This document shows positions 1-39,144 of a stretch of 39,144 bases of DNA, piece after piece. Source of the stretch: a virus; the IMG/VR virus record IMGVR_UViG_3300025728_000356, positions 1 through 39,144 of that record. The stretch is one strand, 5' to 3'. The position numbers were made by a program, and so were the translations under genes. A model generated the notes under the pieces. It searched no databases and was not told the DNA's origin. It worked only from the letters and a program-made list of their open reading frames with translations. Numbering within the stretch: the first letter of the stretch is position 1; the number at the start of each line of letters is the position of its first letter.

Positions 1-972
1 ATGTCCAAAGTCCTCAACGGTAACCTGGATGCGCTGAAAGTCCTGCTGGCGGTGTTCGTGGTGGTGCTGCACTGCCATTTCATGGGCGGCAACTACACGG
101 CGGTGGGCTACCTGCTGTGCAACGGATTGTTCCGGGTCGCGGTGCCGACCTTCTTCGTGATCAACGGCTACTACCTGTGGAAAACCCTGGATGCCGGCCA
201 CTCGTTCGCGGTCTGGTTCAAGCGCGGGCTGCTGTTGTATCTCTTCTGGATGCTGGTCTACAGCCCGACCTACGTCAGTCTCGACGCCTTGAGCAGTGTC
301 AGCGGGGTGGTGTGGATCGTGAAGCAGTTCGTGATCGGCTACTTCCACCTCTGGTACCTGCTGGGCATGCTCGGGGGTGGCCTGATCCTCTATCTGTTGC
401 GCAAGCGTTCGAGCGGATTACTGGCAGTGCTGGCTCTGGGCGCCTTTACGGTCGGCCTGACGCTGCAATATGCGCGGGTCTATTTCGAACTGCCCAATGC
501 CTTTCTGCAGCATTTCAACCAGAACGACTACACCGCGCGCAATTTCCTGTTCATGGGCTTCCCGTTCATGGCGCTGGGGTTTGTGCTGGCCCGTCATCGG
601 GTACCGGAGCGTGTCACCCGGCAACAGGTATGCACGGCGCTGGTGGTCAGCCTGGTGCTGGTGTTCGGCGAGGCCTGGCTGAATTATTCGCACCAGGCCG
701 ATGCCCGGCAGAATTTCGATTTCCTGCTGTCGTTGCCGCTGATCACCCCGGCACTGTTCCTGTTGCCGTTCGTGTTTTTCCGCGCCTCCACCAGCAGCCG
801 CAATGTCAAGCTGTCCTCGGCGCTGTACTACGTGCATCCGCTGTTTATCTTTGCCGCGCTGGCGCTGGGGATACCCTACGGCAACGGCATGACCGCCATG
901 GTGTTGGCCCTGGCGTTGGTCGCGGCGCCGTTGCTGATCCTGGCGAGTCGCCGGCTGCGCTTCATTCTCTGA
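1..972 (+). CDS. Acyltransferase family 3 membrane protein (probable host gene)
   Basis: A 323-aa polytopic membrane protein with about ten hydrophobic segments. The N-terminus holds the family hallmark, a short N-L-D-A-L-K-V-L-L stretch followed by a membrane helix ending in V-L-H-C-H, and then a F-F-V-I-N-G-Y-Y segment. Both are typical of acyltransferase 3 (OafA/WecH-like) enzymes, which move acetyl or other acyl groups onto sugars or surface polymers at the inner membrane. The length fits the shorter members that lack a C-terminal SGNH domain. Translation begins at the first base of the window, so upstream context and RBS cannot be seen. It reads towards the prophage and ends three bases before the presumed phage end. 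I take it as a host gene. A phage-borne O-antigen-modifying enzyme is the alternative, less likely because the Mu-type end appears to lie after it. The acceptor cannot be deduced. Confidence 0.85.
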   Translation: MSKVLNGNLDALKVLLAVFVVVLHCHFMGGNYTAVGYLLCNGLFRVAVPTFFVINGYYLWKTLDAGHSFAVWFKRGLLLYLFWMLVYSPTYVSLDALSSVSGVVWIVKQFVIGYFHLWYLLGMLGGGLILYLLRKRSSGLLAVLALGAFTVGLTLQYARVYFELPNAFLQHFNQNDYTARNFLFMGFPFMALGFVLARHRVPERVTRQQVCTALVVSLVLVFGEAWLNYSHQADARQNFDFLLSLPLITPALFLLPFVFFRASTSSRNVKLSSALYYVHPLFIFAALALGIPYGNGMTAMVLALALVAAPLLILASRRLRFIL

Positions 973-974
973 GG

Positions 975-1099
975 TGTTTAGGGGTGAGATAAAGGATAAG
1001 GGGTAAGCGAGATAATTGCGGGATTTAGTGGCAGGGAGCGGGTAATAGAGGGACAGGACTTGAAAAATGTTTGTCAGGAATGAAAAGGCGGCGGCCTGA
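975..1099. other. Putative left terminus of the transposable prophage
   Basis: This 125-bp stretch separates the acyltransferase stop (970-972) from the end of the Mor gene and has no plausible gene. It begins with TGTTTAGGGG at 975. Mu-family genomes end in 5'-TG...CA-3', so the phage end may be 975, with the preceding TGAGG or CTGAGG as candidate target duplication. The plus strand from about 980 to 1060 is almost free of C and contains related units (GGGGTGAGATAA at 981, GGGGTAAGCGAGATAA at 1000, GAGCGGGTAATAG at 1037). These could be transposase-binding sites, but I cannot compare them with the right end, which is outside the window. Confidence 0.5.
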
Positions 1100-1465
1100 T
1101 CAGGTGCCCAGGTCGCCGAGGTCGAGTTTGCCCTGATCGCGGTCGAACTTCCTGTCCTGGACACGCTTCAGCAGTTTGTAGACGGCGTTCTCGGTCAAGT
1201 TGTACTTGAGCGCCAGCGCCCGGTGGTTCCGGCCGTTGAACTCAGACAGGATCTGCAGATCGCGCTTTGTCAGTTTGTATCGATGGTCTTTCGGAAAACA
1301 AACCGTGCTGCCGGCCCAAGCGACCGACAGATGGTCCGCTGCAGCCGATCCGGCCTGCTCGGCAACTTCGGCTTCAATGTTGTGCTCAATCAGCGTGTGC
1401 TCGATGTGAGCGGCGATATCGCTCAGCAGTTCATGCCTCTTATCGGCCATTGCAGACGCTTTCAT
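1100..1465 (-). CDS. mor: Mor-family transcription activator
   Basis: A 121-aa protein with the layout of the Mor transcription activator family. It has an N-terminal dimerisation half (about residues 10-70) and a C-terminal helix-turn-helix (about residues 88-112, around A-L-A-L-K-Y-N-L-T-E-N-A-V-Y-K-L-L). In Mu, Mor is the last early product and binds a dyad just upstream of a weak -35 to recruit RNA polymerase to the middle promoter. Here it is also the last gene of the early operon, next to the phage end. No second Mor/C-like gene is seen, so it may activate late genes directly. The ATG overlaps the stop of the preceding gene (ATGA) and has a GGGAG seven bases upstream, which supports this start over Met6. 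Its likely targets are the dyads at 10719, 12748, 21019 and 26931 (inference). Confidence 0.88.
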   Translation of the reverse strand: MKASAMADKRHELLSDIAAHIEHTLIEHNIEAEVAEQAGSAAADHLSVAWAGSTVCFPKDHRYKLTKRDLQILSEFNGRNHRALALKYNLTENAVYKLLKRVQDRKFDRDQGKLDLGDLGT

Positions 1466-2007
1466 ACTGTGGCTCCCAGGGCAGCCAAACGGCGCTGCCC
1501 TTCTTCTTTTGTGATGATCTTCAGCAAGACATCCGACTCGATCCGGCCGACCTGCTCTTGATAGTCCTGGTGCACAGTGCTGCCTGAACGCTTACGGGCC
1601 GGCCTGGCCAACTGCACCTGGGCCGGATCTGATGCGATACCCCATACGACAGCACGCAGGTAGTTGTGATTATCCAGGGGGAGCTGCAGGCCCTCGCGCT
1701 GTTGCAACATCTGCTCGATGCCCGCAGCCCACATCTTCGGGTTCGCTGCTTTAAAGTCATTGGTACGTGCATCGCGCTGGACCTGGCCGGAGTCGACCAG
1801 GTCCAGGAGTTCCTGAACCAGTTTGATGGCTCTGGTCGTTCTCAATCCGCGCTTTGCTGGGCTGAACAGCCTCAGGTAAGCGAGCACACCCCGTCCAAGC
1901 GATGGATCGAGCCCGGCGAACAAGGCAGCGAGTACCTTGCCCTCGGCATCGGCGAAGCCAGCCTCGATAGGAAACTGTTCACCGCAGCACGGGCATGAAA
2001 CACGCAT
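1462..2007 (-). CDS. Phage early protein with N-terminal zinc finger
   Basis: A 181-aa hypothetical protein. The first residues contain a cysteine cluster, M-R-V-S-C-P-C-C-G, that looks like half of a zinc ribbon, although no second CxxC pair is visible downstream. The rest is mostly charged and helical, with a K-A-A-N-P-K-M-W segment near residue 105 and a basic stretch (R-P-A-R-K-R-S-G) near residue 150. Proteins of this kind sit beside GemA and Mor in several Mu-like Pseudomonas phages. I know no assigned function; DNA binding or a regulatory role is only a guess from the zinc motif. Both junctions are ATGA overlaps (with gemA at 2007 and mor at 1465), so it is translationally coupled within the early operon. 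Confidence 0.75.
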   Translation of the reverse strand: MRVSCPCCGEQFPIEAGFADAEGKVLAALFAGLDPSLGRGVLAYLRLFSPAKRGLRTTRAIKLVQELLDLVDSGQVQRDARTNDFKAANPKMWAAGIEQMLQQREGLQLPLDNHNYLRAVVWGIASDPAQVQLARPARKRSGSTVHQDYQEQVGRIESDVLLKIITKEEGQRRLAALGATV

Positions 2008-2573
2008 CAGCTTGCCTCCCTCGCAGCGACAGCGGCACTGAGCGTTTCCTTCAGATGCCGCAGGATTGGACGCTGGCGCTCCCAGCCCTCGGGCAACTGT
2101 TCCAACGCGGCCTCTCGATTGGACTTGCCCTCTCCGAGCAGGTCCAGATACCGGTGAATATCGGCCAGCAACAGCCGCTTTTCCTGCTCGACATGCAAAG
2201 CCGCGATAATCGCATCGAGCTGCTTCGGCTTGCGCAACCAGGACACTTGGTGCACGCGGAACATCTGCCGAGCGATGGCATTGGCATAAGCCCAGGGCAG
2301 GCGCATATCGGCCAATAGGGCTTCAACCTTCTTGATCTGGTCCGGCAGCTTGTCGATGTTGCGAGGCTTGCCCTTCGCTCGGATTGAAGGCTTCGGAGTC
2401 CAGCCCAAGCGCTCGAACTCTTTCAGAACAAGTGACGCTTTCTGCTCTGTGAGGTTCTTTGCCGAGTCGACCCCGCCAACGCGCGTGAGCAAACAGCGGT
2501 AGCTGTGGTCATCCATACCCAGTTGCTGCCGGGCGATGTGGATCTTGCTGAGAACAGCAGGTGAAAGAGACAT
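2007..2573 (-). CDS. gemA: GemA-like regulatory protein (Mu gp16, DUF1018)
   Basis: A 188-aa protein resembling the Mu gp16/GemA family (DUF1018). The N-terminus I-H-I-A-R-Q-Q-L-G-M-D-D followed by Y-R-C-L-L closely matches the family pattern of a short helix and an arginine-rich turn. A central W-T-P-K-P segment and the C-terminal region with R-L-P-W-A-Y-A-N-A-I-A also fit. In Mu, GemA modulates host gene expression and DNA supercoiling early in infection; the molecular mechanism is poorly defined. I chose ATG 2573 because family members start with this sequence. A longer reading exists upstream, but its extra 33 residues are antisense-like and overlap the preceding gene. It lies next to Mor, as in Mu. 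Confidence 0.85.
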   Translation of the reverse strand: MSLSPAVLSKIHIARQQLGMDDHSYRCLLTRVGGVDSAKNLTEQKASLVLKEFERLGWTPKPSIRAKGKPRNIDKLPDQIKKVEALLADMRLPWAYANAIARQMFRVHQVSWLRKPKQLDAIIAALHVEQEKRLLLADIHRYLDLLGEGKSNREAALEQLPEGWERQRPILRHLKETLSAAVAAREAS

Positions 2574-2574
2574 G

Positions 2575-2787
2575 TCATTGCTCCCGCATCTGGCGTAGAC
2601 CTTCCAGAACGTTGGCGATCGGGTCGAGCCATTCGGCAGTGATCGCCACCAGGAGCAGTTCCTTTCCTCCATTCAGGCAGATGTGCATTAGCTCGAACTG
2701 ATCCTCGGTAGCCAGTTCAGCATCTTCAATTACCTGCTTGATCGTCCGCATGGAGACATCATGGTCGTTCAGTAGTGGCATGCTCAT
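2575..2787 (-). CDS. Small early protein, unknown
   Basis: A 70-aa acidic protein with no recognised domain. It is predicted mostly helical and contains a short hydrophobic stretch (E-L-L-L-V-A-I-T-A) around residues 43-51, too short and polar-flanked for a clear membrane span. The ATG at 2787 overlaps the previous stop (ATGA). A second in-frame ATG six bases further on could be used instead. A longer open frame runs upstream to 2862, but that part is the shadow of the neighbouring gene. It ends one base before the gemA start, so it is within the same polycistron. No function can be offered. Confidence 0.65.
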   Translation of the reverse strand: MSMPLLNDHDVSMRTIKQVIEDAELATEDQFELMHICLNGGKELLLVAITAEWLDPIANVLEGLRQMREQ

Positions 2788-3197
2788 TTTTCCCCAGTCT
2801 CCCCAGCCATCTCGGTGGTTGCGACCTGCAGCGGGAACACTCCGAAAATGGACTGGGTCCAACGCAACCCCACTCGGAACCCCTGCAACGCTTCGCCAGT
2901 CAGCAGAATGGGGGCCTCCACACCCAACTGGACCTCCGTGTCTGCCGGTGAAGTCAGTACCTGCTCAATCATCCCGATCTTGCGCTGGTGCCAGGCGACA
3001 AGTAGTTCAGCAACCCGACTCAGCTCAGTGTTTGAACAGAACTCCTCAAGCATGTCGTGCAGTTGGATCTTCTCATCCTCGGCGTTTTCAAGAGCGTTAC
3101 CTTTGTCAAAAGGGCCGCCCACAAGTGCCCATGCGCTGGCGAACACCTGTGCCTGCTCCATGATTGAGCCAATGCTGATAGTGGTCTGCTCACTCAT
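2784..3197 (-). CDS. Early-operon protein, unknown
   Basis: A 137-aa acidic protein without a domain I recognise. The N-terminal 80 residues look helical (S-I-M-E-Q-A-Q-V-F-A-S-A-W-A-L) and the C-terminal part contains a possible beta region (E-V-Q-L-G-V-E-A-P-I-L-L). The short pattern A-W-A-L-V-G-G-P-F-D recurs, as I remember, in small early proteins of B3-type phages, but I cannot give a function. ATG 3197 is preferred over the Met seven codons upstream because it starts just two bases after the preceding gene's stop codon. It overlaps the next gene by ATGA. Confidence 0.65.
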   Translation of the reverse strand: MSEQTTISIGSIMEQAQVFASAWALVGGPFDKGNALENAEDEKIQLHDMLEEFCSNTELSRVAELLVAWHQRKIGMIEQVLTSPADTEVQLGVEAPILLTGEALQGFRVGLRWTQSIFGVFPLQVATTEMAGETGEK

Positions 3198-3198
3198 T

Positions 3199-3414
3199 TC
3201 ACTTTTCCTCCTGGCCAATTTTCATGAAGCCCGTGCCGACTTGTCCGCCGGTCACCTCCAGCATTTTTACTTCGACCTTGGCGGACTCAATCAGCTGCTG
3301 GCTGACTTGTGCGACTGCTTTCGCCCGCTCTATATCAAGGGGCCTCTCTTCATCAAGAAGACCTTCAATGGTCGCAAAGAGGTGATTTCGCAGGTCCTCG
3401 ATCTTATTTTTCAT
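3199..3414 (-). CDS. Small helical early protein, unknown
   Basis: A 71-aa protein, predicted to be almost entirely helical. The N-terminus is charged (M-K-N-K-I-E-D-L-R-N-H-L-F) and the centre carries A-V-A-Q-V-S-Q-Q-L-I-E-S-A-K-V-E-V, a pattern common in short coiled-coil or dimerising phage proteins that accompany the HNH gene in Mu-like prophages. It overlaps the 3' end of the HNH endonuclease gene by 11 bases. No domain is recognised and no function is proposed. Confidence 0.68.
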   Translation of the reverse strand: MKNKIEDLRNHLFATIEGLLDEERPLDIERAKAVAQVSQQLIESAKVEVKMLEVTGGQVGTGFMKIGQEEK

Positions 3415-4114
3415 GTTCAGCTTTCCTGATCGTTCTCTTGAGCTTACCGATGGCCCGAATTGCATCCTTCAATGCCGGCGGATAGCGCTGGATGGTGTTG
3501 CGCTGCATGTGCTCCGAGCGAGTGATGAGTTCGAGATTGCTCACCTCGATGTGCTCTCGGTTTCCATCCTTGAAGCACAAGCAGTGGCCCGCTGGGATCG
3601 GCCCGTTCACCTGCTCCCACAGAATGATGTGAACCGGCTTCCAGTCGTGGCGTGTCCTGGTATCGGTTACCTTTCTATAGCGGTAGCCATCCCTCACTTG
3701 CTCAGTACCAACCGGGACCCAGTTGTGGGGCATATGCCCCTTTCCGAACTGAGTCTCCTTCGAGCGCCCGCCAGAAGGCAGCCCCTTCCTGCCTTTGTTC
3801 CAGGGAGCCAGGCCTTGCTTGAAACGCGTTGCGCGACCGGCCTCAGCACGCTGTTGGCCGCTACGGACCAAATGCTCAGCAATGTAGGCTTGAGACTTGT
3901 TCAGTCCGAGCTCTGCAGCTTTGCTGTAGATCTGCAGCACTGAGCGGCCCAAGTCAGCCGCAATGATCGCGGTATCGTCGTCGGCGTAGCGATCACGCAA
4001 CTGTTGAACTTCGACGTCGCTCCAGAACCTGCGCTGGGAACGTGATTGAGTTTGGTGCTGGCTCTGAAGCGCCCTGTCCAGAGCCTCCTGTGCCAGTTTT
4101 CCGAGGGCGACCAT
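3404..4114 (-). CDS. HNH endonuclease with N-terminal SANT/Myb-like DNA-binding segment
   Basis: A 236-aa protein with two parts. Residues about 25-75 (R-F-W-S-D-V-E-V-Q-Q-L-R-D-R-Y followed by I-A-A-D-L-G-R) look like a Myb/SANT-type helix-turn-helix. Residues about 145-215 match HNH_3-type nucleases: V-H-I-I-L-W-E-Q-V-N-G-P-I-P, then G-H-C-L-C-F-K-D-G-N, then I-E-V-S-N-L-E-L-I-T. The histidine and asparagine positions expected for the metal site are present, so the enzyme may be active. Such genes occur as cargo in early operons of transposable phages. Whether this one is a free-standing homing enzyme or has a phage role is open. The start ATG 4114 comes just after the DUF3164 stop at 4116. 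Confidence 0.8.
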   Translation of the reverse strand: MVALGKLAQEALDRALQSQHQTQSRSQRRFWSDVEVQQLRDRYADDDTAIIAADLGRSVLQIYSKAAELGLNKSQAYIAEHLVRSGQQRAEAGRATRFKQGLAPWNKGRKGLPSGGRSKETQFGKGHMPHNWVPVGTEQVRDGYRYRKVTDTRTRHDWKPVHIILWEQVNGPIPAGHCLCFKDGNREHIEVSNLELITRSEHMQRNTIQRYPPALKDAIRAIGKLKRTIRKAEHEK

Positions 4115-4115
4115 C

Positions 4116-4745
4116 TCACACCGCCGCCAGGTTGAGGTTGATAGGCTCGTATTGATCGGTGGCCCCCCCGCGTCGATAGACACGGATGTAGACGGCCGTC
4201 CCGTTCACTTGAATCGAATCCTTCAGGGCCTGCATTGCAAGCCTCCAGTCCTGGTCGTCGATCTCTACTCGTAGAATGCTGAGCACATCGCCTGTCTTGA
4301 TCTGCCCCTGGCTGTTTGCGCGGAAGGCTCGGTCAACCAGAACCCGCAGATGCTGGTCAGCGCCCTCGCTCCACTTGCGGATGCATTGATCAATCAGGTC
4401 CTTTGCCGCGAGAATTTCCTCAGTGAACGTGATGCGCTCGGCTATTGCCCGCTCGACCTTGAACTTCCCGTCATAGGTGACAATCGAGACGTTGCCCTTC
4501 TTGCCACCGACTGCCACGCCATAGCGTTCATGCGAGATAGCGATCAAGTCCGCAATGTCAGCCAATGCTTTAGCCTTAAACGCTGCCAGGCCCTTGCTCA
4601 GCTCGATCGCCATCCCGGCCAACTCAGTGGCAACCTGGTCACGTAGCTTGTCGTGATCGCGAACCTGGTTCTCAGGCACCAGGTGCCCGAGAGCGTTCAT
4701 GACGTAGCCAGCTGGAATGAGAACAGCCTGTTGAATGTCAGACAT
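4116..4745 (-). CDS. DUF3164 family protein
   Basis: A 209-aa protein matching the DUF3164 family of Mu-like prophages. Recognisable parts are the D-K-L-R-D-Q-V motif near residue 35, a long amphipathic helix (about 45-75), the segment Y-G-V-A-V-G-G-K-K-G-N-V near residue 80, and a C-terminal region with Y-I-R-V-Y-R-R. The family is widespread in Mu-type early operons; its biochemical function is unknown. The ATG at 4745 is chosen; five extra codons upstream are possible. It overlaps the zinc-ribbon gene upstream by eight bases. Confidence 0.82.
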   Translation of the reverse strand: MSDIQQAVLIPAGYVMNALGHLVPENQVRDHDKLRDQVATELAGMAIELSKGLAAFKAKALADIADLIAISHERYGVAVGGKKGNVSIVTYDGKFKVERAIAERITFTEEILAAKDLIDQCIRKWSEGADQHLRVLVDRAFRANSQGQIKTGDVLSILRVEIDDQDWRLAMQALKDSIQVNGTAVYIRVYRRGGATDQYEPINLNLAAV

Positions 4746-4887
4746 GAGTTGCCTCCTCAAATGTTTTGCAGCCGCAGCGCGGGCACACGTTGTCGCTGAG
4801 ATAGGGTGTTTTGGGACGTGGGCGTGGTTTCAGATCGTCGAACGGACCTACCCAACGGCACCGGCGACATTTCAAGTACTTAGGCAT
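4738..4887 (-). CDS. 49-aa zinc-ribbon protein (Com-like size)
   Basis: A tiny protein with two metal-binding knuckles: C-R-R-C at residues 7-10 and C-P-R-C-G-C at residues 35-40, separated by a proline- and arginine-rich linker. This spacing is that of a rubredoxin-like zinc ribbon. In size and motif it recalls Mu Com, a small zinc protein that activates translation of mom, but no mom-like gene is visible here and zinc ribbons are generic. The start is ATG 4887; a longer frame upstream is the shadow of the preceding gene. Nucleic-acid binding is a reasonable inference. Confidence 0.72.
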   Translation of the reverse strand: MPKYLKCRRCRWVGPFDDLKPRPRPKTPYLSDNVCPRCGCKTFEEATHV

Positions 4888-4889
4888 GA

Positions 4890-5414
4890 TCAGTGCTCCT
4901 TCTCTACGGCGGGCCTGGTGTTTTGCCGGTAGGCCTGTGCGAACTCGCTGAGCTTTCTGGAGGCAGTCTTGATATCTCCCGCCAGATAGGCCTCGCACAT
5001 AGCTGCCAGGTCTTGAGAAACACGCTCGGCGATATCGATGTGATTGGCATACTGGATGTACAGCTCGTTGTAGCGCTGGCTCTCTTTGATCAGCGCCTCC
5101 TTTAACTCCTCGACAGTCTCCGGGGGATCGATTGGCACTTCTGAGTCTTGGTCCAGGTCGGGCCACCCGTGATTACGCTGATGTCGAGACAGCCCCAGCA
5201 CCCGGTTGGCCTCATCCCTCACTGCTGCATCGACGTTTAAGATCCCTTTGGCCAAGTCGCTGACAAGCACAATCAGCGGATCAGCCTCAGCGAGCGCATG
5301 GCCAGCAGTCCAGGAAACAACCTCGCCACCGAATGCCTCTCGCGGAATGTCTTTGCTGGTAGAACCACAGATAACCAGTGTGTCGAAGCGGAAGGGCTTG
5401 GCTTGTTGGCTCAT
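4890..5414 (-). CDS. Early-operon protein, unknown
   Basis: A 174-aa acidic protein. The first 70 residues contain alternating hydrophobic stretches (F-D-T-L-V-I-C-G-S-T near residue 10 and P-L-I-V-L-V-S-D-L-A-K near residue 46), suggesting a small alpha/beta fold. After a polar linker (about residues 80-105) comes a long helical region with E-L-Y-I-Q-Y-A-N-H and a charged C-terminus. I recognise no family. It starts at ATG 5414, overlapping the previous stop by ATGA, and ends two bases before the zinc-ribbon gene, so it is firmly inside the operon. Confidence 0.68.
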   Translation of the reverse strand: MSQQAKPFRFDTLVICGSTSKDIPREAFGGEVVSWTAGHALAEADPLIVLVSDLAKGILNVDAAVRDEANRVLGLSRHQRNHGWPDLDQDSEVPIDPPETVEELKEALIKESQRYNELYIQYANHIDIAERVSQDLAAMCEAYLAGDIKTASRKLSEFAQAYRQNTRPAVEKEH

Positions 5415-5737
5415 TGGTCCTGCTCCCTGACCGGGCGGTACCACACAACTTCAATGCCACGCACAGTCGTACGGCTGCGAGTACGCGTCCCCTCGGTACG
5501 CGACATCATCCCGCGCATGTCGCTGCTGAAGATCAGGCAAAGCTGATCGACGCAGTTGGGGCTGATCGTGATGGTCGTGTTGCTGACGTCCAGCCCCATG
5601 ATTTGAATGCCTGCAGCACGCAGATCTCGGGTCACGTCGTTGAAAGCGTGCAACTGCCCGGCGAACTTCTGAGTCAGCACGGTGCAAACTGGGGCACGCT
5701 CCGGCAAGTTGAACGCGATGTTGTGCACGGTCCCCAT
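5411..5737 (-). CDS. Early-operon protein, unknown
   Basis: A 108-aa protein directly downstream of the B ATPase gene. It contains a mixed alpha/beta pattern: L-P-E-R-A-P-V near residue 11, an amphipathic helix around residues 22-42, and a beta-like segment N-T-T-I-T-I-S near residue 53. The C-terminus (R-G-I-E-V-V-W-Y-R) is also beta-like. No known domain is seen. It starts one base after the B gene stop and overlaps the next gene by ATGA. Confidence 0.68.
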   Translation of the reverse strand: MGTVHNIAFNLPERAPVCTVLTQKFAGQLHAFNDVTRDLRAAGIQIMGLDVSNTTITISPNCVDQLCLIFSSDMRGMMSRTEGTRTRSRTTVRGIEVVWYRPVREQDQ

Positions 5738-5738
5738 G

Positions 5739-6914
5739 TCACACCTCCCTGATCACATCGGCGGTCACAACCGACTCACCGATCTGAGCAGCGGTGTTCA
5801 TAGCGGCGACCATCATGTTCCCGATCGCCAGCGGATAGAGCTGAGAGGTTCTGTCGCGCCCGCTGCTGCTCAGACGATCAGCCAGTGCCTGAAGTCCTTC
5901 GGGAGTGATCACTTCGGCAAGCGACTTCTGAGCACGACGGAGCCTGAACTCGATAAAGCTCGGCAGGTTCGCAACACTGACCGGTGTCAGCTCGGCAATT
6001 TCAATGCGCTGTACGACTTCACGCACCTCGCTGTTACGCGACGACAGCTTGACCTTTAGTTCCGACTGCCCGATCAGAATCACGCTGACCAGTTTGCTGA
6101 AACCAACCTCCAACTCGCGCAGCCGCTTCAACTGCTTCAGCGTGGGGATCGGGGTGTCATGAGCCTCCTCGATGATCACGACATGTCGAAAGCCCGCCGC
6201 GTGGCTGTTCTTCAGGACCCTGTGCATCTGTGCGAACCGGGCTTCCGGACTCGACTTCGGTTTTTCAAGCGGTGCCACTGCGTTCATGATGGCTTCGGCA
6301 ATGTGAGTCGAGCGCAACGCTTTGCCCTTGGTGTCGTTGTCCTCCATCGCCAGCACGTAAGGCTCGATAACGATCACTGGCGCACTTTCGGCGGTCAGGC
6401 GATTGACCAAGTCTCGGCGCAGCGTGCTCTTGCCCGCGCCAGACTCCCCGATCACGGCAAGAAACCCGTCATGGCGCGCCACCTGGTACATCGACTCGCG
6501 GATGTAACGAATATCAGGGTTCACATACATGTCCTCCGCGTTCTGCAGCTCATCGAACGGATCACGAAAGATGCTGAAGTGCTTGCGGGTTGCTGGCAGA
6601 AGTACCTGTTTCGGCATTAGCATGGGTTCGTCCTCCCCGGACGGCTCTTGATTGTCTTGATTGAGGGCCGGATCTGCCGCGTTGCAGCGCGGCAGGTCCA
6701 TTTCTTCGAATGCGGTGTTCACCGCGTCATCATTCGCACCGTTGCTACGCAGCCAGCCCTGGATGCGCTGCTTCAGATCGGCCAGGTCGAGGCTGCGAGG
6801 CCATTGGCTGTGGTTGATCAATTGGGCAACCAGCGCCTTGCTCAACTTCAGCTCGCGTGCCAGTTCGGTTTGTGGCTGCTCGATAACGGCCAGTACTTGC
6901 TTCAGCTTCAGCAT
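5739..6914 (-). CDS. AAA+ ATPase, MuB-like DNA transposition target-capture protein
   Basis: A 391-aa protein with the two-part structure of MuB/TnpB. Residues about 1-60 form a lambda-repressor-like helix-turn-helix (T-E-L-A-R-E-L-K-L-S-K-A-L-V-A-Q-L-I-N). An AAA+ domain follows: Walker A G-E-S-G-A-G-K-S-T near residue 157, Walker B V-V-I-I-E-E-A-H near 246, and the polar sensor segment I-L-I-G-Q-S-E near 282. In Mu, MuB binds target DNA as ATP-dependent filaments, delivers it to the transposase and provides target immunity. The gene follows the transposase directly, with a TGATG junction. GTG at 6917 or ATG at 6914 may be the start; GGGAGG lies upstream of both. The fold and partner are well supported. 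Confidence 0.9.
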   Translation of the reverse strand: MLKLKQVLAVIEQPQTELARELKLSKALVAQLINHSQWPRSLDLADLKQRIQGWLRSNGANDDAVNTAFEEMDLPRCNAADPALNQDNQEPSGEDEPMLMPKQVLLPATRKHFSIFRDPFDELQNAEDMYVNPDIRYIRESMYQVARHDGFLAVIGESGAGKSTLRRDLVNRLTAESAPVIVIEPYVLAMEDNDTKGKALRSTHIAEAIMNAVAPLEKPKSSPEARFAQMHRVLKNSHAAGFRHVVIIEEAHDTPIPTLKQLKRLRELEVGFSKLVSVILIGQSELKVKLSSRNSEVREVVQRIEIAELTPVSVANLPSFIEFRLRRAQKSLAEVITPEGLQALADRLSSSGRDRTSQLYPLAIGNMMVAAMNTAAQIGESVVTADVIREV

Positions 6915-8677
6915 CACTCAGTACCTCCCACTACCCGCAGGCCGGCTCGCACGGGTCGCACCAGTTGGCTGGCGATGGCGTCGAGCTGCTCCTCCGGGAC
7001 TCCATCCGGCCAGTTTGATTTCAGCCAAGCCAATGACTCGGACGTCCAGGCATCGCCCATGCGATTGCGCAGCAGCTTTGCTGCAGCAACGTGTGAAAGT
7101 GGTTTCAGCTCGACGGTGGCCACCGTCACATTTGCCTCAAGGTTTGTTCCTCGACGCGGCATGTACGTTGGCAGCACCGTATCGGTGATGTGCTTGTTCG
7201 GATCGATGCGCCCACCAAAAGGCAATTCCTTGGCCTTGCGTGCTGCAGCTGCTGCCTCAACGCTGTCGGTATCCGTCACCAGCTGCTCCAGGACCTTGCG
7301 AGCAACCTGGGCCGGTGTTTCGGAGTGGGCCTTGAACTGCTCGCCGATCATCGCTGCTGTGGTCGCAAAACCGTGTTCGTCGAAGACAACGCGCTCAACG
7401 ACATGGAAGTGCTCGCGGCCGTCTTCACCGACCAGGACAATTTGCGCCGAATCCGCATCGCGCCAGGGATTGCGAGTGATCATCAGCTTGTCGCCGACCA
7501 TCACGCCCGGCACGGTCGAGACGTCGAATTCCGCACCTCGGAATGGCACGCGCAGCTTGATTGTCACTTTTCGGGATTCAGGGGCACTGATAGCGAGCTC
7601 GCGGCATACGTCGGCAGCCGGGGCAATTCGTAGCTGGTCTTGCTTGATGCTCAACCAGGCGCCGAACCGAGTGCGGCGGTGCCGAGTGTGGATCGCGGTC
7701 GCGTTGTGGTAGCGCATCCACTGGCCGGCCCAGCTGTTGATCTGCTCCAGGGTTTCTGCCTTCTGCAGCTTCAGCCCTGACTCAAACTCGCGCTCGACGA
7801 TGTTGTGTGCCTGTTCGACCTGGCCTTTGGCACGTGCATTGCCGACCTTGTTGATCACCAGCTCGATCGACAACGATTTGCAGAGGTTCCGGAACATCGC
7901 ACTGGTCATCGCAGCGCCGGGGTCGGTCATGATCATGAACGGCACACCATGAAACGGATCGTGCTCACCGCGCTTCTGCATGCAGCAAATCAGCACGTTG
8001 CACAGGTTCTCAGCAGACTCGGCACCCAGGACGTACTGCACATAGATCGTGCCGCTGGTGTGATCGGTGATGACGTAGCGCCACAGGCGCTGGCGTTCGA
8101 TCTTCTTCAGGTTCGCCGGCTTGCCATCGTAGAACTCGGCCTTGTTCATGACCTTCGCCCCGTCGTCGTCCAAGTAGAACTGCGTCGATATCGAGGCGTC
8201 GATCTGCCAAACATGGTTCGGGTGCTTGCTGGCCAGCTCGACGGCTGGCGCCGGCTGCAGCAACTGCTCGGGGTGCAAGTTGTAGGTGCGCAGCGCCCGA
8301 GCAATAGCGCTTTCCGACAACGGCTGGACCTCACCGGTCCCCTTATCGACCTTGGCGGCGACGATCAGCCCGTTGCTACGCAGGCGCTCTACAGCACGCT
8401 CAATCGTGCTGAGTTGCTTGTCGTTGGCTCGGATGGACTCGACCAGGAGAGCCGATATCAAGTTCGCTTCTTCGCGACTCAATGCGGTCTTCCCCGAGTC
8501 CGAACGTTGTTTGCGGGGGACTGACACAGTCACCTCCTCAAGTTTGCGATACAGCGTGGCAACGGACATACCCAGCTCATGCGCCGCAGCTCGACACAGC
8601 GTTGTGCGCTGGCCACGCGGCGCGTTTTGCACCTCGCGGGCGACGTCGACGAGTCGTTGAGTAATAACGGCGCTCAT
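6914..8677 (-). CDS. DDE transposase (Mu A-like, rve fold)
   Basis: A 587-aa phage transposase. An N-terminal helix-turn-helix region (about residues 20-125) comes before an RNase H-like integrase core. The core shows H-P-N-H-V-W-Q-I-D-A-S with D160, M-T-D-P-G-A-A-M with D252, and G-Q-V-E-Q-A-H-N with E288. D252 and E288 are 35 residues apart, so this is a DD35E enzyme, unlike MuA itself, whose last spacing is wider. The C-terminal third (about 380-585) is the Mu-type beta-barrel and B-contact region. It catalyses strand cleavage and transfer at the phage ends for integration and replicative transposition. The ATG at 8677 lies three bases after the upstream stop; the B gene follows at once. 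All catalytic residues are intact. Confidence 0.93.
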   Translation of the reverse strand: MSAVITQRLVDVAREVQNAPRGQRTTLCRAAAHELGMSVATLYRKLEEVTVSVPRKQRSDSGKTALSREEANLISALLVESIRANDKQLSTIERAVERLRSNGLIVAAKVDKGTGEVQPLSESAIARALRTYNLHPEQLLQPAPAVELASKHPNHVWQIDASISTQFYLDDDGAKVMNKAEFYDGKPANLKKIERQRLWRYVITDHTSGTIYVQYVLGAESAENLCNVLICCMQKRGEHDPFHGVPFMIMTDPGAAMTSAMFRNLCKSLSIELVINKVGNARAKGQVEQAHNIVEREFESGLKLQKAETLEQINSWAGQWMRYHNATAIHTRHRRTRFGAWLSIKQDQLRIAPAADVCRELAISAPESRKVTIKLRVPFRGAEFDVSTVPGVMVGDKLMITRNPWRDADSAQIVLVGEDGREHFHVVERVVFDEHGFATTAAMIGEQFKAHSETPAQVARKVLEQLVTDTDSVEAAAAARKAKELPFGGRIDPNKHITDTVLPTYMPRRGTNLEANVTVATVELKPLSHVAAAKLLRNRMGDAWTSESLAWLKSNWPDGVPEEQLDAIASQLVRPVRAGLRVVGGTE

Positions 8678-8680
8678 GGG

Positions 8681-9607
8681 TTATGCCCCTGTCTCTTGCT
8701 TCAGGGCTTCAAGAACCTGCTGGTCGGCATCCGGGCGCATCCAGGCCGGAGTGCTATCGGCCTCAGCAGCCAGAGGGATGTTGAATTCAGTCCGCAGGTC
8801 CTGGCATGCACGCTCGATCTGCGCAACCAGGCCGGACATCGTTGGCATAGGGTCTGCACCGGTCTTTGCCGCGTTCTCAAGCAACGCCTGCATAACAGGC
8901 CACAACGAGCCGCGTACTGCGGCTTCGGCAGCATGAGAGTGCGCCGTCGCTTCCTGGCGGAGCTGCTTTGCTTCAGCATCAGGCGGCAACACTTTAACGA
9001 GAGGCTTCTTCTCAAGCTTGGTAGCCAGCTCATCGATCTTCTCGTTCTTGGCTGCGAGAACCTGACGTTGAGCCGCCGCGTCCTCGCGGGCTTCGCGCAG
9101 CGCATCCCGCAGTTCACGGCTGGTCATCTGGTCGATATCGTCCAGCGTCAAGCCGGCAACGGTGCCACCGTCCGCCAGTGCTGCAAGATCCTCGTCATCT
9201 TCCGAAATGAGCTCGAACAGCTTGGTCTTGCCCAGGGCAACGAGGGCCGGTGCCTTCCCTTGCAGTTCCGGTGACAGATACTTGAACGAGGCCTGCATCA
9301 TCCTGCGTGCAGTACGCTCTGGTATGCCCAGTTGCTCGCGAACGATCAGTTCAAAGTCGCCATGGGGCTCGTTCTCTTTCAAAACGATCAGTCGCTTACC
9401 GGCTTCGAGCATCGCTTCTGCGCTCTGCGCCATGTAGAAGCGAGCCTCATGAATCAACCGGGTCCGGTCATAAACGAGGCCATCGCCGAATGCGGCCATG
9501 ACACCCTCGCGGTGGGCACTCACCAGGTTTTGGCTATCTGTGAGTACCTTGCCGTCCAGGGGCGGCAGATCGAGGGCATCGGCGGGTTTGTTTGCGGTGC
9601 GTCCCAT
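8681..9607 (-). CDS. DUF3102-like phage protein
   Basis: A 308-aa protein upstream of the transposase. Residues about 50-120 hold a conserved-looking block: R-L-I-H-E-A-R-F-Y, a helix with M-L-E-A-G-K-R-L-I-V-L-K-E, then H-G-D-F-E and G-I-P-E-R-T-A-R-R-M-M. This is the pattern of DUF3102 proteins, in which a helix-turn-helix-like unit binds DNA. A long charged coiled-coil region (about 175-235) follows. Similar proteins stand at this place in B3-like phages; a partitioning or transposition-accessory role would be speculation. ATG 9607 shares one base with the preceding stop. Another 28 codons could be added upstream but fall inside the neighbouring gene. Confidence 0.72.
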   Translation of the reverse strand: MGRTANKPADALDLPPLDGKVLTDSQNLVSAHREGVMAAFGDGLVYDRTRLIHEARFYMAQSAEAMLEAGKRLIVLKENEPHGDFELIVREQLGIPERTARRMMQASFKYLSPELQGKAPALVALGKTKLFELISEDDEDLAALADGGTVAGLTLDDIDQMTSRELRDALREAREDAAAQRQVLAAKNEKIDELATKLEKKPLVKVLPPDAEAKQLRQEATAHSHAAEAAVRGSLWPVMQALLENAAKTGADPMPTMSGLVAQIERACQDLRTEFNIPLAAEADSTPAWMRPDADQQVLEALKQETGA

Positions 9608-9876
9608 TAAACAATCCCCCCCGACAGTACTGTGAGGTGTTTGATTGCCTGGGTCGGATTGTTGTGGCACTTGATCAGGGCGTTGCGCCATTCGTGGTGA
9701 CCGCGATCATTACCTGCGAAAAACGCGTCGAACTCGACGGTCCCAGCTGCATACGGCACTTGGACGTTGGTGCCTTCAATGCGGCGGCGGAGCACAGCAA
9801 TCATGCCCTCGCGGTAGACAGCGCTACGGCGATCGCCCATTTCCAGAATCTTGTCTGCCAACTTTTGGTAGTTCAT
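9607..9876 (-). CDS. Small early protein, unknown
   Basis: An 89-aa protein with a helical N-terminus (M-N-Y-Q-K-L-A-D-K-I-L-E-M-G-D-R-R) and a basic segment (V-L-R-R-R-I-E-G) near residue 28. The centre has V-E-F-D-A-F-F-A-G-N-D and a histidine-rich R-G-H-H-E-W-R-N. No family is recognised. The gene is flanked by the winged-helix gene (16-base gap) and the DUF3102-like gene (one-base overlap), so it belongs to the early operon. Confidence 0.65.
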   Translation of the reverse strand: MNYQKLADKILEMGDRRSAVYREGMIAVLRRRIEGTNVQVPYAAGTVEFDAFFAGNDRGHHEWRNALIKCHNNPTQAIKHLTVLSGGIV

Positions 9877-9892
9877 AACAACTCCGTTCGGA

Positions 9893-10201
9893 TCAGAAGT
9901 TGCGCGTCAGCACGCGCTGGTTGATTTCGTTGATACGGCCTTGGGCTCGGCTCATTTCTTCTGCGTGAGCCTGGGCGATCTGTAGCGTTGCAATGCCCAA
10001 CGCAAATCGCCCTGTATCAAGCTTCACGGCCAGTCCTTCTGCGATCAGCGTGTTGAGGCAGCGGTTAATCGTGGACGGGCTCTCATCGAGCGCCTTGGCC
10101 AGCTCGCCGTTGCTCAGTCCCGTCAGGGTCTGGCCACGTAACGCTTTCAGCACACGCAGGACGCGGGCCCCGGTGTCACTGACACGGGTCTTGTCATTCA
10201 T
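9893..10201 (-). CDS. Winged-helix DNA-binding protein (IclR N-terminal type)
   Basis: A 102-aa protein. Residues about 12-65 form a winged helix: A-R-V-L-R-V-L-K-A-L-R, then L-S-N-G-E-L-A-K-A-L-D-E-S-P-S-T-I-N-R as the recognition part, and a wing with L-D-T-G-R-F-A-L-G. This is the N-terminal domain of IclR-type regulators without the ligand-binding domain; the rest is a short helix. It overlaps the upstream gene by eight bases. As one of the first early products it is well placed to control the early operon or the switch region, but its target is unknown. Confidence 0.78.
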   Translation of the reverse strand: MNDKTRVSDTGARVLRVLKALRGQTLTGLSNGELAKALDESPSTINRCLNTLIAEGLAVKLDTGRFALGIATLQIAQAHAEEMSRAQGRINEINQRVLTRNF

Positions 10202-10679
10202 CGTTCGTTACTCCGAACTCAAGTTGAGGGTGTGCATGCTGGGCGACGTTGGCGTGGTGCCAGCTCAGGCCCTCCATGGCTGTACGGATTGCAGCAAGCG
10301 TGTCCTCGGCGTTGCTGTTGCCTGCATGGAACGCAAGCAGTGCTGACATCGCTGAGGTGATCTCGACCTGCAGGGCATTGAGTTCTTGGCCGGTGCTTTT
10401 GCGGCCAGTGGGCACATCAATGAGCAGCTTGCCGTTAGCACCTGCAAGCCACTGTGTGACGTAGTTGATTCCGCAGGCTGTCTCGTATGCCGGAATCATC
10501 ACCGCCGGCATACGCCCGGTGCTGATCCACTTGTAAAGCGTCCAGTGATCAGCCAAGCCCATCTGCGTCGCGATCCGCTCGACACCCATGTTCTTTTCAG
10601 CGATCGCGAACTCTTTGCAGAGCTCAAGCGCATGTCGCAGCGAGTTCGGCTGAACGCGTTTCCAGCGGCGGCGGGTCAT
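10194..10679 (-). CDS. Phage DNA-binding protein, first gene of the long early operon
   Basis: A 161-aa protein. A basic N-terminus (M-T-R-R-R-W-K-R-V) is followed by a helix-turn-helix-like region at about residues 15-60 (F-A-I-A-E-K-N-M-G-V-E-R-I-A-T-Q-M-G-L followed by W-T-L-Y-K-W-I). The C-terminal half is helical. Proteins like this occur at the head of early operons in Pseudomonas transposable phages and are annotated as DNA-binding. ATG 10679 is preceded by AAGGGGG with a six-base spacer, which supports this start over the Met eleven codons upstream. It diverges from the gene at 10785. Confidence 0.75.
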   Translation of the reverse strand: MTRRRWKRVQPNSLRHALELCKEFAIAEKNMGVERIATQMGLADHWTLYKWISTGRMPAVMIPAYETACGINYVTQWLAGANGKLLIDVPTGRKSTGQELNALQVEITSAMSALLAFHAGNSNAEDTLAAIRTAMEGLSWHHANVAQHAHPQLEFGVTNDE

Positions 10680-10784
10680 TGGAAACCCCCTTGAAAGTCG
10701 CTTTCCAAACAAATTGTTTTTTTGCCTGTGGGCAAAGGTCTTTCAAGCGAGCAACACTTTTCGTGTAAATTGACACGGGAAGAC
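10680..10784. promoter_or_regulatory. Divergent intergenic control region with nested inverted repeats
   Basis: This 105-bp gap separates the leftward early operon from the rightward gene at 10785. It holds an 8-bp inverted repeat, CTTGAAAG (10690-10697) against CTTTCAAG (10740-10747), symmetric about 10718. Within it lie GAAAG-TCG-CTTTC (10693-10705) and TTTGCC-TGTG-GGCAAA (10721-10736). The sequence TGTAAA at 10764 could be a rightward -10 element. The layout suggests divergent promoters with a shared operator; no promoter can be proven by eye. Confidence 0.5.
10719..10738 (+). promoter_or_regulatory. Putative late/Mor control dyad, copy 1
   Basis: TTTTTGCC (10719-10726), spacer TGTG, then GGCAAAGG (10731-10738), a 6-bp perfect dyad. 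Related sites occur at 12748, 21019 and 26931, each before a rightward unit. Function is inferred. Confidence 0.45.
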
Positions 10785-11021
10785 ATGGCTATGACCGATC
10801 GAATTGAGAAGCTGGAAGCGCAGGTGAATGCACTGGCGCAAGTAGTTCTTCGCCTTGCGGCGGCTGCAGATGCTCACGGGATCTATCACCCGGAGCAGCT
10901 GCGATCGATTCGCTGGCCTGGATCGCCGCTTGAGACAGAGGCGATCCGGACAATTGAGTGGATTTGCGATGAATTGACAGCGGCACGGGATGTACGCCGA
11001 TCGTGCGAGCTTGTGGGATGA
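10785..11021 (+). CDS. Small rightward protein, unknown
   Basis: A 78-aa protein that begins with a heptad-like helix (I-E-K-L-E-A-Q-V-N-A-L-A-Q-V-V-L-R-L) and continues with H-G-I-Y-H-P-E-Q-L, W-P-G-S-P-L-E-T-E and I-E-W-I-C-D-E-L. This resembles short coiled-coil proteins I associate with Pseudomonas Mu-like phages, though I cannot name a family. Start ATG 10785 has GGGA upstream; 21 further codons upstream are open but would run through the control region. Nearly its whole length lies opposite the minus-strand gene at 10789-11211, so one of the two may be mis-called. Confidence 0.6.
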   Translation: MAMTDRIEKLEAQVNALAQVVLRLAAAADAHGIYHPEQLRSIRWPGSPLETEAIRTIEWICDELTAARDVRRSCELVG

Positions 11022-11211
11022 ACCCCAGGCTGTCGGGGACTGTAGTGCGCGCTGCGGAATGCAACTGGCGGGTTACGTCCGCGAGGTGCCAGGCGATATC
11101 GAACTCAGTGCCTGGAGCAGCTGCAATCAGCTTCTCCAGCTCAAGGCGCCAGGTGTCCATTGCGTGCGGCTGAAGCTCGACTTCGACAAAAATTGGGGTC
11201 GGGTTCGACAT
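10789..11211 (-). CDS. Unknown protein, partly antisense to the gene at 10785
   Basis: A 140-aa frame directly after the BcepMu gp16-like regulator. The first 65 residues look like real protein: F-V-E-V-E-L-Q-P-H-A, then L-E-K-L-I-A-A-A-P-G-T-E-F-D-I-A-W. The remainder is low-complexity and proline/serine-rich, as expected of sequence opposite another gene. ATG 11211 has a TGAGG eight to nine bases upstream and follows the previous stop by ten bases, good signs of real translation. It may be a genuine long overlap, or the true protein may once have ended earlier. No function is known. Confidence 0.5.
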   Translation of the reverse strand: MSNPTPIFVEVELQPHAMDTWRLELEKLIAAAPGTEFDIAWHLADVTRQLHSAARTTVPDSLGFIPQARTIGVHPVPLSIHRKSTQLSGSPLSQAAIQASESIAAAPGDRSREHLQPPQGEELLAPVHSPALPASQFDRS

Positions 11212-11221
11212 GGGAGAAACC

Positions 11222-11431
11222 TCAGGCGGCGGCAGCGGCGGCTTTGAGACCAAGCTTCACGGCGATGTCGTGTGCTTGCCCGTAATGAGCTTTGTCCTGG
11301 CCGTTGAGAACCCGGTATACCGCGTTGCGGCGGTATCCGTTCTCAAGCGCCCAGGTAGTGATGGTTTTACCGGCCTGGCGGAATTGTTCTCGCACCTGGT
11401 CGGGGGTTAGGGCTTTGTTTGCAGATGCCAT
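11222..11431 (-). CDS. BcepMu gp16-family DNA-binding regulator
   Basis: A 69-aa helix-turn-helix protein resembling the BcepMu gp16 family of phage-associated proteins. The diagnostic order is visible: Q-V-R-E-Q-F-R-Q-A-G, then W-A-L-E-N-G-Y-R-R-N-A-V-Y-R-V-L-N-G as the helix-turn-helix, then Y-G-Q-A-H-D-I-A-V-K-L-G-L. The tail is a run of alanines. It diverges from the XRE repressor across a palindromic operator, so it occupies the Ner/Cro-like position. ATG 11431 has CAGGAG nine bases upstream; another 25 codons upstream would run into the operator and are rejected. It probably starts the leftward early transcript. Confidence 0.82.
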   Translation of the reverse strand: MASANKALTPDQVREQFRQAGKTITTWALENGYRRNAVYRVLNGQDKAHYGQAHDIAVKLGLKAAAAAA

Positions 11432-11523
11432 GGCAGCGGCTCCTGTGATGCAAAGATGATTCATACATGTGGCATTAATGATGGTGCCAAATTTGGCACC
11501 AGTCAATGGTTTAGGTGAAATTT
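11432..11523. promoter_or_regulatory. Immunity switch region with perfect 20-bp palindrome
   Basis: The gap between the divergent repressor and gp16-like genes carries TGGTGCCAAATTTGGCACCA at 11482-11501, a perfect 20-bp palindrome and a textbook operator for a dimeric repressor. Related half-sites (TGGCA) recur at 11470 and, overlapping the repressor start codon, at 11525. On the minus strand TTGGCA inside the palindrome could act as a -35 for the leftward early promoter, so binding there would block early transcription. Promoter positions are inferred. Confidence 0.75.
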
Positions 11524-11937
11524 ATGGCACTTGGCGAGCGCCTAAAAACTGAGCGAGAGAGGCTTGGTTTCAACCAAACTGACTTTGCTAGCCTGGTTGG
11601 CGCGTCCAAAAGAACCCAGATCGGCTGGGAGCAGGAACGATCATTCCCTGATATCCAGGCACTGGCGGTCTGGGTTGGCGAAGGTCTGGACGCTATCTAT
11701 GTGCTGACGGGAAACCGGCCAGCGCCGACCGTTTTAGCTTCGGAAAATCGGACGGCGCCGACCGCTTTGGCATCCGACGAGGAAATTCTCTTGGACTCCT
11801 ACCGAGCTTTGGCTGTGCAAGAAAAGCGGCGGCTGCTTGCCTCAGTACTGGCAGGTGACACAGCGCCTTCAAAGGGAATTCAAGTTACAGGTGATGGCAA
11901 CAAAACTGCCGGCCGGGACATCAACGAGAACACTTAG
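11524..11937 (+). CDS. XRE-family phage repressor
   Basis: A 137-aa probable immunity repressor. Residues about 4-62 form an XRE helix-turn-helix: L-G-E-R-L-K-T-E-R-E-R-L-G-F-N-Q-T-D-F-A, then G-A-S-K-R-T-Q-I-G-W-E-Q-E as the recognition part. A threonine/alanine/proline linker with a short repeat (P-A-P-T-V-L-A-S-E and T-A-P-T-A-L-A-S-D) and one more helix follow. The C-terminus ends in G-D-G-N-K-T-A-G-R-D-I-N, a motif repeated in the next gene. There is no peptidase domain, so LexA-like self-cleavage is not expected. ATG 11524 is preferred because TTAGGTGA is correctly spaced; GTG 11515 is the alternative. It faces the 20-bp palindrome, its likely operator. Confidence 0.82.
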   Translation: MALGERLKTERERLGFNQTDFASLVGASKRTQIGWEQERSFPDIQALAVWVGEGLDAIYVLTGNRPAPTVLASENRTAPTALASDEEILLDSYRALAVQEKRRLLASVLAGDTAPSKGIQVTGDGNKTAGRDINENT

Positions 11938-11942
11938 GCAGT

Positions 11943-12314
11943 ATGAGCATGGCTCAGGGGGAAGTTGTGGGTATTGAGGTCAACGGAAATGGCAACCGTG
12001 TGGCAGGCAGGGACTACATTGAAGTAACGATTCGAGCGTGCCGGCGCTGCGAGCAGCGCATAGTTAATCCCGGTGTGAGGATCTGCAACCATTGCCGGGA
12101 GGAGATCGAGGCGCAGAAGTTACGAAATACTCTCAAGGTTCTAGGTTTTTGTCTTTTGCTATGCACCGGCCTTCTGATGCAGTGGAGAGAAAATCACGGA
12201 ACGAAGATGACTCCCGAGGTGTTCGTTGAGACGTTGGGTTTTGCGACCTGCATCATCGGTTTCATCTATGTGGTATGGCACGCCATCAAGATTTGGTTTG
12301 AATCAAAGCAGTAA
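11943..12314 (+). CDS. Zinc-ribbon membrane protein with G-N-G-N-x-x-A-G-R-D motif
   Basis: A 123-aa protein of unknown function. Residues about 13-23 read V-N-G-N-G-N-R-V-A-G-R-D, almost the same as the C-terminus of the repressor just upstream. Next comes a zinc ribbon, C-R-R-C then C-N-H-C (residues about 33-52). Then two membrane helices follow: V-L-G-F-C-L-L-L-C-T-G-L-L-M near 65-78 and a second one near 99-113 around F-A-T-C-I-I-G-F-I-Y-V-V-W. It starts five bases after the repressor stop and is probably cotranscribed with it, so it would be made in lysogens. A lysogenic-conversion or superinfection-exclusion role is a reasonable inference. Confidence 0.7.
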   Translation: MSMAQGEVVGIEVNGNGNRVAGRDYIEVTIRACRRCEQRIVNPGVRICNHCREEIEAQKLRNTLKVLGFCLLLCTGLLMQWRENHGTKMTPEVFVETLGFATCIIGFIYVVWHAIKIWFESKQ

Positions 12315-12368
12315 TAGTTGCGGAACGTGGTCGATTCACTCTGTCGAGTCGAGAAATGGAGATTCACA

Positions 12369-12728
12369 ATGCTTAAAAAACTCTTCCTTGCAGCACTTTT
12401 TGCCTCTATTGCTGCGTGCGCCAGTGTCGGAACGAGCTTTCAGGACGACAATCTGGCTCAGCTCCAACCTGGAGTAACGACGCTCCAGGACGCCGAAAGA
12501 ATCCTAGGCGCGCCCCCATCACAAACGTTGATCGGCGCTGGTGGAAAGAGTGTTTCGATTTGGCGGTACGTTGCGTCAAACGGGATGACCGGCAACACAA
12601 CGATCAAGGAAGCAAGCCTGGTCTTTTCACCTGATGGAAAGTTCACGTATATCTATCAGCTCAACAACGTTTCTCTCGCGCCGCAAGAACGAAAGCGCTT
12701 GATGACACCGCCTCAGGCCAAGAACTGA
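12369..12728 (+). CDS. Small outer-membrane-type lipoprotein (BamE/SmpA-like pattern)
   Basis: A 119-aa lipoprotein. The signal sequence M-L-K-K-L-F-L-A-A-L-F-A ends in the lipobox I-A-A-C, with the lipidated cysteine at about residue 17. The mature part has L-A-Q-L-Q-P-G-V-T-T-L-Q-D-A-E-R-I-L-G-A-P-P, which matches the helix-loop-strand pattern of BamE/SmpA/OmlA-like domains. The rest (I-W-R-Y-V-A, L-V-F-S-P-D-G-K-F-T-Y) supplies the following beta strands. ATG 12369 has GGAG upstream; 17 more codons upstream are open but would remove the signal from the N-terminus. It lies between the repressor pair and the lysis genes and looks like a moron that alters the lysogen's envelope. Confidence 0.75.
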   Translation: MLKKLFLAALFASIAACASVGTSFQDDNLAQLQPGVTTLQDAERILGAPPSQTLIGAGGKSVSIWRYVASNGMTGNTTIKEASLVFSPDGKFTYIYQLNNVSLAPQERKRLMTPPQAKN

Positions 12729-12858
12729 CCTTGGCTCGCGGGGCCTATTTTTGCCCCGTCCAAAATACTCTCCGAGTGGATGCAGCAACACTGATCCGGC
12801 CTGTCACTGACGGGTTGACATGTTGCCGGCCACGGATGGCCACTCTAGGAGAGTTCCA
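12729..12858 (+). promoter_or_regulatory. Intergenic region before the lysis genes, with late-control motif
   Basis: A hairpin CGGGGC (12739-12744) / GCCCCG (12753-12758) with loop CTATTTTT follows the lipoprotein gene. It may terminate that transcript, although no T-run comes after the stem. Overlapping it is TTTTTGCC-CCGT-CCAAAA (12748-12765), copy 2 of the dyad described at 10719. Its core TATTTTTGCC-N-CGTCCAAAA is also found at 21017 with a single mismatch. The rest, to the AGGAG before 12859, holds no gene. I infer a late promoter for the lysis and head genes. Confidence 0.5.
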
Positions 12859-13155
12859 ATGCCGAACACTTGCCCACGTCCAGGTCGCCGCGCCCCGCGC
12901 ATGACCAACTGGACGATGATCACCCTCATTCTGCTCGTCGTGCTCGCGTACATCCGTCCCGAGCAGTTGCCGGTAGTCCTGTATAAAGCTGGCCTGGTCA
13001 CCCTCGGAACCGTGATGGCGTACTGGCTGGACCGGGCGCTCTTTCCAAATGGCCGCCCTGATGATTGCATCGGTGGTATTCACATCGTCGGAGCATGGAT
13101 TCGCCGAGCAATGATCGTCCTGGGCTGCGTTCTCGGCCTGACGCTCGGTCTTTGA
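12859..13155 (+). CDS. Putative holin
   Basis: A 98-aa membrane protein with three hydrophobic segments: residues about 17-32 (M-I-T-L-I-L-L-V-V-L-A-Y), 37-55 (V-V-L-Y-K-A-G-L-V-T-L-G) and 78-97 at the C-terminus. The N-terminus is basic (R-P-G-R-R-A-P-R). The size and topology are those of three-span phage holins, and it directly precedes a transglycosylase and Rz/Rz1, as in B3-type phages. It would open or depolarise the inner membrane at lysis. ATG 12859 has AGGAGAG upstream. The 13 upstream codons in frame are unlikely to be translated. Confidence 0.75.
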   Translation: MPNTCPRPGRRAPRMTNWTMITLILLVVLAYIRPEQLPVVLYKAGLVTLGTVMAYWLDRALFPNGRPDDCIGGIHIVGAWIRRAMIVLGCVLGLTLGL

Positions 13156-13156
13156 T

Positions 13157-13792
13157 ATGCGAGGCCTTCTACTCATCGCGCTGCTTTCGATCAGCGCATG
13201 CCAGCCCGCATTCTCAGAACAGATTCCGCGCAGTGCAGACCAGTACCGGCGAATCCTTGTGCGATCCGCTCATGCCGCATGGGGTCTTGATGCTCCGATT
13301 GCGACGTTGGCTGCACAGGTGCATCAGGAAAGCCGCTGGAACACGCTGGCTCAATCACCCGTCGGTGCTCAGGGACTTGCCCAGTTCATGCCGGACACGT
13401 CCAGTTGGATCGCGCAGCTGTACCCAAAAGCGCTGGGCGCGAATCAACCCTTCAACCCAGGCTGGGCTATGCGGGCCCTGGTCACGTATGACAAATGGCT
13501 CGCAGACCGAATCCAGGCACGCAGCCCTTGCGATAAATGGGCGTTCACTCTGGCCGCTTACAACGGCGGCCTTGGTTGGGTGCAGAAAGATGCCCGGCTA
13601 GCCTCGGCTCAAGGCGCCGATAAGCTTGCCTGGTTCAACTCTGTCGAGCGGCACAACTCGGGCCGCTCGGCTGCCAACTTTCGTGAGAACCGAGCCTACC
13701 CTCGCCAGATCCTGCTGAAGTGGGAGCCGCTTTACATCGGCGCGGGTTGGGGCCTCGGGGTCTGCTCTGGGAGTACTCGCCATGATCCGTAG
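13157..13792 (+). CDS. Lytic transglycosylase (SLT fold) endolysin with export signal
   Basis: A 211-aa peptidoglycan-degrading enzyme. The SLT signature begins at V-H-Q-E-S-R-W-N, with catalytic Glu at about residue 58, followed by S-P-V-G-A-Q-G-L-A-Q-F-M-P and later A-Y-N-G-G-L-G-W, all hallmark blocks of lysozyme-like transglycosylases. The N-terminus is a hydrophobic export signal ending in I-S-A-C, which fits a lipobox, so the enzyme may be exported and even lipidated instead of depending on holin for release. It starts one base after the holin stop and overlaps the next small gene by 11 bases. Confidence 0.88.
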   Translation: MRGLLLIALLSISACQPAFSEQIPRSADQYRRILVRSAHAAWGLDAPIATLAAQVHQESRWNTLAQSPVGAQGLAQFMPDTSSWIAQLYPKALGANQPFNPGWAMRALVTYDKWLADRIQARSPCDKWAFTLAAYNGGLGWVQKDARLASAQGADKLAWFNSVERHNSGRSAANFRENRAYPRQILLKWEPLYIGAGWGLGVCSGSTRHDP

Positions 13793-13970
13793 CCGATTCG
13801 CCCTGACTTACGCCCTGGTTGCTGCGCTTGCGCTTCCTGCACATCGCGCGGCCACATCGATCAACTGGTACAGCCCCGCCGAGCTGTACTGCTCCAAGCT
13901 ACCCCGAGAGCGCACCTGCAAGGCCCTGAAACGGCTCCCTCGGAAGTTCAGGCGTTGGGGCCCCAGATGA
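13782..13970 (+). CDS. Small secreted or membrane-anchored protein in the lysis cassette
   Basis: A 62-aa protein with a hydrophobic N-terminus (Y-A-L-V-A-A-L-A-L-P-A) ending near a plausible signal-peptidase site, then a short basic tail with two cysteines (Y-C-S-K-L and R-T-C-K-A). Overlap with the genes on both sides (11 bases before, ATGA after) supports translation. It recalls small basic genes between endolysin and Rz in related phages. Function unknown. Confidence 0.6.
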   Translation: MIRSRFALTYALVAALALPAHRAATSINWYSPAELYCSKLPRERTCKALKRLPRKFRRWGPR

Positions 13971-14374
13971 GAACAACATTGCTCTGGGGGGCGTTCGTTG
14001 TGCTGCTGATCGGTGCCGTTGCTGCGTTTGTCATCGATGTGAAGAACAACGCATACAACAGCGGGTATGCGGCAGCAGAGAGCAAGTACAAGGACGACCA
14101 GATCGACCAACTGAATGCGTTGATTAGCTCGGCCAAGGACCTGGCGCAACAAGCGAACAAGGCGAGCCAGGAGCTCGGAAAGACAATCAGTGACCGCAAG
14201 CAAGCGGACGCCAAGACCACAAAGGAGATCCGTGATGCGCTTGCTGCAACGAGTAGTACTCGTGCTGGCTGTGTGTTTGACGCTGGTGTCATGCAGCAAC
14301 TCACGACCGCCCGCCAGCGCGCCGCTGAGGCCGCTGCCAGCGGAGTACGCGGCTCAATGCCCGAACCCCGTTGA
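13967..14374 (+). CDS. Rz: Rz-like inner-membrane spanin
   Basis: A 135-aa protein with an N-terminal membrane helix (about residues 5-25) and a long periplasmic coiled-coil region (D-Q-L-N-A-L-I-S-S-A-K-D-L-A-Q-Q-A-N-K-A-S-Q-E-L). This is the form of an i-spanin. It joins the Rz1 lipoprotein encoded inside it to fuse inner and outer membranes at the last step of lysis. The start is ATG 13967, which overlaps the preceding stop. Confidence 0.82.
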   Translation: MRTTLLWGAFVVLLIGAVAAFVIDVKNNAYNSGYAAAESKYKDDQIDQLNALISSAKDLAQQANKASQELGKTISDRKQADAKTTKEIRDALAATSSTRAGCVFDAGVMQQLTTARQRAAEAAASGVRGSMPEPR

Positions 14375-14495
14375 GCCAGTTGATAGCAGCGCAGATGCGG
14401 CTGCTATCGCGCTGAAAGAACTCTATGACCAGTACGGCCTCTGCGCCGGCCGGCATGTTGATTTAGTGAATTGGATTGAGGAAGGCCCGCAATGA
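14235..14495 (+). CDS. Rz1: Rz1-like outer-membrane spanin lipoprotein
   Basis: An 86-aa lipoprotein whose start lies inside Rz in another frame, with a 140-base overlap. Signal M-R-L-L-Q-R-V-V-L-V-L-A-V ends in lipobox L-V-S-C (Cys at residue 20), followed by a proline-rich segment (S-R-P-P-A-S-A-P-L-R-P-L-P) typical of o-spanins. AAAGGAG precedes ATG 14235. It extends well past the end of Rz, so this is the overlapping, not fully embedded, arrangement. Confidence 0.82.
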   Translation: MRLLQRVVLVLAVCLTLVSCSNSRPPASAPLRPLPAEYAAQCPNPVEPVDSSADAAAIALKELYDQYGLCAGRHVDLVNWIEEGPQ

Positions 14496-14653
14496 AATGG
14501 GTGAAGGTGATCTGTAGGGAGACCGGGCGAGTGGCAATCGTGCTGTCCATCACGCTGGTGCTGGGATGGACATTTGGCCTCGGCCTTACGTTGGCCTGGC
14601 GGGTCAATCAACCCAGTGTCGGCCTGGTTGTTGTTCAAGGGAGGCACGCGTGA
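14492..14653 (+). CDS. 53-aa single-span membrane protein
   Basis: A short gene with ATGA overlap to Rz1 and TGATG overlap to the next gene. The protein has a basic start (M-K-W-V-K-V-I-C-R-E), one long membrane helix (V-A-I-V-L-S-I-T-L-V-L-G-W-T-F-G) and a short tail. Such small membrane proteins often sit between Rz1 and the Mu gp25-like gene. Function unknown. Confidence 0.65.
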   Translation: MKWVKVICRETGRVAIVLSITLVLGWTFGLGLTLAWRVNQPSVGLVVVQGRHA

Positions 14654-14973
14654 TGGATTGGGACCTCATCACCAGGGGCGGACAGTTTCTGTTCACCGTG
14701 AGCATTGGTCTGTACTCGCTCGCGGCTTCACGTCGCAGCGCCTCGATCGCTGAAGCCGAAGCGTTAGCCGCACGTCTCAGCAAACAAGACACACGCATCC
14801 TGACGCTTGAGCAGCAGATGCTTCACCTGCCAGACGGGAAGCAATTGGCGGACCTGGCCGGTGACATGAAGGTGATCAAAGCTGAACTCGCCGGGGTGGC
14901 AAGAGAACTCGTCCCTTTAGTTCGGTCTGTTGACCGGATCAACGACTACCTGCTGAATTCGAGGCCGCAATGA
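14653..14973 (+). CDS. DUF2730 family protein (Mu gp25-like)
   Basis: A 106-aa protein with an N-terminal membrane helix (about residues 9-25, F-L-F-T-V-S-I-G-L-Y-S-L) and a coiled-coil (I-L-T-L-E-Q-Q-M-L-H-L-P), matching DUF2730 proteins of Mu-like phages. The short D-L-A-G-D-M-K-V-I-K-A-E-L segment is typical. Its role is unknown. It lies between lysis and packaging genes as Mu gp25 does. ATG 14653 overlaps the preceding stop by one base. Confidence 0.78.
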   Translation: MDWDLITRGGQFLFTVSIGLYSLAASRRSASIAEAEALAARLSKQDTRILTLEQQMLHLPDGKQLADLAGDMKVIKAELAGVARELVPLVRSVDRINDYLLNSRPQ

Positions 14974-15269
14974 GCAAGTACGCCGACTTTTTGAGCGAAG
15001 ATCGCCGCCTGGTGATTCTGCGCATCCTTGCTGAAATGCCTACCTATCGGGCGAACAGTTCCGTTCTGCACACAGTCCTCCAACAGTGGGGGCATGAACC
15101 CAGCCGCGACCAGGTCAAGACAGAGTTGCGCTGGCTTGAGGAACAGGCCCTGGTGAGAATCGATTCGATCGATGACGGCTCCGTATTGCTGGCGAAGCTG
15201 ACAGAGCGCGGGCAGGACGTTGCTGCAGGCCGGGCCAAGGTTGATGGCGTCAAGCGTCCAGGAGCATGA
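14970..15269 (+). CDS. Mu gp26-like winged-helix phage protein
   Basis: A 99-aa protein with a winged-helix pattern: R-R-L-V-I-L-R-I-L-A-E-M-P, then N-S-S-V-L-H-T-V-L, then R-D-Q-V-K-T-E-L-R-W-L-E-E-Q-A-L-V. A wing and L-T-E-R-G-Q-D-V-A follow. It matches the VpaChn25_0724/gp26 group found just before the small terminase gene in Mu-like phages. DNA binding is likely; its target is unknown. ATGA overlap with the preceding gene. Confidence 0.8.
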   Translation: MSKYADFLSEDRRLVILRILAEMPTYRANSSVLHTVLQQWGHEPSRDQVKTELRWLEEQALVRIDSIDDGSVLLAKLTERGQDVAAGRAKVDGVKRPGA

Positions 15270-15270
15270 A

Positions 15271-15819
15271 ATGGGGCGCAAATCGAGCATCGATAAACTG
15301 GACCCTGCAGTTCGTTCGCACATTGAACGCCGGCTGCGTGAAAACCGCCTGACCCTGGACGAGCTGATCGAGGATCTGCACGAGTCATTTCCGACCGAAC
15401 AGAAGCCGAGTCGATCAGCGATTGGCCGCTATCGCTCAAGCTTCGACGAGATGTCCAAGCGCCTGCGCGAGCAGCAGATGATGGCCAGCCTATTGGTCGA
15501 GGAACTGGGCGAGAACCCAGATGACAAGGCCGGCGCCCTGATGGTGCAGTCGATCACGACGCTGACTACACACGCAGCGTTGGGCGCACAGATCGATGAG
15601 GAAACCACAGTCGACGACGTGCGCAAGCTGGCCAGGGCGGCAAAAGATGTGCTTTCGGCCAGAAAAGTAAGCCGTGAAGAGCGCAAGGCCATCGAAAAAG
15701 AAGCCCGCGAGCTGCTGCTCCAGGAGCAGGAAGAACGCCTGCAGGAGATGCGTGGTTCGGATGGCATGAGCGAGCAGTTGGAAAACCGCATTCGCAACGT
15801 CCTGCTGGGTAAAGCGTGA
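15271..15819 (+). CDS. DUF3486 family protein, putative small terminase (Mu gp27-like)
   Basis: A 182-aa protein. The first 60 residues contain a DUF3486 pattern (M-G-R-K-S-S-I-D-K-L, then H-I-E-R-R-L-R-E-N, then T-L-D-E-L-I-E-D-L) resembling a helix-turn-helix that would recognise packaging DNA. A long charged helix near the C-terminus (E-A-R-E-L-L-L-Q-E-Q-E-E-R-L-Q-E-M) suggests an oligomerising coiled coil. Located immediately before the large terminase, it fits the small terminase role. GGAG precedes ATG 15271. Confidence 0.82.
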   Translation: MGRKSSIDKLDPAVRSHIERRLRENRLTLDELIEDLHESFPTEQKPSRSAIGRYRSSFDEMSKRLREQQMMASLLVEELGENPDDKAGALMVQSITTLTTHAALGAQIDEETTVDDVRKLARAAKDVLSARKVSREERKAIEKEARELLLQEQEERLQEMRGSDGMSEQLENRIRNVLLGKA

Positions 15820-17477
15820 TGGGCCAGGGAGCATCGAAGGGCCTCACAGCGACCAGCCAGCCGCGCAAGATCGATCTGGCCGTCGAAATGGAAATGCACG
15901 GTGTCGTCGTGCCACAAGACATGAGCGATGCCATTCCTGGTGGTGCAGCCGTCTTTCTGCCCTACCAGCAAAGGTGGTTCGAAGACTCCAGCCAGATCAT
16001 GATCGCCGAAAAATCGCGCCGAACCGGTCTCACCTGGGCTGAGGCCGGGCGCAACGTGATCAATGCCGCCAAACCGAAAAAACGCGGTGGCTGCAACACT
16101 TTCTATGTCGGTAGCAAGCAGGAAATGGCCCTGGAGTACATCGCCGCCTGTGCGCTGTTCGCGAAAGCGTTCAACGAATTGGCCCAGGCTGACGTGTATG
16201 AGCAGACTTTCTGGGACGACGGCAAGAAGGAGGAGATCCTGACCTACATGATCCGCTTCCCGAAAAGCAGATTCAAAATACAGGCTCTCAGCTCGCGGCC
16301 AAGCAACTTGCGTGGTCTTCAGGGGGATGTGGTCATCGATGAAGCGGGTTTCCACGAATCCCTTGAAGAACTGCTGAAGGCGGCATTGGCGCTGACGATG
16401 TGGGGCAACAAGGTGCGGTTGATCAGCACCCACAACGGCGTCGACAACCCATTCAACACCTACATCCAGGATGCCCGAGAAGGCCGGAAAGACTACAGCA
16501 TCCACCGCATCACCTTGGATGACGCCATCGCCGAGGGCCTTTACCAGCGGATCTGCTATGTCACTGGCCAAGAATGGTCTCTGCAGGCGCAACTGGAGTG
16601 GCGCGCCAAACTGTACAAGAACGCACCGAACATCGAGTCGGCCGACGAGGAGTACGGCTGCGTTCCGAAGAAAAGTGGCGGCAACTATCTCTCCCGAGTG
16701 TTGATAGAAGCAGCAATGGTTGCCGATCACTCGATCCGCATTTATCGCTTCGAGGCACCGGAGGGGTTCGAGGGCTGGAGCAACGAGCAGCGCGCGGCAG
16801 AGGTGAAAGCCTGGTGCCAGGAAAATCTGCAGCCAGAGCTGGCTCGACTGAGCGATCGTGACCGCCACACCTTCGGCGAAGACTTTGCACGTCGCGGTGA
16901 CCTTTCAGTGTTCACGCCGCTGGCCATATCGCCGACGTTGCGCAAGCGCGTGCCGTTCCAGGTCGAGCTGCGCAACATGACCTACGAAGCGCAGCGCGAC
17001 GTGATGTTTTTCATCTGCGATCGCCTGCCTCGCTTGTCCGGCCTTGCATTCGACGCAACCGGTAACGGCGGCTACCTAGCTGAACAGGCCGCTCTGCGCT
17101 ACGGAGCCGGCATCGTAGACCAGGTGCATCTGAATCTTGCGTGGTATGCCCTGTGGATGCCGAAGCTCAAGGGCGAGTTCGAGGCCTTCAGTCTGGAGCT
17201 GCCCCGCCACCAGACGACACTGGATGACCTCTTATCGATCAAAGTCGAGAAAGGCGTACCACTGATCGACAAGGGGCGGACGAAAGACCTGGAGTCGCAG
17301 AACAGCAAGGCCAAGCGACACGGCGACAGTGCCGTTTCACTCGCCATGGCTGTGCGGGCGAGCTACATGCAAGGCGGTGTTTTCGAGTTCACCGCCCTGG
17401 AACGCCACAGCCGCGGCTTCGACAACATCGCGAACAATGACTCAGATTTGACCCTGCCGGAGCCATCAGCATGGTAA
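15819..17477 (+). CDS. Large terminase subunit (Mu gp28-like)
   Basis: A 552-aa DNA-packaging motor. The ATPase half has an A-E-K-S-R-R-T-G-L-T-W segment near residue 65, the variant Walker A of Mu gp28-type terminases. Walker B D-V-V-I-D-E-A-G-F lies near residue 170, and S-T-H-N-G-V-D near 205 is the coupling motif. The nuclease half has L-A-F-D-A-T-G-N-G near residue 408, supplying a catalytic Asp. It cuts concatemer-free, host-flanked DNA and pumps it into the prohead. ATG 15819 shares one base with the preceding stop; GTG 15816 is possible. Length is typical. Confidence 0.9.
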   Translation: MGQGASKGLTATSQPRKIDLAVEMEMHGVVVPQDMSDAIPGGAAVFLPYQQRWFEDSSQIMIAEKSRRTGLTWAEAGRNVINAAKPKKRGGCNTFYVGSKQEMALEYIAACALFAKAFNELAQADVYEQTFWDDGKKEEILTYMIRFPKSRFKIQALSSRPSNLRGLQGDVVIDEAGFHESLEELLKAALALTMWGNKVRLISTHNGVDNPFNTYIQDAREGRKDYSIHRITLDDAIAEGLYQRICYVTGQEWSLQAQLEWRAKLYKNAPNIESADEEYGCVPKKSGGNYLSRVLIEAAMVADHSIRIYRFEAPEGFEGWSNEQRAAEVKAWCQENLQPELARLSDRDRHTFGEDFARRGDLSVFTPLAISPTLRKRVPFQVELRNMTYEAQRDVMFFICDRLPRLSGLAFDATGNGGYLAEQAALRYGAGIVDQVHLNLAWYALWMPKLKGEFEAFSLELPRHQTTLDDLLSIKVEKGVPLIDKGRTKDLESQNSKAKRHGDSAVSLAMAVRASYMQGGVFEFTALERHSRGFDNIANNDSDLTLPEPSAW

Positions 17478-19039
17478 GCCCCACACGCATTCTTGGCCCG
17501 GACGGGCAGCCCATCAGCACTGCCGAACTCAGTGAGCCACAAACCGCCAGGCTCACCAGCCTACACCATGAGTTCGCCGGACATCCTTCTCGCGGCCTCA
17601 CGCCGTCGCGCCTTGCCGCGATCATGGACGCTGCAGAGCAAGGCGACCTGGTTCGCCAGTACGAGCTCTATGAGGACATGGAAGAGAAAGATGGGCACAT
17701 CATGTCCGAGATGGGCAAGCGCCGCCGTGCTGTCCTCGGCCTTGAATGGAGCATCGTTCCACCAAAGAACCCGAGCGCGGTGGAGAAGAAAGCGGCTGAG
17801 GAGCTCTACGAGCTGCTGCAGGGGCTGGATGACTTCGAGGACATGCTCTTCGATGTGACCGACGCAATCGGCAAAGGATTTGCGAACCTGGAGATCGAGT
17901 GGCACCGGCTTGACGGTATGTGGATACCCAAGAGCATCACTCACAGACCTCAATCCTGGTTCGAGATCCAGCGCGGCTTCAGACAGGAGCTGCGGTTGCG
18001 GGGAACACCCGGCGGCACGCCGCTGCAGCCATTTGGCTGGATCACACACACGCACAAGGCCAAGAGCGGCTATCTGGAGCGCTCAGCGTTGTTCCGCGTG
18101 CTGGCCTGGCCATACCTCTTCAAGAACTACAGTGTCGGCGACCTGGCTGAGTTCTTGGAGATTTACGGGATTCCGATGCGGGTCGGTAAATATCCGACCG
18201 GCGCCACCGAAAAAGAAAAATTGACCCTGCTCCGAGCTCTGGCCGCACTGGGACACAACGCGGCGGGCATCATCCCGATCGGGATGGAGCTGGAGTTCCT
18301 CAATTCAGCCCAGGGCGATCCTGCAGCATTCCAATTGATGATCGACTGGTGTGAGAAAACGCAGTCGAAAGCCATCCTTGGCGGCACGCTCACCAGCCAG
18401 GCCGACGGCAAGACAAGCACCAACGCACTCGGCAACGTGCACAACGAAGTTCGTATGGATTTACGCGATTCGGATGCACTGCAGGTTGCAAAGACCCTCA
18501 GCCGAGACCTGGTCTACTCAATCGCGGTGTTGAACGGCCTGGCAGACAGCTGGGCTCGCTGCCCAAGGCTGAGATTCCAGACACAGGAACCAGAGGAACT
18601 GGCGGCCTATGCCTCAGCGTTACCAGCCTTGGTCGGGCTTGGCTTCAAGGTTCCCAGGACCTGGGCCCAGGAGAAATTGGCGATTCCGGAAGCAGTGGAA
18701 GGTGAGGATGTACTTGCACTAGGCGTTGCTGCTCCAGCTGCTGCACCAGGTCCTGGTGCTGTACCAGCCAAGGCAGTTGCCACGGCTCAGGTAAAAGCCG
18801 CTGTCACCGCCGCTGATCAACTGGACGACACTCTGCAGCTCAGCACTGGCCCATGGCTTGAACGAATCCGCAATCTGGTCGAGCGTTCGGAATCGCTTGA
18901 AGAGATCCGCGACGGCCTGGCTGAGCTTCTGCCTGACCTGAGCCTTGAGCAGTACGCCGAGGCGATGGCACAAGCACTCGCTTCTGCTGCCCTGCAGGGC
19001 AGATACGACGTGTTGCAGGAGGCCGCCCGTGGCCGTTAG
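17471..19039 (+). CDS. Portal protein (DUF935, Mu gp29-like)
   Basis: A 522-aa portal. It matches DUF935: the N-terminal I-L-G-P-D-G-Q-P-I, then G-L-T-P-S-R-L-A-A-I, the E-M-G-K-R-R-R-A-V-L-G-L-E-W core, and G-I-P-M-R-V-G-K-Y near residue 235. Twelve copies form the ring through which DNA enters the head. The C-terminus carries an alanine/proline-rich linker (about 415-440). It overlaps the terminase gene by seven bases and the MuF gene by eleven, which couples the three. Confidence 0.9.
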   Translation: MVSPTRILGPDGQPISTAELSEPQTARLTSLHHEFAGHPSRGLTPSRLAAIMDAAEQGDLVRQYELYEDMEEKDGHIMSEMGKRRRAVLGLEWSIVPPKNPSAVEKKAAEELYELLQGLDDFEDMLFDVTDAIGKGFANLEIEWHRLDGMWIPKSITHRPQSWFEIQRGFRQELRLRGTPGGTPLQPFGWITHTHKAKSGYLERSALFRVLAWPYLFKNYSVGDLAEFLEIYGIPMRVGKYPTGATEKEKLTLLRALAALGHNAAGIIPIGMELEFLNSAQGDPAAFQLMIDWCEKTQSKAILGGTLTSQADGKTSTNALGNVHNEVRMDLRDSDALQVAKTLSRDLVYSIAVLNGLADSWARCPRLRFQTQEPEELAAYASALPALVGLGFKVPRTWAQEKLAIPEAVEGEDVLALGVAAPAAAPGPGAVPAKAVATAQVKAAVTAADQLDDTLQLSTGPWLERIRNLVERSESLEEIRDGLAELLPDLSLEQYAEAMAQALASAALQGRYDVLQEAARGR

Positions 19040-20273
19040 CGCGACCTCGCTACCGTTCAGGGAGCAGAATGAGTTCTTCCGGCGCAAGCTGAATCTGTCC
19101 ACGAATGGCTGGACCGATGTCTACAACCGCGAGCATGACTTCGCCTTCGTTGTCGCTGGGGCGAATCGTGATGACCTGGTCGCGGACTTTCGTACTGCAG
19201 TGGAAAAAGCCATTGCTGACGGCGCAACGCTGGAGTCATTCCGAAAGGACTTCGATCGGATCGTTGCGAAGTACGGCTGGAGCTACAACGGCGGCCGGAA
19301 CTGGCGTAGCCGGGTGATCTACGAAACGAACATGCGTAGCAGCTACATGGCCGGCCGTTACGAACAGTTGATGGCTGTTCGTGAGGAGCGGCCATACTGG
19401 CAGTACTTACACAGTGACGCCGTTGAACATCCCCGACCACTGCATGAGTCTTGGAATGGCTTGATACTGCGGTGGGACGATCCCTGGTGGGAGACTCACT
19501 TTCCAATCAATGCCTGGGGCTGCCAGTGTAGTGTCCGCGCGTTGAGTGATGCGGATCTGGCACGCATGGGCAAGTCTGGGCCTGACCAGGCACCACCGAT
19601 CGTGATGGAGACTCGTACGATCGGCCAGCGCAGTCCTGATGGCCCGCGTGTCGTTGAGGTGCCAGCTGGCATTGATCCAGGGTTTGAGTACACCCCAGGA
19701 CGATCACGGCTTGAGAGCCAAGTGCCGCTTCCGCGACCAACCGAAATCAATGTCCCAACCAGTGCTCCAGGTCTTCCCAACAGAGCTGTCAGTGATCCGC
19801 TGCCGGCGCCGAGGTCGGTGCCTGCTACTCGTGTTCTACCGGAAACGCTGAGTGAGTCTCAGATCACGGATCGCTTCCTGCGAGAGTTCAGCGCGGCGCC
19901 AGAAGCACCGGCTGTTGTTCGAGATGTGATCGGTGAGCGCCTGGTCGTTGGAAAGGAGTTATTCGTCGATAGCAGGACTGGAGCCCTCAATGCAAACAAG
20001 CAAGGTCTGGGGAAATGGCTGCTCATGATCGCGGATGCGCTCAAGCGGCCAGACGAGATCTGGACTCGCATTGACTGGGTTGAGGCGTTGAAGAAGGCTG
20101 TTGCCCGTCGACGCTACCTTGCCCGATTCAAGGTCGACGGTGATGTATCGCCGACTCTCATCGTTGTGGAGGTCGGTACGGACGGCTGGGCCAGCTCGGT
20201 GACACCAGACAATGGAGCCGCCGCTGATGGTGTCCGGCAAGGTATCAGGCTCTACCAGAGACAAGACAAGTAA
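19029..20273 (+). CDS. MuF-type minor head protein with C-terminal PBECR-like nuclease domain
   Basis: A 414-aa protein starting at GTG 19029, chosen because AGGAGG lies six bases upstream; the next ATG upstream would add 28 antisense-like residues. Residues about 90-185 are the MuF head-morphogenesis domain (R-V-I-Y-E-T-N-M-R-S-S-Y, then H-P-R-P-L-H-E-S-W-N-G, then N-A-W-G-C-Q-C-S-V-R). A proline-rich linker follows. Residues about 275-410 resemble a PBECR2-type (phage Barnase/EndoU/Colicin/RelE-like) nuclease: F-V-D-S-R-T-G-A-L, D-E-I-W-T-R-I-D-W, R-R-R-Y-L-A-R-F, I-R-L-Y-Q-R. Such fusions are thought to carry an effector into the host with the DNA; the catalytic residues here are not established. 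Confidence 0.85.
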   Translation: MAVSATSLPFREQNEFFRRKLNLSTNGWTDVYNREHDFAFVVAGANRDDLVADFRTAVEKAIADGATLESFRKDFDRIVAKYGWSYNGGRNWRSRVIYETNMRSSYMAGRYEQLMAVREERPYWQYLHSDAVEHPRPLHESWNGLILRWDDPWWETHFPINAWGCQCSVRALSDADLARMGKSGPDQAPPIVMETRTIGQRSPDGPRVVEVPAGIDPGFEYTPGRSRLESQVPLPRPTEINVPTSAPGLPNRAVSDPLPAPRSVPATRVLPETLSESQITDRFLREFSAAPEAPAVVRDVIGERLVVGKELFVDSRTGALNANKQGLGKWLLMIADALKRPDEIWTRIDWVEALKKAVARRRYLARFKVDGDVSPTLIVVEVGTDGWASSVTPDNGAAADGVRQGIRLYQRQDK

Positions 20274-20842
20274 TGGCTGGGGCTACTCTCGAATTCGATA
20301 GCCATCACGTCCTCGCGGCGATCAACACTGCCGCAGAGGCTCTGGGCAACCCTGACCCGATGTTGCGTGACATCGGTGAGTATCTGCTGATCGCTCATGA
20401 CGCACGCTTCTCAAGTCAAACGGCGCCGGACGGAACGCCGTGGCAGGCTCTATCACCGCGCTACCTGCGCCGCAAACGCAAGAACCAGGACAAGATCCTG
20501 GTGCTCGATGGGTATCTGAAAAACACCCTGCGATACCAGGTGGGTGATGATGACGTGGTGTTCGGCAGCAATCGTCCCTATGCAGCCATCCAGCACTTCG
20601 GTGGAGAGATCGATGTTGCTGCACGTAGCCAGCAGCTGTATTTCCGCCACGCTGCCGGCCAGGTCGATAACCGATTCGTGCGCAAGCGTGGCAGCAATTT
20701 TGCGCAGTGGGCGACCATGGGGGCCTACAAGATCCGAATACCGTCGAGGCCGTGGCTCGGTACGAGTGATGCTGACGACTCAGAGATCCAGATGATCGCA
20801 ATGAAGTACTTCACACGAGCCTTCTATGGCTCAAATTCGTAA
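20273..20842 (+). CDS. Phage virion morphogenesis protein (Mu gpG-like)
   Basis: A 189-aa protein of the virion morphogenesis (tail completion) family. Recognised parts are D-I-G-E-Y-L-L-I-A-H-D-A-R-F near residue 35, D-G-T-P-W-Q-A-L-S-P-R-Y near 53, the segment I-Q-H-F-G-G near residue 106, and the C-terminal I-P-S-R-P-W-L-G. The last is the family signature. It acts when head and tail are joined. Its ATG overlaps the MuF stop codon by one base. Confidence 0.88.
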   Translation: MAGATLEFDSHHVLAAINTAAEALGNPDPMLRDIGEYLLIAHDARFSSQTAPDGTPWQALSPRYLRRKRKNQDKILVLDGYLKNTLRYQVGDDDVVFGSNRPYAAIQHFGGEIDVAARSQQLYFRHAAGQVDNRFVRKRGSNFAQWATMGAYKIRIPSRPWLGTSDADDSEIQMIAMKYFTRAFYGSNS

Positions 20843-21070
20843 AGCGCCTAGCGTGCGATTCTGCGCTGGTTAGCAGTTAACCGGCGCGCTCTGTATGCCG
20901 ATCAGGTGCCCCTATGCTCAAACGAGCTGAAATCGCGTTTATAAACCCTCCATAACCTGTACGTCGTCGCTGCTCTGCCAGAAAGGCCGTGAACAGGGAA
21001 AAATTACCTCCATTCTTATTTTTGCCGCGTCCAAAAGACTGCAGCTCATCTGCGGCCCGACCATGGGCCC
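20843..21070 (+). promoter_or_regulatory. Gap between gpG and protease: hairpin and late-control motif
   Basis: No convincing gene on either strand in these 228 bp; the only frames are tiny or run antisense into the protease. A strong hairpin with a 10-bp stem (one T-G wobble) lies at 20863-20887 (GCGCTGGTTA / TAACCGGCGC, loop GCAGT), without a T-run; it may end or slow the upstream transcript. At 21019-21036 is TTTTTGCC-GCGT-CCAAAA, copy 3 of the dyad, 35 bases before the protease start. In relatives of D3112/JBD30 type this locus holds anti-CRISPR genes; here it is empty. Confidence 0.6.
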
Positions 21071-22168
21071 ATGAACAGACAACTCGCCATCGCAATCGCC
21101 GCCTGCAGCTTTTCACTGCCGCAACCGGCCGCTGACAACATCATCGAGCTGCAGGTGACGCCTGCAGGGAATTTCACCCCCAGCGACGGTCGTGAGCTGT
21201 CGGTTCCGTCGTGGCACATCGACGGCCGACTCGCTGAGAGGGTGATCGCGCGCTTCGATGCAAAGAAGACGCCTCCGGTCCTCGACTACGAGCACCAGAC
21301 CTTGCTCAAGGAGGACAACGGCCAGCCTGCGCCTGCCGCTGGCTTCTTCAAAGGGCTGACGTGGCGGGACGGCTCTGGCCTCTTTGCGCGTGTTGAGCTC
21401 ACCGCCCGGGCTGCGCAGTTCGTCGCAAATGGCGAGTACCGCTATTTCAGTCCCGTCTTCCTCTTCGACCCTGTTACCGGCGATGTCCTGGACCTGCAAA
21501 TGGGCGCGCTGACAAACACCCCGGCAATCGACGGTATGCAAGCCTTGGGCGAGCGTGCCGCAGCGACTTACGGGCTCTACCTTCAACACGAGGAAACATC
21601 CGTGAACCCACTGCTTAAAGCGGTACTCGTTGCGCTCGGCCTGGCCGAGTCCACCACTGAAGAGACTGCAATCGCGGCGCTCACCGCCCACAACACCACA
21701 CTGCGCCAGGCCCTCGGTCTGGATGGTGATGCAGATAGCAAGGCCTTGCTGGCCGCATGCACGAGCCTGAAGCAACAGGCGAATGCGGCGGCTCAGCCGG
21801 ATCTGAGCAAGTACGTTCCTGTGGGGGTTGTTGATGAGCTGAAGGGTGAAGTTGCGGCCCTGACAGCTCGCCTCGGCGAGCGTGACGACAAGGACACCGA
21901 AAGTCTGATCGCTGCTGCGCTGGAGGACGGCCGACTGCTGAAACCCATGGAAAGCTGGGCTCGTGATCTGGGCAAAAAAGACCGGGCTTCGCTGACTGCC
22001 TACATCAACGCAGCCGCCCCGATCGCTGCACTGTCTTCGACTCAGACCGGGGGCCAGGCACCAGTTGTTGATGATGCTTCTGGGCTGAATCGCGAAGAGC
22101 TGGCTGTCTGCAGCGCCATGGGTATCACCACCGAGGCTTTCAAAGCCGCGAAACCAAAGGAGGCCTGA
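21071..22168 (+). CDS. Prohead protease with fused scaffold (Mu gpI/Z-like)
   Basis: A 365-aa protein. The N-terminal 150 residues match Mu-like prohead proteases: I-A-A-C-S-F, V-T-P-A-G-N-F, W-H-I-D-G, then P-V-L-D-Y-E-H-Q-T (with the catalytic-region His), A-A-G-F-F-K-G-L, Y-R-Y-F-S-P-V-F and L-Q-M-G-A-L-T-N-T-P-A-I-D. The C-terminal half (from about 178) is a helical scaffold that shapes the head and is then digested. No good RBS precedes ATG 21071, but homologues begin the same way. It opens the second head operon, downstream of a late-control motif. Confidence 0.87.
   Translation: MNRQLAIAIAACSFSLPQPAADNIIELQVTPAGNFTPSDGRELSVPSWHIDGRLAERVIARFDAKKTPPVLDYEHQTLLKEDNGQPAPAAGFFKGLTWRDGSGLFARVELTARAAQFVANGEYRYFSPVFLFDPVTGDVLDLQMGALTNTPAIDGMQALGERAAATYGLYLQHEETSVNPLLKAVLVALGLAESTTEETAIAALTAHNTTLRQALGLDGDADSKALLAACTSLKQQANAAAQPDLSKYVPVGVVDELKGEVAALTARLGERDDKDTESLIAAALEDGRLLKPMESWARDLGKKDRASLTAYINAAAPIAALSSTQTGGQAPVVDDASGLNREELAVCSAMGITTEAFKAAKPKEA
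21602..22168 (+). CDS. Probable in-frame scaffold product (Mu Z-like)
   Basis: A second start inside the protease gene: GTG 21602, same frame, preceded by GAGGA at a seven-base spacing. It would give a 188-aa scaffold beginning V-N-P-L-L-K-A-V-L, mostly helical, without the protease domain. In Mu the scaffold Z is made from an internal start in gene I; here the RBS and the domain boundary fall in the matching place. The evidence is the RBS and the analogy. Confidence 0.6.
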   Translation: MNPLLKAVLVALGLAESTTEETAIAALTAHNTTLRQALGLDGDADSKALLAACTSLKQQANAAAQPDLSKYVPVGVVDELKGEVAALTARLGERDDKDTESLIAAALEDGRLLKPMESWARDLGKKDRASLTAYINAAAPIAALSSTQTGGQAPVVDDASGLNREELAVCSAMGITTEAFKAAKPKEA

Positions 22169-22171
22169 TTC

Positions 22172-22576
22172 ATGGCCCTGACTAAAGACCGCAACACAAT
22201 GCGCCGCGAGGGGGTCAAGTACAACGACCCAGTCTCGGGCGCTACACGGATCTTCGCTGGCGCGATCGTCTGTTTGAACGCTGCTGGCGTGGCTGTACCA
22301 GGTAGCACCTCCACAACCTTGAAGGTTCGCGGGATTGCCCAGGAGCAAGTTGACAACCGTGACGGTGTGGATGGTGCGCTATCGATCGAGAGTCGACGTG
22401 GCGTTTTTCAAGTCGACAACAGCTCGGGGGCTGATCAGATCACCCGTGCAGACATCGGCAGTAACGCCTACATCGTCGATGACCAGACTGTTGCGAAAAC
22501 GTCTGCAACCAACACCCGCTCAGTTGCTGGCGCTATCCGTGATGTGGATAGCGGCGGTGTCTGGATCGAATTCTAA
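22172..22576 (+). CDS. Small head protein, probable cement/decoration protein
   Basis: A 134-aa beta-rich protein between scaffold and major capsid. The pattern F-A-G-A-I-V-C-L-N-A-A-G, then V-R-G-I-A-Q-E-Q-V-D-N, then G-V-F-Q-V-D-N-S and V-A-G-A-I-R-D-V-D fits the short beta-barrel structural cement proteins (DUF2190-like) at this locus. It would sit on the capsid surface and stabilise it. GGAGG lies eight bases before the ATG. Family assignment is moderate. Confidence 0.7.
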   Translation: MALTKDRNTMRREGVKYNDPVSGATRIFAGAIVCLNAAGVAVPGSTSTTLKVRGIAQEQVDNRDGVDGALSIESRRGVFQVDNSSGADQITRADIGSNAYIVDDQTVAKTSATNTRSVAGAIRDVDSGGVWIEF

Positions 22577-22599
22577 GCAGTAAGCCCAGGAGCTTTCAG

Positions 22600-23490
22600 A
22601 TGATCATCAACCAGGCCAACCTGCGCCTCCTTTTCACCGGTTTCAAAGCAAGCTTTCAGAATGCCTTCGCTGGTGTCACCCCGGACTTCCAACAGTTCAC
22701 CATGACCGTGAACTCAACCGCCTCTGTTGAGCAATATGGCTGGCTCGGCAACTCGACAGCATTCCGAGAGTGGCTCGGGGACCGGGTGATCCAGAACCTG
22801 CAACTGCACGACTACAGCATCAAGAACAAGTCGTTCGAGAATACTGTTGGTGTTCCTCGCGAAAGCATCGAGGACGATAGCTACGGCATCTTCAGCCCAC
22901 TCATGGCTCAACTGGGCCAGGACGCTGCGAACCACCCGGCCGGCCTGCTGTATGACCTGATGTCGGGCGGTTTTTCGGGCAAGTGCTACGACGGTCAGTA
23001 CTTTTTCGACACCGACCACCCCGTTACGGACAAGAACAACAAGGAGCAATCCGCGAGCAACTTCCAAGGCGGCACCGGTACGGCCTGGTACCTGCTGGAT
23101 ACCACGAGAATCATGAAGCCGCTGATTCTCCAGAATCGTAAGCCATACACGTTCGTCAATCTGGATCAGGACAAGGACGAAAACGTCTTCATGCGCAAGG
23201 AGTACATCTATGGCGCTGATGCCCGCCTGAACGTCGGTTATGGGCTGTGGCAACTGGCTTCCGCATCCAAGGAAGAACTGACCAGCGAAAGCTTCAATGA
23301 CCTGTACGCCCAGATGCAGGCTCGCACCGGCGATCGCGGCAAGAAACTGGGCATTGCTCCCAAGCTCCTGGTCGTTCCGCCTTCGCTCCGCGCGCAAGCT
23401 CTGGAGGTCGTCAAGGCCGACAAGAACGCCAACGGTGCCAGCAACATCAACAAGGACGTGGTCGACGTGCTGTCCACGCCTTGGCTGTAA
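22600..23490 (+). CDS. Major capsid protein (Mu gpT-like)
   Basis: A 296-aa protein matching the Mu gpT major head subunit. Characteristic parts: N-Q-A-N-L-R-L-L-F-T-G-F-K-A-S-F-Q at the N-terminus, then Y-G-W-L-G near residue 47, F-E-N-T-V-G-V-P-R near 85, Y-F-F-D-T-D-H-P-V near 133, and P-K-L-L-V-V-P-P-S-L-R near 256. HK97-fold shell protein. AGGAG precedes the ATG. The length is typical. Confidence 0.92.
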   Translation: MIINQANLRLLFTGFKASFQNAFAGVTPDFQQFTMTVNSTASVEQYGWLGNSTAFREWLGDRVIQNLQLHDYSIKNKSFENTVGVPRESIEDDSYGIFSPLMAQLGQDAANHPAGLLYDLMSGGFSGKCYDGQYFFDTDHPVTDKNNKEQSASNFQGGTGTAWYLLDTTRIMKPLILQNRKPYTFVNLDQDKDENVFMRKEYIYGADARLNVGYGLWQLASASKEELTSESFNDLYAQMQARTGDRGKKLGIAPKLLVVPPSLRAQALEVVKADKNANGASNINKDVVDVLSTPWL

Positions 23491-23500
23491 GGGGGGAATC

Positions 23501-24172
23501 ATGGCCGGACGTAAAAGAAGTGATGCATCTGCAGCCACTGCGGGTGCGGCCGACCAGGCTGCCCAGCTGAGCAGCAACGTCCTGGAGCAAGGGACATCTG
23601 GCGGGAACGCAGTCGTGGAACTGGCTGCGGGCAACACAGGGCAGGATGCCCGCCTGAGCAGCAATGTCCTGGAGCAAGGGGCAACTGGCGGTACCGCAGC
23701 CGTGGACCTGGCTGCGGGCAACATCGGGCAGGATGCCCACCTGGGCAGCAACGCCCTGGAGCAAGGGGCAACTGCCGGTAACGCGGCCGGGGATCTGGCT
23801 GCGGGCAACATCGGGCAGGATGCCCAACTGAGCAGCAATGTCCTGGAGCAAGGGGCAACTGGCGGTACCGCAGCCGTGGACCTGGCTGCGGGCAACACCG
23901 GGCAGGATGCCCAACTGAACAGTAACGATCTGGAGCCAGGTGCAGTTGGCGGGAACAGCAACGGGGCCCAGAGTCTGGCACTGGGTGATGATCCTGAGGC
24001 CGCGCTGTGGGTCCGTTCTGTTTCGGAGCATGGTTTCCGGCGTATCGGCATCAGATTCACTCCTGAAGGGCAGTGCATCCGTATGAGCGATCTAACCGAC
24101 GACCAGGTCAATGCGTTGATCGGCGATCGCAACCTGGTCGTCGAGGCTACCTGGTACGAGGGGCAGAACTGA
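23501..24172 (+). CDS. Mu gp35/HI1506-like head protein with 29-residue tandem repeats
   Basis: A 223-aa protein downstream of the capsid gene. A short basic start (M-A-G-R-K-R-S-D) is followed by four full and one partial copies of a 29-residue repeat (residues about 21-150; consensus S-S-N-V-L-E-Q-G-A-T-G-G then A-A-V-D-L-A-A-G-N-I-G-Q-D). The last 60 residues (W-V-R-S-V-S-E-H-G-F-R-R-I-G-I-R-F, L-T-D-D-Q-V-N-A-L, L-V-V-E-A-T-W) fit the FluMu gp35/HI1506-related domain. The repeats probably form an extended, variable linker. It has AGGGGGG before ATG 23501 and overlaps no neighbour. Its exact role in the head is unknown. Confidence 0.75.
   Translation: MAGRKRSDASAATAGAADQAAQLSSNVLEQGTSGGNAVVELAAGNTGQDARLSSNVLEQGATGGTAAVDLAAGNIGQDAHLGSNALEQGATAGNAAGDLAAGNIGQDAQLSSNVLEQGATGGTAAVDLAAGNTGQDAQLNSNDLEPGAVGGNSNGAQSLALGDDPEAALWVRSVSEHGFRRIGIRFTPEGQCIRMSDLTDDQVNALIGDRNLVVEATWYEGQN
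23561..23968 (+). repeat. 87-bp tandem repeats inside the gp35-like gene
   Basis: Copies begin at 23561, 23648, 23735, 23822 and (partial) 23909, each 87 bp and in frame. Copies 2 and 4 are the most alike at the DNA level, copy 3 the most diverged. This suggests past recombination or slippage, so copy number may vary among related phages. Confidence 0.92.
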
Positions 24173-24173
24173 C

Positions 24174-24692
24174 ATGCAGTACATTACTGCAGTTCAACTG
24201 GCAGAGCGGCCTGGTGCCAAGGAGCTCTCCCAGGTTGCAACCGCCGAGCACTTGCGGATTGTGCCTGCCGGCCTAATGGAAGCGACGCTGAGGGGTGGCG
24301 ATCGTTCCGCCTGGACAGCCGACGAGCTGGTTGCTGCAGATGATGCGATGCAACGGATCGAGGACACTGTCAGCCAGGCCGAGAGCTTGGTTGACGGCTA
24401 CCTCGCCCGGCGCGGTTACAACCTGCCGCTCAACCCAGTACCTGACCTGGTCACCGGTTGGGTACGTGATATCGCTCGCTACCTTCTGCACAAGGATCGC
24501 GGCGGTAAAGAGGACAGTGATCCGATTGTCAGAGCCTACAAGGACGCATTGAAGTTCCTGGACCTCACTGCAAACGGTCGATTCAGCCTCGGCGGCAACG
24601 ATCCAATCCAGACAAATCCGAACAGCCTCGACGTGCGCTTCGACGCGAGCCCAAACGTCTTCAGCCGCGACCAACTGAGGTCGTTCCGATGA
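24174..24692 (+). CDS. DUF1320 head-tail connector (Mu gp36-like)
   Basis: A 172-aa protein of the DUF1320 family: Y-I-T-A-V-Q-L at the start, D-D-A-M-Q-R-I-E-D near 58, V-D-G-Y-L-A-R-R-G-Y near 75, and D-I-A-R-Y-L-L near 99. It is a mostly helical connector that joins head and tail. It begins one base after the preceding stop and overlaps the next gene by ATGA. Confidence 0.87.
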   Translation: MQYITAVQLAERPGAKELSQVATAEHLRIVPAGLMEATLRGGDRSAWTADELVAADDAMQRIEDTVSQAESLVDGYLARRGYNLPLNPVPDLVTGWVRDIARYLLHKDRGGKEDSDPIVRAYKDALKFLDLTANGRFSLGGNDPIQTNPNSLDVRFDASPNVFSRDQLRSFR

Positions 24693-25129
24693 CCTCGGCG
24701 CCGTTCAGCACCCGCGTCGTGATCGACCGCCTTACCGCTGAGGTGCCGGAGTTTCAGATCATCGCCGGCACTGCCGAGTACGGGACAATCATGAGCCTGC
24801 GAGAGTTCAGGGCTGACAGCGCCTACGTTCTGCTTGCAAGGGAGCGCGCGGACGGCGAAGCGCCTAAGGGAGGTCGACAGCGGGCTCTGTCGACGTTCGG
24901 CGTAGTCATCGCGGTCCGCAACTATCGGGATCGAATGGGTGGTGAGTCTCTGGAAGAGATCAGTTCTCTCATCGGCAAGTCGCGGGCGGCGCTCATGGGC
25001 TGGTCACCACCAGTCAATGGCGGTCGGCCCTGCAAGTGGATTCAAGGTGATGTCCTGGACTTCGACAACGAAACGTTGCTCTGGTCCGACGTTTACGAAA
25101 CTCAACACTTCATCGGGGTAGCCCCATGA
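24689..25129 (+). CDS. Tail terminator/completion protein (Mu gp37-like)
   Basis: A 146-aa protein in the gp37 position. It has a mixed alpha/beta pattern with F-G-V-V-I-A-V-R-N-Y near residue 72 and F-D-N-E-T-L-L-W-S-D-V-Y near 130, similar to Mu gp37 and other tail terminators that cap the tube where it meets the head. Overlap with both neighbours (ATGA) supports it. Confidence 0.8.
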   Translation: MTSAPFSTRVVIDRLTAEVPEFQIIAGTAEYGTIMSLREFRADSAYVLLARERADGEAPKGGRQRALSTFGVVIAVRNYRDRMGGESLEEISSLIGKSRAALMGWSPPVNGGRPCKWIQGDVLDFDNETLLWSDVYETQHFIGVAP

Positions 25130-25293
25130 GCAGCAAGAAAGAAAAGGTCGTGCTGATCGCCGACCACAAGCACGCCGGCCAGGCCTTTGTCTCAGGCGAC
25201 TCGATTGAGGTCGACGAGCATGAGAGGGCCTTTTTGATCCGTCACAAGAAGATTGCCGGCACAGTAAAGCCAGCGTCTGCACCACAGGAGTAA
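25126..25293 (+). CDS. 55-aa conserved tail-region protein (DUF7210-like)
   Basis: A short beta-rich protein: K-V-V-L-I-A-D-H-K-H-A-G-Q, G-D-S-I-E-V-D-E-H-E-R-A-F-L-I-R. The pattern of a small D-H-x-H-A-G box followed by S-I-E-V is common in Mu-like phages at this place. ATGA overlap with gp37; it ends four bases before the tail tube gene. Function unknown. Confidence 0.72.
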   Translation: MSSKKEKVVLIADHKHAGQAFVSGDSIEVDEHERAFLIRHKKIAGTVKPASAPQE

Positions 25294-25297
25294 CACC

Positions 25298-26032
25298 ATG
25301 CTCGTATCTCTCCAGGGCAAAATCTGGCTTGCTGAGCGCAGCGCGCAAGGCAAGTATGAGAAACCGGTCTGGGTCGGCAACGCCCCTACAGCCACGTTGC
25401 AGCTCGCCACCGAAACCACCAAGAAGACCGAGAGCTACTCCGGCAACCGCCTGCAGATCGGCGAGCTGGATCGCGGCAAGACAGCCACTCTCAACCTGAC
25501 GCTCGATGAATGGCTGCCCTCGAACCTGGTTCTCGGACTGTACGCAACCCAGTCGGACATCGTCGCCGGGACAGTAACTGCGGAGCCACTGCCTGCAGAG
25601 CTGAAAGCCGGTGAGTTCATTCGGCTGGACCATCCTTTCGTGTCCGACGTTGTGCTGACCGCTGCCGCGCCATTGGTGGTTGGTACCGACTACCGAATGG
25701 AGTCCGCACCTGGTGGTCTGATCGAGATCCTCAAGGACACCAGCGCGGCCGTGAAAGCCGCGTATTCATACGAGAGCGTCACGTCCCTGGCCATGTTCAC
25801 TGACAGGCCTCCAGAGCGCTGGCTGTTCCTCGATGGCATCAACACCGAAACCGGTGAGTCGGTCCTGGTCGACCTGTACCGTTGCAAGTTCAACCCGGTC
25901 GGTGACCTGGGCCTGATCCATGACGAGTACGGTTCCCTCGCACTCACCGGATCGGTGCTGTTCGACACGTTGAATGCCCGTGAAGCCAACCTCGGCGGCT
26001 ACGGGCGCATGGTCAGCAAGAAGGCTGCCTGA
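25298..26032 (+). CDS. Major tail tube protein (B3-like)
   Basis: A 244-aa beta-rich protein. Signs of a tail tube: V-W-V-G-N-A-P, the L-N-L-T-L-D-E-W segment, an immunoglobulin-like or barrel pattern of strands, and the C-terminal L-D-G-I-N-T-E-T-G and F-N-P-V-G-D-L. It precedes the chaperone and tape-measure genes. No contractile sheath gene accompanies it, so the tail is a flexible, non-contractile one. GGAG precedes the ATG. Confidence 0.82.
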   Translation: MLVSLQGKIWLAERSAQGKYEKPVWVGNAPTATLQLATETTKKTESYSGNRLQIGELDRGKTATLNLTLDEWLPSNLVLGLYATQSDIVAGTVTAEPLPAELKAGEFIRLDHPFVSDVVLTAAAPLVVGTDYRMESAPGGLIEILKDTSAAVKAAYSYESVTSLAMFTDRPPERWLFLDGINTETGESVLVDLYRCKFNPVGDLGLIHDEYGSLALTGSVLFDTLNAREANLGGYGRMVSKKAA

Positions 26033-26034
26033 TC

Positions 26035-26526
26035 ATGGCCCAGCGAGCGGAAGCAAGGCCGCAGGCTCCCGAGGTGGGAGCCGATGACCTCAACGTGTTG
26101 CACCCGGATCTACCTGCGAAGATTGCTGGTCGATCGATCGTAGTGCGTGAGTACGGTTTCATTGAAGGACTGAGGCTGCGACCGCTGCTGCAGCCATTCC
26201 TTGATGATTTGCACGCAGTCACCGTTGGCGGCGGCCTGCCTGAGTTGGAGGGGATCGTTGCCATCATCGGGAAGCACGCAGACGCTATCTCTGAGGCGAT
26301 ATGTGTCGCAACCGGCGTAGAGCTCGAATGGCTTGAAAGTTTGAGCCAGGACGATGGCCAGCACCTGCTGATGCTCTGGTGGTCAGCCAACGGCCCTTTC
26401 TACATTCGCAGCGTGTTCCAACGGATCGTCGCGGAAAGGGCCGTGACAACCCGTCACGCTGGGGAAGCATCTACGCAACCCTTATCGGAGCAGGATACGG
26501 CGACGCCGACTCGATCGGGCGAATGA
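26035..26526 (+). CDS. Tail assembly chaperone, DUF6631-like (short product)
   Basis: A 163-aa protein between tail tube and tape measure. The folded part (about 15-135) has V-L-H-P-D-L-P, I-V-V-R-E-Y-G-F-I-E-G-L-R-L, and L-L-M-L-W-W-S-A-N-G-P-F-Y, as in DUF6631 phage proteins. Its last 25 residues are low-complexity and polar (S-T-Q-P-L-S-E-Q-D-T-A-T), while the -1 frame over the same bases looks more like protein. It is therefore the G-like short form if a frameshift exists. The order chaperone, then tape measure is standard in siphophages. Confidence 0.78.
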   Translation: MAQRAEARPQAPEVGADDLNVLHPDLPAKIAGRSIVVREYGFIEGLRLRPLLQPFLDDLHAVTVGGGLPELEGIVAIIGKHADAISEAICVATGVELEWLESLSQDDGQHLLMLWWSANGPFYIRSVFQRIVAERAVTTRHAGEASTQPLSEQDTATPTRSGE

Positions 26527-26666
26527 CCGAGCGCCAGATCCTGCTTCACTTCGACTGTTACTGGCGCCTACGGAAGTTTCAGCGGGCCGAACAACTGATT
26601 GACATGAACTTGGCATTCGCAGGCGGTGAAGAAGCCGAAAAGCGGCTATCTGATCTGACCAAGTGA
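26379..26666 (+). CDS. Second chaperone frame; frameshift extension or coupled small gene
   Basis: This -1 frame overlaps the previous gene. From about 26436 it reads R-G-K-G-R-D-N-P-S-R-W-G-S-I-Y-A-T-L-I-G-A-G-Y, then M-T-E-R-Q-I-L-L-H-F-D-C-Y-W-R-L-R, a natural-looking helical domain. Two readings are possible: a programmed -1 shift making a G-T type fusion, or independent initiation at ATG 26523 (ATGA overlap with the previous stop; 47 aa). GTG 26379 has no clear RBS. I favour expression as a fusion, but no classical slippery heptamer is visible. Confidence 0.6.
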   Translation: MVSQRPFLHSQRVPTDRRGKGRDNPSRWGSIYATLIGAGYGDADSIGRMTERQILLHFDCYWRLRKFQRAEQLIDMNLAFAGGEEAEKRLSDLTK

Positions 26667-26755
26667 AATGGGAAACCTCTGAAAAAAAGGGCTTGAAAAT
26701 GGTGAAACACTAGTGGTGCGGCGAATGGCCCGCGTCTACTAAAAGGTGAATCACC

Positions 26756-26905
26756 ATGAAATTGATCTTCAAGTCACTGAAACACATGCTCAAGAGCAAG
26801 GCTCGTACGGCTGCGGAGCAGCATAAACAGGAGCAACAGGAAAAAGTGGATCGAGCAATCCAGGCCATGGATGAGTTTCTGGAGATCTACAAGCAACATC
26901 AGTAA
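26756..26905 (+). CDS. 49-aa highly charged protein, unknown (moron-like)
   Basis: A short gene with a good RBS (AAAGGTGA) five to six bases before ATG 26756. The protein has a basic amphipathic start (M-K-L-I-F-K-S-L-K-H-M-L-K-S-K) and a charged coiled-coil-like helix (E-Q-H-K-Q-E-Q-Q-E-K-V-D-R-A-I). It stands alone, 89 bases after the chaperone and directly before a strong terminator, which breaks the usual chaperone-tape measure link. This layout is that of an accessory gene. Function unknown. Confidence 0.72.
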   Translation: MKLIFKSLKHMLKSKARTAAEQHKQEQQEKVDRAIQAMDEFLEIYKQHQ

Positions 26906-26910
26906 CACGT

Positions 26911-26936
26911 CGCCGCCCTCGGGCGGCTTCTTTTTG
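26911..26936 (+). terminator. Rho-independent terminator after the 49-aa gene
   Basis: GCCGCC-CTCG-GGCGGC stem-loop (26912-26927) followed by TTCTTTTT (26928-26935), six bases after the stop codon. This is a classical intrinsic terminator and the clearest in the window. Confidence 0.85.
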
Positions 26937-26948
26937 CCTGGGCAAAAG
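26931..26948 (+). promoter_or_regulatory. Putative late-control dyad, copy 4 (before tape measure)
   Basis: TTTTTGCC-TG-GGCAAAAG; the arms TTTTGCC/GGCAAAA are a perfect 7-bp dyad with a two-base spacer. Its T-run is shared with the terminator just upstream. It would restart transcription for the tape-measure and tip genes after that terminator. Confidence 0.5.
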
Positions 26949-27007
26949 TACGCTGGGCGCCCATTACGCGATCCTGCAGGGACTTTCCACTGCATGTATC
27001 GATCCTC

Positions 27008-30000
27008 ATGGCCGCCGGCAAAGACCTCGAAATCGCGCTCCGCTTAAAAGCAGACCTCAAGCAGGGCCAGGCCGCCCTTGAACAACTGGGGGATGCCGTC
27101 ACAAAAACGGGTGATGACGCCGCAAAAGCTGAGGTACAGCTGAATCACCTCGGCGAGACTGTCGACCAAGCGAAGACCCGAATCCAGGCAATCGTTGCGG
27201 CGACGCTGCAGCAGAAAGCGGCCCAGCAAGAGTACGTCTCCACCACTTCGCGTAGCGCCGAGGCGACTCGGTCGGCTACCGCATCTGTTGACGCTTCAAC
27301 CGCCGCTCACAACGCATCTGCGGCAAGTCAGGCCAGTGCTGAGCGTGCAGCGCGTTCGCGCGCGGCAAGCGAGCAGACAGCAACAGAGGAAACAGTCAAA
27401 GCCACGGCTGAAACCCGTCAGCAAGCCGCAGAGCTAGCGAAACTACTTGGCACACTGGATGGTGCTGAGCGTGGTCTCGCTCGCCTCGATACGACAGAGC
27501 AGGCGCTGAACAAGGCCTATCGCGAAGGGCGTCTTGAGCTTGATACCTACAGATCCGCCCTGGAAAAGGTTGAGCAACAGCGTAACGAGCTGAACAGCAA
27601 GACCCCTGAAGCAAGGGCTGCGGCGAAGGCTGCAGCTGAAACGCGAGCTCAAAAGGTTGAGTTGGATCGCTTGCTCGGCAGCGTAGATAGCACCACACGT
27701 GCTCTTAACCGCCTCAACACGACCGAGGAAGGGCTGACCAAGGCCTATCGTGAGGGTCGACTCGAACTAGGGGCATACAACAGCGCGCTGGAGAAAATCC
27801 GAAGCCAGCGTGACGCACTGACCAACGTAGGAAACGAAGCAAAGTCTTCGACTGCTGCAGTCAGCACGCTGGGGACCTCGATCCGCAAGGTCCAGCAGTT
27901 GCTGGCAGTTGGTTTCGCCGGCTACGGGTTGACATCTGCGTCGCAGGCGATCGTCAACACCAACCTCCAGTGGCAGCAGGCCCAGTACACCATGGAAGCC
28001 GCTACAGGCTCTGCCGCCAAGGCACGCCAGGAACTGGAGTATGTCCGCGAGGTGTCCGAACGGCTCGGCCTGGAGCTTCTGAGCACCTCCCAGAGCTATG
28101 CCCGGCTTGTTGCTGCTGCGAAGGAAACTCCGGCCCTGGGCAAATCACTGCACAGCATTTTCGAGGGGGTTACAGCTGCAGCAACCACCCTTCACCTGAC
28201 GAAATCTGAGACTGACAGCGTCCTGCTGGCCCTGGAGCAGATGGTCAGTAAAGGAAAGGTTCAGACGCAGGAGCTGGTGCTGCAGCTCGGCCAGCGAGTA
28301 CCTGGTGCTTTTGCACTTGCGGCGAAAGCTCTGGGCACGAACACCGAGCAACTGAGCAAGTGGTTGGAAAAAGGCATGATTCCGGCCGCCGAATTCCTGC
28401 CGCGCTTCGGCGCCGCCCTTGAGGAGGCGTATGGCAGCTCAGCACAGCAGGCAGCCAAAGGTCTCAATTCCGAACTCAATCGCCTTAGTAACGCCTTCAC
28501 AGAGCTCAAGATCGAGGCCGGCGAAGCTGGTTTCATCGACTCTTACACAAACGCAATCCGTGAGCTGCAGACAATTCTGAAGGACCCTGCGGTCAAGGAT
28601 GGTTTGAACACCCTGATCAAGTCCCTGGGCAAACTCATTGAGTTCGGCGTCAAGGGTGCGGCCAGCACCGTCGGTGTCATCAAGTTCGCTGCGGAAGAGA
28701 TCTCATCGCGAGTGAACGGCCCTGCCGGCGATGACCCGATACGCATACAAGAATCGATCGACCGTGAAACCAAGTTCATGGACGACGCGCAGAAGCGGCT
28801 CGACGCGGCCTGGGAGAAGAACGACACCAAGGCTGCTGAGCGCATCCAGTTGTCGATGAGCAACACCCAGGAACTGATTGCCCAGTGGCAGCAGATGCTC
28901 GACAGCAACAAGGTCGCATCGAAACCCGTGGAGCTGCCTGCAACGACAGTTACGGCCCCGAGTACCCCATTCAAACCGACTGATGACGGCAAAGCTGCTG
29001 CGAAGCTGGCCAAGCAGAATGAAGACTGGGTCAAGCAACTGGAAAAGGAAGCCAGTACGTACGGCAAAGGCAAGGCCGCGTTGCGCGAGTACGAGCTTGA
29101 GCAGCGGAACCTGACCGGCTCGCTGGCTGCTCGGGCGAAAGCTGCATGGGCCACGCTCGATGCTGCGGAGAAACAGAAGAAAGCTGATGCCCAGGCTGCG
29201 AAGGACCTGAAAACTCTGGCTCAGTTACAGGTCGACTACTTGAAGTCCAGCGGGCGTTCGGTCGACGCGGCTGGCGCAGAGATCGAGAAAAAATATGGTG
29301 CCCTGCAGAAGCGTCTTCTGGCTGCAGGCAATGTCGATGGTGCGGGCCTCGTCGACAAGCTCATGAACATCGACAAGGCCAAAGCGGAGCTGGATCAGCT
29401 TGAGCAGCAGATCGAGCGGGTTTTCGGTGAGCAATCGCGCCGCGAGCAGACGATCAACACGCAGCAGCAGGCCGGCCTGATCAGCGAGGTCGGTGCACGC
29501 CAGCAGATCCTGGACCTCAACAAGCTGACGGCCGACCAGGTCGAGAAGCTCGTACCGAAAATGCAGGAGCTGGCCCAGGCAACAGGCGATCCCGCCGCGA
29601 TCGAGCGCGTGAAGGACCTGCAGGCACGTCTGGGCAACCTACGGGTCGTGGCCAACGAACTCAGCAACGCGCTGAAAGCCGGCTTTGAAACCGGCATCCA
29701 GAGCGCCCTGGAGGGGCTGGCCACGGGCACGATGGACTTGAAGGACGCCGCTCTGTCGTTCGTCAGGGACATCGCCAGTTCGCTCGCCAGCGTTGCCTCA
29801 CAAAAGCTGGCCAAGATGGCGACTGACAGCCTGTCGAACTTATTCTCCTCGGGAGCCGAGGTGGCTACCGACACTGCAGGAGCAGCAGCGACGGCAAGTG
29901 CGATTACCGGTGCAACGAGTGCCGGCGCTGCAGCGATGGGAACCGGGATCACCGCTGGTGGTACAACCGCAGCGGCGACAATGGGGACGGCGATCAGCAC

Positions 30001-30556
30001 AGCCGGCGCCTCAGCGGCCTCAGCGATGGCAACCGCTATTGCTACAGCAAGTGCAGCGGGCTCCGCTGGCTCGGCAACATCGTCCGCACTCTCCGTAGGC
30101 GCTTCAGCTGCGGTTGCGGCAGCAACAGGTGGTCACATCACCGGACCAGGTACAGGCACCAGTGACAGTATCGCGGCCTGGCTCTCTGACAATGAGTTCG
30201 TGACGCGTGCAGCGGTAGTGACACAACCCGGAGCCTTGCATTTCCTACATGACTTCAACAGTCGCGGGATGGCCGCGCTCGATGACTACGCCAAGGCGGT
30301 TCGCCACAGCACGGGCGGTTTGGCTGGTACTCCCGCGCCTGCCATGCCCCGGCCGTCCATCGGTAGTGGTCGCCTCGCTGAGCCTGCGAAAGCCATGAGC
30401 GCCACCCTGAAGAACTCTCAGAACTTCTACTTGGTCGACGACCCAAGCCGTATTACCGACACCGTCTACAACACGCCGCAGGGCACGGAGGCGATGGTCG
30501 TCGCTCTTTCTCGGGACCCAGCGCGGTTCCGTTCTGTACTTGGACTTCGAGACTAG
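27008..30556 (+). CDS. Tape measure protein
   Basis: A 1182-aa protein, the longest in the window. The N-terminus (I-A-L-R-L-K-A-D-L-K-Q-G) and long helices are typical of a tape measure. Residues about 145-295 contain two copies of a 76-residue repeat, each with K-A-Y-R-E-G-R-L-E-L. A tape-measure domain follows at about 300-500 (Y-T-M-E-A-A-T-G-S-A, then L-G-Q-R-V-P-G-A-F-A-L-A). Near 940-1045 is an alanine/glycine/serine/threonine-rich hydrophobic stretch, then a conserved-looking C-terminus (G-G-H-I-T-G-P-G-T, then L-S-D-N-E-F-V-T-R-A-A). By the usual rule of about 0.15 nm per residue the tail would be near 175 nm long. No clear RBS is visible at ATG 27008. Confidence 0.92.
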   Translation: MAAGKDLEIALRLKADLKQGQAALEQLGDAVTKTGDDAAKAEVQLNHLGETVDQAKTRIQAIVAATLQQKAAQQEYVSTTSRSAEATRSATASVDASTAAHNASAASQASAERAARSRAASEQTATEETVKATAETRQQAAELAKLLGTLDGAERGLARLDTTEQALNKAYREGRLELDTYRSALEKVEQQRNELNSKTPEARAAAKAAAETRAQKVELDRLLGSVDSTTRALNRLNTTEEGLTKAYREGRLELGAYNSALEKIRSQRDALTNVGNEAKSSTAAVSTLGTSIRKVQQLLAVGFAGYGLTSASQAIVNTNLQWQQAQYTMEAATGSAAKARQELEYVREVSERLGLELLSTSQSYARLVAAAKETPALGKSLHSIFEGVTAAATTLHLTKSETDSVLLALEQMVSKGKVQTQELVLQLGQRVPGAFALAAKALGTNTEQLSKWLEKGMIPAAEFLPRFGAALEEAYGSSAQQAAKGLNSELNRLSNAFTELKIEAGEAGFIDSYTNAIRELQTILKDPAVKDGLNTLIKSLGKLIEFGVKGAASTVGVIKFAAEEISSRVNGPAGDDPIRIQESIDRETKFMDDAQKRLDAAWEKNDTKAAERIQLSMSNTQELIAQWQQMLDSNKVASKPVELPATTVTAPSTPFKPTDDGKAAAKLAKQNEDWVKQLEKEASTYGKGKAALREYELEQRNLTGSLAARAKAAWATLDAAEKQKKADAQAAKDLKTLAQLQVDYLKSSGRSVDAAGAEIEKKYGALQKRLLAAGNVDGAGLVDKLMNIDKAKAELDQLEQQIERVFGEQSRREQTINTQQQAGLISEVGARQQILDLNKLTADQVEKLVPKMQELAQATGDPAAIERVKDLQARLGNLRVVANELSNALKAGFETGIQSALEGLATGTMDLKDAALSFVRDIASSLASVASQKLAKMATDSLSNLFSSGAEVATDTAGAAATASAITGATSAGAAAMGTGITAGGTTAAATMGTAISTAGASAASAMATAIATASAAGSAGSATSSALSVGASAAVAAATGGHITGPGTGTSDSIAAWLSDNEFVTRAAVVTQPGALHFLHDFNSRGMAALDDYAKAVRHSTGGLAGTPAPAMPRPSIGSGRLAEPAKAMSATLKNSQNFYLVDDPSRITDTVYNTPQGTEAMVVALSRDPARFRSVLGLRD

Positions 30557-30558
30557 AA

Positions 30559-31389
30559 ATGCCTCACGAAATAGGTTTTGTCGATAACAGCGGCGGCGTC
30601 CACGCGCATTACAAGATGCTGGCAAAGATCAGGGATCTGGCCAGCTCGAATGGCTGGCAAGTACTACGGTACGACACAGCATCGAGCAACCGTGAGTTGA
30701 TTCTCAAGGGTGTGGGGCTATCTGGCACCGATGAGATTTTTGTCGGTTTTCGTACCTACCAGGATGCGGGTGCGGACTACTACAACTTGGTAGCTGCAGC
30801 ATTCACTGGATATGTCCCAGGCAACTCTTTCGATACTCAGCCTGGTGTGATGCTCTCCGGCGTCCCAGCTCACAACAACCGCATTGACTACTGGCTGACC
30901 CTCAACGCGCAGCGAATTGCTCTGGCAATGAAAGTTGGAACGCCGGTCTATGAAAGTTGCTACGTCGGCAAGTTCTTGCCGTACGCGACACCAAGCCAGT
31001 ACCCATACCCGATCGCCTGTGGCGGCATGTTAAACGGTGTGCCGGCAACCCGCTTTTCTGAGACCACACATTCAATCCCGTACAAAGGAAACCGACCGAA
31101 CCTGCGCACGCGCTTCAACGACGGGGCCTGGAAGCAACCTGACTGCTGGCCATGGAACAGCGATATTCATGCTGGTGCTACTCAGGCACGAGACACCGAG
31201 GGCGTGTACACGACGTTCCCTGTTGTGCTCTCGGATGCGAACGGGGTTTACGGCGAGCTCGACGGTATTTTCTTCATCAGCGGCTTCAACAACGCAGTTG
31301 AAAACACCAGCGCCGCTGGCTCATTGGTCGTCATCCAGGATGTGGCCCGGACTGGATTCACCGATTACTACGCAATGAGGCTCGACTGA
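30559..31389 (+). CDS. Tail/virion structural protein, first of two similar-context genes
   Basis: A 276-aa protein resembling tail proteins that follow the tape measure in B3/D3112-type phages. It is rich in aromatic residues and beta-strand patterns: I-F-V-G-F-R-T-Y near 60, N-N-R-I-D-Y-W-L-T-L-N near 113, Y-E-S-C-Y-V-G-K-F-L-P-Y near 134 and S-Q-Y-P-Y-P near 150. I expect a tail-tip component; there is no enzymatic motif. It overlaps the next gene by one base. Confidence 0.75.
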   Translation: MPHEIGFVDNSGGVHAHYKMLAKIRDLASSNGWQVLRYDTASSNRELILKGVGLSGTDEIFVGFRTYQDAGADYYNLVAAAFTGYVPGNSFDTQPGVMLSGVPAHNNRIDYWLTLNAQRIALAMKVGTPVYESCYVGKFLPYATPSQYPYPIACGGMLNGVPATRFSETTHSIPYKGNRPNLRTRFNDGAWKQPDCWPWNSDIHAGATQARDTEGVYTTFPVVLSDANGVYGELDGIFFISGFNNAVENTSAAGSLVVIQDVARTGFTDYYAMRLD

Positions 31390-32321
31390 TGGCTTATTTT
31401 TCAGGGCAAGTAAACAGCATTGAGGATCTGCGCAGCGTGCTCATTGATGCATGCGTGTCGAGCGGCTACACCCTGGCCGGCTCGATCCTGGTGAAAGGAA
31501 AGATCAACATCCGCGTGCAGACCTCATCGAATGGACGGATGACATTCGAAGGCGGAACGGGTGTTGGTGCCGGCAACGCGCTCACAGGCATTTGCCCCAG
31601 CTTCGTTCAAATTGGCGCTAACCAGAGCCTGGGGATCGCTTGGCCGAGCACCTACGAGATCTTTGTGTTGAGCAACCCTGATGAGGTTTACCTCATGCTC
31701 AACTACAGCGTTGATCGTTATCAGTGGGCAGCTTGGGGTGTTTCCAATGTTTCTGGTGTTCCTGGTACGGGCATGTGGTTTGGTGCATCACTCAATCAGG
31801 ACTCTCCCACTAATCAGTTTGGGTTTACGCAGTTTTGGAGCAGTTTGACAGCGCCAGGTGTGTATTCTCAACCCGGCCTGTTTTGGAGATCTCACCAGGC
31901 GGCATTGTCCGGGCCGCAGTATCTGGAAAGCTTTATCCATGTGGGTATGGATGATCAGCAATGGGCCGCCGGAGGGGGGAGCGCAAACCCTGGTGCATCG
32001 GCCGCCCAAAGCGCGATACCCCTTCTGCAGCGTCTGCCGAGTGCCTGGAACAGTGAGGCAGTCCTGCTACCGATCCAGGTCTGGTTGCCGAGGCCATCAA
32101 GCAAAATGAGCCTGGTAGCTGATCTGGCGCACTCACGTTACACACGCATCGATTACTACGAACCGAAACAGATCATCACGCTCGGTCAGGATCGCTGGAG
32201 GGTGTATCCATTTGTTCGTAAGGACACGATTAACCGTGATGGCATGATCAATGGCACCAACAACTATGCCTTGATGCAATCAGGTACTTTCGGGTTGGCC
32301 ATCAGATACGACGGAGCCTGA
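31389..32321 (+). CDS. Tail/virion structural protein
   Basis: A 310-aa protein rich in aromatic and glycine residues. Its central part (E-I-F-V-L-S-N-P-D-E-V-Y-L-M-L-N-Y near 95) resembles the phage tail proteins found beside the one upstream, and the C-terminus carries Y-T-R-I-D-Y-Y-E-P. Strands alternate with loops throughout, as in distal tail proteins. GAGG precedes ATG 31389. The tail-tip location is inferred from gene order. Confidence 0.72.
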   Translation: MAYFSGQVNSIEDLRSVLIDACVSSGYTLAGSILVKGKINIRVQTSSNGRMTFEGGTGVGAGNALTGICPSFVQIGANQSLGIAWPSTYEIFVLSNPDEVYLMLNYSVDRYQWAAWGVSNVSGVPGTGMWFGASLNQDSPTNQFGFTQFWSSLTAPGVYSQPGLFWRSHQAALSGPQYLESFIHVGMDDQQWAAGGGSANPGASAAQSAIPLLQRLPSAWNSEAVLLPIQVWLPRPSSKMSLVADLAHSRYTRIDYYEPKQIITLGQDRWRVYPFVRKDTINRDGMINGTNNYALMQSGTFGLAIRYDGA

Positions 32322-32323
32322 CT

Positions 32324-34027
32324 GTGAGCGTTCTGTTGGTCGAGAAAGCTCAGTCGCCGCTGGGCTCAGTGCAGAATCAATACCTGGGGTCGTTCTTCTC
32401 AAGGTTCGGGTTGGACAACTGGCCGCCCCATGCCGCCGACGTTGGCGATTCTCAGAAAGGGCTATTGGTCAACCACTGGCCAATCACCGCCGCCGCCCAT
32501 GAAATCCAAACCCAGCAGGCAACCAGCTACAGCCATGACTTCTACCATCGGATACACATCCGACCAGCGCTGCTTGCCCTGGGCAACGTTGTCAGCACGC
32601 AGTCGAGCGACGTGTACATCTGGAATGCTTTCTTTGAAGCGCACACCCTGGTGGCGATTGAGGGCATAGAGGAAGGCGTATCACTCGAAGGCCAGCCTCC
32701 ATTACCTGTTCTCTTCAATCCACTGCAGGAGCGAATCTGGCAGGTAAAGGTCGGGACGACTGGGGCAACAGCCCTGGATGCGAGCATCAAGTGGGTGTTC
32801 GACGGTGCCCTATTCACGACATTGCGGATTACAGCAAATCGCATCATCGCCTGGACATTCACGCCCGACTGGGCAGACGGCATCATCGAGCGGTTGACCT
32901 GGGCGACCGACATTCTGCAGTCGGAGACTGGTGTGGAGCAGCGGCGAGCGCTTCGCCTGGCGCCACGTCGTGAGTTCGAAGGGCCCATGATCGTTGACGG
33001 GCGTGAGCGCCAGTTTCTCGATCTTGCACTTTTTGCATGGAGTGCACGGATCTGGGCTCTCCCTATCTGGCCTGATGTCCAACTGACCATTACCGCGATC
33101 CCGGCAGGTGTGCTCACCGTTCCATGCCAAACCACACACCTGGACTTCCGTGCCGGTGGCCTTGCGATTCTACGCGGCGAGTCGGCATTCGAAAGTGAGA
33201 CGGTTGAGATCGACTCGGTCGACGCAACTGGGCTCCTGCTAAAGCGAGAGACCCAGAAATCATGGCCCGCTGGAACCAGACTCTACCCCGTGCGCAGCGC
33301 CCAGCTCGTCGAACAGCCCACGCTTACCCGCCTGACCGATATGTCCAGTTCCGCAGATGTGCGGTTCGAACTCGTTGAGCCATCGGACTGGCCAGCGGTG
33401 ATGCCGACCAGACTGTACAGAGATGCCCCAGTCTATGAAGTGCCCCCGGACGAAACCGAGGATCTGACCAGCAGCTATCAGCGTCTGCTGCTGACACTCG
33501 ACAGCGGCTCCGCAATGCCGCTCACCACAGACACCGCCAACCGTGCATTCCCTGTTCAGCAGCACCGCTGGCTTGAGCTCGGGCGTAGCGAGCGCTCGGC
33601 TCTGCGCTCGCTGCTGTATGCGCTCGCTGGCCGCCAGAAGGCAGTGTGGCTTCCTACTCATGCCGATGACTTGACCATGCTGGGTGTTACCACGGAGGTG
33701 AGCACAACCCTTGAGGTGGTGAATGTCGGCTACACCCGGTTTGCTGGCAGCAAGCCTGGTCGGAGGGACATCCGCGTCGAGTTCCTGGACGGCACGGTCT
33801 TTCACCGTCGCATAACCGCAAGCATCGAGGTCGACGACAACCTGGAGCGCCTGGCGCTGGATTCCGCATTCGGGCGGCAGGTACTGCCCACTGACGTCCG
33901 GCGTATCAGTTGGTTGGTGATGTGCCGGCTGGACAGCGACACCGTTGAGATTGAGCACATGACCGACAGCCAGGGCCTGGCAGCGACGCAACTGACATTC
34001 CGCGGAGTGCGTGACGATGAGTTTTGA
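32324..34027 (+). CDS. Minor tail protein (tail tip)
   Basis: A 567-aa protein starting at GTG 32324, with GGAG about eight bases upstream. The N-terminal part has F-S-R-F-G-L-D-N-W and a beta-rich region. The central block (F-E-G-P-M-I-V-D-G-R-E-R-Q-F-L-D near 220) and the C-terminal L-A-G-R-Q-K-A-V-W-L-P-T-H-A-D-D region resemble tail proteins placed before the DUF2163/BR0599-type gene in B3-like phages. There is no sign of hydrolase motifs. A structural role at the tail tip is inferred. Confidence 0.75.
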   Translation: MSVLLVEKAQSPLGSVQNQYLGSFFSRFGLDNWPPHAADVGDSQKGLLVNHWPITAAAHEIQTQQATSYSHDFYHRIHIRPALLALGNVVSTQSSDVYIWNAFFEAHTLVAIEGIEEGVSLEGQPPLPVLFNPLQERIWQVKVGTTGATALDASIKWVFDGALFTTLRITANRIIAWTFTPDWADGIIERLTWATDILQSETGVEQRRALRLAPRREFEGPMIVDGRERQFLDLALFAWSARIWALPIWPDVQLTITAIPAGVLTVPCQTTHLDFRAGGLAILRGESAFESETVEIDSVDATGLLLKRETQKSWPAGTRLYPVRSAQLVEQPTLTRLTDMSSSADVRFELVEPSDWPAVMPTRLYRDAPVYEVPPDETEDLTSSYQRLLLTLDSGSAMPLTTDTANRAFPVQQHRWLELGRSERSALRSLLYALAGRQKAVWLPTHADDLTMLGVTTEVSTTLEVVNVGYTRFAGSKPGRRDIRVEFLDGTVFHRRITASIEVDDNLERLALDSAFGRQVLPTDVRRISWLVMCRLDSDTVEIEHMTDSQGLAATQLTFRGVRDDEF

Positions 34028-34838
34028 TAACCGTGAGCAATCGCTTGCCGCTGGCCAGCCGGTACGCTTGTACGACTTCAGCCGTGGAGTGCTGCGCTGG
34101 AGCTACAACACGAGCGATCGTGACATCACCTGGAACAACCTGGTGTTCAAGACGTTGCGTGGAGGGATCACCGACAACGGCATACTGCAGTCGGGCGACC
34201 CAAACACCGACAAATTCGTCATCACCGCATCAGCAGATATCGAAGTTGCCCAGCTCTATCGTGCCAGTGCACCCAGTGATGAGGTACGGCTGGTCGTGCG
34301 AGACATGCACTACGGCGATACCGATGTGATGGTGAGTTGGGTCGGCAGCATCAAGGCGGTCAATTGGTCCGCCCTCGATCGCTGCCAGATCAGTTGCCTT
34401 TCGATTGAGGCCAGCATGGAGCGCCCCGGCCTGACTGATACCTACAACCGCACTTGCACGGCTGTACTGGGTGACTGGCGCTGCAAGGTCAACCTTGAGC
34501 TCTATCGGGTCGATGCCCAGGTGCAAAGCATGACCGGTACGACACTGACCGTGGCTGCAGCGGCAGCATATCCCGATGGCTGGTTCTCCAGTGGCTTTGT
34601 TGCTTGGCCGATCGGCAGCGGTGTTTTCGATCGCCGGCACATCGAGAGCCACCAGGGCGACCAACTGTTGATGCTGGGGGGCACCGACAGTATCTCGGTA
34701 GCAAGTGGGATTCGCGTTTATCCCGGCTGCAACTTCTTGATCGGGACGTGCGACGGCAAGTTCTCGAACAAGGACAACTTCCGTGGGCAACCAATGCTCC
34801 AGGGGCAATCGCCGTTCGACGGCAACCAAGTCTGGTGA
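34017..34838 (+). CDS. DUF2163/BR0599-like tail protein
   Basis: A 273-aa protein. Signature parts: P-V-R-L-Y-D-F-S-R near residue 17, W-N-N-L-V-F near 41, then a beta-rich domain, R-T-C-T-A-V-L-G-D-W-R-C near 147, and the C-terminal P-G-C-N-F-L-I-G-T-C-D-G-K-F-S-N-K-D-N-F. Several cysteines are conserved in the family and may bind metal (an iron-sulfur site occurs in some hub proteins; this is inference). GTG 34011 is the alternative start. It overlaps the previous gene by 11 bases. Confidence 0.82.
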   Translation: MSFDNREQSLAAGQPVRLYDFSRGVLRWSYNTSDRDITWNNLVFKTLRGGITDNGILQSGDPNTDKFVITASADIEVAQLYRASAPSDEVRLVVRDMHYGDTDVMVSWVGSIKAVNWSALDRCQISCLSIEASMERPGLTDTYNRTCTAVLGDWRCKVNLELYRVDAQVQSMTGTTLTVAAAAAYPDGWFSSGFVAWPIGSGVFDRRHIESHQGDQLLMLGGTDSISVASGIRVYPGCNFLIGTCDGKFSNKDNFRGQPMLQGQSPFDGNQVW

Positions 34839-34846
34839 GGTGAGTC

Positions 34847-35077
34847 ATGTGGGTACAGATCGCAATTCTCGTTGCCTCGTACATTTTGAGTGTGGCGCTC
34901 GCACCCAAGCCGCAGAAACCGAAGCCTACGGCCTTCGAGGATATTGATTTTCCTCTGTGCGATGAGGGTGAGGAGATGACCGCTGTGTTTGGGCAGAAGT
35001 GGACGAAGTCCTGGATGGTACTGACCGTGGGCAACTACAGGACCAAGGCCATCAAGAGCAAGGGTGGCAAGAAGTGA
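34847..35077 (+). CDS. Small tail-assembly protein with N-terminal membrane segment
   Basis: A 76-aa protein: hydrophobic start (I-A-I-L-V-A-S-Y-I-L-S-V-A-L-A) followed by a proline/lysine linker (P-K-P-Q-K-P-K-P) and a beta-rich tail. This is the form of the small tail-tip assembly protein regularly found before the hub gene in such phages. GAGGTGA precedes ATG 34847. Stop overlaps the next GTG start. Confidence 0.72.
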   Translation: MWVQIAILVASYILSVALAPKPQKPKPTAFEDIDFPLCDEGEEMTAVFGQKWTKSWMVLTVGNYRTKAIKSKGGKK

Positions 35078-35292
35078 TCGTGACGATTCAACACCTGAAC
35101 ACGGTGCCGACCTGGAATGGCCGCCAGGGCTACTGCCACCGGCAGTGCCGTGCATTCTTCATTCGGCACGACCTGGACTGGAACGACTTCCTGCAGAACG
35201 GCATAGACGAGGACTTGCTGCTGGCCACCGGCGACGCTTTGGCCAAGCACGTCGTTGAGCACGCGCGGGAGGTCGCTGATGGGGAGCAGTAG
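35074..35292 (+). CDS. Small tail-region protein with N-R/C-R-F motif
   Basis: A 72-aa protein beginning at GTG 35074 (GTGA overlap with the preceding stop; AAGGGTGG upstream). It contains H-R-Q-C-R-A-F-F-I-R-H-D-L-D-W-N and A-L-A-K-H-V-V-E-H-A-R-E. A similar short gene is usual before the tail hub of B3-like phages; its function is unknown. It overlaps the hub gene by 14 bases. Confidence 0.72.
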   Translation: MIVTIQHLNTVPTWNGRQGYCHRQCRAFFIRHDLDWNDFLQNGIDEDLLLATGDALAKHVVEHAREVADGEQ

Positions 35293-37492
35293 CAGCAAGT
35301 CGCAGACGATTGGGTATCGCTACTCCTTCGACATTCACTTTGGTGTTGGCCTGCCCGTCGACGAGATTTGCCAGATCCAGGCCAGTGGCAAGGTGGCCTG
35401 GTCGGGATCGATCACAAACAATGGACAGGTGTACATCAACGCCCCTGACTTGTTTGGTGGCGATAAGGGTGAAGGTGGCCTGCAGGGAACGCTGGACGTC
35501 ATGTTTGGTGATGAAAACCAAACCGTCGTTTCAAGGCTTGCAGCAATGCTCGGCGGCATCGTCCCGGCTTTCCGTGGTGTTACCACGGCGTTCTACTCCG
35601 GTCTGATCACCTCAATCAACCCATACCCGAAGCCCTGGATGATTCTGCGCCGAGGCGGCAACCGGCTCTGGGATGATGGCGGAGCCTGGTATCCAGAGAA
35701 GCAATTCATCTGGCTGGCCAACAACGCGATCAAGTCCATGAACCCTGCGCACATCCTGTTTCTCATGTACACGGGCCGACGGTTTCGGGGCCTGCCGCGT
35801 GAGTACATGGATGATGCAGCATGGCGTGCTGCAGCCGATCAGTTGTATAGCGAGCAGTTCGGCTTGTGCCTGGAGTGGAAGCGTAGTGACTCGTTCAAGA
35901 GTTTCCGTGACAGTGTGCTTTCCCACATCAGCGCCGAGGTCTATCTAGATCGCAGCACTGGCTTGATCAGCATCCGCCTGCTGCGCGACGACTACGATGT
36001 GAATGCGCTGCCGCTGTTCGACGAGGACAGTGGATTGCTTGAGATCACCCAAATGGAGGCGTCCAGCGGGGACGGTGACTCGACGCCGAGCGAGTTGATC
36101 GTCAAGTACGAGGACGCGATAACCGGTGACATTCGCTCTGTCCGCGCGGTGAACAGTGCGATCGCTCAGCGTGATCGAGGGCGATCCAGCGAAACTGTTG
36201 AGTACCCCGGAGCCCCGACTGGGGAGATTGCCGGCAAGCTGGCCAGCCGGGATCTGCGTATCAAGACTTCCGGTCTCAAGCGATACAAGGTCGTGCTCGA
36301 TCGGCGCGCACGCAATCTCACTCCAGGTCAGCCGTTCCGGGTCCGCTCGATCAGGCGTGGTATTGAGGTGGTGGTTGTGCGCGCCGGCCGGATCGAGGAC
36401 GGCACTCTGGACGATGGCCGGATGACTGTCACTGCGCTTCAGGATGTTTTCGGCATGCCAGCATCCAGTTTTGTAGCCGTCCAGCCGCCGAATTGGCTGC
36501 CGCCTGACCGGACTCCCCAAGCAATCGTTTCTCGTCGTTTGTTCGAACTCCCGTACCGAGAGCTGGCCGGTGTAATCGACCCCGCAAACCTGCAATTGCT
36601 GGACACCACAGCCTGCTACGCCTGCGCACTGGCCGAGGCGCCTACCCCTCTGTCGCTCAGCTACACCTTGACCGACCGGGTTGGAAGCAGCGGTGACTTC
36701 GTCGATCGAGGAGCGCATGACTGGTGTCCCACCGGAAAGCTGGTTGCCCGCATCAGCAAGCGCGACCTGACTGTGCAGGTCACCTCGGCGACACGGCTTT
36801 CTGATGTTGGGGTCGGCATGGCTGCCTTGCTCGATGACGAGGTTGTCCGGATCGACGCCATCGACTACTCAACTGGCGTGATCACCATCGCCCGTGGTTG
36901 CAGCGACACGGTTCCGGCCGAGCATGCCGCAGGGGCGCGTATCTGGTTCTACGACGGGTTTGAGGGGGCTGATGAGACAGCGTATTCGGCGGGCGTCACG
37001 CTGCAGGCGCACATGCTCACCAATACAAGTCAGGGGCAACTTGATCCGGCACTGGCCAGCACCGACAGCCTGGCGCTGCAGGGGCGCCAGGGCAGACCGT
37101 ATCCGCCAGGCAGGTTCCGAGTGAGTGGCGCGGCATACCCGGAAAGCGTATCTGGCTCTCTGTTGGACTTCTCATGGGCTCATCGCGACCGGCTTACCCA
37201 GGCGGACCAGTTGATCGATACCTCGCTTGGCGATATCGGTCCAGAGACTGGTACGTCCTACAGCTTGAAGCTGTACAGCGGGAACACACTGATGCGGGCC
37301 TATACCGGCACAGACACTGCGTTTGCCTACACGGTCGGCGACCAGTTGGCCGATGGTCTGGCCGGCACTGTTCGGGTAACTCTGGAGTCAGTACGGGATG
37401 GCTCTGCATCCTGGCAAAAACATGAAGCGACAGTCGTTCGCTATGGCCTGGGCTTTCGCCTGGGTGAAAAACTTGGAGGGATCATCCAGTGA
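35279..37492 (+). CDS. Tail hub/tip protein
   Basis: A 737-aa protein. It begins M-G-S-S-S-S-K-S-Q-T-I-G-Y-R-Y, typical for the central tip protein of B3- and GTA-like tails. The first half (I-N-P-Y-P-K-P-W, then A-H-I-L-F-L-M-Y-T-G, then F-G-L-C-L-E-W-K, then L-I-S-I-R-L-L-R-D-D) matches the hub fold; the second half contains repeated beta domains (V-V-R-I-D-A-I-D-Y-S-T-G). It would form the base to which the fibre attaches. ATG 35279 is preferred because GGAGG lies six bases upstream; the earlier ATG would add eight residues. Confidence 0.82.
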   Translation: MGSSSSKSQTIGYRYSFDIHFGVGLPVDEICQIQASGKVAWSGSITNNGQVYINAPDLFGGDKGEGGLQGTLDVMFGDENQTVVSRLAAMLGGIVPAFRGVTTAFYSGLITSINPYPKPWMILRRGGNRLWDDGGAWYPEKQFIWLANNAIKSMNPAHILFLMYTGRRFRGLPREYMDDAAWRAAADQLYSEQFGLCLEWKRSDSFKSFRDSVLSHISAEVYLDRSTGLISIRLLRDDYDVNALPLFDEDSGLLEITQMEASSGDGDSTPSELIVKYEDAITGDIRSVRAVNSAIAQRDRGRSSETVEYPGAPTGEIAGKLASRDLRIKTSGLKRYKVVLDRRARNLTPGQPFRVRSIRRGIEVVVVRAGRIEDGTLDDGRMTVTALQDVFGMPASSFVAVQPPNWLPPDRTPQAIVSRRLFELPYRELAGVIDPANLQLLDTTACYACALAEAPTPLSLSYTLTDRVGSSGDFVDRGAHDWCPTGKLVARISKRDLTVQVTSATRLSDVGVGMAALLDDEVVRIDAIDYSTGVITIARGCSDTVPAEHAAGARIWFYDGFEGADETAYSAGVTLQAHMLTNTSQGQLDPALASTDSLALQGRQGRPYPPGRFRVSGAAYPESVSGSLLDFSWAHRDRLTQADQLIDTSLGDIGPETGTSYSLKLYSGNTLMRAYTGTDTAFAYTVGDQLADGLAGTVRVTLESVRDGSASWQKHEATVVRYGLGFRLGEKLGGIIQ

Positions 37493-39144
37493 CACTTAAA
37501 ACCAACAGTCCGAACCTGGGGGTGCTGGTCAGCGGCGCAGCTGGGGACCAGCACTTCCAGGAATTGCTGCGCCAATGGCGCGCGCTCGATGCCCTGGTAC
37601 AGCCTTCCGTTGTGTCCAGGATAGCTGCTGTGCCGACCTCGGGGGCTGTAGACGGCGATCGTTACTTGCTCACGGCCGAGCCGAACAGCGGAAAGATCGC
37701 CCGGTACTCTGCTGATCCCAACTCAATAACTGGCTGGGAGTACTTTGCTCCAGGACCAGGCTGGCGGGTTCATGTCGCGTCAGAAAAGGTGGACTACCAG
37801 TTTGTTGATGGGGCCTGGCGTGTTGCCTCTGCAGGCGGTGGCGGAGCTGTTTCGTCTGTCGCGGGCCGGACCGGTGATGTGGTGCTGTCAAAGGTGGATG
37901 TTGGTCTACCCAATGCTGATGACACCCCCGATGCTCAGAAGCCCGTTTCAGCTGCACAGCAAACTGCGTTGGACAAGAAGGTAGACAAACTGACGGGGTA
38001 TGGGCTGTCACAGGCAAACTACACGACCGAGGAGAAGACGAAGCTGGCCGGGCTGGAGAGCAGCCGATTCAAGGGTGTGTTCGTTAGCCTGGCTGCGTTG
38101 ACTGCTGGCGTGTCTTCTCCTGGTGCTGGTGACTACGCAGATGTCGATCCTGGTGCCGGTGCCGATGCTGTGCGCTACATCTGGGATGTCACCGACAACA
38201 AGTGGGTCAAGTCCGGCGCTGCAGACCCTATCACTGCAGCTCAAGTCAAAGCCCTATACGAGTCGAACCCGGACACAAACGGATTCACCAACGCGCTGAA
38301 GGCCCGATTGGACGCACTGACATCATCTGATGGCCTATTGGAGGGTGCGAGCAACAAGTACTTCACAGGTGCACGAGTGCTCTCGACCGTGCTGTCCGGG
38401 CTAGCATCCGGCGCAAACGTTGTTATTGCAGCAACGGATCAGTTGTTGATTGCCTTGGCTAAGCTGCAGGCCCAGGTGAGTGCGCGTGCGCTCAAGGGCG
38501 TGAACAACGACATCACTGAGCTTCAAGGTCTTAGTGTTCCTCTGAGTCTCGCCCAGGGCGGGACCGGGTCGAACAGCGGCGTACCAGAAATGAGCCCATC
38601 TACATCTACTGCAGCAGGTGCGAAGGGGCTTGTACCTGCACCACCATCCGGGGGACAGCAATTTTTGTCCACTCGCGGTTGGGCGACTCCAAGCGGTGCG
38701 GTCACTGAGGATACGTTCACGCCTGGCTTGAGCCTGGTCTCAACCTCCGGTGTGGCAACTCCGGTGAGCAGCAGCCTCATATCTGTCGCGTTTGGGAGCT
38801 ACAGCAGGATCGGCAACAGGGTGTTTTTCGAGCTGCTTGTCAGGTTGGGAGGTACGTTACCCAGTGGTGCAGCAACCGATCGCTTCAGCGTGACGGGGTT
38901 GCCTCTGGCTGCGAAAGGCTACAGCTCGAATCCAGGAGCCGATCTTGTCTACCCGATGATCTTTCAGCTCAACAACGGCACCTCGTCGGCCATCACCTTT
39001 ACTACCTGCTCTATGTCTGGTGGGCTATCTGCTGTGAGCCTGCAGAAGTACGCGGCGGGGATGGTTAGCAACCTGACACTTGCTGATGTGGTCGGTAGTG
39101 CGGTGTTTAGGGTTTCAGGTAGCTACATGGTCGTTGCCGCTTAA
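37489..39144 (+). CDS. Tail fibre/receptor-binding protein with DUF2793-like domain
   Basis: A 551-aa fibre starting at GTG 37489 (GTGA overlap). The N-terminal part includes A-V-D-G-D-R-Y-L-L-T and W-E-Y-F-A-P-G-P-G-W, a DUF2793-type domain that attaches to the tail hub. Next comes V-S-S-V-A-G-R-T-G-D-V-V-L, a phage-fibre repeat, then S-Q-A-N-Y-T-T-E-E-K-T-K-L-A-G-L, then L-S-L-A-Q-G-G-T-G near residue 350. The last 120 residues are a beta-rich tip that probably binds a host receptor. The stop is the final base of the window, so any fibre chaperone would lie outside. Confidence 0.85.
   Translation: MTLKTNSPNLGVLVSGAAGDQHFQELLRQWRALDALVQPSVVSRIAAVPTSGAVDGDRYLLTAEPNSGKIARYSADPNSITGWEYFAPGPGWRVHVASEKVDYQFVDGAWRVASAGGGGAVSSVAGRTGDVVLSKVDVGLPNADDTPDAQKPVSAAQQTALDKKVDKLTGYGLSQANYTTEEKTKLAGLESSRFKGVFVSLAALTAGVSSPGAGDYADVDPGAGADAVRYIWDVTDNKWVKSGAADPITAAQVKALYESNPDTNGFTNALKARLDALTSSDGLLEGASNKYFTGARVLSTVLSGLASGANVVIAATDQLLIALAKLQAQVSARALKGVNNDITELQGLSVPLSLAQGGTGSNSGVPEMSPSTSTAAGAKGLVPAPPSGGQQFLSTRGWATPSGAVTEDTFTPGLSLVSTSGVATPVSSSLISVAFGSYSRIGNRVFFELLVRLGGTLPSGAATDRFSVTGLPLAAKGYSSNPGADLVYPMIFQLNNGTSSAITFTTCSMSGGLSAVSLQKYAAGMVSNLTLADVVGSAVFRVSGSYMVVAA

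Follow-up and report, generated by a model that had tools for sequence, protein, structure and literature searches.

A Mu-like phage with one Mor-family gene raises the question of how its late genes are switched on, and whether a dyad repeated before its rightward transcription units marks the promoters concerned. The window analysed here, by which we mean the whole stretch of 39,144 nucleotides, is an IMG/VR record 39 kb long and derives from a Mu-like phage of the B3 type, whose nearest GenBank records are those of the Pseudomonas phages H72, Fc22, Fc02, JBD25 and others, at approximately 75–77% identity across the covered part. A preliminary description of this DNA proposed that similar dyads at 10719, 12748, 21019 and 26931 form one Mor regulon. 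All four sequences are present at those positions, and the core shared by the second and third copies, TATTTTTGCC(C/G)CGTCCAAAA, differs at one base of 20. Our analysis gives strong support to the proposal for 12748, 21019 and 26931, and removes 10719 from it.

Gene layout

The early genes of the window are read leftwards and end in mor, a switch region with ner-like and repressor-like genes follows, and the rightward genes run from the holin to the tail (Table 1). The Mor protein has the Mor domain with a C-terminal helix-turn-helix that characterizes the family, and aligns with Mu Mor (1RR7) over 51–111. As had been described, mor is the only Mor/C-family gene at this locus; a search for a second member found none in the window, and no record with a Mor-family match had more than one.

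Table 1. Coordinates of genes, sites and predicted promoter elements in the window
Feature	Position	Strand or direction	Details
Early operon	10712 to 1100	leftward	CII-like protein, IclR-type HTH, transposases A and B, GemA, Mor
mor	1100–1465	−	last early-operon gene; Pfam Mor PF08765, 2.2e-32; Mu Mor 1RR7, E 1.2e-6
GemA	2007–2672	leftward	early operon
Transposase B	5739–6917	leftward	early operon
Transposase A	6914–8677	leftward	early operon
Site 1	10719–10738	+	not a Mor box; within conserved element of early/pC1 gap
ner-like HTH gene	11222–11506	−	switch, with repressor-like gene
Repressor-like gene	11515–11937	+	switch, with ner-like HTH gene
Rightward genes	from 12.8 kb	+	holin, endolysin, terminase, portal, protease, capsid, tape measure, tail
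Putative Mor box 1	12748–12768	+	lysis/packaging unit; TTTTTGCCCCGTCCAAAATAC; matrix score 30.4; slot common to relatives
−10-like AACACT	12787–12792	+	18 bp after box 1; predicted start about 12799–12800
Holin	12859–13155	+	opens unit 1; PHROG 1528 holin, 7e-31; Shine–Dalgarno AGGAGAG at start
Putative Mor box 2	21019–21039	+	head unit; TTTTTGCCGCGTCCAAAAGAC; matrix score 28.3
−10-like GACCAT	21059–21064	+	19 bp after box 2; predicted start 21071, the A of ATG
Head maturation protease/scaffold	21071–22168	+	PHROG 328, 4e-111; mRNA predicted to be leaderless
Intrinsic terminator of head unit	26909–26935	+	U-tract overlaps left half of box 3
Putative Mor box 3	26931–26951	+	tail unit; TTTTTGCCTGGGCAAAAGTAC; matrix score 23.5
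−10-like GATCCT	26970–26975	+	18 bp after box 3; predicted start about 26982–26983
Tape measure	27008–30556	+	opens unit 3; PHROG 2335, 2e-122

Three boxes in three conserved slots

Counts of the octamer alone were dropped as evidence. TTTTTGCC occurs seven times in the window against 0.96 expected, but three copies (12397, 21971 and 37413) lie inside coding sequence and the octamer is thus not confined to gaps; the longer form TTTTTGCC-N(2-5)-CAAA occurs three times against 0.04 expected. An ungapped matrix of 21 columns was seeded from the motif of the preliminary description and built from the regions upstream of the holin, protease and tape-measure genes of 80 IMG/VR loci and of Fc02, B3, H72, JBD25 and PM105; a protease search of genome contigs returned mostly distant Firmicutes relatives, which were left out of the analysis. 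In the consensus, TTTTCGCCCCGTCCAAAAGAC, TTTT and AAA are nearly fixed, G6 is common and columns 5–14 are variable. Scoring of the window with a matrix rebuilt from the relatives only placed the sites at 12748, 21019 and 26931 at ranks 1, 2 and 3, while the next match after these sites and their reverse strands reached 13.4, and the best match in 300 Markov-resampled sequences averaged 12.9 with a maximum of 21.0.

The three slots concerned, before the holin, the head protease and the tape measure, are likewise occupied by a site in the B3-type relatives. In Fc02 exactly three positions score 27.6–30.2 and the next scores 11.0. Across 1.76 Mb of related loci, distinct matches of at least 19 fall only in these slots, the extra matches listed at this level being tape-measure sites that were unanchored by the protein search, some of them read on both strands, and a single further match, L056:3329, which precedes a lysis-region gene. 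A pattern scan of viral contigs with TTTTTGCCNCGTCCAAAA returned 27 stretches. Where the locus is recognisably Mu-like, the stretch precedes a holin, protease or tape-measure gene; the remainder lack a tested homologue and look like chance occurrences. One of the stretches, L228, comes from the same contig as L023, and none of the tested genes lies in its 2.9 kb. Equally good copies inside coding sequence, and absence of the sites from close relatives sharing the Mor type, had been named beforehand as grounds for rejection; the former were found neither in the window nor in the 1.76 Mb of relatives, and no case of the latter was encountered.

The T-runs of these sites might be nothing but terminator tails, with the dyad incidental. 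This holds for the left half of the tape-measure site, where a terminator hairpin (−14.7 kcal/mol in the window) adjoins box 3 and its U-tract is the left TTTT of the box, and hairpins also precede the holin site in some relatives. However, while a hairpin of −6 kcal/mol or better abuts the box in 8 of 9 distinct tape-measure sequences, this is so at only 5% of protease sites, and the right half and the spacing to the −10 are conserved at all three sites. We regard this explanation of the set as extremely unlikely.

Boxes follow the Mor protein

The core of the box varies by lineage, agrees within a phage and follows the recognition segment of Mor. Over the ten core columns, sites within one phage differ by 1.86 mismatches versus 4.74 between phages. 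The like boxes of a phage lie kilobases apart and before unrelated genes. The Mor class TENA(I/V)Y (the window phage, L006 and L027) occurs with the box TTTTTGCC..GTC(C)AAA, TPSSIY (Fc02 and L012) with TTTTCGC..TTCCAAAA, TEDWIY (B3, L010 and L014) with TTTTCGG..CCGAAAA, T(T/V)RAIY (L047 and L066) with TTTTGCCC.CGTTCAAAA, TVQAIY (L064) with TTTTAACCCTCGTTAAA, and SEGLIY (PM105) with TTTTCGGTTGCGACAAAG. The terminase of L010 is 86% identical to that of the window phage, its Mor only 32%, and its boxes are B3-like; for L027 the corresponding values are 85% and 73%, and its boxes are window-like.

Motif distance correlated with Mor distance at r=0.79 (23 genomes), compared with 0.02–0.59 for 15 other phage proteins, which include transposase A, the IclR-type HTH, the CII-like protein, ner, the repressor and head proteins. 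These proteins serve as the proper control for the Mor correlation; p-values from permutation take no account of relatedness. With any one of the 15 held constant, the partial correlation for Mor remained at 0.69–0.79. Binding of the three sites by another regulator, whether a host factor or another HTH protein of the phage, with Mor acting elsewhere, would find some support in the weak correlation (0.22–0.25) left for the repressor, the IclR-type HTH and transposase A after removal of Mor. Every other protein tested nevertheless correlates far less than Mor, the motif class tracks the class of the Mor recognition helix across phages otherwise similar in genes, and the geometry of the sites matches Mu Pm, all of which make another regulator very unlikely.

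The site at 10719

Site 1 resembles the other three only in TTTTTGCC...GGCAAA, and its matrix scores (9.5 on the + strand, 13.3 on the − strand) are at chance level. The gap containing it (10713–10784) corresponds to Fc02 9836–9962, directly upstream of the olg1 region, the location given for the lysogen-active promoter pC1 in the part of the Fc02 study drawn on here; the same text mentions a third, leftward promoter proposed between ORFs 15 and 16 of B3 (PMC9936078). The element homologous to site 1, CCAAACAAATAGCTGTTTTCACC(A/G)TTGGCAAAG, is present in both Fc02 and B3, near-identical despite their different Mor proteins and Mor boxes. The octamer and the orientation are common to all four sites, as a single four-site regulon would require, but the chance score and an element that does not follow Mor type rule site 1 out as a member, and pC1 of Fc02 is, from the same text, active in the lysogen at a time when the early operon, mor included, is silent. 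A four-site regulon is consequently most improbable, and site 1 most plausibly belongs to an early/lysogeny control element.

Promoter geometry

At Mu Pm the Mor dyad, two 5-bp inverted repeats flanking a G/C-rich hexamer, spans −51 to −36 with its centre at −43.5, and a −10 is present but no −35 (PMC4287176, PMC4390567). Among 52 non-redundant sites of the B3-type phages, just two downstream positions are strongly conserved, an A 20 bases and a T 24 bases beyond the 21-mer, each present in 47/52; exceptions to this spacing are mostly one-base shifts at proteases. This pair marks a −10 element of the form nAnnnT, which lies 17–19 bp downstream of every site and almost never has T in first place. 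No sigma-70 consensus promoter and no −35 were found at the sites. The dyad, an inverted repeat with a G/C-rich spacer, is centred approximately 32 bp upstream of the −10, near −43.5 from the predicted +1 and within one base of the spacing that Pm predicts.

A protease message predicted to be leaderless

The protease ATG follows the 21-mer by 30 bp (27 relatives) or 31 bp (6 relatives) in every one of the 33 non-redundant relatives that have a genuine site; the holin start, in contrast, lies at widely varying distances from its box. This fixed spacing, together with Pm geometry, puts the predicted +1 on or within one base of the A of the protease ATG; in the window it is 21071, and −1 is a pyrimidine. 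Shine–Dalgarno pairing at protease starts averages −2.1 kcal/mol, compared with −7.3 (Fc02), −6.7 (PM105) and −6.0 (window) for other genes, and is weaker than −3 kcal/mol in 82% of proteases versus 4–13% of control genes. A few protease starts (L040, L047 and L051) have some Shine–Dalgarno-like pairing. The first 40 nt of the protease are unusually unstructured (z of +1.54, controls +0.10, +0.22 and −0.15). A search for 5′-terminal hairpins in the other late transcripts found ordinary folds over +1 to +40 (mean z of −0.4 for the holin and +0.3 for the tape measure). The ATG spacing, weak Shine–Dalgarno pairing and open 5′ end thus predict that the protease/scaffold mRNA begins at its AUG and is leaderless. 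The map of sites also suggests that the protease start in the B3 record is mis-set.

Alternatively, the protease transcript may start at a more distant upstream position and so carry a leader, with translation gated by an RNA hairpin that adjoins the AUG. Most relatives do have an inverted repeat whose end falls at the ATG or close to it (mean stem 5.7 versus 3.3 in shuffled sequences), and such a repeat also precedes Mu gene I. On the other hand, nAnnnT is equally spaced at the holin and tape-measure promoters, which lack that repeat, the +1 given by Pm geometry coincides with the ATG at a spacing fixed to one base, and any action of the repeat may be confined to RNA that reads through from unit 1. 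We consider a gating hairpin unlikely, and a leaderless protease message remains our preferred reading.

Discussion

The conserved slots, the co-variation with Mor, the fixed −10, the lack of a −35 and the Fc02 RNA-seq clusters all favour the reading of the three sites as Mor boxes. It is therefore very probable, on comparative sequence evidence, that the late genes of this phage form a three-promoter regulon under one Mor, with a leaderless protease mRNA and a box that overlaps a terminator. Under this model the leftward early operon would yield Mor as its last product, and a Mor dimer would bind the 18-bp imperfect dyad TTTTYG..CRAAAA, within the 21-bp element, and recruit host sigma-70 RNA polymerase to a degenerate −10 without a −35, as Mu Mor does at Pm. 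The first promoter would serve lysis and packaging, the second the head protease and head genes, with transcription starting at the protease AUG, and the third the tape measure and tail, from a position on the terminator of the head unit whose U-tract would double as the left half-site. Mor may be sufficient for all three units; as no second Mor/C-family gene was found, the relay of Mu from Mor to C would appear to have collapsed into one step. For B3-type phages in general we think it likely that one Mor step replaces this relay at exactly three late promoters, with at least six co-evolved classes of Mor and box and a leaderless structural operon throughout the family, its start at the protease AUG locked by promoter geometry.

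Within the literature searched, late control in the Pseudomonas phages of B3 type appears to be mapped here to individual sites for the first time; the text seen on Mu-like phages names no late promoters for this group. The matched Mor proteins and boxes of these phages form a natural collection in which the code of DNA recognition by Mor/C proteins becomes directly testable. If correct, the model predicts a conserved leaderless message for the head protease/scaffold gene, together with an activator half-site formed by a terminator tail at the tape measure.

Among the closest known systems are Fc02 and other B3-type phages (Beetrevirus), which share the gene order. According to the part of the Fc02 account used here (PMC9936078), induction is followed by transcription of three rightward clusters, the first with holin–endolysin followed by packaging genes and the second with mainly structural genes and apparently limited by a rho-independent terminator. 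The cluster starts fit the positions of the three Mor boxes, although late promoters, Mor sites and leaderless starts go unmentioned in this part of the account. The Fc02 clusters do not come on in complete synchrony, and a single activator does not by itself account for this; differences in timing could reflect box affinity.

The late promoters of Mu, given as Plys, PI, PP and Pmom with C as activator in the portion of the source consulted (PMC4287176), are similar in that several share one dyad, one of them lying upstream of the lysis genes and another upstream of gene I. They differ in that no separate C gene was found here and the sites would be read by Mor, and in that our third promoter precedes the tape measure, with no equivalent of Pmom found. 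A further close parallel, at the level of the promoter, is Mu Pm with its activator (PF08765, 1RR7), which shares the Mor-family protein at the end of the early operon, the −10 without a −35, and a 16–18-bp dyad with 5-bp arms, a G/C-rich spacer and a centre near −43.5. Whereas Mu Mor acts on the single promoter Pm, which makes C (PMC4287176, PMC4390567), the Mor of this phage would serve three late promoters directly, through boxes of differing sequence.

Promoter elements in related phages

In many relatives (e.g. L006, L007 and L106, the last being B3), alternating GCGCGCGCG runs occupy the 18-bp spacer between the Mor box, the predicted site of the activator Mor, and the -10 element of many holin and tape measure promoters. 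No such runs were found in the spacers of this window. They could possibly be a feature of DNA shape or melting. Three loci encoding a very different Mor (L029, L046 and L065) have no Mor box at the protease; they have in common CTGAACCCC(C/T)TCA at about the Mor-box distance and also GCCGCCGACACTGGCGGC-ATG, shared sequences that may possibly reflect another Mor specificity.

Positions of elements in the window and in related phages
Element	Window	Related phages
TTTATAAA, single copy	20938-20945	Fc02 20018; B3 19752
Inverted repeat around protease -10	about 21047-21070	also in relatives
CCAAACAAAT...GGCAAAG, conserved	10719-10784	Fc02 about 9870-9960
Regions upstream of the coordinate given, very different Mor		L029 16266; L046 10716; L065 15534

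Early region and left end

The CCAAACAAAT...GGCAAAG element is flanked by a leftward CII-like gene and a rightward olg1-like region, and is likely to be a control site for early or lysogenic transcription. At the left end, window positions 1-975 hold an acyltransferase-like gene (1-972), which is probably host DNA next to the prophage end, because in relatives about 124 bases separate the end of mor from the left end of the phage.

Protease start and its upstream gap

The B3 record (AF232233) annotates the protease start at a CTG (19857), one base past the Mor box; an in-frame ATG 30 bases beyond it (19887) agrees with all relatives. The inverted repeat lies on both sides of the protease -10 and in most relatives reaches the ATG or nearby (for example, GCCGCC-TCACTCT-GGCGGC-ATG). 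Its arms change from lineage to lineage with complementarity kept, and the stem averages 5.7 compared with 3.3 in shuffles. Mu gene I similarly carries CTGCTCA...TGAGCAG immediately 5' of its ATG. The repeat perhaps blocks translation of read-through RNA.

Further upstream, each of the 42 B3-type relatives for which sufficient sequence was available carries TTTATAAA, mostly as GCGTTTATAAAC, 60-97 bp 5' of the Mor box at the protease and close to the genome centre. A role as a promoter element is disfavoured by the variable distance to the box. We instead consider TTTATAAA a candidate gyrase site, because Mu has its strong gyrase site in the corresponding gap, which separates gene G from gene I.
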